52,839 nucleotides of DNA from NCBI GenBank assembly GCA_015057615.1, contig SVEA01000034.1:1-52839 (forward strand), in the 5' to 3' direction. The notes beneath the pieces were generated by a model. It was not told where the DNA came from and ran no database searches. It was given only the letters and a program-made list of their open reading frames with translations. Below are positions 1 to 52,839 of the stretch, piece after piece; positions within the stretch are counted from its first letter, which is position 1; the number at the start of each line of letters is the position of its first letter. Source of the DNA: Lachnospiraceae bacterium (lineage in GTDB: Bacteria; Bacillota; Clostridia; Lachnospirales; Lachnospiraceae). Position numbers and translations under genes: made by a program.

Positions 1-300
1 ATCTATTGCTTCGGAGTTGTTCTTTCCTTCTGTTGTTTTTAAGTTCTTCTCTTCCTCTGTTGTTTCCGACTTACTTTGCTGTAAAACCTCACTGTTATTT
101 TCGTTAACCGCAGTATCCGTATGTGCTGCAGTATCATTTGATGCCGTGCCATTCAATGCTGTATTACTTGATGTCGTATCGCTTAATGCTGTATCATTTG
201 ATACCATATCATTTGATGCCGTATTCTCACATGCCGACATCATTATCGCCGATAGGAAACACCACATGGCAGCTGCTGCAATCCCTTTTCGTTTTGCCAT
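1..300 (-). CDS. Lipoprotein, N-terminal 100 residues (runs off window)
   Basis: The gene starts with ATG at 300, preceded by an AAGGGAAGG-type ribosome binding site, and continues past the left window edge. The first residues form a signal peptide (MAKRKG, a hydrophobic stretch) ending in a lipobox, MMSAC, so the product should be a lipid-anchored exported protein. After the cysteine comes a Ser/Asn/Asp/Thr-rich linker made of five-residue repeats, then a Glu/Lys-rich segment. It lies directly downstream of a permease pair on the same strand. That position suggests an extracellular solute-binding protein for those permeases, but no binding domain is visible here, so this is inference. Confidence 0.75.
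   Translation of the reverse strand, partial: MAKRKGIAAAAMWCFLSAIMMSACENTASNDMVSNDTALSDTTSSNTALNGTASNDTAAHTDTAVNENNSEVLQQSKSETTEEEKNLKTTEGKNNSEAID
131..220. repeat. 15-nt tandem repeat inside the lipoprotein linker
   Basis: Six consecutive 15-nt units of the type GTATCATTTGATGCC (plus strand), followed by a degenerate seventh. On the coding strand each unit adds five residues of the pattern A/V-S/L-N/S-D-T directly after the lipobox cysteine. The units differ at a few positions, so the array is not freshly expanded. Confidence 0.8.
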
Positions 301-316
301 CCATTTCTTCCTTCCC

Positions 317-1258
317 TTAACCCACAATTCCGCTTCGTTCTATTCCTTTAATAAAATACCTTTGCAGCGATAAATAAACTACAATAATCGGGAATATGGT
401 AAATAGTCCCGCCGTATTTTTTATAACGGAAAGATAAGCCGGATCAATGTCTCTGTTTGGTGATATAACATTAAGCATAAGTCTTGTTAAAACCTGTATG
501 TTCGGTAATAGCAGTGGGGTATAGATCGCTTCCGACCACTGCCAGGTGAATGCGAATAAAAATATGGTAACCATAAGCGGAATACCGTTTGGCAGCACGA
601 TATAGAAAAAGGTTTTGAAGGCACCTGCTCCATCAATGAAAGCCGCTTCCTCCAATTCCTTCGGCAGGCCCCTGTAATATTGGCGCATCATAAAGATATA
701 GAGTCCGCCCTTTAGATTCAATCCGGTCAAAGACAAAATGATAAACGGCCATACAGTATTCAGCAGATTAATTTGTATCGGACCGATTGAAAAATACTTA
801 AAGGTTAGAAACAGCGGAACCAGTGTTGCCTGTGGCGGCATCAGCAGGGTCAGCATCAGCAGTCCGAAGATAATATTTTTCCCGAAAAACTTAAACCTGG
901 CAAAACCATAGCCGACGAAGGTCGAAACCATAACCTGGGCAATGGCGATCACACCAGAAAAAGCGATCGAATTAAGCAAGGATCTGGGGTAGTTTAATTT
1001 GTAATATACATACTTGATATTATCCAGAACCGGATGCCTGGGAAAATATTTTACACTTGAATCGATCAGATCATCCACCGTCATGAAAGATGCAATTACT
1101 TTCACGATAATCGGATACAAAATGATAAACCCGAGTCCAAGTAATATAATCGTTCGGATTATTTTCCAGCAGACGGAACCCAAAAACCGGACACTGATGT
1201 ATTTTGTTTTAAATCGAATTAACCCTATGTTTTTTGTTTGCGTCCTATTCTTATCCAT
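317..1258 (-). CDS. Carbohydrate ABC transporter permease, MalG type (pair 1)
   Basis: Inner-membrane permease subunit of a CUT1-type sugar importer. The protein (about 313 residues) has an N-terminal transmembrane helix, five further hydrophobic segments and, in the second half, the EAA loop (EAAFIDGAGAFKTFFYIVLP) that contacts the ATPase. ATG 1258 is preferred because GGGGG/GGAG lies at suitable spacing before it; an in-frame ATG at 1267 directly abuts the purine run. It follows the partner permease gene by a short gap. No ATPase gene is visible, as in Gram-positive systems sharing an MsmX/UgpC ATPase. The substrate cannot be told from sequence. Confidence 0.88.
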   Translation of the reverse strand: MDKNRTQTKNIGLIRFKTKYISVRFLGSVCWKIIRTIILLGLGFIILYPIIVKVIASFMTVDDLIDSSVKYFPRHPVLDNIKYVYYKLNYPRSLLNSIAFSGVIAIAQVMVSTFVGYGFARFKFFGKNIIFGLLMLTLLMPPQATLVPLFLTFKYFSIGPIQINLLNTVWPFIILSLTGLNLKGGLYIFMMRQYYRGLPKELEEAAFIDGAGAFKTFFYIVLPNGIPLMVTIFLFAFTWQWSEAIYTPLLLPNIQVLTRLMLNVISPNRDIDPAYLSVIKNTAGLFTIFPIIVVYLSLQRYFIKGIERSGIVG

Positions 1259-1275
1259 TTTCTCCATCCCCCTAT

Positions 1276-2199
1276 CTAATCCTGATATACAATAAAACGG
1301 TTAATGATTAAGCATATAACGGCTATCGCTACGGCGGACACGGCAAAGTAGATCAGTGAGATTGCGGAACCATAGGCAAAATTATTCGGATCCTGCAAAT
1401 ATTTATTTATATACACTACAATCGGGTTATTAAAGCTGTAAAATGTTTCAATAATCGTATATAACACCGATACTAAAATAAGAGGTGAGATATAGGGAAA
1501 GGTTATCTTCCATAATATCTCCCAAGAAGTTGCACCTTCCATCTTCGCGGCTTCAAACATCGATTCCGGAATGGACTGAAGTCCCGCAAGGAAGATAAGT
1601 ATCTGTACACCGCTTGAAGTTACAATATAATAAATCCTGTCGATCGTTGCGAATAAGAAGGAGATATATCTTTGATTAATGGAAGAGTTCAGAAACATCA
1701 TTTTAAAGCTCTCATAATTAAAGATGTTGCTGCTCAGTCCTCCTTCATTCAGCTTACCGCTGCCCGAATACAGCATCTGTATGGTATCATTTGCCTCTGC
1801 CATAACCAGTATGCCGGTTGCGGTAATAACCGGTAAGAAAAACACCGCTCGCGCGATCGACCTTCCGACAAATTTTTGATTTAGGACGTTTGCCATAAAG
1901 AAGCTGAAAATGACAATCGTGGGAATATTAATCAGCAGATTTCTCATTGATTCCAACACGGTAGGAACAAAATCCGGATCTATGCGAAATGCATAATAAT
2001 ATTGTGACAATCCTTCATACTCCATTACCATTCCTGTTTTTTCATAGCTAATTTCACTGAGGGAGATCTTAACCGCCCGATATAAGGAAGGCAGATAAAT
2101 CATCGCTAAGCCGATAATGATCGGTAATACAAATACATAGCCTATGGCTTCTCTCTTTGATCTAAGAACCGCACTTCTTAACTTCTGTACCCTTTTCAC
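1276..2199 (-). CDS. Sugar ABC transporter permease, MalF type (pair 1)
   Basis: Partner permease of the CUT1-type importer. It has about six membrane segments and an EAA loop (EAAKMEGATSWEILWKITFP) near residue 220. The likely start is GTG 2199. GGAGGTGGGGGAG sits just upstream, and the GTG overlaps the TGA stop of the preceding DUF5696 gene as GTGA, giving 307 residues and tight translational coupling. A longer frame to 2262 would run far into the upstream gene and lacks this signal. The coupling implies the DUF5696 protein and the permease are made together. Confidence 0.88.
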   Translation of the reverse strand: MKRVQKLRSAVLRSKREAIGYVFVLPIIIGLAMIYLPSLYRAVKISLSEISYEKTGMVMEYEGLSQYYYAFRIDPDFVPTVLESMRNLLINIPTIVIFSFFMANVLNQKFVGRSIARAVFFLPVITATGILVMAEANDTIQMLYSGSGKLNEGGLSSNIFNYESFKMMFLNSSINQRYISFLFATIDRIYYIVTSSGVQILIFLAGLQSIPESMFEAAKMEGATSWEILWKITFPYISPLILVSVLYTIIETFYSFNNPIVVYINKYLQDPNNFAYGSAISLIYFAVSAVAIAVICLIINRFIVYQD

Positions 2200-4814
2200 T
2201 TCTCCCCCACCTCCATGACTACATAACTTTTTCCTTTCACCAGGATACCGTCGGATTGCCAATCCTGGTCCCGGTAGTTTACGATGATCTGCTTCCCGTT
2301 GGAATACGTCGTACCATATACACCGGGATCGAACTTTTGATGATTTATGATTTCTTCTCCAGCTACCTGATCCAGAACGGCGGCCACCTTTTTGTACACA
2401 GCAGCAACCTCCGGAAGCTGGTTCTCATAATGTAAGGAATACATAGCATCATAAGCGGTATCCACGACAACCATATCATCCGCATACATCATTTGGGCAT
2501 AGATACCGGATCCGGTCTCGATTGCCTTTAGTGTTTCATATGTCAAATTGCTTGCTAAGTTTAACGGCATAGAGGCATAATCGACGTATCCATGCAATAC
2601 CATCTGGACAAACGGTACTGCCTGCGCCTGCACATAGGAATCACTTCCGCCGATTGGCAAATCAACAATATCACTAACATATGCCCAGGAATATGCATTT
2701 CCCTTCTCGGTTAAAATATCGGTATAATTTTTCCCGACATCTGCAAAGATGCTTTGATAAATTTTCTCAGATCGGTCACGGGTGACCGTATGACCGGCTT
2801 TATAATCTCCGTTCAGACTGCGTCCCATGCTCCCTAAGGAAATGCCCGTATCAAAATTCAACTGGTTTAACTTTGAAAAGAAGGAAACAGAAAATTTAAG
2901 CATTGCATCCGGGGATACCAAATAGCATTTTTCGTTTGATAGCATGCGCAGAGTGGCCGGATCATAGCGGCCTGCTACCGCTACTTTATGATCCAGCTGC
3001 CGGCTTGCATCCTCGTTATACCGAAATCCATCGAAGGCTTTATCCGTATAGACATAGTTAAATTCCGTATCCAGAAAAACATGGATCGAATTCTCCTTTA
3101 CATAAGCTAGTAAATGTCTCAACTCTTTTTTGGAACCCAGTGCTTTGATAAAGCCCGGTCTGTCATATACCGAATTATGGAGTCCGTCATTGACCCAGCC
3201 GGTATACCGAAACTTCATCCCTTTTACCCCATTTTCCAGCAGCTGCTCCAATATGGCTTCTGCCTGCTTATAGGAGGTCAGGGCAAAATCTTTTTTCACG
3301 GGCACTCCCACAACCATGGTGTTCTTTTTAATGGAGCCCGGCATTTCAATATAGCAGGGGGTTACCTTCGCTGGGTTGTCCTGCTTTTTTAGAACGCCCT
3401 TCTCCGCAAGGTAATTCCGATACAAATCTGCCATCCGGCTGTAGCTAACGTTCTCCTCCTTCATCAAAAAATATCTTACCGATACGGTAGCTTCCGGATC
3501 ATCTGCCGGAAGTACCAATCCGGAAGGATTCGTCTTCAGCCCCTGATAGTCCTGATAATCCATATCGTTTACCGTTATTTTGGCTTCCACGCAAGCAAGA
3601 GGAGTCGTATTGGATCGTACGGTCGCCGCGATGCTTGTTAATCCTGCGCCTCTTTCAATGATACCGAATAAAGCATTCTTTCCGCTGCTAATACCAAATA
3701 CCGGCATGATATTCTGTATTACATTTTCGGTTTGATACGGCGCGGATATTGCCTGATTTGCTCCATACACCTGCTTCGAATACACCATCGGTTTATCGCC
3801 TACCAGATCCAGTAGGATTCCAGAACCATCCGGCAAGAAGATAAAGCCGTCGTTTTCATTCGTTGCTCCAAACCCTCGTAGAAGACTGATGTCCGTAACC
3901 TTATAATCCCCGGATCTTTTTATAAAGCTGCAATCGATACCCGCAACAAGACCCTGATCATCGATTTGCAGATCCACGGGAATGGTAAAGACCACATTAC
4001 TGTCATCCCTCTCATATCCCGCATATTCCATTTCTGCTTCGATATCTTCCAGCGTATAAGCATGGGCTTTCAGGATATCCTCCAAAATGTCTTTATCATA
4101 TTTTGTAATCTCCCGTAATATGTAGATATCTTCTGTTTTTAATATGGGGTATGCATTTAGCAGGGCATCCTTTTCCTCCTTTGCGATGCTATCATGCTTA
4201 ATCCGCCGGAATAAAGGGCGGAAATCCTGTTTTTCATCGTCCTCCAGCTGATTCAGTATTTTTTCATAGCTTTTCACGCTTAAAACCGGAGGTATCATTC
4301 GTTTTGATTCATCCATGCCTAAGGTATATAGGATTCGAACTCCGTTTTCTATGGGATAGAAATCATATTGCCCAAGAAGAACCGAATCGATATAGGAGGA
4401 GTATCTGCTCATCTTACCGGACAAATTAGTATAATTAACCTCAATCATGGAGCCATATAACCCCTGCTGCACCTCATCCAGCGAAAGATCTTCTATGTTA
4501 CGTACCGGATTGGAATGCAGATAGATCCCGGCCTTGTTATCATAAACCGCCATATCAGCAGTGTCCGGATCAATATAAAGCGCATAATTTATATTTTTGG
4601 TAATTTTTTTCATACCCTTTGCAGAGGAATCCACCGGTGCATCCATTAATTGATCCAGATTCAGCTTTTCCTGTCCCCAGCCTTTTTTTAGCGTATCCGC
4701 TTCCGAAGCATGATCCGTTTTGGAGCAACCAGAAATATTTATCACAATCCCTGCAACAACCGCTAGAATAAGCCCTTCTATCTGTCTGCGTTTTCTCCTT
4801 ACCATCGCTGTCAT
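2196..4814 (-). CDS. DUF5696-type lipoprotein
   Basis: Large exported protein of 872 residues. The N-terminus is basic (MVRRKRRQ), followed by a hydrophobic helix and a lipobox, NISGC, so it should be lipid-anchored outside the cell. The rest is soluble and resembles the DUF5696 family found in Firmicutes sugar-transporter loci. Residues about 510-720 have alternating strand/helix character with motifs such as KFRYTGWVNDG and FLDTEFNYVY, suggesting a glycosidase-like barrel; that fold is inference. The stop overlaps the GTG of the following permease. The upstream neighbour is a YIP1 membrane protein. Enzymatic activity is unproven. Confidence 0.82.
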   Translation of the reverse strand: MTAMVRRKRRQIEGLILAVVAGIVINISGCSKTDHASEADTLKKGWGQEKLNLDQLMDAPVDSSAKGMKKITKNINYALYIDPDTADMAVYDNKAGIYLHSNPVRNIEDLSLDEVQQGLYGSMIEVNYTNLSGKMSRYSSYIDSVLLGQYDFYPIENGVRILYTLGMDESKRMIPPVLSVKSYEKILNQLEDDEKQDFRPLFRRIKHDSIAKEEKDALLNAYPILKTEDIYILREITKYDKDILEDILKAHAYTLEDIEAEMEYAGYERDDSNVVFTIPVDLQIDDQGLVAGIDCSFIKRSGDYKVTDISLLRGFGATNENDGFIFLPDGSGILLDLVGDKPMVYSKQVYGANQAISAPYQTENVIQNIMPVFGISSGKNALFGIIERGAGLTSIAATVRSNTTPLACVEAKITVNDMDYQDYQGLKTNPSGLVLPADDPEATVSVRYFLMKEENVSYSRMADLYRNYLAEKGVLKKQDNPAKVTPCYIEMPGSIKKNTMVVGVPVKKDFALTSYKQAEAILEQLLENGVKGMKFRYTGWVNDGLHNSVYDRPGFIKALGSKKELRHLLAYVKENSIHVFLDTEFNYVYTDKAFDGFRYNEDASRQLDHKVAVAGRYDPATLRMLSNEKCYLVSPDAMLKFSVSFFSKLNQLNFDTGISLGSMGRSLNGDYKAGHTVTRDRSEKIYQSIFADVGKNYTDILTEKGNAYSWAYVSDIVDLPIGGSDSYVQAQAVPFVQMVLHGYVDYASMPLNLASNLTYETLKAIETGSGIYAQMMYADDMVVVDTAYDAMYSLHYENQLPEVAAVYKKVAAVLDQVAGEEIINHQKFDPGVYGTTYSNGKQIIVNYRDQDWQSDGILVKGKSYVVMEVGEK

Positions 4815-4841
4815 TTACCCTCTTCCCCCTTTCTTGCCGTA

Positions 4842-5492
4842 TCATTCTGCAATTCTAAGTGAAAATTCTTTCCACACTTCCATACCAAAGCCCAGCAGCT
4901 GCTGTACAAGGTAAAAGAGCAGGATACCAAGACCTGCAATCATGAGCATACCGACGATGGATATGACGGTAACGGCAATTGATTTAAAAACCGTATATTC
5001 ATGTATTGATACAATGCTTAGAAAGATCAGACCTAAGGTCCAATATAAACCAGCATTCGTAATAATCGAATAAAGCAGGACTTCTCTTTCCACAACCAGA
5101 TGGCTTATAATAACGCCCAGAAAATTCGTAAATAGTAGCGGCAGTAAGGAAAATGCGGTAGCCCGAATAATATCCTTCATGGTTCCCTGCCCGTCCATCA
5201 GGGATGTTACACACCAGGAGGAGACGCACCAGATCGCATAGGGCCCGACACTCATTATAAATTCATTCCATACATTTAAATATTCCGTGTAGGCAGGATT
5301 GAACTGCCATGCGGTCAGCTGTCTTTTACAAAGAACAGACAAGAAGAAAAGCATAATGATAATCCATGCACTTTGTAAAGAAACCTTATCTTCGTTTTTC
5401 ATTTCCCAAAAGCCCCGCATCGGATGTACCGCCAGATAGAATCCGTATTTAAGTTCTTTTCCTATTACTCCTTTTAAATTTAATCCCAGCAA
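4842..5492 (-). CDS. YIP1 family membrane protein
   Basis: Integral membrane protein of 216 residues with about five hydrophobic helices. The N-terminal sequence ELKYGFYLAVHPMRGFWEMK matches the typical opening of bacterial YIP1-domain proteins (aromatic and HP..GFW pattern). The best start is TTG 5492, with AAAGGAG about nine bases upstream. This makes the gene overlap the 3' end of the NHL gene by 44 nt in another frame. It sits between the NHL and DUF5696 genes, a grouping suggesting a membrane component of the same glycan system. The molecular role of bacterial YIP1 proteins is not established. Confidence 0.8.
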   Translation of the reverse strand: MLGLNLKGVIGKELKYGFYLAVHPMRGFWEMKNEDKVSLQSAWIIIMLFFLSVLCKRQLTAWQFNPAYTEYLNVWNEFIMSVGPYAIWCVSSWCVTSLMDGQGTMKDIIRATAFSLLPLLFTNFLGVIISHLVVEREVLLYSIITNAGLYWTLGLIFLSIVSIHEYTVFKSIAVTVISIVGMLMIAGLGILLFYLVQQLLGFGMEVWKEFSLRIAE

Positions 5493-6975
5493 CCCGCTTC
5501 ACTCCTTTTCTTACCATGAGACCTTTATATAACATAATAATAAGTACAACACTGACTGTAAAAACCGGAAAATACTTTGTGACGGCTTCCTTACGAAGCT
5601 TTTCTTTGGACTTATCGTAATAATAAGTATCCTTTGCAGCTTTAAAATACTTCATTGCATTTTTATAATCCTTATCACGGTAATACATCTTTCCTATACC
5701 CGAGTATGCCAAATAAAGGTTAGAATTCTTTCTAGCGAGGCCTACCCAAAGGTTTGCCGCTTTTTCATATTCTCCATCGTAATCCAACTTCACCGCGCGA
5801 TTTAGATACTCTCCGTATTCGGTTGCTTCAAAAGCGTTAATCTTACCGGATATCTGATCCGACACGACGATATGTTCCCCAAAATAGCACAGGGAAGACG
5901 GACTGGAAAAGCTTCCGTATTGCTGTCCAAGACCACCGAATACATATAATAAATTGCCGTACATATCATAGGTAAATATCCGTCCATGACGCTGATCGAG
6001 GATCGAATAAATACCATCTGCACGAACCGCAGCATCCACACAGTAGGAATGATCACCATACAAAAAGTTCAATTCACCGATTACCGGAACATTACCGCGT
6101 CGAAATAAGATATCCTCTCCCGCAGGGCTTAATTTCACGACTGGCTTTGCATTTTCCGCTGTGCTGCCGGAAGCGCTGTAGGACGCTTCCCTTATGGCCT
6201 CCGTATCGACGGATCCGATTGTACCGTACAGAAAACCCGAAGCATCCATCGTTATGTTGTTGTATTCTGTCGGAATGAATTTCTCCATTCGCATGATTTG
6301 TTCCTCGGTCATGAACAAACGCTTCATGTGGTCGACCAGATTGGCTTTTACCTTGGGAGCGCCGAGAAAGGTGTTAAATTCTCCATCCTTGCTTAATTCA
6401 ATGATTCCCCGATTGATATTTTTGCCGATCACATAGATTCTCTTTGCCCGGTCCACAACAAGCTTCGTCGGATAGAAATCAACCGGTTTTCCGAGCACCT
6501 GAATTTGAAGATCGATGTATTCATGAATTAAATTTCCGTCTTTATCTAGAAGCAGAATACGCCGGTTTTGTGTATCTGCAATATAAATGCTGCCGGTCTC
6601 ATCGACGAATACCCCTTCCGGTGCATTCAGGGTATTCGGACCGGTTAATTCCCCTTTTATTTCCCGTATCGCAAAAACTGGTAAATAATTCTGATCAAGC
6701 ACATACACCGCATTTGTTTTATTGCAGACGACATAAAGATATTCTTTTGTCGCGTACACATCCACTGGTGAGATCTCCTCCGAAATTCCCAGTTCCCTGC
6801 TGCCAATCGCCTTATGAAGTGTATAGGCCAAGGGACTAGGTACTGCATAACGATAGGGTGTATAAATATAGGAGTTATTTCGTTCAGAATTTTCTTCGAT
6901 TGCAGAAACAGGCTTTGGAGAAAGCAAACAAAATGACACCAAAATCAAATAAATACTTATTAATTTTCTTTTCAC
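5449..6975 (-). CDS. Exported NHL-repeat / TPR protein with C-terminal membrane helix
   Basis: 508 residues from a GTG start with AGGTG seven bases upstream. Residues 1-25 form a signal peptide ending near PVSA. Residues about 60-370 contain NHL-type beta-propeller repeats, visible as recurring G.l..P.gv.vd..g.iyvaDt.N.ri patterns (for example APEGVFVDETGSIYIADTQN). Residues about 395-455 look like tetratricopeptide repeats (YSGIGKMYYRDKDYKNAMKYF). A membrane helix (FTVSVVLIIMLYKGLMV) follows near 470-490. The propeller should therefore face outside, anchored at its C-terminus. Such a protein could organise or sense extracellular substrate; no catalytic residues are recognised. Confidence 0.85.
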   Translation of the reverse strand: MKRKLISIYLILVSFCLLSPKPVSAIEENSERNNSYIYTPYRYAVPSPLAYTLHKAIGSRELGISEEISPVDVYATKEYLYVVCNKTNAVYVLDQNYLPVFAIREIKGELTGPNTLNAPEGVFVDETGSIYIADTQNRRILLLDKDGNLIHEYIDLQIQVLGKPVDFYPTKLVVDRAKRIYVIGKNINRGIIELSKDGEFNTFLGAPKVKANLVDHMKRLFMTEEQIMRMEKFIPTEYNNITMDASGFLYGTIGSVDTEAIREASYSASGSTAENAKPVVKLSPAGEDILFRRGNVPVIGELNFLYGDHSYCVDAAVRADGIYSILDQRHGRIFTYDMYGNLLYVFGGLGQQYGSFSSPSSLCYFGEHIVVSDQISGKINAFEATEYGEYLNRAVKLDYDGEYEKAANLWVGLARKNSNLYLAYSGIGKMYYRDKDYKNAMKYFKAAKDTYYYDKSKEKLRKEAVTKYFPVFTVSVVLIIMLYKGLMVRKGVKRVAGIKFKRSNRKRT

Positions 6976-6985
6976 ATTCCTTCAC

Positions 6986-7876
6986 CTACTCTTTCAACCC
7001 GGAAGAACTCATCGTCTCAATTATGCCGCTTTGCGTTATGATAAACGTAATAATCGGAACGGACATCATAACCACGATAACGGCAGCCCCGACACCGGCA
7101 CGTGCGATTCCTGCTGACGCTATTTGTGAAAGCGCATATCCCAAAGGTTTTTGCTCCTCACGATAGATAAAAATACTCTGTCCGATATTCCATAAGGATT
7201 GAACCGAAAAAACTATCAACGTGAGCCATGCCGGCTTCACCATTGGCATCACGATTTTCCAAAATAGCTTTACTTCCGTTGCACCCTCTACTCTCGCCGC
7301 TTCTAAGATCGAATCCGGAAGCTGCTCCATAAACTGCTTCATCAGGTAAAGACCAAGGGTCGAACCGATTGCCGGTATAATTATGGATAGCTGGGAATCA
7401 ATCAGCCCTAAATAACGCATAATCATAAAATTCGGAATACTGGTAACCGCACCGCTGAACATCAGCGACAGGACAATCATATGAAATAACAAATTCTTTC
7501 CCTTAAACTCAAACTTGGCAAGTCCGTACGCACACATGGATGCAATTATGACATGTAGGAATGTTCCAATTCCCGTAATAAAAACGGTATTGAATATGTA
7601 TTTTGAAAACGGTACCAGTGAGTTGGACATGATCGTAAACAGATCCGAGTAATTCTTTAATGTTGGATTTTGAGGGAACAGTGTCGGCGGAAATACCCAT
7701 AGCTCATCGAGGGGTTTTAACGATAACGTAATGGAATATACCAAAGGCAGCCCCATAAACACCGCACCAATCCCCAAAAATAAAAATATCATGGCATCCA
7801 CTGCCCTGGAACGACGATTCAGTCTTTTTTTCGGCCATAATCTAAGTTTCCTTTTTTTCATGCTGCCTGCGTCCAT
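6986..7876 (-). CDS. Carbohydrate ABC transporter permease, MalG type (pair 2)
   Basis: Second MalG-like permease of the locus, about 296 residues with six predicted membrane segments. The EAA loop EAARVEGATEVKLFWKIVMP lies near residue 200. ATG 7876 is chosen because AAAGGTG lies six bases upstream; a GTG at 7885 overlaps that signal. Its stop is ten bases before the NHL gene start, and it follows the MalF-like gene, so pair 2 precedes the NHL-YIP1-DUF5696 group while pair 1 follows it. Two complete permease pairs in one operon suggest import of two related glycans or two oligomer sizes. Confidence 0.88.
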   Translation of the reverse strand: MDAGSMKKRKLRLWPKKRLNRRSRAVDAMIFLFLGIGAVFMGLPLVYSITLSLKPLDELWVFPPTLFPQNPTLKNYSDLFTIMSNSLVPFSKYIFNTVFITGIGTFLHVIIASMCAYGLAKFEFKGKNLLFHMIVLSLMFSGAVTSIPNFMIMRYLGLIDSQLSIIIPAIGSTLGLYLMKQFMEQLPDSILEAARVEGATEVKLFWKIVMPMVKPAWLTLIVFSVQSLWNIGQSIFIYREEQKPLGYALSQIASAGIARAGVGAAVIVVMMSVPIITFIITQSGIIETMSSSGLKE

Positions 7877-7944
7877 ATGCCACACCTTTCTTTCATTGAT
7901 CTCTCGTGCTGCCCATACATAGGCAATACGAATATTTTCTGCTA

Positions 7945-8823
7945 TCAGGTTCCTATTCTTCTAAGCAAACGCTGTATCAGCTTATTACTTCCGATCATAA
8001 TCAGAAATAGGATCGTCGCAATTGCCGAAGCATATCCCATCATAAATCGGGTTCCTCCGTAATCCTCCAAATGATGCACAATGGTATAGGCTGCATAGTC
8101 TGTACTTGGATTACCGAATAAACCGGTCAGAACGGATCCGATTCCAAAGGAACCAGTAATGCTCATAACGGCTCCAAACATTAATTGTGGGCGCATAACC
8201 GGTAACGTTATATAATATAGCTCCTGCCATCGGTTTTTAATGCCATCCATCATTCCGGCTTCATACAAAGATCGGTCAACGTTCTGTAAGCCTGCAATAA
8301 ATGCCAGAAAACTTGCGCCTAAGCTTTGCCATAGGATAACTATTACCGCAACCGTCTTCATATATTTAACGTCCGTAAGCCAGAGGACCGGCTTATCGAT
8401 AATTCCGTAATTCAGCAGAAAAGCATTGATAAACCCGTAGGCATCTTCGCTGAATGCAAGCAGCCAGATCATAAAGGAATTTCCTGCAATGGAAGGCGCA
8501 TAAAATAAAAGAGTAAGAAACGCACGTAATTTTACAGGCAGTTGATTAATGAACCAGGCAAAAGTAAAGCACAGGATATAGCCGATCGGGCCTGTAATTA
8601 CCGCAAAGAACAAGGTATTCTGTAGTGCGGTAATAAACAAATCATCATTAACAAAAAGCCTGCTATAATTTGCAAAACCGACAAACTTCGGCAGCTGTAT
8701 CATGTTAAAGTTGGTAAAGCTTAATCCCATGGATACGACAACCGGCAATACGGTAAACAAGGTAAATATAATCATATATGGAGCAATAAAAATGCATAGA
8801 TTCTTTCTGCTGGCTTTCACCAT
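7945..8823 (-). CDS. Sugar ABC transporter permease, MalF type (pair 2)
   Basis: About 292 residues with an N-terminal cytoplasmic segment and six membrane helices (IAPYMIIFTLFTVLPVVVSM is the first). The EAA-like loop is YEAGMMDGIKNRWQELYYIT. Start ATG 8823 has AGGTG six bases upstream; a GTG at 8832 is an alternative adding three residues. It lies immediately after the fused solute-binding protein gene on the same strand and should pair with the MalG-like product downstream. The AGMMDG version of the loop keeps the glycine that anchors the ATPase coupling helix. Confidence 0.88.
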   Translation of the reverse strand: MVKASRKNLCIFIAPYMIIFTLFTVLPVVVSMGLSFTNFNMIQLPKFVGFANYSRLFVNDDLFITALQNTLFFAVITGPIGYILCFTFAWFINQLPVKLRAFLTLLFYAPSIAGNSFMIWLLAFSEDAYGFINAFLLNYGIIDKPVLWLTDVKYMKTVAVIVILWQSLGASFLAFIAGLQNVDRSLYEAGMMDGIKNRWQELYYITLPVMRPQLMFGAVMSITGSFGIGSVLTGLFGNPSTDYAAYTIVHHLEDYGGTRFMMGYASAIATILFLIMIGSNKLIQRLLRRIGT

Positions 8824-8853
8824 ATTTTTCACCTAAATTCCTATTCTATATGC

Positions 8854-11739
8854 TCAATCGAGTCCGAACTCGAGCCTCTTATAACTCATTTCTTCATTAA
8901 TAATATCCTCATATTCAATCATAACTTCTCTTGGCAGCTGTCCCTGCAGCACTACTTCCCGGAAAGCAAAATCCATATAACGGCCGGTATAATACCCTCC
9001 TGGGACTTCCGGAATCCCCTGGATCTGATCCCATTGACTTTCCAGAAGCCTTAATTCATCGTTATGCCATGCCAGGCCTTTTACGGCCTCCACATTGGCA
9101 CTGTTATAGCGGCCGGCGGTTCCCAGAATCGTCTCCGCCTCTCTGCCGTACTGTATTTGCGTATCCGTACTTGTAAGCCAGCGGATAAATTCATAAGCCA
9201 ATTCCGATACTTTCGTATCGGACATAATAACCGAAGCGGTAACCGAGGAAGCCGCACTGTGATTTACTGTTCCATCTTTTTGCCGCATTCCCGGAACTTT
9301 TGCAAAGCCCCAGAGTCCCTTTATCTCCGGCGCAAATACACTTAAAAGATTATAGGTCGTATAATCCTCGATGCCGAATGGCATCTCCCCTGTCCGAAAG
9401 CGATTGGCAAAATCATATTTTTGCGGCAGCTGATAGGAAATAAACATATCTGTCTGCATCCGCAGAGCTGATACATTAAGATCCGAAGCCACATTGGAAA
9501 ATCGACCGTCCTCTTTGTAGAAGCTTCCGCCCTGCTGAAATAAGAACATACTATAGGAGCTCATGCCCGTTTTCAGCCCGAATGTCATATTTCTCTTTTG
9601 AATTTCCCGAAGCGCTATGTACACATCGTCCCAGGTCTCCGGCACCGAAAGTCCCATTTCTGCGAGAATATCCTTCCGATAAAACATGACGGGGAACGTC
9701 TGTGTCTCCGGAAGCCCGTAAAAACCATTGTTATAAACCATAGGAACCATTGCACTTTGTTTAAATCTGCCCTTTACTTCCTCAATATCCGGAAACCGGT
9801 TTAAATCAACAATCGCTCCCCGTGCGGCAAAGTTCATAACATCACTGGAGCTTACCGAAAGTGCCACGTCCGGTCCGATTTCAGCCAGCACCGAAGGAAG
9901 TAACGCACCCGGTGCTACTAACTGGAGATTCACCTTTATTCCAGTTTTGGCAGTAAAGTCGTCATCGATCATCCGCCGCAAAATATTTACGTAATCACGG
10001 GAGGCCGATGTCCATACTGTAATATTTTTCTCATTTTCCCCAGTTCCTCCCTGTATTGAATTATAATCCGTGAAGAACGAGTTTAAAAACATCTTAAGCT
10101 CATGACAAATTTTCCGAAAAAATCCGGCTTCCGCATCCGGAAATACATAATCTCTCTCTCCGATATAAATAACATCCAAATCTAGGGGCTGTTCCCTGGC
10201 AATGAGTGCCCAGGTTCCAAGAGCACCGATATAGGTTTCTAAATTCTCCAGTTGCTTTACTAGGCTTGCCGGCTTTTCCAGAACTTTATCAAATAAGAAA
10301 TCCAATTTCGTAAAGATAGCTAGATTCTCTCCCTTCTGTCCCAGCTCCACCGTCAGTCTCCGCTGAACTTCTGCCAGAATCTGCTTTTGCTCTTCAAAGC
10401 AGGTAAACACCTCCGGTATTTCCTGCATAAAATAATAATCCCGATATAAATCCGGTGTCGGTCCGGTGATGGTTAAAATCTTTCGATAAGCCTCATTTAA
10501 TTTTGTCAGGCAGCCTTCTACTGTCTCCAAATATTTTGTCATATCACCTAGGGTTGCTTCCAGGCGGATGGTATGCTTTCCCGCCGTCAATGGAAACAGG
10601 CAGTCCTCCCCTTCATATTGCGGAGCTATGATTTGCCATGAGGTTGAATAATCAAAACGGATTTTTTCTGCTTCCGCAAAAGGAACCATCCCGTCAATCA
10701 TCAATTTTCTTGAAGAGTATGCACCGCTTAGTGCATTTTGTCTTGCGCGAAAGCCGAGCTTATACAGCCCATCCTCCGGTATCGTGATCTCATATTCCAG
10801 CCATTGCCCCGGAATCTTCCATCGGTCGCCGCCAATCATATTCAGAACCAGCTTCTCTGTGCTATAAGGCGAGGTATAGGGTGAAGAGCGGTCATAGGTA
10901 GGTAGCAGCATAGGAGATGATTTTCGGATTGGTTCTTCCGCTTCCAGCATGCAGACCAGCTCATTCTTTGGGGGGTCTCCAGTGGAAGCTGCCTCGAATT
11001 CTTTAAGCGTTTCTTGATAAGAATCTGCTGTACTTTTCGGTACTAATTCCATTGCACGAACTGCTGCGCTCTCTCTTAGGGATACAATTTTGATCTCCTG
11101 TATCCCTTTTTCCAAATAAAAAAGCATTGGATCCGAATAGTATCCTCCGCCATCCCTTAATGCATCCGTTATCCAATGAAAAACTTCGATCTGCTTCGGA
11201 CTCATTTCATTTCCCTTCGGATCATCATTGTCACGAACCGAACATGCATCCGCCCAGTTGCGGTTAAGGATCAGGTCCCTTGCTTCAAAATACGGACGCT
11301 CCCCATTGATCCATACTTCCTTCTCGATATCAATCTTTTTGGATGCAACCGGATAATATTCATATTGGATTGCGTAATATCCGCTTTGCTCCACATTCAC
11401 CCGATAGATAACGTATCCGCCTTCCTCCGTCAGTACACATTCCTCTTCGATACCGAATTGATTTTGAAGGATCTTTGTGAAAGCAGAATCCTTATACTGT
11501 GTAATATCAATCCTTATCTTTTCTGCTCCCTCGGTCTCCTCATGCTCTGATAAATATTCAAAATAGGATTTTTCCAGGAAAAAGAGCTTGTCCTTCTCTG
11601 AATCATTCTCTGCAGCCTTCATCACCCTGCCATTTCTGTTGTCTGCATGGATTACAGGAAACAGGTGATTCATAAAAATAAGCAGTAAAAGAAAAAGCCC
11701 TAGGATGCGTTTCTTTTTGATAATTTTTATTGTATTCAA
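8854..11739 (-). CDS. Fused carbohydrate-binding / extracellular solute-binding protein
   Basis: 961 residues from a TTG start with GGGGGAG eight bases upstream. Residues 1-32 are a basic-hydrophobic export signal without any lipobox cysteine. Residues about 60-235 and 260-405 look like beta-sandwich carbohydrate-binding modules (CBM6/35 style, for example WLEYEITIPEDGLYKLGFRA and GKHTIRLEATLG). Residues 410-540 are a helical linker. From about 575 onward a family-1 extracellular solute-binding domain is recognisable (NITVWTSASRDYVNIL, then VPETWDDVYIAL and FIRWLTSTDTQIQYG). The protein is roughly twice the usual solute-binding length. It precedes permease pair 2. Confidence 0.85.
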   Translation of the reverse strand: MNTIKIIKKKRILGLFLLLLIFMNHLFPVIHADNRNGRVMKAAENDSEKDKLFFLEKSYFEYLSEHEETEGAEKIRIDITQYKDSAFTKILQNQFGIEEECVLTEEGGYVIYRVNVEQSGYYAIQYEYYPVASKKIDIEKEVWINGERPYFEARDLILNRNWADACSVRDNDDPKGNEMSPKQIEVFHWITDALRDGGGYYSDPMLFYLEKGIQEIKIVSLRESAAVRAMELVPKSTADSYQETLKEFEAASTGDPPKNELVCMLEAEEPIRKSSPMLLPTYDRSSPYTSPYSTEKLVLNMIGGDRWKIPGQWLEYEITIPEDGLYKLGFRARQNALSGAYSSRKLMIDGMVPFAEAEKIRFDYSTSWQIIAPQYEGEDCLFPLTAGKHTIRLEATLGDMTKYLETVEGCLTKLNEAYRKILTITGPTPDLYRDYYFMQEIPEVFTCFEEQKQILAEVQRRLTVELGQKGENLAIFTKLDFLFDKVLEKPASLVKQLENLETYIGALGTWALIAREQPLDLDVIYIGERDYVFPDAEAGFFRKICHELKMFLNSFFTDYNSIQGGTGENEKNITVWTSASRDYVNILRRMIDDDFTAKTGIKVNLQLVAPGALLPSVLAEIGPDVALSVSSSDVMNFAARGAIVDLNRFPDIEEVKGRFKQSAMVPMVYNNGFYGLPETQTFPVMFYRKDILAEMGLSVPETWDDVYIALREIQKRNMTFGLKTGMSSYSMFLFQQGGSFYKEDGRFSNVASDLNVSALRMQTDMFISYQLPQKYDFANRFRTGEMPFGIEDYTTYNLLSVFAPEIKGLWGFAKVPGMRQKDGTVNHSAASSVTASVIMSDTKVSELAYEFIRWLTSTDTQIQYGREAETILGTAGRYNSANVEAVKGLAWHNDELRLLESQWDQIQGIPEVPGGYYTGRYMDFAFREVVLQGQLPREVMIEYEDIINEEMSYKRLEFGLD

Positions 11740-11796
11740 AGAACAATCTCCCCCATCTGCATTACAGCCCCGGGGCTATTGCATATCAATGCGAAT

Positions 11797-11845
11797 GATA
11801 CAAGGAGGTCTGTGTGTGAAGAAAGATTCTTGAACTCCTTGTATC
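11797..11845 (-). other. Intercistronic hairpin between two solute-binding protein genes
   Basis: GATACAAGGAG (11797-11807) is the exact reverse complement of CTCCTTGTATC (11835-11845), giving an 11-bp stem with a 27-nt loop in the 168-nt gap between two same-strand genes. There is no T-run, so it looks more like an mRNA-processing or stability element than a terminator. A short palindrome, AGCCCCGGGGCT, lies nearby at 11766-11777. Confidence 0.6.
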
Positions 11846-11907
11846 TATCGCAGCCGGAAATGCAACAGTCTCAGTCTGTAATTTTGAAATAATCGCTATC
11901 CTTCCTA

Positions 11908-13401
11908 TCAGTTGTAATTTTCGTCCAGGTAGGTCTGCAATTCCTCTTGAATGGAATTAAGTGCCTCCGCAGGTGTTTTCGTTTGATTTATCGTATCATA
12001 TAAAGCCTGTGATATTTTTCCGTAATTGTCACCGCCATATACATAAAATCCATCCGGAATTGCATTTTCACACATTTCCTTAAATATGCTAAATGCCTTT
12101 TCGTCCTTCATAAAATGATTGCGAAGTGCATAACTCTCCCATTCCCCGACCGGATAACCATCAAAAGGTTCTGTAATGCGATTAAAAATATATGCTGCCT
12201 TTTCTACATCCGTTCCAATCTTGAGAATCGACTGCACCTGCGTATCGGCATTCCAGGTTGCCATAGGATAATTCCCCTGTAAATCCGGTCCTTTCGGGAA
12301 CGGAAGCATGCCAAACTCATGATCGTTATCCTTCAAATCCTGAAAATAGATGATATCACGCATAAAAAATACGGTTCCGTGCGCTTTAAACGTATCCAGC
12401 GGCATTCCCCAATGCGCGTCTTCCGGGAAAGAGAGGAATGTCTGGTCAACATTTCTGATGTCAGAAGTAAACTGTAACGCCTTATAAGCGGCATCGTCTG
12501 CCAGCCCAAACTGGTATTTTCCATCGACAACATCAAACGTATGTGCGCCATTACTGTACAGCGCTGCATACTCCAGCAGATTTCCGACACAGGTAATCCC
12601 ATAAATATCATTTTCTCCGTCTCCGTTGGTATCCCGTGTTGAATCTAATAATAATTTATGGAAATTCTCCCAGGTCCACTCACCCTTGTCATACATTTCA
12701 TACGGATCGGTCAGCCCCAGCTCCTGAACCAGCGTTTTATTAAAAAACACACACTGATCCGGATACGGTTTTCGATTCGGCCAGCTCAAAAAATCCAGCC
12801 CATACAGGTTTCCGTCCTGACCTGTGATAACTTCCTTATAATACGGATTCCACTTTTCATCCTGAATATTTATGTATGGCAGCTCATTCATGGAGGTTAG
12901 ATAGCCCGCACTCATCAGCCTCTGATACATATCCATGTTGAGATGCACCTGGTCCGCATACTTAATGCCGGATGCTGCACTGGTATTAATTCCGTCCAAA
13001 AATTCATCCGTTGTACAGTCGATAAATTTAATCGTACAATTATTTTGCTCTTCAATCTCACGATAGCGTTCTAACAGGAGGTCTCCCATCTCGGACTTCC
13101 CGGATTCTGGATGCCACACATCCTGACCGTAGAAGCAGGCAATCACATACTCGTAGCCTTCCAAATCAAGATTAGGATCATAGCTTAGCGTTTCCTCCTT
13201 TTCTGCTTCTGTATCCGCTTCCGAAAGACGGTCTGACGCATCCTGACCCGCATCTTCCGTACTGCTTACCTCTGTGCTGTCTGCATCCTCTTCTGTGCCT
13301 CCAACTCCATTTGCTTCCTTCCCATTACTACTGCAAGCTGCTACTGACAACATAATCATCAGAGCAAATACCACCATAAGAAATCGTTTGGTAGTTTTCA
13401 T
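11908..13401 (-). CDS. Extracellular solute-binding lipoprotein (sugar ABC transporter)
   Basis: 497 residues. A signal peptide ends in the lipobox SVAACSSNG, followed by a Glu/Asp/Ser-rich linker to about residue 75, then a family-1 solute-binding domain (YDKGEWTWENFHKLLLDSTR, GDGENDIYGITCVGNLLEY, GTVFFMRDIIYFQDL). It should capture a carbohydrate outside the cell for the downstream permeases. It is the first gene of the minus-strand locus and lies behind a consensus promoter. Being promoter-proximal and followed by a stable hairpin, it is probably the most abundant product, as is common for binding proteins. Confidence 0.9.
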   Translation of the reverse strand: MKTTKRFLMVVFALMIMLSVAACSSNGKEANGVGGTEEDADSTEVSSTEDAGQDASDRLSEADTEAEKEETLSYDPNLDLEGYEYVIACFYGQDVWHPESGKSEMGDLLLERYREIEEQNNCTIKFIDCTTDEFLDGINTSAASGIKYADQVHLNMDMYQRLMSAGYLTSMNELPYINIQDEKWNPYYKEVITGQDGNLYGLDFLSWPNRKPYPDQCVFFNKTLVQELGLTDPYEMYDKGEWTWENFHKLLLDSTRDTNGDGENDIYGITCVGNLLEYAALYSNGAHTFDVVDGKYQFGLADDAAYKALQFTSDIRNVDQTFLSFPEDAHWGMPLDTFKAHGTVFFMRDIIYFQDLKDNDHEFGMLPFPKGPDLQGNYPMATWNADTQVQSILKIGTDVEKAAYIFNRITEPFDGYPVGEWESYALRNHFMKDEKAFSIFKEMCENAIPDGFYVYGGDNYGKISQALYDTINQTKTPAEALNSIQEELQTYLDENYN

Positions 13402-13630
13402 ACATAAACCCTCCCTTTTCTTTTTTAATACTCATTTTCTTTATTTCAAATGCGAAAGGACAAGGGAAACGCTCAACCCTCTATGATCTTATAGGTTCCC
13501 ATCTCTTTCCGGCATTTGTAAACCAATGATAGCTCGGACTCCATTCGTCCTAATTGTATTATATGTAATCCATCAATGTCTTTATGTGATTTAAATGTAT
13601 TGCACCAGTTTATCCCTCAAAACTATGTAC

Positions 13631-13659
13631 ATTATATCCATATATGCAGGTATTGTCAA
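13631..13659 (-). promoter_or_regulatory. SigmaA promoter for the glycan-uptake operon
   Basis: On the minus strand TTGACA (13659-13654), a 17-bp spacer and TATAAT (13636-13631): a perfect consensus. It drives the solute-binding gene starting at 13401 and presumably the following locus. Confidence 0.85.
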
Positions 13660-13848
13660 CCATTCTTTGTTGTAATTTCACATTTATGTTGACAGTTAAT
13701 ATCACATATTACCCATTATGATATATATTTGCTATTTGTTATATATTTTCTATTTGTTATATTGTAATAATACCTTTATAGTGTTATGATAATCATCCGA
13801 ATACCTTTGTTGTTTGGGAAAAAAAATAATATAGAATTCATACTAGAC

Positions 13849-14052
13849 GTTACTGTTCACACCTACCATGTATACCATGTTATGATTTCGTCAAATGTAT
13901 CCGAATCGGAGACGCTTTCGCTTAGTTGCATTACGTAGCGGTACATAAGGCTCCAAAATAGGGAGCCAAAGTACCAACGAATGCAAATACTCCTTATTGG
14001 ATATCATTTGTCGAAATCATATGATAGACTTTGCCCATGTGTGAACAGTAAC
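13849..14052. mobile_element. Family B MITE, copy B1 (204 bp)
   Basis: The element begins GTTACTGTTCACAC and ends with its reverse complement. It is flanked by TACTAGAC (13841-13848) and TACCAGAC (14053-14060), an 8-bp target duplication with one difference. It is palindromic, non-coding, and over 90% identical by eye to the inverted copy at 27378-27582. The centre holds the shared core: a GCGGTACATAAG arm, a GGCTCC hairpin and an AAGTACC arm. It lies between the promoters of the transport operon and its divergent regulator. Confidence 0.85.
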
Positions 14053-14090
14053 TACCAGACACGATATAAACATGTTTCAGATGCAATTCC

Positions 14091-14119
14091 TTGTTTTCCC
14101 TTATATTTTGATATATAAT
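14091..14119 (+). promoter_or_regulatory. Promoter of the GntR/LacI regulator with overlapping direct repeats
   Basis: TTGTTT (14091-14096), 17 bp, then TATAAT (14114-14119). The sequence TTTGATATATA appears twice around and just after the -10 (about 14107-14131), a possible operator for autoregulation. Confidence 0.6.
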
Positions 14120-14199
14120 ATTTGATATATAGCATAGATATCATGCGAATAAGATCTTGTTGAACAGAGTCAATAGAAGGACCAGAGGAGATAAAGATT

Positions 14200-15348
14200 A
14201 TGAAAAAACATACCTTAAGTGAACTCATCCAGAATGATATTTTAAATGAATTAGCCACAAAACAGTTAAAGCCAGGAGATAAAATACCTACCGAGCTTGA
14301 ATTAATGGAAAAATATCAAGTCAGCCGAATCACGGTTTCCTCTGCTCTCAATGGACTAAAAGAACAGAATATCATCAAACGTTATCCCAGAAGAGGCTCT
14401 TTTGTCAGTAAAAGCTTTGATATTTCCAGTCTCCCGATCGTATCGGAAAAGCAGCCGGCGGTTCCTCCATCCTTCCAATCGGAAACCGCAGCAAAAAAAT
14501 ATTCCATTGGTGTTATCATGCCATCCATTCGAGATCTTTTTGCAGTCAATATCATTCATGGCATTTCAAGCTACTTTTATAACGAATTCAATTTCCATTT
14601 GAATATATCCTATAGTGGAGACCAATCCTTTGAAGAATATGTCATTGATTATATGTTAAAAACGGATATCGACGGAATCCTTTTATTCCCGGTTGATCAG
14701 GAAATATACAATGTAAAAATACTGGAAATGAAGGTAAATAAGTTTCCCTTTGTCCTCATCGACCGTTGTCTGCCCGGCATCAATTCCCCCTTTGTCATAT
14801 CCGATAATGTGTACGGCGGACAGCTGGCAGCTTCCCACCTATGTGATCTGGGCCACAAGGATATCCTGGTATGCTGTGGTGCAGAACTGGATACCTTCTC
14901 CGTGAAAGAACGGGTAGAGGGCTATAAAAATGAGCTTGCCCGCCGCAATCTTCCTATCTGTGAAGAAAATATCATCCCAAACATACTTAAGAAATTAGAC
15001 AGTGCGGAGGAAAGAGAAAAAATCGAGGAGAAGCTCCTTGATCCAAAATACACCGGCCTTATTGTAACGGATTCTCCGGCTGCCATGAGCTTATATGATT
15101 TTTACATGAAGCATAATATACGTATTCCAGAGGACAAATCACTGATTTCCTATGATACTCCGATTCCAAATGTGTATAACTTTAACCCATTTACTTACGT
15201 GGATCAAAAGGAATATGCAATGGGAGCCAAAGCCGGAATGCTTATGAAGAACCTCCTATTAAATAAAATGGATTCCCTAGGCGATGACCAGATTATTATT
15301 AAGCCGAATCTTGTAATTAATCGGACGACAGCACCTGCAAAACGGTAA
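14200..15348 (+). CDS. GntR-type regulator with LacI-like sugar-binding domain
   Basis: 382 residues; ATG 14200 has AGAGGAG upstream. Residues 1-70 are a GntR winged helix-turn-helix (PGDKIPTELELMEKYQVSRI and RYPRRGSFVSK). Residues about 95-380 are a periplasmic-binding-protein-like sensor of LacI type (IGVIMPSIRDLFAVNIIHGI, GILLFPVD, TGLIVTDSPAAMSLYDF). This is the AraR-like arrangement, in which a sugar releases the repressor from DNA. It is divergent from the solute-binding/permease operon, its likely target. Its ligand is unknown. Confidence 0.9.
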   Translation: MKKHTLSELIQNDILNELATKQLKPGDKIPTELELMEKYQVSRITVSSALNGLKEQNIIKRYPRRGSFVSKSFDISSLPIVSEKQPAVPPSFQSETAAKKYSIGVIMPSIRDLFAVNIIHGISSYFYNEFNFHLNISYSGDQSFEEYVIDYMLKTDIDGILLFPVDQEIYNVKILEMKVNKFPFVLIDRCLPGINSPFVISDNVYGGQLAASHLCDLGHKDILVCCGAELDTFSVKERVEGYKNELARRNLPICEENIIPNILKKLDSAEEREKIEEKLLDPKYTGLIVTDSPAAMSLYDFYMKHNIRIPEDKSLISYDTPIPNVYNFNPFTYVDQKEYAMGAKAGMLMKNLLLNKMDSLGDDQIIIKPNLVINRTTAPAKR

Positions 15349-15400
15349 AATCGTATCAATGACAGAACTTTTCAATATAGATCGATTATAAATGTAAGCA

Positions 15401-15535
15401 AGTAGTAAATAGTTTGCCTTGGCAAACTCTCGCGCCGAGCGCGTTCTGCCGCAGGTAGATAAATACCTTACGCGCGAGTGCGCATCCTTAGCGGAGCATA
15501 TTTTGTCGTATAGGACGTAATTTCTATACGATAAA
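15401..15535. repeat. Family E structured repeat, copy E1
   Basis: A chain of short hairpins: GTTTGCCTTGGCAAAC, CGCGCCGAGCGCG, TCTGCCGCAGGTAGA, and a terminal TCGTATAG.../CTATACGA stem. It matches 31364-31545 closely at both ends, while the middle differs. It lies between convergent genes. Confidence 0.75.
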
Positions 15536-15537
15536 TA

Positions 15538-15580
15538 CGGCCCTATTCAACCGCATCAATGTTACGGTTGGATAGGGCCG
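15538..15580. terminator. Bidirectional terminator-like hairpin
   Basis: CGGCCCTATTCAACCG (15538-15553) pairs with CGGTTGGATAGGGCCG (15565-15580), a 16-bp stem with one wobble and an 11-nt loop, between convergent genes. T-runs are weak on both sides. Confidence 0.6.
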
Positions 15581-15616
15581 ATTAACTTCCTAAATCACCT
15601 GGATATTTTCCTCCGG

Positions 15617-16714
15617 CTAATCCAGTTTGGGTATTTCTATCTCAACTTCCCTATGTAACTTACTGGAACGGTAAATACCGTCACAGATTGCCTGGTTATA
15701 GATGATTTCCTCACCCGGTACCGGGGACGGACGGCCTTCTAATATGGCGTCACAGAAATCGCGTACCTTGGCTTCAAAGATATCTGTCTGTTTCGGAGTT
15801 TCATATGCATCAAAAGGCAGGGACGGAAGAACATAGCTGTCAATATTCTGTCCGTTTACATCAGTAAAATACATAACGCGGGACGGCTTGTTGGCATAAT
15901 CAAATTCATTCTTAATTTTTATTCCGCCCTCGGTACCCAGCCACAGGGTGTCTCCCAACGTATCCGCATGCATTGCCCAGGACTGCCGGAACAGAAAGGT
16001 TAGGTCATTTTCCATACGGACAAACGCTACGGAAAAATCATCAACAATAAAGGAATCCGCACCGGAAAAGTATTTCGGATTTTTCCCAAAATAATCGGTA
16101 GCCATAGCAGATACGGTTAACGGCTTCGGATAGCTTACCGCATGAAGGCATTCGTCAATGGAGTAGCAGCCGATATCACCTAAGCAGCCGAAACCGGCTT
16201 TATCACTGTCTACGAAAGTTCCTCCCGGTATTCCCCTTCTTCTTCCGCCGCCGCTCTGTATGAAGTAAACCTTTCCAAGCGCTCCGGAACGTATGATATC
16301 ATCTACTTTCTTACGGGTGGTATCATAGCGGGGTTGAAATCCGATGGTCAGAATCTTATTTGCTTTTTTTGAGGCCTTTACCATATCCACGGCTTCCTGC
16401 AAGGTAAAGGACATGGGTTTTTCGCACTGTACATGAAGTCCTGCCTCTAAGGCAGCAATGGTACATTCTGCGTGAGTGGTGTTATAGGTACATACGCTCA
16501 CCCCATCCATTTCCACATTTTTAATCAATTCCTCTGCACTTTCAAAAGCCTGTGCTTTGGGAAGCCCCCACCGATTCAGAAACTCCCTTGCTTTACCGGA
16601 AACGATATCTGCTCCCCCGACGATTTCCACATCATCAAATTTTTTATAGGCTGTCATATGTGCATTCGCAATACCGCCCGTTCCAATGATTCCAATTTTT
16701 AATTTCTTACTCAT
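15617..16714 (-). CDS. Gfo/Idh/MocA family NAD(P)-dependent oxidoreductase
   Basis: 365 residues with AGAGGA before ATG 16714. The N-terminus has a Rossmann fingerprint, KIGIIGTGGIANAHMTAYKK, followed by the family EKP motif (VQCEKPMSFTLQEAVDM) near residue 97 whose lysine is catalytic. The middle contains GDIGCYSIDECLH, the substrate-side G-D-I-G-x-x-x-x-D pattern with a downstream His. It should oxidise or epimerise a sugar or inositol hydroxyl with NAD(P). It is the second of two such genes, separated by a family A repeat, and probably acts on sugars imported by the neighbouring system; that link is inference. Confidence 0.9.
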   Translation of the reverse strand: MSKKLKIGIIGTGGIANAHMTAYKKFDDVEIVGGADIVSGKAREFLNRWGLPKAQAFESAEELIKNVEMDGVSVCTYNTTHAECTIAALEAGLHVQCEKPMSFTLQEAVDMVKASKKANKILTIGFQPRYDTTRKKVDDIIRSGALGKVYFIQSGGGRRRGIPGGTFVDSDKAGFGCLGDIGCYSIDECLHAVSYPKPLTVSAMATDYFGKNPKYFSGADSFIVDDFSVAFVRMENDLTFLFRQSWAMHADTLGDTLWLGTEGGIKIKNEFDYANKPSRVMYFTDVNGQNIDSYVLPSLPFDAYETPKQTDIFEAKVRDFCDAILEGRPSPVPGEEIIYNQAICDGIYRSSKLHREVEIEIPKLD

Positions 16715-16738
16715 AATTATCCTCTTTTCTTAAAAAGA

Positions 16739-16974
16739 TTAGCCCGATAAAAGCCCTCTTAGCAAATCGTCTTCATCCATTTGCACAAATCAAGGTTAAT
16801 TCGCAACTGTTTGAAGTCGTTGGCACGCACCATTACGTACTTCAATCCAAGTACTGCGTTTTTTGCAGTGCTTTGGGAGCAATGTGTTGCGAATGAAATT
16901 TGTTTCCTATTACTTGTCAACACATAAATTATGCAAATTGATGAAGTCGAGTATATATCGGCTTTTGTCACTCA
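16739..16974. repeat. Family A inverted-repeat element, copy A1
   Basis: Starts TTAGCCCGATAAAAGCC and ends GGCTTTTGTCACTCAT, with inner arms CTTCATCCATTTGCACAAA versus ATGCAAATTGATGAAG. The core GAAGTCGTTGGCAC...GTACTTC is present but lacks the apical hairpin of the longer copies. It abuts the stop codon of the upstream Gfo/Idh gene. Confidence 0.8.
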
Positions 16975-16978
16975 TATC

Positions 16979-17959
16979 TTAAAAAAATACTTCTCTTCTT
17001 TCTTTATGAGAGATATATGCCGCCTCTAACAGCTCGGTCAGTTTTGTTCCGGCTTCTGCGTCAAAAACAATTGGTTTATCATATAACACACCATCCACCC
17101 ATTGTCTCAAAGCATGGGGAAGGGCTTCCGGCAGCTTATCAGGTGTTAGCCAGCCTTTAAACTCTTCTCCCATCTGATTGGAGGTAAGCCTGATATTATC
17201 GTCACAGATTACCAGAGTCCCATCCGTACCGTAGACCTCGACCATGGAAGGAGTTTTATAAGTTACAAGACTTGTTTCTATAATAGCCACCGCTTTATTT
17301 TCAAATTCAATCGTACAAACCGAATTGTCCTCAACCGCTCTGTCCGTAAAATAGCTGAACATAGAGGAAATTCTTACCGGTTTCCCTAAAATCCAACTGG
17401 AAAGATACATCGGATGGCATCCCAGATCCATCATAGCTCCTCCGCCAGCTTTGCTTTCGTCATACCAGTATTCCGGCAGCCAATTATGAAGGGCACCATC
17501 ATGACCGTTACGGATTCGAAGAAGATTTACCTTACCGACCAGTCCAGCATCTATAACACTTTTCACATACAGATTTACCGGTGTTGTACGTGCAGGAAAC
17601 GATATTGCAAATTTAACCCCTGCTTTTTTTATTTCTTCCGTGATCTCTTCACATTCCTTTTTGGTAAGAGCCATAGCCTTTTCCGTAAAAATATGTTTTC
17701 CGGCTTTTGCTGCCTTTTTCATGATTTCAGCATGCATGCTGGTAGGCGAGCATACCAGTATTCCGTCAACATCTTCGCGGCTCAAGATCTTATCCAGATC
17801 CTCTTCAAAATCAACCTTTAAGGATTTTGCCCACTCTTTTCCCCTGTTTGGTTCCTCATCCCAGACACAGGTTATCTGTGCATCGGGAAAGGTACTCAAA
17901 AGCTCGGCATACCCCTGCGCATGTACATGCCACTTACTTATTAATGCTACTCTTAGCAT
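16979..17959 (-). CDS. Gfo/Idh/MocA family oxidoreductase
   Basis: 326 residues from ATG 17959, which has AAAGGAG at good spacing; frames opening further upstream lack this signal. The N-terminus LRVALISKWHVHAQGYAE is a variant Rossmann opening in which the glycine fingerprint is weak. The family EK motif appears as HIFTEKAMALTKKE (usual EKP is EKA here). The central GGAMMDLGCHPMYLSSWILG carries the D..CH..yl..w substrate motif. It is first in the two-gene set and divergent from an AraC regulator, its likely activator. Substrate unknown. Confidence 0.88.
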   Translation of the reverse strand: MLRVALISKWHVHAQGYAELLSTFPDAQITCVWDEEPNRGKEWAKSLKVDFEEDLDKILSREDVDGILVCSPTSMHAEIMKKAAKAGKHIFTEKAMALTKKECEEITEEIKKAGVKFAISFPARTTPVNLYVKSVIDAGLVGKVNLLRIRNGHDGALHNWLPEYWYDESKAGGGAMMDLGCHPMYLSSWILGKPVRISSMFSYFTDRAVEDNSVCTIEFENKAVAIIETSLVTYKTPSMVEVYGTDGTLVICDDNIRLTSNQMGEEFKGWLTPDKLPEALPHALRQWVDGVLYDKPIVFDAEAGTKLTELLEAAYISHKERREVFF

Positions 17960-18276
17960 AATAACTCCTTTCTGGACACAATTTCCACTTCTTTGTGATA
18001 CCTGCATTATAAACATTACCTGGTAAAAAAGCATAGCAGTTCTTACAAGAAATCTCTCAATTTTTTAAATGGATAAATAATTCTCAGAAAGGCTTTGGGC
18101 ACTCATTTCAGCTATTGTTTATACAACAGATACGTGTTCCAGTGCGGAGTAAAGCAACGGTATAACAAACATCGGGAAGTTTTACCTGATAATTTTTGTA
18201 ATACGAACAGCTATCATAGAATTCATTAGCCAAATGTATTATAATAGGAACAAGCGAAAGAAACGAGGTCAACGAA
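17960..18276. other. Divergent intergenic region (317 bp)
   Basis: No gene seen. On the minus strand TATAAT lies at 18011-18006, a plausible -10 for the Gfo/Idh operon with a poor -35. On the plus strand TATAAT at 18240-18245 could be the -10 for the AraC gene. No repeat family member is recognised. Confidence 0.5.
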
Positions 18277-19158
18277 ATGCTCCCACTCTATCTCACGGAA
18301 AAAGATGATGATTTTTTCTTTAACCTATCAATCCATGATATAAAAAATGATGTCGATCCCCATGGACATAGTTTTTTAGAGCTTCATTATGTTTTTGAGG
18401 GAGAGGGGATAGAAAAAATAAATGGCATTGAATACGTTATGAAGCCCGGTACCTTTGCCGTCATATTCCCGTATCAGGTTCATGAAATGTACATAAAAAA
18501 GGATACCGAAGTACGTCTTTATAACCTTTGCCTTTCTACCAAAACGATGTTTGACCAGGATGAATACGGCATTGTTATGAACCGGCTTTTATTTGATATT
18601 GATTTACATGAAAGAACAATTTATGATATTGAATCCGATACTGCAGAAAAATTTCTTACTCTGTTTCGTGAGATGCAGAAAGAATACGAAGAGGATAAAA
18701 TTTGGAAAAAATTTATGTTAAAGGCAAAAATCATAGAGCTTTTAATATTATTTGACCGTTACCGGAGGTTCCGTGTCATCAAAGAAAATACACCCCCGGC
18801 CGATACCCTCGATAATGATACCTGGTCTATTATCCACTATGTCTATAAGAACTGGAATACCAATATCACCTTAAAAAGTCTGTCCAAGCTCTTTTATTTA
18901 AGTGAGTCTTATATCAGTACGATCTTTAAGCAGTGCCTTGGCATCAGCTTTTATACTTTTTTAACAGACCTGCGCATTGAAAATGCCTGCAGTCTCTTAG
19001 CCTCTTCCAAGATGTCCGTTACCAATATTGCCTATGAGGTGGGCTACGCATCCTACAGTACTTTTGTACGGGTATTTAACAAACAAAAAGGAGTCAGTCC
19101 CGTTACCTACCGGCAGTTGATTAAAAATAACCAGCTTGAAAATCCCGTCAAAGATTGA
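18277..19158 (+). CDS. AraC family transcriptional regulator
   Basis: 293 residues. Residues about 20-75 form a cupin-like sensor (DPHGHSFLELHYVFEGEG and MKPGTFAVIFPYQVHEMY). Residues about 190-285 form the double helix-turn-helix (ITLKSLSKLFYLSESYISTI and MSVTNIAYEVGYASYSTFVR). The GYASYSTFVRVFNKQKGVSP stretch is the family signature, so this is a sugar-responsive DNA-binding regulator. It is divergent from the two Gfo/Idh genes and likely controls them. Confidence 0.92.
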   Translation: MLPLYLTEKDDDFFFNLSIHDIKNDVDPHGHSFLELHYVFEGEGIEKINGIEYVMKPGTFAVIFPYQVHEMYIKKDTEVRLYNLCLSTKTMFDQDEYGIVMNRLLFDIDLHERTIYDIESDTAEKFLTLFREMQKEYEEDKIWKKFMLKAKIIELLILFDRYRRFRVIKENTPPADTLDNDTWSIIHYVYKNWNTNITLKSLSKLFYLSESYISTIFKQCLGISFYTFLTDLRIENACSLLASSKMSVTNIAYEVGYASYSTFVRVFNKQKGVSPVTYRQLIKNNQLENPVKD

Positions 19159-19200
19159 TTAAAACCATGCGCAGAAAACATTTAACATCTCAAAGCGGTA

Positions 19201-19374
19201 TGATATAATACAGCGTAGTGAGTATATGCAAGCTTGCTTGCAATATGCGATCGGAGCAAAAGATCATGAACTGTTTTTTTGTTCATGATATAATAAGAAC
19301 GGAATGAGGAAATGCAAGCTTGCTTGCGGTTTCCGAGTGGAGTGACAAGATCATGAACTGCTTTGTTCATGATA
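19201..19374 (+). repeat. Family D two-hairpin repeat, tandem pair D1
   Basis: A type 1 unit (CGTAGTGAG...GATCGGAGC) is followed by a type 2 unit (GGAATGAGG...GAGTGGAGTG). Each has a hairpin around GCAAGCTTGCTTGC and a second hairpin ATCATGAAC/GTTCATGAT. Extended -10-like TGATATAAT motifs lie at 19201-19209 and 19286-19294. The array ends 17 bases before the queH ribosome binding site. Confidence 0.85.
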
Positions 19375-19401
19375 ATCATATGCAGTATCAGGAGGTGCCG
19401 T

Positions 19402-20055
19402 ATGAAAATAAACTATCAGAATAAGATGGAAGAGATCCTTGAGCAGGTGTCAGCAAGCGATACGATGCCCTCTCTTCTGCTACACAGCTGTTGCGCACCA
19501 TGCAGCAGCTCTGTGTTGGAATGCCTGTCAAAACATTTTAAGATCACCGTCTTTTATTATAATCCAAACATTGAACCCATTGCAGAATATCAAAAAAGAG
19601 TAGCGGAACAAAAGCACTTTCTTTCCGTCCTCCCATCCACAAATCCAATTGAATTTGTCGAAGGTCCTTATGAAGCGGATGCTTTTCAGATGATTTGCGC
19701 AGGCCGGGAAGAAGATAAAGAGGGAGGTTCCCGCTGCTTCCTGTGCTATGAATTGAGACTTCGAAAAACAGCCGAGTTTGCTAAGTTAAACGGCTTTGAT
19801 TATTTCACCACCACACTGTCTGTAAGCCCGTATAAGAATGCTCAGGCACTCAATGAAATTGGCGCACGCCTATCCGAAGAATACTGCATTCCCTATCTAT
19901 TTTCGGATTTCAAGAAAAAAGATGGATATCATAGATCCATTGAGCTTTCAAAACAGTACGGACTGTATCGTCAGAACTTTTGCGGATGCATATATTCACA
20001 AAAGGCCAGCGAGCAAAAGGCTGATTTGTCACAGCAAAACGAATCGGGAAATTGA
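19402..20055 (+). CDS. queH: Epoxyqueuosine reductase QueH
   Basis: 217 residues from ATG 19402 with AGGAGGTG upstream; longer frames lack a ribosome site. It catalyses the last step of queuosine formation in tRNA, reducing epoxyqueuosine, and is the non-cobalamin alternative to QueG. The family cysteines are visible: LLHSCCAPCSSSVLE near residue 30 (CC..C), RCFLCYELRL in the middle and FCGCIYS near the C-terminus, which bind an Fe-S cluster and metal. It follows a tandem repeat array and has no queuosine neighbours. Confidence 0.93.
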   Translation: MKINYQNKMEEILEQVSASDTMPSLLLHSCCAPCSSSVLECLSKHFKITVFYYNPNIEPIAEYQKRVAEQKHFLSVLPSTNPIEFVEGPYEADAFQMICAGREEDKEGGSRCFLCYELRLRKTAEFAKLNGFDYFTTTLSVSPYKNAQALNEIGARLSEEYCIPYLFSDFKKKDGYHRSIELSKQYGLYRQNFCGCIYSQKASEQKADLSQQNESGN

Positions 20056-20107
20056 TGATGAAGTTGCCGTCCTTCCATATCTCTCCTTCAATGCCACAAC
20101 TTAAATA

Positions 20108-20136
20108 TTACAATTTTGTTACGTATATGTTACAAT
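20108..20136 (+). promoter_or_regulatory. Promoter of the 27-residue Cys-rich peptide
   Basis: TTACAA (20108-20113), exactly 17 bp, then TACAAT (20131-20136). It is followed about 35 nt later by the ribosome site AAGGAGGT. Confidence 0.7.
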
Positions 20137-20182
20137 TCTATTGTTCCTAAGAGATAGTAATCATCATAAGGAGGTAAACACT

Positions 20183-20266
20183 ATGTGTTTCAATTTTAAT
20201 TCATGCAATTTCAACGACTTACTAAATCAGATTTTAAAATACTGTAGTTTTGGTTCTTGTAAATAA
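20183..20266 (+). CDS. 27-residue Asn/Phe/Cys-rich peptide
   Basis: ATG 20183 has a near-perfect ribosome site (AAGGAGGTAAACACT) and its own promoter. The peptide opens MCFNFNSCNFNDLL and ends YCSFGSCK, with four cysteines spaced C-x5-C-x12-C-x4-C. There is no signal peptide or membrane helix. A GC-rich hairpin follows the stop, making a self-contained transcription unit. Family unknown. It could be a metal- or redox-sensitive peptide, a bacteriocin-like product or a regulatory leader. The strong signals rather than length support it as a gene. Confidence 0.6.
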   Translation: MCFNFNSCNFNDLLNQILKYCSFGSCK

Positions 20267-20281
20267 ATATCTTTTTGGGAG

Positions 20282-20310
20282 GGGCGCCGCACGAAATGTA
20301 CGACGCCCTT
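20282..20310 (+). terminator. GC-rich hairpin after the small peptide
   Basis: GGGCGCCGCAC, loop GAAA, then TGTACGACGCCC and TTTT: an imperfect stem with a short T-run, typical of an intrinsic terminator. A related sequence recurs at about 20543-20602. Confidence 0.55.
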
Positions 20311-20322
20311 TTCACGTTAATA

Positions 20323-20529
20323 ATGTTTATCACATTTTAGGTTTTCAACAAGAGTGTGTGATTATTATCCAGCAGATACACGTTCTTACTCGGTTGTCGC
20401 TCATAGCGGTACATAAGGCTGTGACAGATATTTATCTGCCACAACCTAAGTACCGATGGCGACAAACGGTCTATTTATGGAATAATAATTCACACACTCT
20501 TCTTTTTAGATATTGAATGTGATAAACAT
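20323..20529. repeat. Family C inverted-repeat element (207 bp)
   Basis: Outer arms are ATGTTTATCACATT (20323-20336) and AATGTGATAAACAT (20516-20529), with inner arms AAGAGTGTGTGA versus TCACACACTCTT. The centre is the shared core: AGCGGTACATAAGGCTGTG, an inner stem, then CCTAAGTACCGATGG. It has the same length class as family B but different ends. No target duplication is evident. Related sequence flanks it on both sides (20295-20337 and 20562-20602). Confidence 0.75.
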
Positions 20530-20596
20530 TCTAGTTCTATGTGGGCGCCTTTTCAATCGTTAGTACAACAGCCTCTTTTCACATTAATGATGTTTA

Positions 20597-21622
20597 TCAC
20601 ATAACAACATAATGGACCGGAGCATCATATCTCTCTTCCGCTTTTCGTTTCGTAATAGACGGATCAATAACGATCGTTTCCGCCTTGCTCCTTTCAAATG
20701 CCTTTTTATAAATTTCTGTCACATCATAGGTATAGCTGCCGTAGGTTACGGTTTTGCCGATTGTGATCTTTTTCAGGTTAATATCCGCTCCCTTCACCAT
20801 CACTTTTCCATTTGCTTTGCCGGCTTTTTTTGTAACTCTGTATAATATTCCGTCCACAACAAAGCGCTGCATCTGGTCACTTCCGGTCTCCAAGATATTG
20901 TAATCCATCCCGCACCCGTAATGCTCTCCCGCATAAGTGCCGTCGGGTAAATAACTCATATATAATGCACTGGTATAAGCACCTACACTGCCCTTCGGTA
21001 CATAGATGACAGCATGAAATGCCAGATATCCGTCATCCAGATACCACCGGACCTCCTCGGGAGCCTTCTTTCCCAGGAAGGTAACGCTTTTAATATGCTC
21101 CAATTTCCCCAGGTGGCCCACTTTGCCGGTAACCGTCTTTGGAAATGTAATTTTCTTGATATTATTATCCCAATACTTCTGTGGTATCAATGCAGTACTG
21201 ACATCCTCCGGGTCAGCAATGACACTTGTCATTGAATAGGTTTTTTTCTGGTAGGTAACCTTCTCCGGAATGCGTAAATCCTCTGTTTTTTTATCGGGAC
21301 GGATAGAGCAAAGAGTCACTGTCCGCTTATCTGGATCGGTGATCCGATAGGTAAAGATTCCCTCCTGAAATACAGTTTCCGTAACGGTAACCTTTACTGC
21401 CTGATGCAGTCCGGAGGTTCTTGTATAAGCTATGACATATGTCTCACCTGCTTTTTTCGGAATAACCGCACCACCCCCTGTAACATCAAGGATATCTGTA
21501 TTGCCCGACAGCCAATAGATGTTCTCATTAGAGCCCTTGGTAAGGCTCGCAGGGATTTTGACGGTCTTGATTGTCTTAGCCTTGATGTCACTTACACCTA
21601 CCGTAATGCTTTTTGCCTTCAC
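20597..21622 (-). CDS. Surface-type beta/LRR protein lacking an export signal
   Basis: 341 residues if started at GTG 21622, whose ribosome site is weak. Residues 1-85 resemble a bacterial Ig-like domain (SLTKGSNENIYWLSGNTDIL, GETYVIAYTR). The rest resembles BspA-type leucine-rich repeats (IKKITFPKTVTGKVGHLGKL, YVPKGSVGAYTSALY, VTEIYKKAFERSKAETIVID). Such proteins are normally secreted, yet no signal peptide is present and the upstream frame is closed by a stop. The gene is either truncated at its 5' end or begins unconventionally. Its last residues and TGA lie in repeat-derived sequence related to family C ends. Confidence 0.65.
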   Translation of the reverse strand: MKAKSITVGVSDIKAKTIKTVKIPASLTKGSNENIYWLSGNTDILDVTGGGAVIPKKAGETYVIAYTRTSGLHQAVKVTVTETVFQEGIFTYRITDPDKRTVTLCSIRPDKKTEDLRIPEKVTYQKKTYSMTSVIADPEDVSTALIPQKYWDNNIKKITFPKTVTGKVGHLGKLEHIKSVTFLGKKAPEEVRWYLDDGYLAFHAVIYVPKGSVGAYTSALYMSYLPDGTYAGEHYGCGMDYNILETGSDQMQRFVVDGILYRVTKKAGKANGKVMVKGADINLKKITIGKTVTYGSYTYDVTEIYKKAFERSKAETIVIDPSITKRKAEERYDAPVHYVVM

Positions 21623-21735
21623 TATATCCGGCGTTAAATTATACCATAATATATTTTAATTCATTTATAACCCTTTTCTTTGTCAATTCAATGACAATCC
21701 GATCTTTTGGCACGAGTCTATTTTTACATAACAAA

Positions 21736-21769
21736 ATAGCAGGCATATTCTGAGTCTTATGCCTGCTAT
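21736..21769 (-). terminator. Terminator of the GGGtGRT operon
   Basis: ATAGCAGGCATA (21736-21747) pairs with TATGCCTGCTAT (21758-21769), a 12-bp stem. On the minus strand it is followed by TTTGTTATG, about 145 bp after the GGGtGRT stop. The rest of 21623-21913 is AT-rich with no gene seen. Confidence 0.65.
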
Positions 21770-21913
21770 AAATTAAAATATTTTGTTTTTTACTTATTCT
21801 TTACAGGGATGTTTTTACATGATTATATATAATCAATTCCTCAATCCCCTAAAAAAACGGTGAAAAATGGGTGACAAAATCATATTTTTGAGGTTCGGGT
21901 GACAAGTTCAAAT

Positions 21914-22924
21914 TTAGAACTTCCCTGCATTTGCAGCTTCTTCGATACTTACTGCAACACTTACAGTAGCGCCGACCATCGGGTTGTTACCCATGCCGAT
22001 CAAGCCCATCATTTCTACGTGAGCCGGAACGGAGGAGGATCCTGCAAACTGAGCGTCAGAATGCATTCTACCCATGGTATCTGTCATTCCATAGGAAGCC
22101 GGACCTGCTGCCATGTTATCCGGATGAAGGGTTCTTCCTGTACCACCGCCGGAAGCAACGGAGAAGTACTTCTTGCCCTGTTCCAGGCGCTCTTTCTTAT
22201 AGGTACCTGCAACCGGATGCTGGAATCTGGTAGGATTGGTTGAGTTACCCGTAATGGATACATCAACGTTTTCCTTATGCATGATTGCAACGCCTTCCGT
22301 TACATCATTGGAGCCATAGCATCTAACTTCTGCTCTTGGTCCCTTGGAGTAAGCCTTCTGGAATTTCTCCTTAACTTCTCCTGTATAGTAATCCATCTCA
22401 GTCTCAACATAGGTAAATCCGTTGATACGGGAGATGATCTGTGCTGCATCTTTTCCTAAACCATTTAAGATAACTCTTAATGGTTTCTGTCTTACTTTAT
22501 TCGCGGATTGTGCAATACCAATTGCACCTTCTGCTGCTGCAAAGGACTCATGACCTGCCAAGAAGCAGAAACATTCGGTAGTATCTTCCAGTAACATTTT
22601 ACCCAGGTTACCATGGCCTAAACCAACCTTTCTCTGATCTGCAACAGAGCCTGGAATACAGAAAGACTGTAAGCCTTCACCGATTGCTGCTGCCGCTTCA
22701 GCTGCTTTTCTGGCGCCTTTTTTAATTGCAATTGCAGCACCAACAGTATAAGCCCAGCATGCATTTTCAAAGCAAATTGGCTGAATTCCTTTTACCATAT
22801 TGTAAACATCAAGGCCGGCATCCTTTGTAATCTTTTCTGCTTCTTCTATAGAAGCAATGTCGTATTTCTTTAACACTGCATTAATTTGATTTATTCTTCT
22901 TTCATATGATTCAAATAAAGCCAT
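21914..22924 (-). CDS. GGGtGRT family protein
   Basis: 336 residues from ATG 22924 with AGGAGG at ideal spacing. The family-naming motif is present as FSVASGGGTGRTLHPDNMAA, and the C-terminus has MMGLIGMGNNPMVGATVSVA. It is a conserved anaerobe protein of unproven function that is regularly encoded beside a NifU-like scaffold, as here (18-bp gap). The tight pairing suggests a role in Fe-S or other metal cofactor handling. Glycine-rich, alanine-rich segments and SGGGTGRT suggest nucleotide or cofactor binding; that is inference. Confidence 0.92.
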   Translation of the reverse strand: MALFESYERRINQINAVLKKYDIASIEEAEKITKDAGLDVYNMVKGIQPICFENACWAYTVGAAIAIKKGARKAAEAAAAIGEGLQSFCIPGSVADQRKVGLGHGNLGKMLLEDTTECFCFLAGHESFAAAEGAIGIAQSANKVRQKPLRVILNGLGKDAAQIISRINGFTYVETEMDYYTGEVKEKFQKAYSKGPRAEVRCYGSNDVTEGVAIMHKENVDVSITGNSTNPTRFQHPVAGTYKKERLEQGKKYFSVASGGGTGRTLHPDNMAAGPASYGMTDTMGRMHSDAQFAGSSSVPAHVEMMGLIGMGNNPMVGATVSVAVSIEEAANAGKF

Positions 22925-22942
22925 TGTACGTATCCTCCTTTA

Positions 22943-23635
22943 CTATTCGCGTCTCGGGTCAATGATCTTCACAGCATCCTCTACACGTCCATACTGACCT
23001 TTGGATTTTTCAAATGCTGTAGCTGCATCATCGCCTTTTTTGATGAAATCCATCATCTTGCCAAGGCTCACGAATTGATAACCAATGATCTCATCATCAG
23101 CATCAAGAGCGATACCAGTTACATAGCCCTCTGCCATTTCCAGGTAACGAGGACCTTTTTCGAGTGTACCATACATCGTACCTACCTGGCTGCGAAGACC
23201 CTTTCCAAGATCCTCTAATCCGGCACCAATCGTAAGTCCGTCTTCAGAGAATGCGCTCTGTGTTCTTCCGTATACAATTTGTAGGAACAGCTCTCTCATA
23301 GCCGTATTAATTGCGTCGCATACTAAGTCCGTATTTAATGCTTCAAGAAGAGTTAATCCCGGTAAAATCTCGGATGCCATTGCGGCGGAGTGAGTCATAC
23401 CGGAGCAGCCGATTGTCTCAACTAATGCCTCTTGAATAATACCGTCCTTAACATTTAAAGTTAACTTACATGCTCCCTGCTGAGGTGCACACCAGCCAAT
23501 ACCATGAGTAAAACCGGAAATATCTTTCACTTCCTTGGATTTAACCCATTTTGCTTCTTCCGGAATTGGTGCAGCGCCATGGTGAACGCCCTGTGCAACC
23601 GGACACATCATTTTTACTTCATGAGAATAAGTCAT
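22943..23635 (-). CDS. NifU/IscU-like iron-sulfur scaffold protein
   Basis: 230 residues; GGAG precedes ATG 23635. It contains a NifU-N-like arrangement of cysteines: MMCPVAQGVHHG near the N-terminus, GIGWCAPQQGACKLTLNV, and ALVETIGCSGMTHSAAMASE, the last matching the scaffold's G-C-x-x-x-x-x-S/A-x-A pattern. It presumably binds a nascent Fe-S cluster or metal. It is the first gene of a two-gene unit with the GGGtGRT protein and has no IscS cysteine desulfurase nearby, so it may serve a specialised system rather than general assembly. Confidence 0.85.
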   Translation of the reverse strand: MTYSHEVKMMCPVAQGVHHGAAPIPEEAKWVKSKEVKDISGFTHGIGWCAPQQGACKLTLNVKDGIIQEALVETIGCSGMTHSAAMASEILPGLTLLEALNTDLVCDAINTAMRELFLQIVYGRTQSAFSEDGLTIGAGLEDLGKGLRSQVGTMYGTLEKGPRYLEMAEGYVTGIALDADDEIIGYQFVSLGKMMDFIKKGDDAATAFEKSKGQYGRVEDAVKIIDPRRE

Positions 23636-23660
23636 GTTGTTGAAACTCCTTTCAATTTAC

Positions 23661-23690
23661 ATAGTATCGCATTTCATTAGCTTATTGTAA
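23661..23690 (-). promoter_or_regulatory. Promoter of the NifU-like/GGGtGRT operon
   Basis: On the minus strand TTACAA (23690-23685), an 18-bp spacer and TACTAT (23666-23661). The remaining 23691-23987 shows no gene or repeat. Confidence 0.5.
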
Positions 23691-23987
23691 AATAGAGGTA
23701 ACTCACCACTTAAGAAATGGGAGTATTCTCCGACTTAGATAAACAAGATAAATGGACAAACGAAATCTCCTGCGGTATCCGCCAATAGTAAAGCATCGGA
23801 TTACCAAAAGAATACGTATGTCACTTAACTTGCTATGAACGTAATAACAAATATGTAATCCGCCCGTCCGTAAAAAATATACATTCCGGCAGTTACTGCT
23901 TATGCATAAATATATTTTTGATATTGTTATTTACTTAACATATTTTCGCACAAATCACAGGATAAGTCCATAGTTTTTTAGAAAATA

Positions 23988-24656
23988 TTAATGTTTGGCA
24001 ACAACTTCTCCTGCTTTTTTGTAAATACTTCCTTCCGGAACATACCCGCGTACCATAGACAGGGGATAGATATTTGAGTTTCTGCCGATGACCGTTCCCG
24101 GATTTAAGACACTGTTACAGCCTACCTCCACATGATCTCCTAAAATCGCACCGAATTTCTTAAGACCGGTCTCCAGCCTTTCTTCCCCATCCTTTACGGT
24201 AACTAAAGTTTTATCTGATTTTACGTTGGAGGTAATTGCTCCTGCGCCCATATGCGATTTATAGCCCAGGATGGAGTCACCTACGTAGTTGTAATGAGGA
24301 ACCTGTACTTTATTAAAAAGTATTACATTCTTAAGCTCGGTTGAATTGCCTACCACCGCGCCTTCTCCGACAATGGCGCTGCCGCGGATAAATGCACCAT
24401 GCCGGACCTCGGCACCCTTCCCGATGATCGTCGGTCCGTTAATGCAGGCGGTCGGCGCTACCTTTGCTGTTTTTGCAATCCAAATATCATCTCCCGCTTT
24501 ACGGTATTCCTCTTCCGGCAGGGAAGTTCCAATCTGAAGAATTGCATCTTTGATTTTACTTAACACTTCCCAGGGATAGATACATCCTTCAAAAATTTCC
24601 GCTGCAATGGTTTCTTTCAAATCAAATAATGAATAAATCATAAGATGTTCTGCCAT
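23988..24656 (-). CDS. Left-handed beta-helix transferase, GlmU C-domain-like
   Basis: 222 residues from ATG 24656, preceded by ATGAGG; a longer frame to 24719 is translated repeat sequence. Residues about 60-220 carry hexapeptide repeats (IGKGAEVRHGAFIRGSAIVG, VGNSTELKNVILFNKVQVPH, HVEVGCNSVLNPGTVIGRNS), which fold as a left-handed beta-helix trimer. YNYVGDSILGYKSHMGAGAI resembles the GlmU acetyltransferase segment. It is probably a sugar-nucleotide acyltransferase or pyrophosphorylase-related protein. The nucleotidyltransferase domain of full GlmU is absent. Confidence 0.8.
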   Translation of the reverse strand: MAEHLMIYSLFDLKETIAAEIFEGCIYPWEVLSKIKDAILQIGTSLPEEEYRKAGDDIWIAKTAKVAPTACINGPTIIGKGAEVRHGAFIRGSAIVGEGAVVGNSTELKNVILFNKVQVPHYNYVGDSILGYKSHMGAGAITSNVKSDKTLVTVKDGEERLETGLKKFGAILGDHVEVGCNSVLNPGTVIGRNSNIYPLSMVRGYVPEGSIYKKAGEVVAKH

Positions 24657-24663
24657 ATTTAAC

Positions 24664-24706
24664 CTCATTTCTGCGCGGCTTTTACGCATTACGGAGTTTG
24701 CGAATA
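24664..24706 (-). repeat. Family G repeat unit upstream of the beta-helix gene
   Basis: On the minus strand it reads GCAAACTCCGTAATGCGTAA then AAGCCGCGCAGAAATGAGG. The same pattern occurs at 34470-34540. Its edge supplies the ribosome binding site of the gene starting at 24656. Confidence 0.6.
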
Positions 24707-24823
24707 CCGCGCAGCACAAACTCTGTGAGTGAAAGTGGATTTTTTCACTCTTCCCTTGTATCTAATTTTATATATTTCTATTCTATGAAAAATATTACAT
24801 CGTTTCTTTATACGTTAGTACTT

Positions 24824-26920
24824 CTATTTCTTATAGTTTTTTGCAGCCTCCTGAAAAACTCTCGTAAGTGCTGCCTGATTATTTAGCATTTTAACGCCTT
24901 GCACTCTTCTTGCAACGAAGCCTTCTAATTTTTCGGTATATTCCTCTTTCGTAATCTGCCCCTCTGCCACATAGGTCAGCCCTTTTTCCCAGCTAGCGGT
25001 CAATTCTGCGTTCAGAAGAGATTTTATGGAGGCATCCACCACTTCAAAGATCAATTCTCCCAATAGGGTCGGTGTGATGATTTGTGTCTTTTTATTTAAG
25101 CTCAGATAATCAATCTTAACTAATTTATTCAAGATTTCGGCTCTTGTAGCACTGGTTCCAATGCCACTGCCTTTTATATGCGCCCGAAGCTCCTCATCTT
25201 CAATCAACTGTCCCGCATTTTCCATGGCAAGAATCAGGGAACCAGAATTATATCTCTTCGGCGGTGTGGTTTCCCCTTCCTTAATGGTAAGAGCATTGAC
25301 TGGGAGCATTTTTCCTTTCCGAAGGCTCATAAGTGCCGTCAGTAATGCCTGATCGGAGTTTTCCTCGGAATCCTCCTCATTTTCCGACGTTTCTTTCTCC
25401 TCCGGTGTGTTCCCCCCCTTCGGTGAATTCGATGCCTTCACGCTGGAGTTTAGCACCTTAAAATAACCTTCCTTCTCTAACATACGAAGGGAGGTAAAGA
25501 AGCTCTCCCCGCCGATTTTAACGGTAACTCCGACCCGTCGATATTCTGCTGCCGGGAAGAAAATACATAGAAAGCGCCTTACAATCGCTTCGTAAACGCG
25601 TATCGCGGTATGGGAGAGGGAGCGTAGATTATTCAGTCCCTGTCCGGTCGGTACAATGGCATAGTGGTCGGTGATCTGGGCATCATTGACATACCTGGTC
25701 TTTGCGATTTCCTTATAGGAACCTGTCTCCAAGATCTCGGTGGCATAATCTCTTACATGGTTTAGCCCCTGTAAGCCTTTGATGTTTTTCCCAATTTCTT
25801 TTGCTACTGCCGTGGACAGAACTCTGGCATCGGTTCTCGGGTAGGTCACCATCTTCTTCTCATACAGCTCCTGTGTAATTTTCAGAGTTTCATCCGGGCT
25901 GATTTTAAAATTCTTGGAGCATTCGTTCTGAAGCTCGGCAAGGTTAAAAAGCAACGGCGGATTCTTCTTCTCCTTTTTCTTATCAACCTGAACGACTTCC
26001 GCCAGCAGCTGTGGCTTATCAGCACTGGTCTCCTGCTTCTCCCAGGTTCCGTCATCCGAAATAGCCGGAATTGTTCCAGCCAATTCTGAAATCAGATGCA
26101 GTGCCGAGGTCTTTTCCTGAAATCCGTTTTCCTTATACAATAAGGGAGAATTAAAATATTTCGAACCTTCGACTGCACGGAATTCCCCTGTAAATTCCTT
26201 CTCCTCCGCCTGAACCTGTGCCATCACGCGGAAGAAAGGAGTCTTTACAAAGTCACGAATTTCTCGCTCTCTGCGGACTACCATACCAAGGACGCAGGTC
26301 ATGACCCTGCCGACGGAAATTGCGGACCATTTCTTCGTACTTAAAAACCGTTGAATCCCATTTCCATATTTTAAGGTTAACGCACGGGAAAAGTTAATTC
26401 CCATAAGATAATCTTCCTGTGCACGAAGGTAAGCCGCATCGGCAAGAGGATCATAAGCAGACAGTGGTTTTGCTTCCCGTATACCTCTTAAAATCTCCTC
26501 CTCAGTCTGCGAATCGATCCAAACCCTTCTTTTCTCCTTCGTATCCGGCACCTTTGCTTCCTGATCCACCAGCCGGTATATGTATTCTCCTTCCCGACCG
26601 GAGTCGGTACAGACATAGATTCTATCCACATCTTCTCGATTAAGTAACTCTTTTACGATTGCAAATTGTTTCTTAACACTCGGAATAATTTCATAACGAT
26701 ACCTCTTCGGAAGAAATGGCAGGGTCGCCATACTCCATTTCTTTAAGGCCGGGTCATAGGCTTCCGGATAGCTCATGGTTACCAAATGTCCTACACACCA
26801 GGTAACGATTGCTTCCTCCGATTCAATATATCCATTCTGCCTTTTCCCCGAAATCTTAAGCGCTTTCGAAAACTCAGCTGCTACACTGGGTTTTTCAGCA
26901 ATATATAAACTCTTCGACAT
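24824..26920 (-). CDS. topB: DNA topoisomerase III
   Basis: 698 residues from the ATG that opens MSKSLYIAEKPSVA, the usual TopB N-terminus; eight further in-frame codons upstream lack a ribosome site. Type IA topoisomerase that relaxes and decatenates DNA. The TOPRIM domain is visible (YIAEKPSVA and, near residue 105, CTDSGREGEYIYR), and the catalytic tyrosine lies in VTYPRTDARVLS near 358. Residues about 500-550 hold a Glu/Ser-rich insertion. The C-terminus ends without zinc fingers. It is flanked by repeat-rich intergenic DNA rather than an operon. Confidence 0.95.
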   Translation of the reverse strand: MSKSLYIAEKPSVAAEFSKALKISGKRQNGYIESEEAIVTWCVGHLVTMSYPEAYDPALKKWSMATLPFLPKRYRYEIIPSVKKQFAIVKELLNREDVDRIYVCTDSGREGEYIYRLVDQEAKVPDTKEKRRVWIDSQTEEEILRGIREAKPLSAYDPLADAAYLRAQEDYLMGINFSRALTLKYGNGIQRFLSTKKWSAISVGRVMTCVLGMVVRREREIRDFVKTPFFRVMAQVQAEEKEFTGEFRAVEGSKYFNSPLLYKENGFQEKTSALHLISELAGTIPAISDDGTWEKQETSADKPQLLAEVVQVDKKKEKKNPPLLFNLAELQNECSKNFKISPDETLKITQELYEKKMVTYPRTDARVLSTAVAKEIGKNIKGLQGLNHVRDYATEILETGSYKEIAKTRYVNDAQITDHYAIVPTGQGLNNLRSLSHTAIRVYEAIVRRFLCIFFPAAEYRRVGVTVKIGGESFFTSLRMLEKEGYFKVLNSSVKASNSPKGGNTPEEKETSENEEDSEENSDQALLTALMSLRKGKMLPVNALTIKEGETTPPKRYNSGSLILAMENAGQLIEDEELRAHIKGSGIGTSATRAEILNKLVKIDYLSLNKKTQIITPTLLGELIFEVVDASIKSLLNAELTASWEKGLTYVAEGQITKEEYTEKLEGFVARRVQGVKMLNNQAALTRVFQEAAKNYKK

Positions 26921-26955
26921 TTCTTTCCAACTTTCCTGTGACATAACAATGATAT

Positions 26956-27241
26956 AAGTGTTAAAAGCTTTCCTAGATCGTCTTCATCAATTTGCACAAA
27001 TTAAGGAAAAACCGGGGTAATAGGAAACAATATTTTTAATTCCGCAACTGTTTGAAGTCGTTGGCACTTAAACCACGTATTTTGTGGTCTTATGTACCAT
27101 TACATACTTCAATCCAAGTACTGCGTTTTATGTAGTGCTTTTGAGAAACGGGTTGCGAATAAAATATGTTTCCTATTACTTATCAATGCATAAATTGCGC
27201 AAATTGATGAAGTTCGTTGTATAAATCAGCTTTTGGCACTT
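26956..27241. repeat. Family A element, copy A2
   Basis: Ends AAGTGTTAAAAGC and GCTTTTGGCACTT; inner arms CTTCATCAATTTGCACAAA versus CGCAAATTGATGAAG. The full core with apical hairpin AACCACGTATTTTGTGGTC is present. It begins 35 bp upstream of topB. Confidence 0.85.
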
Positions 27242-27377
27242 GAATCAACAATTACATGGTAAAGGAATATCGCCGGCAAAACGCGCTTCGAAATTGCGAT
27301 CCCATGTAATCCAAACCATTATATTCCGTAACAATAGTATACCCCATATCTTGAAAATGGACAAATAAAACTTTTTT

Positions 27378-27582
27378 GTTACTGGTCCACACATGGGCAA
27401 AGTCTATCCTATGATTTCGACAAATGATATCTGATAAGGAGTATTTGCATTCGTTGGTACTTTGGCTCCGTATTTTGGAGCCTTATGTACCGCTACGTAA
27501 TGCAACTAAGCGAAAGCGTCTCCGATTCGGATATATTTGACGAAATCATAACATGGTATACATGGTGGGTGTGAACAGCAAC
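27378..27582. mobile_element. Family B MITE, copy B2 (205 bp)
   Basis: Inverted ends GTTACTGGTCCACAC / GTGTGAACAGCAAC are flanked by a perfect 8-bp duplication ACTTTTTT (27370-27377 and 27583-27590). It is inverted relative to B1 and nearly identical to it. No open frame for a transposase exists inside. It sits about 160 bp upstream of the LUD gene. Confidence 0.9.
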
Positions 27583-27745
27583 ACTTTTTTACAGGAATAT
27601 TAAAAATTTTCTTATTCTTATTGAACATTACTGGGAATTCGTTTAAGATTAGGTTAGTATATCATTTACGCAATAAAGAAATACATTTCTGTGATTATTC
27701 AAAAGCCTCATTTCCTATGGAAAGAGGTCAAGGAGGAAAAGGATA

Positions 27746-28381
27746 ATGTCTGCGAAAAAGATGAATTATGAAAATCTTGCAAATGGCTTAATTGAGCGGT
27801 TTAACAAACGTGGTATCGAAGGATACTATTGTGAAAATGCAGAGGATGCACTCATCATGGCAAAGCGTTTTCTGACACCGGGTTGTTCCATCGCCTGGGG
27901 AGGCTCGCAAACCCTGGATGAAATTGGATTGCTGGATGAACTGCAATCATCCGACTATATACTGTATGACCGCAGCAGCGCGAAGACTCCTGAGGAAAGT
28001 TCCCTGATGTACAGTAAAATTGTAACTGCCGATTACTATTTCATGAGCTCGAATGCTATTTCCCTGGACGGTCAGCTGATTAATATCGACGGTCATGGCA
28101 ATCGCGTTGCCTGCCTGATTGCAGGACCGAAAAATGTGATCCTTATTGCAGGGATGAATAAAATTGTAACCGATGTAAATACTGGCGTAGAACGAATTCG
28201 TAATATTGCCGCTCCGCCAAATGCCGTTCGGCTTGGGAAGAAAACTCCATGTTCTGAATTAGGCAGGTGCGGAAATTGTCTTGTAGAGGATTGTATCTGT
28301 TGTGAAATCGTTATTACCAGAAAATCAAGGATACCTGGCAGGATCAAGGTAATTCTGGTTGGCGAAGAACTTGGATATTAA
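27746..28381 (+). CDS. LUD domain protein (lactate-utilisation LutC/B-like)
   Basis: 211 residues; AAGGAGG precedes ATG 27746. The whole protein matches the LUD (DUF162) fold: GCSIAWGGSQTLDEIGLLDE is the phosphate-binding-like loop, followed by DYYFMSSNAISLDGQLINID and GPKNVILIAGMNKIV. C-terminal cysteines occur in PCSELGRCGNCLVEDCICC, a cluster that could bind metal. LUD proteins in lut operons act in lactate oxidation, but stand-alone versions in anaerobes are of unknown role. No lut partners are present here. Confidence 0.9.
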   Translation: MSAKKMNYENLANGLIERFNKRGIEGYYCENAEDALIMAKRFLTPGCSIAWGGSQTLDEIGLLDELQSSDYILYDRSSAKTPEESSLMYSKIVTADYYFMSSNAISLDGQLINIDGHGNRVACLIAGPKNVILIAGMNKIVTDVNTGVERIRNIAAPPNAVRLGKKTPCSELGRCGNCLVEDCICCEIVITRKSRIPGRIKVILVGEELGY

Positions 28382-28417
28382 TTTCTATTTCACAGGACCG
28401 CAGAATAAAATGAATCA

Positions 28418-28509
28418 GATATAATAAAATGGAATGAGGAAATGCAAGTTTACTTGTAATCTCCGAGTGGAATGCCAAGATCATGAGCAAGTTTTTTGTT
28501 CATGATGAT
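28418..28509 (+). repeat. Family D unit D2 (type 2)
   Basis: GGAATGAGGAAATGCAAG...CTTGTAATCTCCGAGTGG followed by the ATCATGAGC/GTTCATGAT hairpin. Stem changes are compensated by wobble pairs. It is separated from unit D3 by element A3. Confidence 0.8.
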
Positions 28510-28801
28510 ATGAATGACAAAAGCCTTCCTAACAAATCGTCTTCATCAATTAGCACAATCAAGGTAAAACTTAAGTAATAGGAAACAATATTTTAATTCG
28601 CAACTGTTTAAAGTCGCTGGCACTTAGGTCACGTGTTTTGTGGTCTTATATACCATTACGTACTTCAATCCAAGTAATGTGTTTTATGCAGTGCTTTATG
28701 AGACCATGTGTTGCGAATGAAATATATTTCCTATTACTTATCAACACATAGACTGTGCAAATTGACGAAGTCAAGTTTATAAATCGGCTTTAGTCACTCA
28801 T
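28510..28801. repeat. Family A element, copy A3, inserted between family D units
   Basis: Ends ATGAATGACAAAAGCC and GGCTTTAGTCACTCAT. It carries the full core with apical hairpin (GGTCACGTGTTTTGTGGTC). TCATGAT-like sequence borders both sides, as expected if it entered a D array and duplicated a short target. Confidence 0.8.
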
Positions 28802-28803
28802 GT

Positions 28804-28902
28804 CTCATGATATAATAACGGCGTAGTGAGCATATGCGAGCTTGCTTGTGATATGCGATCGGAGCCAAAGATCATGAACAGCTTTTTGTTCATGATATAA
28901 TA
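28804..28902 (+). repeat. Family D unit D3 (type 1)
   Basis: CGTAGTGAGCATATGCGAG, its pairing arm and GATCGGAGCC, then ATCATGAAC/GTTCATGAT. Extended -10-like TGATATAAT occurs at 28808-28816 and 28893-28901; the latter is positioned to drive the small gene at 28926. Confidence 0.8.
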
Positions 28903-28925
28903 AAAATAGAAAGAAGGTTTGAATT

Positions 28926-29099
28926 ATGCTAAAGGATTGTTGTTCATCAAAGGATACCGGATCTTCGGTAACCGTTAAAGTTGATGTAACCAAGATTGTG
29001 CGATATGTCTGTGTCTCCGCTATTTTCATCGTTGGTATTATCTTTGGTACCAGATGTTATCACCAGATACTGGATAATAACCACTCTATGAGAAAATAA
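28926..29099 (+). CDS. 57-residue single-pass membrane protein
   Basis: ATG 28926 has AGAAGG eight bases upstream. The protein begins MLKDCCSSKDTGSSV and continues with a helix rich in V, I, C and F (VRYVCVSAIFIVGIIFG) near residues 25-43, then a short polar tail ending HSMRK. Topology would be a single membrane span with a cysteine pair at the N-terminus. A perfect intrinsic terminator follows, so this is an independent unit. Family not recognised. Confidence 0.7.
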   Translation: MLKDCCSSKDTGSSVTVKVDVTKIVRYVCVSAIFIVGIIFGTRCYHQILDNNHSMRK

Positions 29100-29110
29100 C
29101 GAATACCATT

Positions 29111-29146
29111 AACAGCCCTTGTCATCCATTGAGAGGGCTGTTTTTT
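29111..29146 (+). terminator. Intrinsic terminator
   Basis: AACAGCCCT (29111-29119) and AGGGCTGTT (29134-29142) form a perfect 9-bp stem followed by TTTTTT, directly after the 57-residue gene. Confidence 0.9.
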
Positions 29147-29147
29147 C

Positions 29148-29512
29148 CCCGTTGAAAGTAATCTTCACCGGGTTTTTAATTTTCCTTATTTAACAAACAG
29201 CGTTCATAAATTTTATTCTTCTTCTTGGTTTAGAGTAAAGGAAATCCTTTGCAGTTTACTATTTTTATCACTTCAGGACACACAATTGGAGATAACTGCA
29301 TTTCACCAGTCGGAAGCAGTCGTTCACTGAGTTCTACACTTTCGCCGATTTACAAATGCAATTATATCCGGAGCCGGCATATATTTTTATTGAGGACTTT
29401 TATTGAAGCGAAAAAGAGAAAGAATTTTGAATTCTTTCTCTCGCAAAGTTTGTGTCTGCGTATCATCCGCAAACTAGATGATGCGCAAAGATGCGCAGAA
29501 ATGAGGGAAATT
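29148..29512. other. Leader region of the DUF6774 gene
   Basis: No convincing gene. A perfect 12-bp inverted repeat with a 3-nt loop, AGAGAAAGAATT / AATTCTTTCTCT, lies at 29415-29441. The upstream extension of the downstream frame crosses this hairpin and lacks coding character. Confidence 0.5.
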
Positions 29513-29740
29513 ATGAAATCATGTGAACTTGTTACCTTTATTACCGCAGCAGCCTGTAAAATCTATGAATGCTTCCCCACGGAAGAAGTATCTTTGCTGG
29601 CTGCGGCATTTACGCAGTTAGGAGATACCTTAACGACGCTTGTTGTCCACGAAGAGGTATGTGATACAAAAACGGAGGCTGCCACCGACGATACAAGCAA
29701 TCAAGGCGAATCGGCAACCCAATTTACTAATTATAAATAA
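29513..29740 (+). CDS. DUF6774 small protein
   Basis: 75 residues from ATG 29513, chosen because GAGGG lies five bases upstream. The body (CELVTFITAAACKIYECFPT then LLAAAFTQLGDTLTTLVVHE) matches the DUF6774 family of Lachnospiraceae-type anaerobes. Members are short, with a hydrophobic helix followed by a FTQLGDTL motif. The C-terminus is polar and Thr/Asn-rich. Function unknown. It has its own strong terminator downstream. Confidence 0.8.
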   Translation: MKSCELVTFITAAACKIYECFPTEEVSLLAAAFTQLGDTLTTLVVHEEVCDTKTEAATDDTSNQGESATQFTNYK

Positions 29741-29842
29741 AGAGGGTTTTCACAACGGGAAAATCATGGTCTTCCAATCGAAAGAGCTTTGGAATGTACG
29801 CTACTTAAATTTCATATGGAACTTATCATCCATAATTTATAA

Positions 29843-29906
29843 GGAAGCGGATTCCAGTAGGGAACATATAAATTACCTTCCCTGCCGGAATTCGCTTCCT
29901 TTTTTT
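29843..29906 (+). terminator. Intrinsic terminator after the DUF6774 gene
   Basis: GGAAGCGGATTCC... pairs with ...GGAATTCGCTTCC in a long imperfect stem ending at 29899, followed by seven T. An inner AGGGAA/TTCCCT stem adds stability. Confidence 0.85.
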
Positions 29907-29951
29907 GCGTGGTTCTTATTTCGCAGCAACCTAATTAATCTCAATTCTAAA

Positions 29952-30009
29952 TAGCAAATCGTCTTCTTCCGTTTGTACAAGATAAAGGAATACTTTCGTA
30001 ATAGGAAAC
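29952..30009. repeat. Family A half-element (fragment)
   Basis: AGCAAATCGTCTTCTTCCG, TTTGTACAA and TAATAGGAAAC match one arm of family A. Core and second arm are missing. It lies 18 bp downstream of the glyA stop. Confidence 0.6.
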
Positions 30010-30027
30010 CCCTGATTCTAATATTTT

Positions 30028-31269
30028 TTATTCATACAAAGGATATTTCTCTGTTAAGGATTTCACAAGCTCCATTGCCTTGCTCTTATTCGCATCTACA
30101 TCCTTAATCAGAAGATAGATCGCCTCTGCAAGAACATCCATATCTTCTGCCTTCATTCCTCTTGTTGTGATCGCAGCCGTTCCAAGCCGGATACCGCTGG
30201 TAACATTCGGGGAAGTTGGATCATTCGGAACCGTGTTTTTATTACAGGTAATCTTTGCTGCATCTAACAATTTCTCCGCATCCTTACCGGTAACCCCCAT
30301 ATTCTGAAGATCAACTAACATCAGATGATTGTCCGTTCCACCCGATACAAGATCAAAGCCCCGTTTCGTCAGCCCTTTTGCCAGAGCCTGTGCATTTTCT
30401 ATGATTCTTCCCGCATATTCCTTAAAGCTTGGATCCAGCGCTTCTTTTAAGCATACCGCTTTTGCTGCAATCACATGCATCAACGGACCGCCCTGGATTC
30501 CTGGGAATATTGCCTTGTTAAGCTTGTGTTCCTTAGCAAATTCCTCACTGGAAAGGATCATACCACCTCTTGGTCCTCGTAAGGTTTTATGGGTGGTGGT
30601 TGTTGTAACATGGGCATACGGGATTGGGCTCTCATGATAGCCTGCCGCTACCAAACCCGCAATATGCGCCATATCGACCATCAGATAAGCACCCACTTCA
30701 TCTGCGATTTCCCTAAATCTCTTAAAATCTATCTTTCTGGCATAAGCACTTGCGCCTGCAATAATTAATTTCGGCTTACATTCCTTTGCAATTCTTCTTA
30801 CCTCGTCATAGTCAATAAATCCTTGCTCGTCCACTCCATAAGGAACCGGTTTATAATAAGTTCCGCTCATATTTACTTTGCTTCCATGGGTCAGATGTCC
30901 GCCGTGATCCAGGTTCATTCCCATAAAAGTATCGCCCGGCTGAAGTAATGCAAAGAAGACTGCCATATTCGCCTGCGCACCGGAATGTGGTTGAACATTC
31001 GCATAGGTACAGCCGAATAACTTCTTGGCTCTTTCAATTGCAAGCGTCTCAACAATATCTACATACTCACAACCTCCGTAGTATCGCTTACCGGGATACC
31101 CTTCTGCATACTTATTCGTAAGCTGGCTCCCCATCGCTGCCATAACTGCCGGACTTACAAAATTCTCAGAAGCGATCAATTCAATATGATCCTTCTGTCT
31201 TCCGATTTCCTTGGTAATTGCATCTGCAATTTCCGGGTCACTTGTTTTTAAAATTTCAAATGAGTACAT
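30028..31269 (-). CDS. glyA: Serine hydroxymethyltransferase
   Basis: 413 residues from ATG 31269 (AAAGGA upstream); an extension to 31305 lacks a ribosome site. PLP enzyme converting serine and tetrahydrofolate to glycine and methylene-THF. Signature segments are [32 protein letters not shown] and the PLP-lysine site [15 protein letters not shown] near residue 226. It connects metabolically with the glycine cleavage genes at the right of the window. It is monocistronic, with repeat clusters on both sides. Confidence 0.97.
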
Positions 31270-31313
31270 GCTTTCAAATCCTTTCCGGTTTATTCTATAT
31301 GCCATTTAGATAC

Positions 31314-31354
31314 GAGAGTTAAAAACCTTCCTAACAAATCGGCTTTTAACCCTC
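31314..31354. repeat. Minimal family A derivative
   Basis: GAGAGTTAAAAACC and GGCTTTTAACCCTC form a near-perfect inverted repeat around TTCCTAACAAATC, the subterminal family A sequence. All internal sequence is missing. Confidence 0.6.
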
Positions 31355-31363
31355 AAATCATTT

Positions 31364-31545
31364 AGTAGCAAAGAGCTTGCCTTGGCAAACTCTCGCACCG
31401 AGCGCGTTCTGCCGCAGGCAGATAAATACCTTACGAATACATGTTTCAAGTATTCGTTACGTGCTGAGTGCGTTATCCCAATGCGAACTATGTTCGCATG
31501 GAGGTTTTTTTATCGTATAGGATGCAATTTCCTATACGATAAAAA
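31364..31545. repeat. Family E structured repeat, copy E2
   Basis: It shares TTGCCTTGGCAAACTCTCGC, CGAGCGCGTTCTGCCGCAGG and the terminal TCGTATAGGA/TCCTATACGA hairpin with E1. It has extra hairpins ACGAATACATG.../AAGTATTCGT and ATGCGAAC/GTTCGCAT in the middle. Confidence 0.75.
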
Positions 31546-31677
31546 GCGATAAAACATTCATCAAACTTGTCCCAAAGCTAACTGCTCTCCCGTAGCATTA
31601 CTTCTCGTCTGATACGCAGATTATATCATATTTCAATTCACATCCCCGCGTAGGGGATGGCAACCTTTATAATTGTA

Positions 31678-31942
31678 GTATATCATGGAACAAAAATAGT
31701 TCATGATCATCTTATTACTCCACTCGAAATTGCAAGTAAACTTGCATATTCTCTACGCTTTTATTGTATCATGAGTAAAGAACACTCATGATCTTTGGCT
31801 CCGATCGCATATTGCAAGCAAGCTTGCGTATGCTCACTACGCCTTCATTATATCATGAACAAAGAACATGTTCATGATCTAGGCACTCCACTCGGAAATT
31901 GCAAGCAAGCTTGCATTTCCTCATTCCGTTTTTATTGTATCA
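31678..31942 (-). repeat. Family D array D4 (three units)
   Basis: On the minus strand the units run type 2, type 1, then a diverged type 2. The second terminal hairpin is ATCATGAGT/ACTCATGAT instead of ATCATGAAC/GTTCATGAT, a double compensatory change. TGATATAAT lies between the first two units (31855-31847). Confidence 0.85.
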
Positions 31943-32087
31943 CATTATGAAAACTTATGGAAGAATAGTTATAACCTAGAATGAAAGATTATTCATTACA
32001 TTCTCTAATACAAATGGCTGGTTTTTATAATAAATGGCTCAAGAACCGGCGCAAAGAGATACCAATTCCTGAACCATTCCTATCACC

Positions 32088-32579
32088 TTACATATGTTCC
32101 GGTCCAAATCCCAGCGGTAGTAATTCCTCCAGAAAATACAGCATATAATCATTCTCTGATTTTGCCAGGATTACCAGAAAGCTCTTAGGATCAACAAACT
32201 CCCGTATCACCTGCCGGCATACACCGCAGGGCGGCGTATAATCGGTAAGAATTCCTTCCTTCCCGCCAACGATTGCAATCGCTGCAAAGTTTCGCTCTCC
32301 TTCGCTTACCGCCTTAAAAAACGCCGTACGCTCGGCACAATTTGTCGGTGTAAATGAGGCATTCTCAATGTTACAGCCGGTATAGGTCTTCTGGTTCTTC
32401 GTTAGCAGCGCTGCGCCGACTTGGAAATGGGAATACGGTGTATAAGCTTTCTCCATTGCAAGCATTGCGGAACGAATCAGATTTTTTACCACAGAACGAC
32501 TTACAATACTCTGCTTGCTTAACAGTTCTCCCTTTTGCTGAGGAATAAGGCTGGTTTTTTGCTCGCTGCTCTCCTGCAT
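32088..32579 (-). CDS. cdd: Cytidine deaminase
   Basis: 163 residues. It deaminates cytidine and deoxycytidine to uridine forms. Zinc-site motifs are NCAERTAFFKAV (the CAE catalytic Glu) and TPPCGVCRQVI. The N-terminal ~30 residues (QKTSLIPQQKGELLSKQS) exceed the usual ~130-residue form and look unstructured. ATG 32579 shares its A with the deoC stop (TAATG), favouring this start and coupled translation. It is the last gene of a deoxynucleoside catabolic operon. Confidence 0.94.
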   Translation of the reverse strand: MQESSEQKTSLIPQQKGELLSKQSIVSRSVVKNLIRSAMLAMEKAYTPYSHFQVGAALLTKNQKTYTGCNIENASFTPTNCAERTAFFKAVSEGERNFAAIAIVGGKEGILTDYTPPCGVCRQVIREFVDPKSFLVILAKSENDYMLYFLEELLPLGFGPEHM

Positions 32580-33250
32580 TATAAAACCTCCTTTGCTCCC
32601 TGCTCCTTTTTTGCCAGCTTCACAATACGGCTGGTTCCCAATCTGGAAGCGCCCAATTCAATAAACCTCTCCGCATCATCAAAAGATGAGATGCCGCCGG
32701 CTGCTTTGATCTTGACTCCCTTACCTACATGCTTTGCAAATAAAGCTACATCCTCAAAAGTTGCCCCGCCTTTCGAAAAGCCGGTAGAAGTCTTGATAAA
32801 ATCAGCTCCTGCTTTCGTTACGATTTCACACATTGCCATCTTCTCTTCCTCGGTAAGCAGGCAGGTCTCAATAATTACCTTAAGAACTTTATCCCCGCAT
32901 GCTTCCTTAAGCTGCTTTATTTCATTTTCGATCAAATCATAATGCCGATCCTTTAGATCACCGATATTAATGACCATATCGATTTCATCGGCTCCATTTT
33001 GAAGCGCATCCTTCGTTTCATATACTTTAACCGCCGTCGTATGATACCCATTGGGAAAACCAATTACGGTACAGACCGCCATTCTATCTTTCACATATTC
33101 CTTCCCTCGTTTTACATAGGATGGTGGGATACATACGGAGGCTGTCTGGTACGCGATTGCATCATCACAGATCTGCTTAATCTCCTCCCAGGTTGCTGTC
33201 TGCGCAAGTAAAGTATGGTCCACCTTCTCAAATATTTTCTTTCTATCCAT
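32579..33250 (-). CDS. deoC: Deoxyribose-phosphate aldolase
   Basis: About 223 residues from MDRKKIFEK at 33250; ATG 33262 or GTG 33265 would sit on top of the AAAGGTG ribosome site. Class I aldolase splitting 2-deoxyribose-5-phosphate into glyceraldehyde-3-phosphate and acetaldehyde. Visible features are [14 protein letters not shown], the [12 protein letters not shown] strand and the Schiff-base lysine in [16 protein letters not shown] near residue 153. It lies between deoD and cdd in one minus-strand operon and processes the sugar released by DeoD. Confidence 0.95.
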
Positions 33251-33283
33251 GAATCGATCCATCACCTTTCTAAAATACGAATA

Positions 33284-33991
33284 TTAAGCAATCTCCAATG
33301 CGATCTTCATCATGTCATGGAAGGTTGACTGCCGGTCCTCTGCGGATAAAGCTTCACCGGTATAGATATGATCGGAAACCGTCAGGATGCAGAGTGCTTT
33401 CTTCCCTGCCCTTGCTGCGTTCATATAAAGTGCTGCTGCTTCCATTTCAACCGCCAGAACATTCATTTTGCGCCACAGATCATTGGCATCCTTATCATCC
33501 CCATAAAAGGTATCCGAGGAAAGGATATTTCCCACAACCGTTTTAATATCTAATTTTTCTGCTGCCTGAACCGCTTTACGAAGCAGGTCAAAATCAGCGA
33601 TTGGAGCAAATGTACCGGGTAACTTAAACTGCGCCGCATAGTTTGAATTTGTAGAAGCGCCCATCCCAATCAGCACATCCCTAAGCTTTACGTGATCTGA
33701 AATTCCGCCAGCAGATCCGATACGAATAATATTATCTACATCATAGAAATGAAATAATTCATAGGAATAGATCCCGATGGATGGCATCCCCATACCGCTT
33801 CCCATTACGGAGACCTTCTTCCCCTTATAGGTACCGGTATATCCTAGCATATTTCTTACCTGATTAAAGCATACTACATCCTGCAGATAGGTATCTGCGA
33901 TAAATTTTGCCCGGAGCGGATCGCCCGGCATCAAAACTGTTTTTGCTATTTCTCCTTCTTTTGCCGCATTATGCGGAGTCGGTATATTCAT
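33284..33991 (-). CDS. deoD: Purine-nucleoside phosphorylase, DeoD type
   Basis: 235 residues with AAAGGAGG upstream of ATG 33991. Hexameric PNP that phosphorolyses purine (deoxy)nucleosides. Motifs include [44 protein letters not shown] and the nucleoside-binding [13 protein letters not shown]. It is first in the deoD-deoC-cdd operon. A TATAAT just before the ribosome site (around 34017) is a likely -10. Confidence 0.96.
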
Positions 33992-34113
33992 AAAACTGAT
34001 CCTCCTTTATATATTATAGTTCAAATAAATTTGCAGAACTAATTTTAACTTTTTCTTTACTTTTCTCTGCTACTTTTCATATACACTTAAAATGCAGTTT
34101 TTCTATATTATGT

Positions 34114-34378
34114 TTAGCCCGACAAAAGCCTTCTTAACAATTCATCTTCAGCAATTTGCACAAATCAAGATAAAACCAAGTAATAGGAACAATATTTTAA
34201 TTCGCAACTGTTTGAAGTCGTTGGCACGCACCATTACGTACTTCAATCTAAGTATTGCGTTTTATGCAATGCTTTGGGAGCAATGTGTTGCGAATGAAAT
34301 TTGTTTCATATTAATATTCAACACATAAATTGTGAAAATTGATGAAGTCGAGTTTATAAATCAGCTTTTGTCACTCAT
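34114..34378. repeat. Family A element, copy A4
   Basis: Ends TTAGCCCGACAAAAGCC and GGCTTTTGTCACTCAT. Like A1 it lacks the apical hairpin (GTTGGCACGCACCATTACG). It lies about 120 bp upstream of deoD. Confidence 0.85.
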
Positions 34379-34469
34379 ATCATATTATCTTTCAGCAAGT
34401 GCCCGTAATTTATACGAAGCAAAATCGAAATATAATGCTCTCTGTTCTCCCCATTTCTACGCGGCTTTT

Positions 34470-34540
34470 TGCACATCATAGCATTTGTATCTACGAAGCT
34501 TTTTACGTAGCATAGAGTTTGTATCTGTACAGTTTTTTAC
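34470..34540 (-). repeat. Family G tandem units
   Basis: On the minus strand CTACGTAAAAAGCTTCGTAG then ATACAAATGCTATG, with a preceding diverged unit and a following GCAAAAAGCCGCGTAGAAA: about 34-nt periodicity. A translated frame through it ends RRYKCYDVQKAA but looks like repeat sequence, not a gene. Confidence 0.55.
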
Positions 34541-34589
34541 TGCTTTTCTACCACATAATAGTAACATAATTTGCAGGAAAAGGCAATGA

Positions 34590-34752
34590 AACGAAAGAGG
34601 CTGCTGCAACAATGTAAGTACTGCAAAAGGGTCCGTAATCTTCCTATCATCTACGATGAAAGGCAGTTTGTTTTGTCTTTCCATCGTGGTGTGAAGGAAA
34701 ATCACAGACCCTCTTGTATTAATTTTAATAGAAATGCAGCAGCCCCTTCTTC
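34590..34752. other. Long imperfect palindrome, candidate structured RNA
   Basis: Nested arms AAAGAGGCTGCTGCA / TGCAGCAGCCCCTTCTT, AGGGTCCGTAATCTTCC / GGAAAATCACAGACCCT and CGATGAAAGGCA / TGTCTTTCCATCG give a single long hairpin of about 160 nt. No gene is seen in 33992-34802. Confidence 0.55.
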
Positions 34753-34802
34753 CAGTCTGTTAAACGCCTGTAATCTCCTACTCCGGTACTTCATGGATGA
34801 TC

Positions 34803-35312
34803 TCATGGTTGCGTCTGATCTGTTATAATCCCGGTGGCCTTATCTACCGTATACCAACCGTAGGTTACCGTGTGGCCGATCCCGGTATCCGGATCATCAA
34901 GTACAAATTCATAAAGATGAATCAGATATTTTTCATCCTCCGGAGCGCCTTCATACACCAAATAATAATCTGCAAACGGAAGTTTATAGTAATATTCTTC
35001 TTCTGGCTCCCCTAAAACTTTCTCAAAATTTGCAGCATAGATTTCCCTTACCATATCTAATGCATCCATCGGGGTTAATTCATCCTTCTTCTGATTTAAC
35101 ATAGAAAATAATAAACTGCCATATCCCCCATGAAAATCAGTGAGATCGGACGGATTCCACAAGCTCTTATTCAGGCTGATCATCGGTATACTTATTATAT
35201 TGTTATCTTTGGAATCATTCTTTTGTGCAGTGATTGCCCCTGCTGCAATTTCAAATCCCATCATTGTGGTTAATCCCACGGCAGCAAGCAGGCAAAGCAT
35301 TGTTTGTCTCAT
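34803..35312 (-). CDS. Small secreted or anchored protein of unknown function
   Basis: 169 residues with AAGGGAG eight bases before ATG 35312. The first ~28 residues are hydrophobic (MLCLLAAVGLTTMMGFEIAA), a signal peptide or anchor. The remainder is acidic and tyrosine-rich (EEEYYYKLPFADYYLVYEGA, YLIHLYEFVLDDPDTGIG, HTVTYGWYTVDKATG), reminiscent of small beta-rich PepSY/YpmB-like lipoproteins without the cysteine. The family was not recognised. It stands alone between repeat-rich DNA and dinB. Confidence 0.75.
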   Translation of the reverse strand: MRQTMLCLLAAVGLTTMMGFEIAAGAITAQKNDSKDNNIISIPMISLNKSLWNPSDLTDFHGGYGSLLFSMLNQKKDELTPMDALDMVREIYAANFEKVLGEPEEEYYYKLPFADYYLVYEGAPEDEKYLIHLYEFVLDDPDTGIGHTVTYGWYTVDKATGIITDQTQP

Positions 35313-35513
35313 AATAATGACTCCCTTAAACCAAACATAGTGAGTGGAACATTTACTGCCTTAGATTACTCTATATTATATTATATCACGTAATACATAA
35401 CTTTCCATATCTGTTGGAACCAAAGATACGACAGATAGAACGCATTTTTTATAAATATAGATTTAAATCTATTATAATATGGGTTTTTCGCAGAAATATT
35501 CCTCTGCCTCCAG

Positions 35514-36737
35514 TTATAGCGGGGAGGAAGGCATATCCTTCGGACCATCTTCCTTCTTCACCAGGCTCGCTCTTTGAATGGCGGAGGTGCCGAACCGGTT
35601 GCGAATGCTGTCGATCGCTTTATCCAATTTTTCCCTTTTCTCCTCCTGTTCCATTCCAAATAAGCAAATCTGCCTTTCCGCTTCCACAGGTACCACTTTA
35701 CTTGTCTGTATTCCCAGATTTCTGATCGGGGTTCCGTCCCACATTTCCTCAAATAAGCTGCAAGCGCTTTCGTGAATCATATCCGTACTGTGGGTTGGTT
35801 TTAACAGGGTCATCTGATGTGACATATGCCGGAACTCATAATCAATGATATTGACTGCAATCACATTGGCAGCCATGTTATCCTTTCGAAGTCTTGCTCC
35901 AACGGTTTCGGCAAGGGATAGTAAGATCATCTTCGCCGTGGATTCATCCTCTACATCAAAGGAAATTGTCGTGGAATTTCCATATCCCTTATTCTTTACC
36001 TCTTCCCTTTCAATGACGGAAGTATCCCTTCCATTTGCAAAGCTGTAAATGACCTCTCCATGCTTCTTAAAATGTGCCTTAAGAATCTCCACATCCGTAC
36101 ATGCTAGCTCTCCAATGGTATGAATGCCGAGATTATTTAATTTTTTAACGGTAGATTTCCCTACAAAAAACAACTCGCCAACCGGAAGCACCCACATTTT
36201 CTCCTTGATTTCCTCCGGATAAAGGGTATGAACCATATCCGGCTTCTTAAAATCCGATGCCATCTTAGCCAGCAGCTTATTCGTTGAAATTCCGATATTT
36301 ACGGTAAATCCCAGTTCATCCCGAATCCGATTCTTCATTCGGTAAGCAGCCTGCAAGGGTGCGCCAAAAAGTGTTTCCATTCCGGTCATATCGCAATAAG
36401 CTTCATCGATCGAGTATTTCTCAACACTGGGTGAAAAATCATTTAAAATATTAATAAAAGCCTTCGAGTATTCCTGATAAAGCGAATGGTTCGGCGGAAC
36501 TAAGGTTAGATTCGGACATTTTTTCAATGCATCTCCAATCGGTTCCCCTGTTTTAACTCCACACCTCTTCGCAAGCAGAGATTTTGCAAGTATCACTCCA
36601 TGCCGCTTATTCTTATCCCCTGCCACCGCACAGGGAATCGTCCGCAGATCCAATTCCTCGCCGTTCTTTAGCCGTTGAACCGCTTCCCAGCTAAGGAATG
36701 CACTATTCACATCCACATGAAAGATCACCTTATCCAT
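35514..36737 (-). CDS. dinB: DNA polymerase IV (Y family)
   Basis: 407 residues. Error-prone translesion polymerase. Catalytic carboxylates sit in IFHVDVNSAFLSWEA (residues 5-19) and SVEKYSIDEAYCDMTGM near 104. The thumb motif LPVGELFFVGKSTVKKLNNL and a C-terminal little-finger domain are present. No beta-clamp motif is obvious at the C-terminus. The start is one base after the stop of the rubredoxin-like gene (TAAAATG), with no good ribosome site of its own, so translation is probably coupled to that gene. Confidence 0.95.
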   Translation of the reverse strand: MDKVIFHVDVNSAFLSWEAVQRLKNGEELDLRTIPCAVAGDKNKRHGVILAKSLLAKRCGVKTGEPIGDALKKCPNLTLVPPNHSLYQEYSKAFINILNDFSPSVEKYSIDEAYCDMTGMETLFGAPLQAAYRMKNRIRDELGFTVNIGISTNKLLAKMASDFKKPDMVHTLYPEEIKEKMWVLPVGELFFVGKSTVKKLNNLGIHTIGELACTDVEILKAHFKKHGEVIYSFANGRDTSVIEREEVKNKGYGNSTTISFDVEDESTAKMILLSLAETVGARLRKDNMAANVIAVNIIDYEFRHMSHQMTLLKPTHSTDMIHESACSLFEEMWDGTPIRNLGIQTSKVVPVEAERQICLFGMEQEEKREKLDKAIDSIRNRFGTSAIQRASLVKKEDGPKDMPSSPL

Positions 36738-36738
36738 T

Positions 36739-37077
36739 TTACCACTTACCGTTTTTCATATGACCGACCAGTTCTGCTTTCGATCTCTGCTTTATTATCC
36801 ATGCCTCATCCCTTGCTTTTTCGAATATCGATACACATTTCGGATCCAGATTATCCTGAATTCCCTCCTTACAAAGCGCACCGATCCTACCACACAGCTC
36901 AATAAGCTCCATGTGAATATCATTCGTTCGATCCGAACGATATATTTTTGAGGCTGCTTCGGAATCCATTTCCGTAAACTTATCCTTGGGAGCATTACAT
37001 TTCGGGCAATTATCCGGAGCCTCTACCCCTTCATGAACATAGCCGCAAACCGTGCAGATAAATAGTTTTTTAATCAT
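36739..37077 (-). CDS. Rubredoxin-like domain protein
   Basis: 112 residues; GGTGGAG precedes ATG 37077. The N-terminal half is a rubredoxin-type iron site with two CxxC pairs: FICTVCGYVHEG and APDNCPKCNAPKDKF. The second half is helical (MELIELCGRIGALCKEGIQD, DEAWIIKQRSKAELVGHM), like the tail seen on some rubrerythrin-related proteins. It is likely a small electron carrier or oxidative-stress protein. It is translationally coupled to dinB and lies downstream of the 38-nt tandem array. Confidence 0.85.
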   Translation of the reverse strand: MIKKLFICTVCGYVHEGVEAPDNCPKCNAPKDKFTEMDSEAASKIYRSDRTNDIHMELIELCGRIGALCKEGIQDNLDPKCVSIFEKARDEAWIIKQRSKAELVGHMKNGKW

Positions 37078-37190
37078 AGGATCTCCACCTTTCCATCGAA
37101 AACTCTAAACAAACCTCACGTTTCTTTACTCATCTTAAAATAATCCTTCCACGATGTCAATCCATGATCTTCATCTGTTTCCATATCGTT

Positions 37191-37624
37191 TTCCGTATGG
37201 TTACCCCTGCTTTCTTCTCTATTTCTCCGTATGGTTACCCCGAGCTTTCTTTCTATTTCTCCGTATGGTTACCCCCGGCTTTCTTCTCTATTTCTGCATA
37301 TAGGGCTACCCTCCAAGCTTTCTTCTCTATTCCTGCATATGGGTTATCCTCCAAGCTTTCTTCTCTATTCCTGCATATGGGTTATCCTCCAGGCTTTCTT
37401 CTCTATTTCTGCATATGGGTTACCCTCCAGGCTATCTTCTCTATTTCTGCATATGGGTTACCCTCCAGGCTATCTTCTCTATTTCTGCATATGGGTTACC
37501 CTCCAGGCTTTCTTCTCTATTTCTGCATATGGGTTACCCTCCAGGCTATCTTCTCATTTCTGCATATGGGTTACCCTCCAGGCTTTCTCTGTTTCTGCGT
37601 ATGGTTACCCTTCTGGCTTTACTG
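37191..37624 (-). repeat. 38-nt tandem repeat array with embedded ribosome sites and micro-ORFs
   Basis: About 12 units. On the minus strand the consensus reads TAGAGAAGAAAGCCTGGAGG then GTAACCCATATGCAGAAA. Central units (about 37306-37600) are nearly identical; both edges are diverged. Roughly eight units carry GGAGG, a 9-10-nt gap and ATG CAG AAA TAG (or CAG GAA). The array begins in the stop codon of the DUF4349 gene and ends about 110 bp before the rubredoxin-like gene. The plus strand is open in all frames but is not judged coding. Confidence 0.9.
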
Positions 37625-38620
37625 CTTCGGTTCTTCCGATGCCGCAGGATTAGCAGCGATCATTTTCAATTTCTTTTTGTTATGATATCTTCTTATAAGC
37701 AGAATCACTGCGGTAAAGATTCCACCCCAGATGATCAGATATGGAAGATTCACAACAAACCAAACCACAAAGTCCTTTGCGCCCTCACTAATCCGATACA
37801 TGGTATCACGGAAGCCATTTTCAATTCGCTTCCCGACGCTTTTCTTTTCTTCCGATCCCGGAGTTATTCGCTCCACCTCATATATCGTCAATGTTACCGT
37901 GCTATACTCAACTTGATTATCCATGGTGCGCAGCTGTGATTCGTAATTCTGGAGTTCATAACGAATATCGCTTAACCGGCTTTCCAGGGTGATAATATTA
38001 TCCATCTTTTCTTCTTTTTCAAGCAGAACAAATAGTCTCTCCTGCTCGATCTCCAATGCCTTCTTACGGCTTTCCATATCCACATACTGTAATGTCACAT
38101 TTTCGGAAGTCATTTCCGAATTTACTACATTCGCCTCTTGATCGATCGAACTAGTAAATTCATCGAGATGATCCTTCGGAATCCTAGCTACAATTCTCCC
38201 CTCTCTCGTTTCCTTACTGTAATAGTATCTGCGCCCGTTGATACTGGAACTTTCCTCATAGCCTCCCAGGAATCGGATCTTATCTGTAATGGCGGTAATG
38301 AGTCCGTCAAAGTCCTGTGTTTCAACAACCATACTGACCCGTTTAATTATTTTATCCTGTATCTGACGATTTGTCATATCCGCAGATACTGTCGATGCAC
38401 CGGGCACAATCGCTTCCTCTGCCTGCGCTGACTCTGTTTCACCATCTACCGCTTTATCGTAACTATAGCTCGTGCTTTCGCTTTGCGGACGGCTCTGATC
38501 CGAAACATCCATTTTCATATCCTTCATTTTCATATTCGAGGATTTTCCTGCGCATGCGGTTAATGTAAGGACGAAAAGCATAATAATTGCTAGTCCGTGA
38601 ATAAACCTCTTCTTTCTCAT
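37619..38620 (-). CDS. DUF4349 domain lipoprotein
   Basis: 333 residues with GGGAGGAG upstream of ATG 38620. The signal peptide ends in a lipobox, LTACAGKS. A Met/Lys/Ser-rich linker follows to about residue 85. The DUF4349 region then runs through KRVSMVVETQDFDGLITAIT, GGYEESSSINGRRYYYSKET and a coiled coil (MESRKKALEIEQERLFVLLE). A C-terminal membrane helix lies near residues 290-315 (YLIIWGGIFTAVILLIRR). Function of the family is unclear. The stop falls inside the last degenerate unit of the tandem array. Confidence 0.92.
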   Translation of the reverse strand: MRKKRFIHGLAIIMLFVLTLTACAGKSSNMKMKDMKMDVSDQSRPQSESTSYSYDKAVDGETESAQAEEAIVPGASTVSADMTNRQIQDKIIKRVSMVVETQDFDGLITAITDKIRFLGGYEESSSINGRRYYYSKETREGRIVARIPKDHLDEFTSSIDQEANVVNSEMTSENVTLQYVDMESRKKALEIEQERLFVLLEKEEKMDNIITLESRLSDIRYELQNYESQLRTMDNQVEYSTVTLTIYEVERITPGSEEKKSVGKRIENGFRDTMYRISEGAKDFVVWFVVNLPYLIIWGGIFTAVILLIRRYHNKKKLKMIAANPAASEEPKQ

Positions 38621-38755
38621 ATAACTCCTCCCTCTTCTCCTTTTTCTTCCATCATTATATACAAGATGGTTGGACTCGTCAATTTATTTCTATCAATTAG
38701 ACGAAGGACCGGTTTGATAAGTTCCTTTTCTTGGAATACATTCCGGTAGCATAAA

Positions 38756-38828
38756 AAGGCTGTACTCCCTTTTGCCGGTTACGGATACCCACTGGGTATG
38801 CCATAAGGAGCAAAACTAGTACAGCCTT
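38756..38828 (-). terminator. Long branched terminator of the 5'-nucleotidase gene
   Basis: AAGGCTGTACT (38756-38766) pairs with AGTACAGCCTT (38818-38828), with inner TTTTGC/GCAAAA and ATACCC/GGGTAT stems. On the minus strand it is followed by TTT, 80 bp after the stop. Confidence 0.8.
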
Positions 38829-38908
38829 ATTTCTTAGCTATAGAAAATCATCTTCTTAAGGGACCTTATTTGTTCTCTGATACCGATATAGCAGCTTCCT
38901 AAGGGACC

Positions 38909-41900
38909 TTATTTCTCAACAACAACTTGAATTAAAGGACCTCTGCCTTCCTTATTAGTTCCCCATACTTTAATCTTATCAAGTGCCTTTGCCTTGGGAA
39001 TCTCGATTTCAAAGTTACCTTTCTTATTAATGGTTCCTTCGTAGGTCTTTTTCCCAATTTGTGCATATATTTTAGTTTCTTCATCAAGGATCTCTACCTT
39101 ACCGGTTATTTTCTTAGCACCCGCAGCTATGGTGTTCACCTGGGGCTGATCCGGTGCTGCTTTCACAAACTTTGCGGTAAGTGGATCACTCGTTCCGGTT
39201 ACATTCGTCGCTGTCACCGTCATCTCGGTACCTGATACCTCCCGGTCGATCTCAAGCGTATAGATATAGCGGGCATTTTCTTCCTCATACGTATACTCGG
39301 AGGTGGTATAGGTTTTCTTACCGATCTTCAAGGTGATTTCACAATCCTTATCAGCAATAACCTGCACCTGTTTATCCGTATTCGTTACCTTTTTTGCCAG
39401 AACCGGCGGCTCTGGTCTGCCCGGCAATACCTCTGCTTTATTCACCGTAAGTATCTTACCATCGGCAAAACGTACCATCACATAGACTTTGGTGCCTAAT
39501 TCTAATTTATCCTCTTCTAGGCGATATTTGTATCTTCCGAAGCTATCTGTTTCAACTACATATAAGTTATTGGTAAAAGTCTTTGTTCCCGGCTTAACAA
39601 TTGCTACGTAAACTGTCTGGCTATCGAAAGAATTCCCGGCAATCAGATAGGACTTTGTCGTAATATTATCAATCGTCAGAGTCGTCGAGTTGGTTTTCAC
39701 ATACTTCTCGATATCCTTTACCACAATCTCGGTCGGGTAGCTTGTTCTCGCAGATCCATTTTTATAATCGGTAGTAGTTACCGTCAGTACCTGGCCTGCC
39801 TGCAGCTGATCCCTAAACTGGAAGGTAAATTTGCCTTCCTTATCCGTCTTCGTGGTATACGTTTTATCGCCAATCTTTAACGTCATATCATAATTCGCCT
39901 TGCCGGAAGGTACATACCCGTTTAAGGTTCTTTCAATATTACTTATCTCATATAATTGCGGAGCATTCGGCACTACTTCGATCACCTTCGCCGTCTTTAC
40001 CCTACTATTTCGGGACACATGGTCCAGACTATAGATTGTAACCGATTTACCAGCTTCCAATTTCGGTATATATAAAGCGTAATATCCGGAAGCGCTAACT
40101 TCAAATTTCGTCTTCACAACCGTAAGGGACGGATCATAAATTTCGGTATTCGCTTCATACAGCTCTTTACCACCCTCACTGGTCACATATACGATATCAT
40201 CAATGATTGCAATTACGGTTGCATCATCATCATTCAAATTGCCGGTGATATATGGTGCATTATTATAGATCGGATTTACAGAAGGCTGGTTCGGCCCGGT
40301 ACGTTTCACCGGCACGGTTACCCTTTCGCTTTCCAGACCAGTTTTCTCATCAATGACATAAAAGGTTACCGTTGATCCGGAAGGCTGGGAAGGTAACGGA
40401 TAAGCATATTTACCATTCTTTCCTATCTCCCCTCTGTACTCACCGGTATAAGCTTCGAATACGATGGTAGCTCTCGGTTCGCCGGTTCCTTTAATATTGG
40501 ACTTGCGGTTCGTATAGTTTTCTGCTGTAGGTCTTCCTAAAAGGTCATCCCGGAAATTATCAATAACGATTTTCTTAACTGTTTTATTTCCATGGACATC
40601 CTCAGCAAATATACTGTAGGTTCCGTTCTCCCATACGGTAAAGGTCCGGTTCGTTACCTTTCTCGCCGTTACCCATCCGCTGTAATCCAAATCGTAATTT
40701 CCTTTCATATAGCTCAGCTGCTTAATTTCCGATTCATCCGTTGCATACACTTCTACTTCGTACGGGCTGCCCGTCGGATTGGGTACTCCCGCAATTGCTA
40801 TAATACTCGGTCCTTCCTCATCCTTATAGCTCTTCGGATAGGACGCCGTATAGTAGCGGTATCCGTCCGCCTCGGTCAGATATTCCTCAAACCAAGGGGT
40901 TTCCTTTAACAGATCATGTGCATAGGCAGGTGTCTTGATCAGGAATTTATAACTTGCAGGGAAATCCACCTTCCAGTTATAGTCCACCTTCGGTAATATA
41001 CTTCCTGATTGGGACAGCTGCTTTACATAGTCTGCCAGAACCGCCTGGCTGCGGTTAAAGCTCTTATAAACAATCTGCGATTCAACACCACGGTTGGCAG
41101 CAACCGGTTTTGTAATTTTATTCGTCGCAATGACAAACTTCATATCATCCGTTACTTTTTTGCCATTGTAGGAAATGCTCCTGACCCGTTCATTTACACT
41201 AGTTTTATTACCGGAGATATCATATCTCGGCTCTACGGTCGGATTAATCACATAATCGATTCCGTCAAAGATAAAGAAATTGCTCCAATCATTTAGCCAT
41301 TCCTCCCGAATCAGGGATTTCAGTCCCGTTTTCTCTATCAGCTGTGACATGGTCTGATCCGACCAGTTCGCCTTAAAAAGAATGGTCTCATAAGCGCTTG
41401 CTGACCACTCCAGCCACTCTTTTAGCTGCTTACCGGTAATCGTATAGAGATAGATGTAATTGTTGTAGGATTGCAGTTTTGCTAGATCCAATTCTGTGAT
41501 TTCATCCTTAATTGTAACAAAATCATCAATTGATTCTGCTCCGTAGCTGCCATAGGTGGAGGCAGCAATAATCGGATAATCCTTATACGCCGGAGCATTC
41601 TTTATCACATAATCCATCGCATAGCTTATCTTCGCATTGTTGAGCAATTGGATTGCCGTATTATCACCCAATAATCCATAGTAGTTATGGATTATTGTTC
41701 CCTCTTCAACCTTGCCGATCACATCCGTACTATATGCCATCAGTTCATCATTCCAGCTGCCAAAAAGGGATGCAATTTCTTTATTCTCCTTCGTATTCTG
41801 ATTGGTAACCGTACGTATCTCGGAGCTGCGGTCAGCAATCTTTACCTTGTCTCCCTTAATCTCCAGTGTTAGGTCAACAACTCCGATTGCACCTCCGCGG

Positions 41901-42838
41901 TCTCCCGCCATAATTACATTTTTGCCATTCATAAGATAGGTTTTCTTATCCACGCTTGGCAGCTTGTAATAAGCGGATGTCATATCGCTAGTAGGGAACA
42001 CATTATGTTCATGACCGCATACAACAACGTCAATATCATCAATTTTTGTCAATGCATAAGCCACATTCTTAAATTCCGGCTCCGGTGATTCCGGCCCAAT
42101 TCCTGTATGGGACAGCGCAATAACAATGTCCGCACCCATTTCCTTAAGCTTTGCCGCCTGTGTCTTCGCATTGGTAACCATATCCTCGCCCTTCAAAATG
42201 CCGACATAGCTGTGCGTTTTACCCGTTAGTGTAGGTATCGTCTGTCCGATAATACCGATCTTAACCTCGACCTTTTCTCCTGATTTTGTCTTCATCTCAC
42301 GGGTAATCAGCATATTCTCAAGGAAAGGATATTCTCCGCTCTTCGAATCCGTAACGTTGGAGACTACGGTAATATCCATAAGACCGGTTCCGTTTAATTG
42401 ATTCAGGATATACTCATATCCATAATCAAAATCATGATTTCCCAGGGTAATCGCATCGTACCCTACTTTTGCCATCGCTTTATAAATCGGCTGTATTTCA
42501 TTATAGTATTTCGAAAAGATATACTCTGTCGTATAGTCAAACAAAGTATCCCCGGCATCTAAGGTAACCGTATTCTCTTTCGGAAACTCCGCTTTCGTTT
42601 TCTGAACCAAGTCAAACAATCTGGCCAGGCCGCCGTTACTATAATCCTCATTCGATTCATAATTCGTACTGTTAAGCTGCCCATGAATATCAGTCGTCCC
42701 AATAACACGCATTTCTACCGTTTGCGTTTTCTGCTCTGCTGCAATTGCCATTCTTAAATTAGCAGCTCCAAGCAGCACAGCCGCAGCAGTGAAAGTGGTA
42801 ATCAAGCAAATTATCTTTTTTCCTCTTCTCTTTTCCAT
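38909..42838 (-). CDS. Secreted 5'-nucleotidase / 2',3'-cyclic phosphodiesterase with Ig-like repeats
   Basis: 1309 residues; AAGGAGAG precedes ATG 42838. Signal peptide 1-33. Residues about 42-310 are a calcineurin-like metallophosphatase: VIGTTDIHGQLN, DAGDTLFDYT, TLGNHDFDYGYEY and VVCGHEHNVF supply the metal ligands. Residues about 350-600 form the 5'-nucleotidase C-domain (AASTYGSYGAESIDDFVTIK). From about 690 to the end are serial Ig-like modules (GPNQPSVNPIY, APDQPQVNTI). No LPXTG, SLH or other anchor is visible at the C-terminus. It likely releases nucleosides outside the cell, which the deo operon could use. Confidence 0.92.
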   Translation of the reverse strand: MEKRRGKKIICLITTFTAAAVLLGAANLRMAIAAEQKTQTVEMRVIGTTDIHGQLNSTNYESNEDYSNGGLARLFDLVQKTKAEFPKENTVTLDAGDTLFDYTTEYIFSKYYNEIQPIYKAMAKVGYDAITLGNHDFDYGYEYILNQLNGTGLMDITVVSNVTDSKSGEYPFLENMLITREMKTKSGEKVEVKIGIIGQTIPTLTGKTHSYVGILKGEDMVTNAKTQAAKLKEMGADIVIALSHTGIGPESPEPEFKNVAYALTKIDDIDVVVCGHEHNVFPTSDMTSAYYKLPSVDKKTYLMNGKNVIMAGDRGGAIGVVDLTLEIKGDKVKIADRSSEIRTVTNQNTKENKEIASLFGSWNDELMAYSTDVIGKVEEGTIIHNYYGLLGDNTAIQLLNNAKISYAMDYVIKNAPAYKDYPIIAASTYGSYGAESIDDFVTIKDEITELDLAKLQSYNNYIYLYTITGKQLKEWLEWSASAYETILFKANWSDQTMSQLIEKTGLKSLIREEWLNDWSNFFIFDGIDYVINPTVEPRYDISGNKTSVNERVRSISYNGKKVTDDMKFVIATNKITKPVAANRGVESQIVYKSFNRSQAVLADYVKQLSQSGSILPKVDYNWKVDFPASYKFLIKTPAYAHDLLKETPWFEEYLTEADGYRYYTASYPKSYKDEEGPSIIAIAGVPNPTGSPYEVEVYATDESEIKQLSYMKGNYDLDYSGWVTARKVTNRTFTVWENGTYSIFAEDVHGNKTVKKIVIDNFRDDLLGRPTAENYTNRKSNIKGTGEPRATIVFEAYTGEYRGEIGKNGKYAYPLPSQPSGSTVTFYVIDEKTGLESERVTVPVKRTGPNQPSVNPIYNNAPYITGNLNDDDATVIAIIDDIVYVTSEGGKELYEANTEIYDPSLTVVKTKFEVSASGYYALYIPKLEAGKSVTIYSLDHVSRNSRVKTAKVIEVVPNAPQLYEISNIERTLNGYVPSGKANYDMTLKIGDKTYTTKTDKEGKFTFQFRDQLQAGQVLTVTTTDYKNGSARTSYPTEIVVKDIEKYVKTNSTTLTIDNITTKSYLIAGNSFDSQTVYVAIVKPGTKTFTNNLYVVETDSFGRYKYRLEEDKLELGTKVYVMVRFADGKILTVNKAEVLPGRPEPPVLAKKVTNTDKQVQVIADKDCEITLKIGKKTYTTSEYTYEEENARYIYTLEIDREVSGTEMTVTATNVTGTSDPLTAKFVKAAPDQPQVNTIAAGAKKITGKVEILDEETKIYAQIGKKTYEGTINKKGNFEIEIPKAKALDKIKVWGTNKEGRGPLIQVVVEK

Positions 42839-42948
42839 TTTCTCTCCTTACTAGTAAAAGCTGCCGCAACATATACATCATCGTGATCCATGAAAGACCG
42901 CAGATCCAGATTCAATCGACGTGTATTGTGCAACAGCTTAATTTATAC

Positions 42949-42976
42949 ATTATAGTCTCCATTGCCAGTGTATCAC
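42949..42976 (-). promoter_or_regulatory. Possible promoter of the 5'-nucleotidase gene
   Basis: On the minus strand GTGATA (42976-42971), a 16-bp spacer and TATAAT (42954-42949), about 110 bp before the start codon. Confidence 0.5.
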
Positions 42977-43026
42977 ATCCTGGAACTATAATAATTATCT
43001 AATAAGGCAAAATAATGGCAAAAATG

Positions 43027-43488
43027 TTAAGAAATACTTACTATTTGATTAATTACCGGTTTCATCAGCTCCATCATACGCTCCGTCTGATCGGTTAAGT
43101 ATAGGTGTCCGATGAGTGCTTCCACTCCGGTCGCGGTACGGTATTCGACGATACTGGCATTCTTCGCAGAGGTGAAGGATTTGGCATTTCTTCCCCTCTT
43201 ATAAACGGATATCTCCTCCTCGGTAAGCAGCTCCTCAATCCTGTGATAATGATCTGCCTGAGCCGTTGCCTGCACGAGCTTTGTTACCCGCTTATGAAGC
43301 TTATTCACCGGTGCATTCCCTTGTTCCACCACGGAAGTCCGAATAATCAGATCATAGACCGCATCACCGATATACGCCAGTGTCAATGGGGAAAATGATT
43401 TGATATCCGTATCCGGAAGATGAAACGTATCTCTTAAATAGCCTGCAAAGGAGGTATCTATCTCCTTATTTTCTATTTCCTTTTCCAT
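43027..43488 (-). CDS. mrnC: Mini-ribonuclease III
   Basis: 153 residues. Catalytic-domain-only RNase III that matures 23S rRNA ends. Visible motifs are TLAYIGDAVYDLIIRTSVVE (RNase III signature with acidic residues) and EYRTATGVEALIGHLYLTDQ. No dsRNA-binding domain follows, as expected for the family. The start overlaps the cysS 3' end by 16 nt; cysS-mrnC adjacency is conserved in many Firmicutes. Expression therefore falls under the upstream cysteine T-box. Confidence 0.94.
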   Translation of the reverse strand: MEKEIENKEIDTSFAGYLRDTFHLPDTDIKSFSPLTLAYIGDAVYDLIIRTSVVEQGNAPVNKLHKRVTKLVQATAQADHYHRIEELLTEEEISVYKRGRNAKSFTSAKNASIVEYRTATGVEALIGHLYLTDQTERMMELMKPVINQIVSIS

Positions 43489-44876
43489 CTTACGCCCTCT
43501 CTGGTATCCTCAAGCAGGATACCCTTTTCTAATAACTGATCACGGATTTGATCCGCCAATGCAAAATTCTTGTTCTTTCTTGCTGCCTGTCGCTCCTCGA
43601 TAAGCTTATCGATCACCTCGTCCAGCAGCTCCTCCTCCTGATGCGCCTTGATCCCCAGGATATCGCATAAGGCAATGATCTTGTCCTTAATATATTCGAC
43701 AAATACAATGCTTCTGTCTCCATTGCAGTTGGTGTTGGCAAGCTTTACGATCTCAAAGATCGCAGCGATCGCATCCGCCGTATTTAAGTCATCCTCCATG
43801 GAAAGGTTGAATTTTTCCTGAAGTGCATCCGTTTCCTTAACGAATTCCGCTTCCTCTTTCGTAAGGCTGCCTTCCTTCAAGGTGCCGGATCCCAGTAAAA
43901 ACTCCAGCTGCCCTACACTGGTAAGAATTCTTGTCAGAGAATTTGCCGCCGCTTCCATCAGCTCCCTGCTAAAGTTTAACGGACTGCGGTAATGCGCATT
44001 CAGCATAAAGAAACGAACCACCTGCGGCGGATATTGCTCACAGATTTCTCTTACGGTAAAGAAGTTGCCTGTGGATTTAGACATTTTCTTATTATCAATA
44101 TTCAGAAATGCGTTGTGCATCCAGTATCTTGCAAATGGTTTCCCGCTGGCAGCTTCACTCTGCGCAATTTCATTTTCATGATGGGGAAAGATAAGATCCT
44201 CGCCGCCAGCATGGATATCGATCTCTTCCCCCAGATATTTTGCACTCATAGCGGAGCATTCGATATGCCAGCCGGGTCTTCCGTCTCCCCAGGGAGAACT
44301 CCAGGATGGTTCCCCCTCTTTCTTCGGCTTCCAGAGGACAAAATCCATAGGATCTTCTTTCTCCTCATTGACTGCGATACGGCTTCCTGCCTCCAAATCA
44401 TCAATGTTCTTCTTGGAAAGCTTACCATACTCCTTAAAGCTTCTTGTTTTATAATATACGGTACCCTTCTTTTCGTAAGCATAGCCTTTTTCAATCAAAG
44501 TTTCTATCATCCGAATCATAACACCGATTTCCTCGGTAGCCTTCGGATGGAAGGTAGCCTCCTTCACATTAAGGGCATCCATATCCGTGCGGAGCTCTCT
44601 AATATAACGCTCCGAAATCTCCGAGGCTTTGACGCCTTCTTCCTGCGCTTTCTTAATAATTTTGTCATCCACATCCGTAAAATTCGATACATAGTTCACT
44701 TCATATCCCTTGTATTCCAAATATCTTCTCAAGGTATCAAAAATGATCGCCGGTCTGGCATTCCCGATATGAACATAATTATATACCGTCGGCCCGCAGA
44801 CATAGATCCGTACCTTTCCTTCTTCAATCGGTACGAATTCTTGTTTTTTTTGGGTTAACGTATTATATATTTTCAT
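43473..44876 (-). CDS. cysS: Cysteine--tRNA ligase
   Basis: 467 residues with GGAGGAAG before ATG 44876. Class I synthetase: IYVCGPTVYNYVHIGNARPA holds the zinc Cys and HIGN signature, WHIECSAMSAKYLG and HAGGEDLIFPHHENEIAQSE the remaining zinc ligands, and KMSKSTGNF near residue 264 the KMSKS loop. The C-terminal anticodon-binding region is complete. It follows cysE after a 118-bp gap that contains a minimal family A element, and precedes mrnC. Confidence 0.97.
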   Translation of the reverse strand: MKIYNTLTQKKQEFVPIEEGKVRIYVCGPTVYNYVHIGNARPAIIFDTLRRYLEYKGYEVNYVSNFTDVDDKIIKKAQEEGVKASEISERYIRELRTDMDALNVKEATFHPKATEEIGVMIRMIETLIEKGYAYEKKGTVYYKTRSFKEYGKLSKKNIDDLEAGSRIAVNEEKEDPMDFVLWKPKKEGEPSWSSPWGDGRPGWHIECSAMSAKYLGEEIDIHAGGEDLIFPHHENEIAQSEAASGKPFARYWMHNAFLNIDNKKMSKSTGNFFTVREICEQYPPQVVRFFMLNAHYRSPLNFSRELMEAAANSLTRILTSVGQLEFLLGSGTLKEGSLTKEEAEFVKETDALQEKFNLSMEDDLNTADAIAAIFEIVKLANTNCNGDRSIVFVEYIKDKIIALCDILGIKAHQEEELLDEVIDKLIEERQAARKNKNFALADQIRDQLLEKGILLEDTREGVRWKRK

Positions 44877-44910
44877 TCCACTTCCTCCTTGATTCCTGTT
44901 TTTATCTCGT

Positions 44911-44974
44911 ATAATATGATTAGCCCGATAAAAGCCTTCTTAACAAATCGGCTTTGTCGCTCCTATCATAATAT
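44911..44974. repeat. Minimal family A derivative in the cysE-cysS gap
   Basis: ATAATATGATTAGCCCGATA then AAAGCC, a spacer TTCTTAACAAATC and GGCTTTGTCGCTCC then TATCATAATAT: inverted arms with nearly all internal sequence lost. Confidence 0.65.
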
Positions 44975-44994
44975 AGTTTTTTAACCGCTTTCGG

Positions 44995-45699
44995 TTATTG
45001 CTCTTCTTTCCCCGACCGCTTACTCAGATGGTCGATCTTCTTCTCCAGCAGATCAATTGTATCATATAATTTCTTTAATTCACCCTTCAAACAATCATTT
45101 TCCTTTTTCAGCCCGGACATATCATGCTGCAGCGGATCTGGAAAATGAACCTGATCCAGGTCTTCCCTCGGCACTCTCTTATTATCCCTTTTCACAACTC
45201 TTCCCGGCACACCAACCACGGTAGAATTCGGCGGAACCTCCGAAAGTACAACGGAACCGGCACCAATCTTCGAATTCTCACCCACCGTAAAGGAACCGAT
45301 CACCTTTGCTCCCGCGCTTATCATAACATTATTGCCGATCGTAGGATGCCGCTTTCCCTGCTCCTTACCGGTACCTCCAAGGGTGACTCCCTGATACAGG
45401 GTTACATAATCTCCTATAATGGTCGTTTCGCCGATTACCTCTCCGATCCCATGATCAATAAACAGACCTTTTCCAATCGTTGCACCAGGATGAATCTCGA
45501 TCCCGGTTTTTCTGGCGGTTTTCTGTGATAGCCACCGGGCGAGAAAATAATGCTTGTGAACATATAGGGAATGCGCCATCCGATACCTTAATATCGCTTT
45601 AAAGCTTGGGTATAAGAATACCTCCATCGATGACTTGATTGCTGGATCCCTCTCTTTTATAATCTGCATTTCCTCTTTAATATAATTTATAATACCCAT
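44995..45699 (-). CDS. cysE: Serine O-acetyltransferase
   Basis: 234 residues with AGGAGG before ATG 45699. It makes O-acetylserine for cysteine synthesis. The N-terminal helical part is short (SMEVFLYPSFKAILRYRMAH) and is followed by hexapeptide repeats (IEIHPGATIGKGLFIDHGIG, HPTIGNNVMISAGAKVIGSF). The catalytic His-containing IDHGIGEVIGE is intact. Residues beyond about 180 form a coiled-coil tail (LKKENDCLKGELKKLYDTID), longer than in minimal CysE. It is the first gene after the T-box. Confidence 0.95.
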   Translation of the reverse strand: MGIINYIKEEMQIIKERDPAIKSSMEVFLYPSFKAILRYRMAHSLYVHKHYFLARWLSQKTARKTGIEIHPGATIGKGLFIDHGIGEVIGETTIIGDYVTLYQGVTLGGTGKEQGKRHPTIGNNVMISAGAKVIGSFTVGENSKIGAGSVVLSEVPPNSTVVGVPGRVVKRDNKRVPREDLDQVHFPDPLQHDMSGLKKENDCLKGELKKLYDTIDLLEKKIDHLSKRSGKEEQ

Positions 45700-45766
45700 G
45701 ATACCATCCTCCTATGATAACCAATAAGACGAAATTATAAGACGCAATTTCCTGTACGACAAAAAT

Positions 45767-45790
45767 ACCGCCCCTAAGATAGAGGCGGTG
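45767..45790 (-). terminator. T-box terminator stem
   Basis: On the minus strand CACCGCCTC / GGGGCGGT followed by ATTTTTG, immediately downstream of the T-box sequence; the 5' arm overlaps the antiterminator region. Confidence 0.85.
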
Positions 45791-45795
45791 AAAGA

Positions 45796-46040
45796 CGCGG
45801 TTCCACTCTAATTTATATGTACTTAGCGAAAACACTAACTACATATATCTCTTACAGATAACGGCTGTATTCCGTGCCCAGCTAGACATACGCTTCACCA
45901 GACCAGCTCCCGGATGCACTTCATACATGGCTTCGTAAAGAATGCTTTCAGCCGGTGACATTCTATCTCTGCTACTATTCCATGGATTACTTTTCCGTTC
46001 TTCGCTTTTAAAATTTAGAATCTATTTATTTAAATTTGGT
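45796..46040 (-). promoter_or_regulatory. T-box leader, probably cysteine-specific, for cysE-cysS-mrnC
   Basis: The minus strand contains the T-box AGAGTGGAACCGCG (45809-45796), which pairs with the tRNA acceptor end. Upstream is Stem I material: GAACGGAAAAGTAATCC and the candidate specifier loop TATGAAGTGCATCCGG, in which TGC (45918-45916) is a Cys codon. Uncharged tRNA-Cys should favour the antiterminator over the stem at 45767-45790. The assignment to Cys rests on the specifier reading and the downstream genes. Confidence 0.88.
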
Positions 46041-46058
46041 ATTGTTCACTATTGCTTT

Positions 46059-46087
46059 ATTGTATGCATAGATAAATATTTTGTCAA
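46059..46087 (-). promoter_or_regulatory. SigmaA promoter of the T-box operon
   Basis: TTGACA (46087-46082), 17 bp, TACAAT (46064-46059) on the minus strand, just upstream of the leader. Confidence 0.85.
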
Positions 46088-46114
46088 TACCCCCGCTAAA
46101 AATAATCTTATCCG

Positions 46115-46666
46115 CTAATCTTGTTTCGGACATCCGCTACATCCGCCACAGCTTCTGCCCGCCGTATTCGGTGTCACATCATATTGATAACGAAACATGG
46201 ATTCCAACAGGCAGACTGCGTTGGCAGCGATTCCAAGCTCTGCTCCGGTAAATCCAAGTCCCTCCTCTGTTGTTGCTTTGATATTCACCCGGTCCTCCTC
46301 CATACCAAGCACATCTGCTATGTTTTTAACCATCTCCGGAAGGTAGGAGGCAAGCTTTGGCTTCTGTGCGATAATGGTAGCATCTATATTTTCAATCACA
46401 TAGAGTTTTTCCTCCAAAAGCTTCTTCACCCGGTCTAATAAATCGATACTGGACACTCCTTTTAATTCCGGAGCGCTGTCCGGAAAGTGCTTGCCAATAT
46501 CTCCGAGAGCCGCTGCTCCCAAAAGCGCATCCATAATTGCATGCACCAATACATCCGCATCGGAGTGTCCGAGTAGTCCCCGCTCATAGGGTATCTTGAC
46601 ACCCCCAAGGATGAGATCTCTGCCTTCTATTAATTTATGAACATCATATCCTGTTCCAACTCTCAT
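46115..46666 (-). CDS. ispF: 2-C-methyl-D-erythritol 2,4-cyclodiphosphate synthase
   Basis: 183 residues. MEP-pathway enzyme forming the cyclodiphosphate for isoprenoids. [20 protein letters not shown] contains the zinc-binding DVH, followed by [20 protein letters not shown] and [20 protein letters not shown]. The usual length is about 158; here about 25 extra C-terminal residues end [11 protein letters not shown], a cysteine cluster not found in typical IspF. It stands alone, upstream of the T-box promoter. Confidence 0.95.
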
Positions 46667-46878
46667 AAGGTTTTCCTTGCCCTTTCAAATGCAATTGTCC
46701 AATTCTGTTGACCCTGATTCATTTTTATTTTACTCGAACAGGGGGGGAAATACAAGCTGTCATTTTTAACCGCTTCCTGCGGTGTGATGAAGAGGTACTA
46801 CCAAGCATACTCCGACCGAACGGGACTGTCTCTTATCAAAGTAGATGCTTTTTATTTACCTAGCATAGCTAAACAAAA

Positions 46879-46907
46879 AAACACCGTACAAAAAATGCTT
46901 TGGTGTT
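46879..46907 (-). terminator. Terminator of the tRNA unit
   Basis: On the minus strand AACACC...GGTGTT with a following T-run (TTTTTTTG), 25 bp after the tRNA-Met 3' end. Confidence 0.75.
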
Positions 46908-46933
46908 TTAAAAAATTTTTTATTTGTATGAAA

Positions 46934-47007
46934 TAGCGAAGGAGGGATTTGAACCCCCGACACCGCGGGTATGAACCGCGTGCTCTCGCCAACTGAGCTA
47001 CTTCGCC
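46934..47007 (-). tRNA. tRNA-Met (CAT)
   Basis: Minus-strand cloverleaf: acceptor GGCGAAG/CTTCGCT, D arm GCTCAGTTGGCGAGAGC, anticodon stem CGCGG-TTCATAC-CCGCG with CAT, and T arm GGGGGTTCAAATCCCTC. The first acceptor pair is G-U. The D arm and base 1 fit an elongator rather than an initiator. CCA is not encoded. Confidence 0.93.
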
Positions 47008-47011
47008 ATAA

Positions 47012-47084
47012 TGGGACCTATAGGGCTCGAACCTATGACCCTCTGCTTGTAAGGCAGATGCTCTCCCAGCTGAGCTAAGATCCC
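47012..47084 (-). tRNA. tRNA-Val (TAC)
   Basis: Minus-strand cloverleaf: acceptor GGGATCT/AGGTCCC, D arm GCTCAGCTGGGAGAGC, anticodon stem TCTGC-CTTACAA-GCAGA with TAC, and T arm ATAGGTTCGAGCCCTAT. CCA is not encoded. It precedes tRNA-Met by four bases in the same transcript. Confidence 0.95.
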
Positions 47085-47216
47085 AAATGCAGACTACTTT
47101 CCCGACACGATACCGATTAGGATAGACTGCATTATTGGAACGTATCGGATACCACATAAACGCTTCCTCGAATACCTCTTTCATGCTTGTACAAAGATTT
47201 CGAAAAAGCACTTTTT

Positions 47217-47245
47217 ATTATATCCATAGGATACCATTTTGTCAA
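47217..47245 (-). promoter_or_regulatory. Strong promoter of the tRNA-Val/tRNA-Met unit
   Basis: Perfect TTGACA (47245-47240), 17 bp, TATAAT (47222-47217) on the minus strand, about 130 bp before tRNA-Val. The rest of 47085-47399 shows no gene. Confidence 0.85.
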
Positions 47246-47399
47246 GAGGACAAATTCGACAAATTTAATTTCATGAATTTTCAATTTTAATTTAGGTATG
47301 CTTCAACAGATTTACTTCGACTATACCTCTTATCGCTTTACCGTTTTCCCCAAAGAGCGGAAAAACGGAATTTAACTTTTCATTCATCTTGCTCTCGTT

Positions 47400-48809
47400 T
47401 TATCGTCTCTTCGGAAGCAGATAAATTGCCGTTCCATAGATATCCTCAACCGCCTCGGTGACCGCTTCCTCATAGGTTGGATGAGGACGAATGACGGAGG
47501 CAAGATCATGAGCAGTTAAGCCATTTGCAATCGCTGTCACAAATTCTCCGATCATATCCGTTGCCCTTTCACATAAGAGTACTGCTCCAAGAATGCGATC
47601 GGTTGCGGCATCACAGATCACCTTGATAAATCCTCTTTCCCCGGTAGACAGTAACGTCTTACTGTTCCCAAGCATCGGATATTTTCCTACTTTTACTTCG
47701 ATACCTTTCGCCTTTGCTTCTTCCTCATTGATACCGACCACTGCCACCTCCGGTTCCGTATAGACGCAGGAAGGGATTACCTCCAAGGAAAGGGATGGCT
47801 TCCGATTACACATGATTTCAACCGCAGCGACTCCCTGCGCGGACGCCGCATGTGCCAGCTGCCTGCCTTTGATCACATCACCAATCGCATAGACTGTGTC
47901 GATACTTGTTTGAAATTTCTCATTTACTTTAATATGGGCGCCATCCATTGCTAATGAAAAATCCGGTCCAAACAGTCCCTCGGTGTTCGCTCTTCTGCCG
48001 ACCGCAACGAGAATTCCATCCGAACATACCGATTTCGCAGCGTTCTTTTCTTCAAAATCGCAGAGAAGCTCCCCGTCCGGTGTTTCTGAAATTTTAACTA
48101 CCTTCGCCTTGGTATGGATGATGACACCCTTTTTCTTCAGGTTCATGGCAATGCTCTGTGAGATCTCCTTATCCATATTGGGGAGGATGCGATCCATTGC
48201 TTCTATCACCTCCACCGCAGAGCCCATTTCCTGATAGTAGGTAGCCAGTTCAATGCCGATTACACCACCGCCGATAATCAGCAGCCTTTGATAAAGCTTT
48301 TCCCTTTGGGACAGAAGCTCATCACTGGTTATGACATTTGGCAAATGAATCCCCTCGATACCGGGCTTCACCGGTTTCGAACCAGCGGCAATCAGAATAT
48401 TATCTGTATTTATTCGAAGCTCTTCCTCAGCATTATTGATCTGTATCTGATGGGCATCCAGAATTGTTGCCATACCCTCTATTATCGTAACCCCATTCGC
48501 GGCAAGAAGGGATCGGATTCCCTGACGAATCTTATCTACAACCGCATCCTTTCGATCCTGAATTCGGTTCAGATCATAGGAAAGCTCCTTGCAGGAAATA
48601 CCCAACTCCCGAAACTCCTGCGCTTTTGCATATAGATGGGAGGTATACATTAAGGTCTTCGTCGGAATACAGCCGCGATTAAGACAGGTTCCGCCGATCT
48701 CCCTTTTCTCAATGACTGCCGTCCTCCTACCCATTTTAGCGGCTTTTATAGCTGCAACATAACCTCCGGGTCCCGACCCGATTACCATCAAATCATATTT
48801 TTCCTGCAT
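47400..48809 (-). CDS. lpdA: Dihydrolipoyl dehydrogenase
   Basis: 469 residues. FAD-disulfide oxidoreductase that reoxidises lipoyl groups, here most likely GcvH (L protein of glycine cleavage). The FAD motif is LMVIGSGPGGYVAAIKAAKM, the redox disulfide GGTCLNRGCIPTKTL (residues ~40-55), the NAD site LLIIGGGVIGIELATYYQEM, and the C-terminal His-Glu HPTYEEAVTEAVEDI. There is no fused lipoyl domain. It follows lplA and the gcv genes on the same strand. Confidence 0.95.
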   Translation of the reverse strand: MQEKYDLMVIGSGPGGYVAAIKAAKMGRRTAVIEKREIGGTCLNRGCIPTKTLMYTSHLYAKAQEFRELGISCKELSYDLNRIQDRKDAVVDKIRQGIRSLLAANGVTIIEGMATILDAHQIQINNAEEELRINTDNILIAAGSKPVKPGIEGIHLPNVITSDELLSQREKLYQRLLIIGGGVIGIELATYYQEMGSAVEVIEAMDRILPNMDKEISQSIAMNLKKKGVIIHTKAKVVKISETPDGELLCDFEEKNAAKSVCSDGILVAVGRRANTEGLFGPDFSLAMDGAHIKVNEKFQTSIDTVYAIGDVIKGRQLAHAASAQGVAAVEIMCNRKPSLSLEVIPSCVYTEPEVAVVGINEEEAKAKGIEVKVGKYPMLGNSKTLLSTGERGFIKVICDAATDRILGAVLLCERATDMIGEFVTAIANGLTAHDLASVIRPHPTYEEAVTEAVEDIYGTAIYLLPKRR

Positions 48810-48858
48810 CCTTACAGCACCCCATTCTATTTAATATTCTTCCTATATCATGGTAAGG

Positions 48859-49178
48859 TTAGCCCGACAAAAGCCCTCTTAACAAATCCTCTTCGGTAAT
48901 TTGCACAAATCAAGGAAAAGCTTAAGTAATAGGGAACAATATTTTACTACGCAACTGTTTGAAGTCGTTGGCACTTAGACAGGCACTTAGACAGGCACTT
49001 AGACCACGTATTTTGTGGTCTTATGTACCACTACGTACTTCAATCCAAGTACTGCGTTTTATGCAGTGCTTTATGAGACCATGTGTTACGAATGAAATTT
49101 GTTTCCTATTACTTGTCAATGCATAAAATTGTGCAAATTGACGAAGTTAAGTTTATAAATCGGCTTTTGTCGGGCTAA
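48859..49178. repeat. Family A element, copy A5, with perfect 17-bp ends
   Basis: TTAGCCCGACAAAAGCC at the left is exactly reversed as GGCTTTTGTCGGGCTAA at the right. The full core with apical hairpin GACCACGTATTTTGTGGTC is present, preceded by a short tandem duplication of GGCACTTAGACA. The right end extends into lplA and supplies its stop codon. Confidence 0.9.
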
Positions 49179-50154
49179 TCATAGTAATAATATCCTTTTG
49201 CAGCCGGCTGGTTTCCTCCTCCACCGGTACCTCCTGCAAAGCGTGAACCATAGCATCTGCCGTAAAATGGCACCCTTTTAGATAAGCAGCGATCAGCTCA
49301 ATAAAATCTGTATTTAATGAATCTGAATAAACGGTACATGTTTCAATCACTCCTGCCGAAACACAAAATTGCAGTTCTATATTTCCCCAGGGAAACCGGT
49401 GTTCAAAGCAATTGCTGAAAGTAAGCTTTCTGCCGTAGATCCATTCCCAGGAGGAAAACTTTATCGTCAGCTTGTCTACCTCTTTCGTATCGATAAGAAT
49501 CGGTTTTCTTGGCTCTGGCTTACGTCCATATACTTCACCGAGGGCATTTACTAGTTCTTCCTTCATTATGTCTATGTTTAGATCCGGCCGGTATTCCTGT
49601 AAATTAACGACACGAGACCTTACCGAATCAACGCCTTTTGATTTCAGCTTATCCTTTGCTACATTTAAGTAATCAGACAGCCTGCTCATATCCACGTTTA
49701 TTAATATAGTTCCATGGTGGTAGCTATGTATTCCATCGGAATAGAATGCATTGCCGGAAAACTTTCTCCCTTCCACCGTAATATCATTCCGCCCTGATTT
49801 TTTGGCCAAAATTCCCAGACGGTTTACCGCCCTTAAAATAACCTCTAACTGCTTTTCTACATCATAATTATTCTTCCGCACCAGAAAAGTAAAATTCAGA
49901 TTCCCAAGATCGTGAAACACTGCCCCCCCGCCGGATAAACGGCGCACCAGCTTTCCGCCATCCTTTTTAAGCTCTGCTATCTTGCATTCCTTCCACGGAT
50001 TCTGATTCTTCCCGATCACAACTGTCTTCTCATTCTGCCATAGGTATAGGATGCATTCCTCTTCCCCGACGGTCTTTAATAAATGCTCTTCAAGAGCAAG
50101 GTTCTGGTAGGGATTCGTATGATTGCTGATAATATATTGAATATTTGTTATCAA
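49153..50154 (-). CDS. lplA: Lipoate--protein ligase
   Basis: 333 residues from a TTG start with GAGGT upstream. It attaches lipoate to GcvH or other acceptor domains. Family motifs are NPYQNLALEEHLL, KTVVIGKNQNPWKEC, KLVRRLSGGGAVFHDLGNLN (the lipoate-binding RRxSGGGAVxHD loop) and FSGNAFYSDGIHSYHHGTIL. The C-terminal accessory domain is present. The last residues (ISPTKADL) are encoded by the end of family A element A5, so the native C-terminus was probably replaced. It lies in the glycine cleavage cluster. Confidence 0.94.
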   Translation of the reverse strand: MITNIQYIISNHTNPYQNLALEEHLLKTVGEEECILYLWQNEKTVVIGKNQNPWKECKIAELKKDGGKLVRRLSGGGAVFHDLGNLNFTFLVRKNNYDVEKQLEVILRAVNRLGILAKKSGRNDITVEGRKFSGNAFYSDGIHSYHHGTILINVDMSRLSDYLNVAKDKLKSKGVDSVRSRVVNLQEYRPDLNIDIMKEELVNALGEVYGRKPEPRKPILIDTKEVDKLTIKFSSWEWIYGRKLTFSNCFEHRFPWGNIELQFCVSAGVIETCTVYSDSLNTDFIELIAAYLKGCHFTADAMVHALQEVPVEEETSRLQKDIITMISPTKADL

Positions 50155-50466
50155 GTGTTACCTCTTCCTCGTATATTTTATTCAGATAATTTTGTGAGGC
50201 TCCTCACAAACTCTATAATATGGGGTAATTGAGAAACCTTATAAGTTATATTATTTTATTCGAATAATTGTAAAACTCCGTTATCTCATTCAATTGAAAT
50301 GGCATTCCTATACTAATTATTTTCCCTAATTCATCGATTGGCTCGGGAGACACCTCCCGAACCAATCTGTGTGATAAGTTATATAAAAACCATGAACGTA
50401 AATAGGAGCGCATATATTTTCATATCAAAATCTTAAAATAACTATGACACTCCTATCATCTACAAT
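50155..50466. other. gcvPB-lplA intergenic region with two hairpins
   Basis: No gene. TTTGTGAGG/CCTCACAAA (50191-50210) is a tight hairpin. GATTGGCTCGGGAG/CTCCCGAACCAATC (50336-50367) is a 14-bp stem with one mismatch, without a T-run, about 100 bp after gcvPB. Confidence 0.55.
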
Positions 50467-51909
50467 TTATGGTTTCTTCCGGTATCGAAGGATTGGATTT
50501 CTCGCCGCCTTCACCTCGTCCGGCCGCCCGACCACAGTACTTTGAGGATAATCCTGCATCGTCTCCGGATGGTTCATTGCCTCTTCATAGATCTGTTTAT
50601 AAATTGCGATCACCTCATCCAGAGTTTCTTTCGTCTCCGTCTCCGTCGGCTCCACCATAAGAGCCTCCGGAATGATTAATGGAAAATACATGGTCGGCGG
50701 GTGGATTCCATAATCCAGCATTGCTTTTGCAACATCCAGAGCAGAAACTCCTTTCTCCTTTTTTAGTTCCTCTAAGGACAGAACAAATTCATGCATGCAA
50801 TGCTCCGGAAACGGCACTGAAAAAATATTCTTTAGATGCTGCATCATATAGTTTGCATTCAGCACCGCACTTTCGGAAGTATGCTTTAATCCTTCCTTTC
50901 CCAGGGTAAGAAGATAGGTAAGCGCCCGGACAACGACCAGGAAGTTTCCGTAGAATCCTTTTACTCGTCCGATACTGTCTTTCCGATTATATTCCAAGCG
51001 ATAGGTTCCATCCTCCTTGCAGCATACCAAGGGGGACGGAAGATAATCCGCCAAAATCGCCTTGCATCCAACCGGACCGCTTCCCGGTCCTCCGCCTCCG
51101 TGAGGAGTGGAAAAGGTCTTGTGAAGGTTCAGATGCACAACATCAAATCCCATATCTCCCGGCCTTGCAATTCCCATAATCGCATTTAAATTAGCGCCAT
51201 CATAGTAATTTAGTCCGCCGGCACGATGGATCATATCGGTGATCTCAAGTATCTTTTCATCAAATAATCCTAAAGTATTCGGATTCGTCAGCATAAATCC
51301 TGCGGTATCCTCCCCGACCACTTTCTTAAGCTCCCCGGTATCGACATAGCCCTCCTTTGTCGAAGGCACATTGATTACGGTAAAACCAGCCATCGCCGCA
51401 CTGGCAGGATTGGTGCCATGAGCGGAATCCGGAACAAGAATCTTATCTCTCTTTTCATCCCCACGTTTCTTATGATAAGCACGGATCAGCTGTAAGCCGG
51501 TATATTCCCCATGGGCACCCGCTGCAGGTTGAAAGGTCATCCGGTCCATTCCCGTTATCTCGCAGAGATATTCTTCCGAACGTGCCATCACAGCAAGGCA
51601 TCCCTGTACCGTATGCTCCGGCTGTAAGGGATGTACCTCTAAGAATTCCGGCAATTTTGCCATATCCTCATTCACCTTCGGATTATATTTCATCGTACAG
51701 GAGCCTAAGGGGTAGAAACCATCATTGACACCAAAGGTGTTCTTCATCAGCTCGGTATAATGCCGACTCAGCTCCGGTTCACTGACCTGGGGAATATTTA
51801 GATCGGATTTCCTTATATATTTCTCTTCGACCTCTACGATCGGGACATCACATGGGGGCAAAAGTGCACTGCCTCTTCCTTCCCTTCCTTTTTCAAAGAT
51901 CAGTTTCAT
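50467..51909 (-). CDS. gcvPB: Glycine dehydrogenase (decarboxylating) subunit 2
   Basis: 480 residues. PLP-bearing half of the split P protein that decarboxylates glycine and passes the aminomethyl group to lipoyl-GcvH. The PLP lysine is in VHLNLHKTFSTPHGGGGPGS near residue 265; other family segments are FYPLGSCTMKYNPKVNEDMA and DSAHGTNPASAAMAGF. ATG 51909 overlaps the TGA of gcvPA (ATGA), so both subunits are coupled. Confidence 0.97.
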   Translation of the reverse strand: MKLIFEKGREGRGSALLPPCDVPIVEVEEKYIRKSDLNIPQVSEPELSRHYTELMKNTFGVNDGFYPLGSCTMKYNPKVNEDMAKLPEFLEVHPLQPEHTVQGCLAVMARSEEYLCEITGMDRMTFQPAAGAHGEYTGLQLIRAYHKKRGDEKRDKILVPDSAHGTNPASAAMAGFTVINVPSTKEGYVDTGELKKVVGEDTAGFMLTNPNTLGLFDEKILEITDMIHRAGGLNYYDGANLNAIMGIARPGDMGFDVVHLNLHKTFSTPHGGGGPGSGPVGCKAILADYLPSPLVCCKEDGTYRLEYNRKDSIGRVKGFYGNFLVVVRALTYLLTLGKEGLKHTSESAVLNANYMMQHLKNIFSVPFPEHCMHEFVLSLEELKKEKGVSALDVAKAMLDYGIHPPTMYFPLIIPEALMVEPTETETKETLDEVIAIYKQIYEEAMNHPETMQDYPQSTVVGRPDEVKAARNPILRYRKKP

Positions 51910-52839
51910 TCCGCCACCTCCTTAAGAATAGCGATCAGCGTATCGATCTCCTCCTTCGTGTTGACCTCCGTTGCGCACCAAAGGATATGTCCTTTATTTT
52001 CCCCGGACAGAGGATATCCTCCGAGAATTCCATGCTGCTCCAATGCCTCCAAAAGTACATCCGCATCCTTCGGACAGGTCGTTACGAACTCGTTGAAATA
52101 CGCCCCAGAATAAACCAGATGAAATCCATCTAATTCACAGAGCCGCTTAGCAAGATAGTGGGCTTTTGCCATGGAAAGCGTAGCTGCCTGCACGATTCCC
52201 TTCTTCCCCATAGCATCCAGATATACCGCGGCGGTCATGGCGCAGAGTGCCTGATTGGAGCAGATATTACTGGAGGCTTTCTCTCTGCGGATATGCTGCT
52301 CCCTTGCCTGTAACGTAAGTACGAATGCCCTTCTGCCTTCGGCATCCTTCGTCTCTCCTACGATTCTTCCTGGCAGCTTACGCATCATTTTCTCTTTGGA
52401 TGCCATAAACCCGAGATAGGGACCGCCAAAGCTTAGCGGCATTCCAAGCGGCTGCCCTTCGCCAACCGCAATGTCAGCACCATACTCTGCTGGCGTTTTT
52501 AAAACACTTAAGGAAATCGGATTGCAGCTCATAATAAACTTTGCTCCGCACCCGCCGGTTAAGGCAGCTATTTCTTCGCCATCCTCCAGCTGACCGTAGT
52601 AATTTGGCTGCTGTATCAACAGGCAGGCGGTAGTATCCTCCAATAGCTCCTCCAAGCGGCGGAGATCAGTTCTTCCATCCCTGCCCGGAGCGATTACTAC
52701 TTCAATATCAAGACAGCTGCAATAGGTTTTAATTGTTTCGATCACCTGCGGATGTACGGTTTCTGATATAACCGCTTTTCTTCTTTTTCTTTCCACGCAC
52801 ATGAGGATTGCTTCCGCAGCAGCAGTTGCACCATCATAG
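51906..52839 (-). CDS. gcvPA: Glycine dehydrogenase (decarboxylating) subunit 1, 3' part
   Basis: C-terminal 310 residues; the gene opens beyond the right window edge. The frame is continuous to the edge, reading YDGATAAAEAILMCVERKRR. Recognisable segments are QQPNYYGQLEDGEEIAALT, GADIAVGEGQPLGMPLSFGG, GPYLGFMASKEKMMRKLPGR and STNICSNQ-like SSNICSNQALCAMTAAVYLD. It is the non-PLP half of the split glycine decarboxylase and is followed directly by gcvPB. gcvT and gcvH are presumably further upstream. Confidence 0.96.
   Translation of the reverse strand, partial: YDGATAAAEAILMCVERKRRKAVISETVHPQVIETIKTYCSCLDIEVVIAPGRDGRTDLRRLEELLEDTTACLLIQQPNYYGQLEDGEEIAALTGGCGAKFIMSCNPISLSVLKTPAEYGADIAVGEGQPLGMPLSFGGPYLGFMASKEKMMRKLPGRIVGETKDAEGRRAFVLTLQAREQHIRREKASSNICSNQALCAMTAAVYLDAMGKKGIVQAATLSMAKAHYLAKRLCELDGFHLVYSGAYFNEFVTTCPKDADVLLEALEQHGILGGYPLSGENKGHILWCATEVNTKEEIDTLIAILKEVAE

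Follow-up and report, generated by a model that had tools for sequence, protein, structure and literature searches.

Within the 52,839 nucleotides analysed here (the window), three families of short repeats, A, B, and C, share one internal core, while their terminal inverted repeats (TIRs) are unrelated, reading GATATGAGYGAC.. in A, GTTACTGTTCACAC in B, and ATGTTTATCACATT in C. In family B, copy B1 (13849-14052, minus strand; TIR GTTACTGTTCACAC; model match to the core at 13902-13997, minus, R1 94.2 bits) is flanked by an 8-bp duplication that agrees at 7/8 positions (TACTAGAC/TACCAGAC), and copy B2 (27378-27582, plus; model match 27434-27529, R1 99 bits) has the 8-bp duplication ACTTTTTT on both sides. 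The family C element (20323-20529, minus; model match 20370-20476, R1 66.4 bits) has a 14-bp perfect TIR, ATGTTTATCACATT, and a long apical hairpin. Among the five copies of family A, the core is matched in A2 (26951-27246, plus; model match 27041-27134, R1 51.9 bits; 6-bp duplication AACAAT), in A3 (28507-28804, plus; model match 28597-28690, R1 44.8 bits; 7-bp duplication TCATGAT, the best over the end positions searched), and partially in A5 (48857-49180, plus; 48994-49032, 36.1 bits; duplication ATGGTAA/ATAGTAA, 6/7), in which GGCACTTAGACA is repeated 5' of the hairpin. Copies A1 (16737-16978, plus; 7-bp duplication TTAAAAA) and A4 (34112-34381, plus; 7-bp duplication ATATTAT) lack the apical unit TTA-hairpin-TTAT, both reading GGCACGCACC where the other A copies read GGCAC-TTA-hairpin-TTAT-GTACC, the unit being gone between GGCAC and ACC; across the genome, 35 family A matches, A1 among them, are without it. 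Furthermore, an ends-only derivative of 50 bp (44918-44967, plus) consists of the left TIR fused to the right TIR without the body, and has the 7-bp duplication ATAATAT on both sides.

In all three families, the core follows a common arrangement in a single orientation, namely GGYACTTW, a hairpin, and TTATGTACC. A preliminary description of the window had named these sequences, along with the loss of the apical hairpin from A1 and A4, and all of them were found in place. The core that it outlined is real and shared but larger than described, being a three-way junction with a GNRA-capped side hairpin. In B2, for example, the apical half occupies 27453-27494 (plus; GTT-GGTAC-TTT-GGCTCC-GTATTTT-GGAGCC-TTAT-GTACC-GCT), and the stretch 27510-27523 (plus) holds the GNRA side hairpin at the junction (GCGAAAGC, 27510-27517) and then the 3' side of P1. 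In the family A copies that were read, a longer hairpin mostly replaces the GNRA side hairpin. Over the 4.07-Mb genome, the strict pattern GGYACTTN{10,40}TTATGTACC has 204 matches (117 + 87), with at least one double count as A5 is counted twice, compared with 0 for the reversed control pattern. The conserved core is thus found genome-wide, beyond the few copies of the window, and the proposal that several nonautonomous elements with different ends carry one shared module holds for A, B, and C.

The covariance model built for the core comprises 96 positions and 29 pairs. In 54 cores preselected for the GNRA hairpin, 96.0% of the cells are paired, against 72.7 ± 0.8% after shuffling. In a set of 115 distinct cores, which was not preselected for GNRA, yet of which every member matches the first model at E ≤ 1e-5, two-sided changes occur in 29/29 pairs and amount to 974 cells, compared with 292 ± 19 after shuffling and no more than 192 after sliding, bearing out the suggestion that the arms covary yet stay paired. 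The tetraloop of the side hairpin is GNRA in 111 of these 115 cores, the third base being A or G in all 111, and tandem G-A/A-G mismatches in P2 recur across many core sequences. It is virtually certain that the core constitutes a single conserved structured family. It is an ancient module of nucleic acid, roughly 95 bases long, that sits on very different elements, with helices that vary and pairing that is kept.

Families A and B are miniature inverted-repeat transposable elements (MITEs), having TIRs, target duplications, and, for A2 and B2, empty sites in the sister genome G024. The duplications are 8 bp in B and 6-7 bp in A, those of the window's five A copies being the best of a search over ends. 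Both ends are present in 16/26 B copies, and in 16/16 of these the duplication matches at 6/8 positions or better, perfectly in 11, with a control mean of 2.68; by pattern, 4 A copies have both ends, 2 with perfect duplications and 2 with nonmatching ones. For family C, the one copy tested (20323-20529) has no target duplication. The proposed recognition by one enzyme is not supported for a transposase, in view of the different duplication lengths of A and B and of the A copies examined in the window that have lost the apical hairpin or the body and still keep ends and duplications. These apical-less copies, together with the 50-bp ends-only copy, suggest that the core is dispensable for jumping and that mobility depends on the ends. 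The apical-less A copies are not recovered as one clade, being unclustered in the tree (14 changes vs about 13.6 when shuffled), in which well-supported branches force at least 3 changes and resolution is poor; they share a local haplotype, and therefore one origin with mixing is likely. An autonomous element carrying the core was not seen in the loci read, and none of the 99 exact 12-base sites for the B end has a partner at 0.8-3 kb in the draft assembly, in which many contigs start or end in a copy. In another bacterial class, the three longer intervals examined between opposed copies contain ordinary genes or nothing recognised as a gene.

The preliminary description had also proposed a covariance-model search, and this recovered the core in 63/392 genomes of the order, all of one family and representing 32/173 genera of the sample, and in 16/16 genomes of one genus from another bacterial class. 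The figure of 63/392 is better than that of a pattern survey of relatives, in which 37/145 genomes match, the own genome included. Among loci read from 29 other pattern-positive genomes, 20 look genuine and 9 look like chance, the latter having neither the pairing nor the side hairpin; 7 genomes were left unread, one with 7 matches and six with single matches. When the contig pattern was run with a gap of 13-16 instead of the usual 17, 12 odd-length matches were obtained, 9 from Lachnospiraceae, 1 from Clostridiales, and 2 from uncultured Clostridium, and from these titles the family of the core-positive genomes is inferred to be Lachnospiraceae.

At fixed intergenic places, the core changes more slowly than its surroundings. 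In 10 orthologous pairs between two genomes (G145 and G151), core substitutions number 22/938 (2.3%) with 5 gap columns, whereas the two adjoining 50-base flanks show 52/455 and 47/459 substitutions (10-11%), with 88 and 64 gap columns. Divergence in the other 50-base bins runs from 3% to 15%, and the stretch lying 50-100 bases downstream, at 3.4%, is slow as well. Four further orthologue pairs give 22/379 (5.8%) in the core vs 14.4% and 10.3% in the 100-base flanks that adjoin it. Both orthologue sets are tilted toward conserved cores because both members had to match the model. Compensated swaps are seen at fixed places, such as GCCAC/GTGGC to GCCCT/AGGGC, GATCGC/GCGATC to GGCTGC/GCAGCC, and A-T to T-A. 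The core is very probably under selection at such places in some relatives. These observations bear on the reading that mobility is all there is, whereby ordinary MITEs acquire apparent covariation from template switching that copies arm onto arm, with the fold unselected. Although A and B are genuine MITEs that duplicate their target sites and the arms hold equal numbers of G-U and A-C (see below), this is improbable, given that the loops, the bulge, and GNRA stay constant in numerous genera within one family and also in another class, that the tandem G-A mismatches persist where arm copying would erase them, that the core is slower than its flanks, and that it is common to elements with unrelated ends.

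Neighbouring cores that are opposed point apart, 5' to 5', in 37 cases and converge in 0 among matches above the score thresholds used (17 to 0 and 20 to 0 in two sets); a weaker match (25.4 bits, L317) is an exception in that it converges on its neighbour, and some neighbouring cores run in the same direction. With respect to genes, the direction is even, 31 sense and 36 antisense among 104 intergenic matches, and 22 and 25 among 80 in a second set, which shows no preference expected of a regulator in 5' or 3' leaders. Sigma-70 signals, looked for in view of an independent small RNA with its own promoter, occur upstream of 24/104 and downstream of 20, compared with 21 when shuffled. The 3' side of the core is nearer to genes than the 5' side (median 69.5 vs 190.5), perhaps because opposed partners fill the latter.

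The core may alternatively be a structured RNA, transcribed within mRNAs or as its own small RNA, in which the junction and GNRA bind a protein or make a tertiary contact, and from which MITEs gain harmless or useful insertions. The constrained GNRA loop and the recurrent tandem mismatches in P2 fit this reading, as do four core sequences that, folded as RNA, reproduce the shape of the model with z of -6.6 to -11.2 (-5.2 to -9.7 when folded as DNA). Against it, neither a gene-direction preference nor a promoter signal is seen, the flanks of conserved cores are not conserved, and Rfam returned no match to the core in the window at gathering scores, in 10 loci at E ≤ 5, or in 12 loci at E ≤ 1. 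The expectation from structured RNA that G-U should be far above A-C failed on the genome-by-pair states (39 vs 33, p 0.56; 56 vs 40 cells), and in 90 copies the arms flanking the core have 216 G-U vs 237 A-C, whereas smaller samples lean the opposite way, with 18 G-U vs 5 A-C in the apical hairpin and, among the few pair changes at fixed places, 4 pairs that involve G-U vs 1 that involves A-C; the tRNAs serving as a G-U control, 5 in the loci and window, are too few. A structured RNA is possible but doubtful.

Overall, tolerance is no greater for G-U than for A-C, and RNA is therefore no likelier than folded DNA to be the working form. Equal G-U and A-C could also result from neutral decay after insertion or from palindrome repair by template switching. 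Stable DNA loops are less restricted than the third-base pattern of GNRA seen here, and such restriction is typical of RNA, which counts against the DNA form; the indifference to gene direction speaks for it, as does the finding that G-U and A-C are tolerated equally. The chance that the core works as DNA, and not as RNA, is put at just short of even.

If the core is DNA, it may itself be a site for a single-strand transposase or recombinase, recognised in its folded single-stranded form as attC sites and IS200/IS605 ends are. Integron attC sites resemble the core in being folded single-stranded DNA whose helices vary while unpaired bases are conserved. By eye, however, the consensus of the core is without R and L boxes, and an integrase or a cassette array was not noticed. 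The fold, the bulges, and the opposed pairing of cores are consistent with such a site, and the complement strand has CGTAGC beside the hairpin foot, resembling a GTAG tag. The bases at this foot that resemble GTAG or CGTC are mostly paired and covarying (columns 20-23 with 107-114), leaving no free tag, and covariation shows the T of the tag-like sequence to be paired (columns 22-112). In addition, insertion of A and B involves complete ends and creates target duplications, the apical unit is missing from the 35 A matches mentioned above, and when 2383 distinct open frames from 382 loci were put through a crude motif test for REP-type transposases or HUH proteins, none of the 6 candidates convinced on visual inspection. 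This reading is accordingly unlikely.

With a weight that falls slightly below even, we favour the core as a useful or selfishly kept binding module, similar to REP/BIME/REPIN and read as folded DNA. The core would form a hairpin in single-stranded or extruded DNA, and a conserved protein would recognise its loops (TTA/TTA(T), the YT bulge, and GNRA) rather than its helix sequences; a protein binding the core was not found. Any MITE would be able to carry the core because the fold holds the signal. In the genome of the window the core does travel inside small MITEs with differing ends and duplications, and in other genomes of the family copies are located at fixed intergenic places. More broadly, and somewhat more tentatively, the core may represent a functional nucleic-acid class in at least two bacterial classes, kept at fixed sites in the chromosome through selection on the three-way-junction fold, repeatedly loaded on unrelated MITEs, and serving an undescribed shared cellular factor in chromosome structure, replication, or RNA control.

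In the available portions of the REP literature, REP/BIME/REPIN sequences resemble the core in being intergenic, palindromic, many-copy, and arranged in opposed doublets, with single-stranded DNA folding proposed (PMC3733652, PMC3116915, PMC6006769), and REP dimers are head-to-head (PMC3733652, PMC3116915). As given there, a REP is a hairpin of 20-40 bp whose GTAG or CGTC tag is unpaired, and GTAG REPs go with a RAYT transposase, whereas the core has about 95 bases, a three-way junction, and no RAYT seen; the word Firmicutes is absent from the available part of the survey of GTAG and CGTC REPs. Families A and B are like MITEs in general in TIR, target duplication, small size, and lack of a gene, but the accessible text of a MITE review has no interior common to families with unrelated ends, such as the core provides across a family and in another class (PMC10969869). 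BOX, RUP, and SPRITE of pneumococcus are likewise structured repeats, with TIR and duplication and, in BOX, an optional inner module; by the portion available, they are almost restricted to pneumococcus and S. mitis, apart from relatives in S. suis, and have no core across unrelated ends (PMC3049150). In the excerpt available for it, bcr1 of Bacillus cereus is also many-copy, mobile, and short, but is confined to the B. cereus group and has a TTTAT motif (PMC6542083). As far as these partial sources go, the interspersed repeats compared are defined by their ends or limited to a few related species, whereas the core fold crosses unrelated ends, 32/173 genera, and another class. The shared fold, the wide spread, and the conservation at fixed places therefore make the core a case in which a host function of such cargo can be tested, and its model (96 positions, 29 pairs) can be used to read RNA-seq or DNA-binding data of these bacteria.

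The core, a folded module of about 95 bases, is real and widely shared and is in no library searched; Rfam gave no match over it, and among open-licence papers on MITEs, repeats or structured RNAs of Lachnospiraceae or Clostridia no account of it turned up. Different MITEs carry the core here, selection keeps it elsewhere, and its mechanism is what we infer. The sequences named in the preliminary description are present in the window as read, and one core is common to the window copies of families A, B and C despite their unrelated ends, as had been claimed. With a covariance model built later from relatives, it was located in the family B copies B1 (13849-14052, minus strand; core 13902-13997) and B2 (27378-27582; core 27434-27529), in the family C copy (20323-20529, minus strand; core 20370-20476), and in the family A copies A2 (26951-27246; core 27041-27134), A3 (28507-28804; core 28597-28690) and, in part, A5 (48857-49180; core 48994-49032). 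Two further family A copies, A1 (16737-16978) and A4 (34112-34381), are without the apical unit, and a 50-bp element at 44918-44967, whose ends are joined to each other within a perfect 7-bp duplication, is a natural ends-only MITE of this family. Ahead of the A5 hairpin, GGCACTTAGACA is repeated (48970-49005), probably through slippage.

The pattern GGYACTTN{10,40}TTATGTACC matched 204 times in the own genome of 4.07 Mb, with A5 counted twice, and the control 0 times. The sequence pattern had a match in 37 of 145 genomes (own included); when one locus was read in each of 29 pattern-positive genomes, 9 looked like chance. A covariance model of the core, R1, was positive (E ≤ 0.001) in 63 of 392 genomes of the order, all in one family and spanning 32/173 genera, a survey in which at most 10 candidates were scored per genome, so that it counts positives and not copy numbers. 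The family is presumably Lachnospiraceae, the title borne by 9/12 named matches. Among 398 genomes of the phylum, R1 found five positives, namely the own genome, three of the same family, and G825 from another class. When 391 genomes of the class were scanned with the improved model R2, 12 were positive: 11 belong to the family, and the twelfth, outside it, has just one, weaker match (E 5.5e-6). R2 also matched in 16/16 genomes of the genus of G825, up to 76 times; the cores of that genus (L325-L382) have a longer apical hairpin, and outer arms like GGACTCTGTTCAGAC recur in several copies. Building a model and searching relatives, the check proposed in the preliminary description, thus placed the core across the family and in another class rather than in these few copies alone. 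Two putatively viral IMG/VR contigs, L129 and L130, also carry it. A group II intron match (Rfam RF00029) lies at L150:1708-1787, about 110 bases from a core.

The fold was analyzed in 118 model matches, 115 of them distinct, from about 44 genomes. By mutual information, 22 of the 23 modelled pairs ranked in the top 30, and the remaining one hardly varies. Six pairs absent from R1 also emerged: three form helix P1 (columns 6-8 with 141-144), two lie at the junction (9-10 with 126-127), and the last joins 23 and 107. The other helices are P2 (12-22 with 112-122), upper P2, GGYRC/GYRCC (24-28 with 101-106), and P3 (32-37 with 91-96), and columns 129-131 pair with 136-138 in a short hairpin. Covarying hairpin arms that stay paired, as first suggested from the window, were borne out: two-sided changes occur in 29/29 pairs across the 115 distinct sequences, in 974 cells versus 292±19 when shuffled and at most 192 with partners slid, and 90.9% of cells are paired versus 63.2±0.5% in the control for the same 29 pairs, counts that lean toward the 23 pairs of R1 because the alignment was fitted to it, the six added pairs being independent of that fit but chosen for covarying. 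The constant parts are loops. TTA stands on the 5' side in 104/115, and the side facing it reads TTAT (65), TTA (37) or TTAC (7); a GNRA tetraloop is found in 111/115, its second base never T and its third always A or G. Most of the family A copies that were read have a longer hairpin at the position of the GNRA hairpin. G-A/A-G mismatches are a recurrent feature of P2.

RNA folding of four sequences gave the shape of the model, and as DNA the same shape was obtained, less stable. A working RNA is expected to tolerate G-U and not A-C. The apical hairpin alone leans that way (G-U 18, A-C 5), as do changes at fixed places, with G-U in 4 pairs, A-C in 1, and one double change. Over the whole fold, G-U and A-C cells number 56 versus 40, 19 of the 56 falling in the two junction pairs and coming from few genomes, or 39 versus 33 as genome-by-pair states (p 0.56), and the arms around the core hold 216 versus 237 in 90 copies. 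Relative to neighbouring genes, 31 copies are sense and 36 antisense among 104 intergenic matches, a set that includes a few chance matches and array copies and omits 4 matches inside genes; a second set (n = 80) gives 22 and 25. The 3' side of the core lies nearer genes than the 5' side (median 69.5 versus 190.5, p 8e-6), and no promoter excess was seen beside cores. DNA folding is slightly more likely than RNA as the working form, RNA being a close rival.

Mobility of the carriers is evident from empty sites in the sister genome G024 for both A2 (duplication AACAAT) and B2 (duplication ACTTTTTT). Family B has 26 distinct copies; both ends could be read for 16 of them, and there the 8-base flanking duplication agrees at 7.56/8 on average (11 perfect), versus 2.68 between copies. 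The window copies of family A have 6-7-bp duplications, picked by searching for the best ends; in four other copies with both ends located by pattern, the duplication is perfect in two and unmatched in two. Since the duplications of A (6-7 bp) and B (8 bp) are unlike, the one core appears to have been mobilized by two or more transposases, and the idea of one enzyme recognizing all carriers is not supported. No autonomous partner with exact family B ends was seen. The own genome holds 35 matches (≤3 mismatches) to family A sequence without the apical unit, and in a tree of 42 copies (17 without the unit, 25 with it; short-flank copies excluded) presence or absence of the unit shows no clustering, with 14 changes versus 13.6 shuffled. 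Either the shortened A forms themselves jumped, or the parts were lost after insertion. A B element of about 166 bp (L271:195-360) has lost the apical part of its core through another kind of deletion, an asymmetric one. In G006, L060 and L273 are tandem arrays with truncated and full cores alternating on one strand.

Fixed copies in other genomes are very probably kept by selection. At ten orthologous places in G145 and G151, the core differs at 22/938 aligned bases (2.3%, 5 gap columns) and the adjoining 50 bases at 52/455 (88 gap columns) and 47/459 (64 gap columns). Divergence in the remaining 50-base bins runs from 3% to 15%, the next bin downstream standing at 3.4%. In four pairs from other species, the core differs at 22/379 (5.8%), and the 100 bases next to it at 14.4% on one side and 10.3% on the other. 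Each orthologous pair was chosen with both members matching the model, which somewhat favours the contrast. The L306/L301 cores are identical between poorly alignable flanks. Compensated swaps are seen at fixed places and may reflect replacement by another copy's hairpin.

Opposed pairs within 1200 bases point apart, their 5' sides facing: family loci hold 17 of them, and three genomes from the other class hold 20. None converge at these thresholds in either set; a single weaker converging pair is at L317 (25.4 bits). A few neighbours share a direction, among them A2-B2-A3 in the window and the arrays in G006. REP dimers are likewise often head-to-head, according to passages of PMC3733652 and PMC3116915.

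The window also holds another inverted-repeat family without the core, with AAGCTTGCTTGC-like hairpins (19210-19385, 28428-28514, 28818-28887, 31786-31942), a 72-base repeat, 93% identical, at 15401-15472 and 31364-31435, and about nine 38-base tandem units at 37265-37606, which plus-strand open frames overlap.
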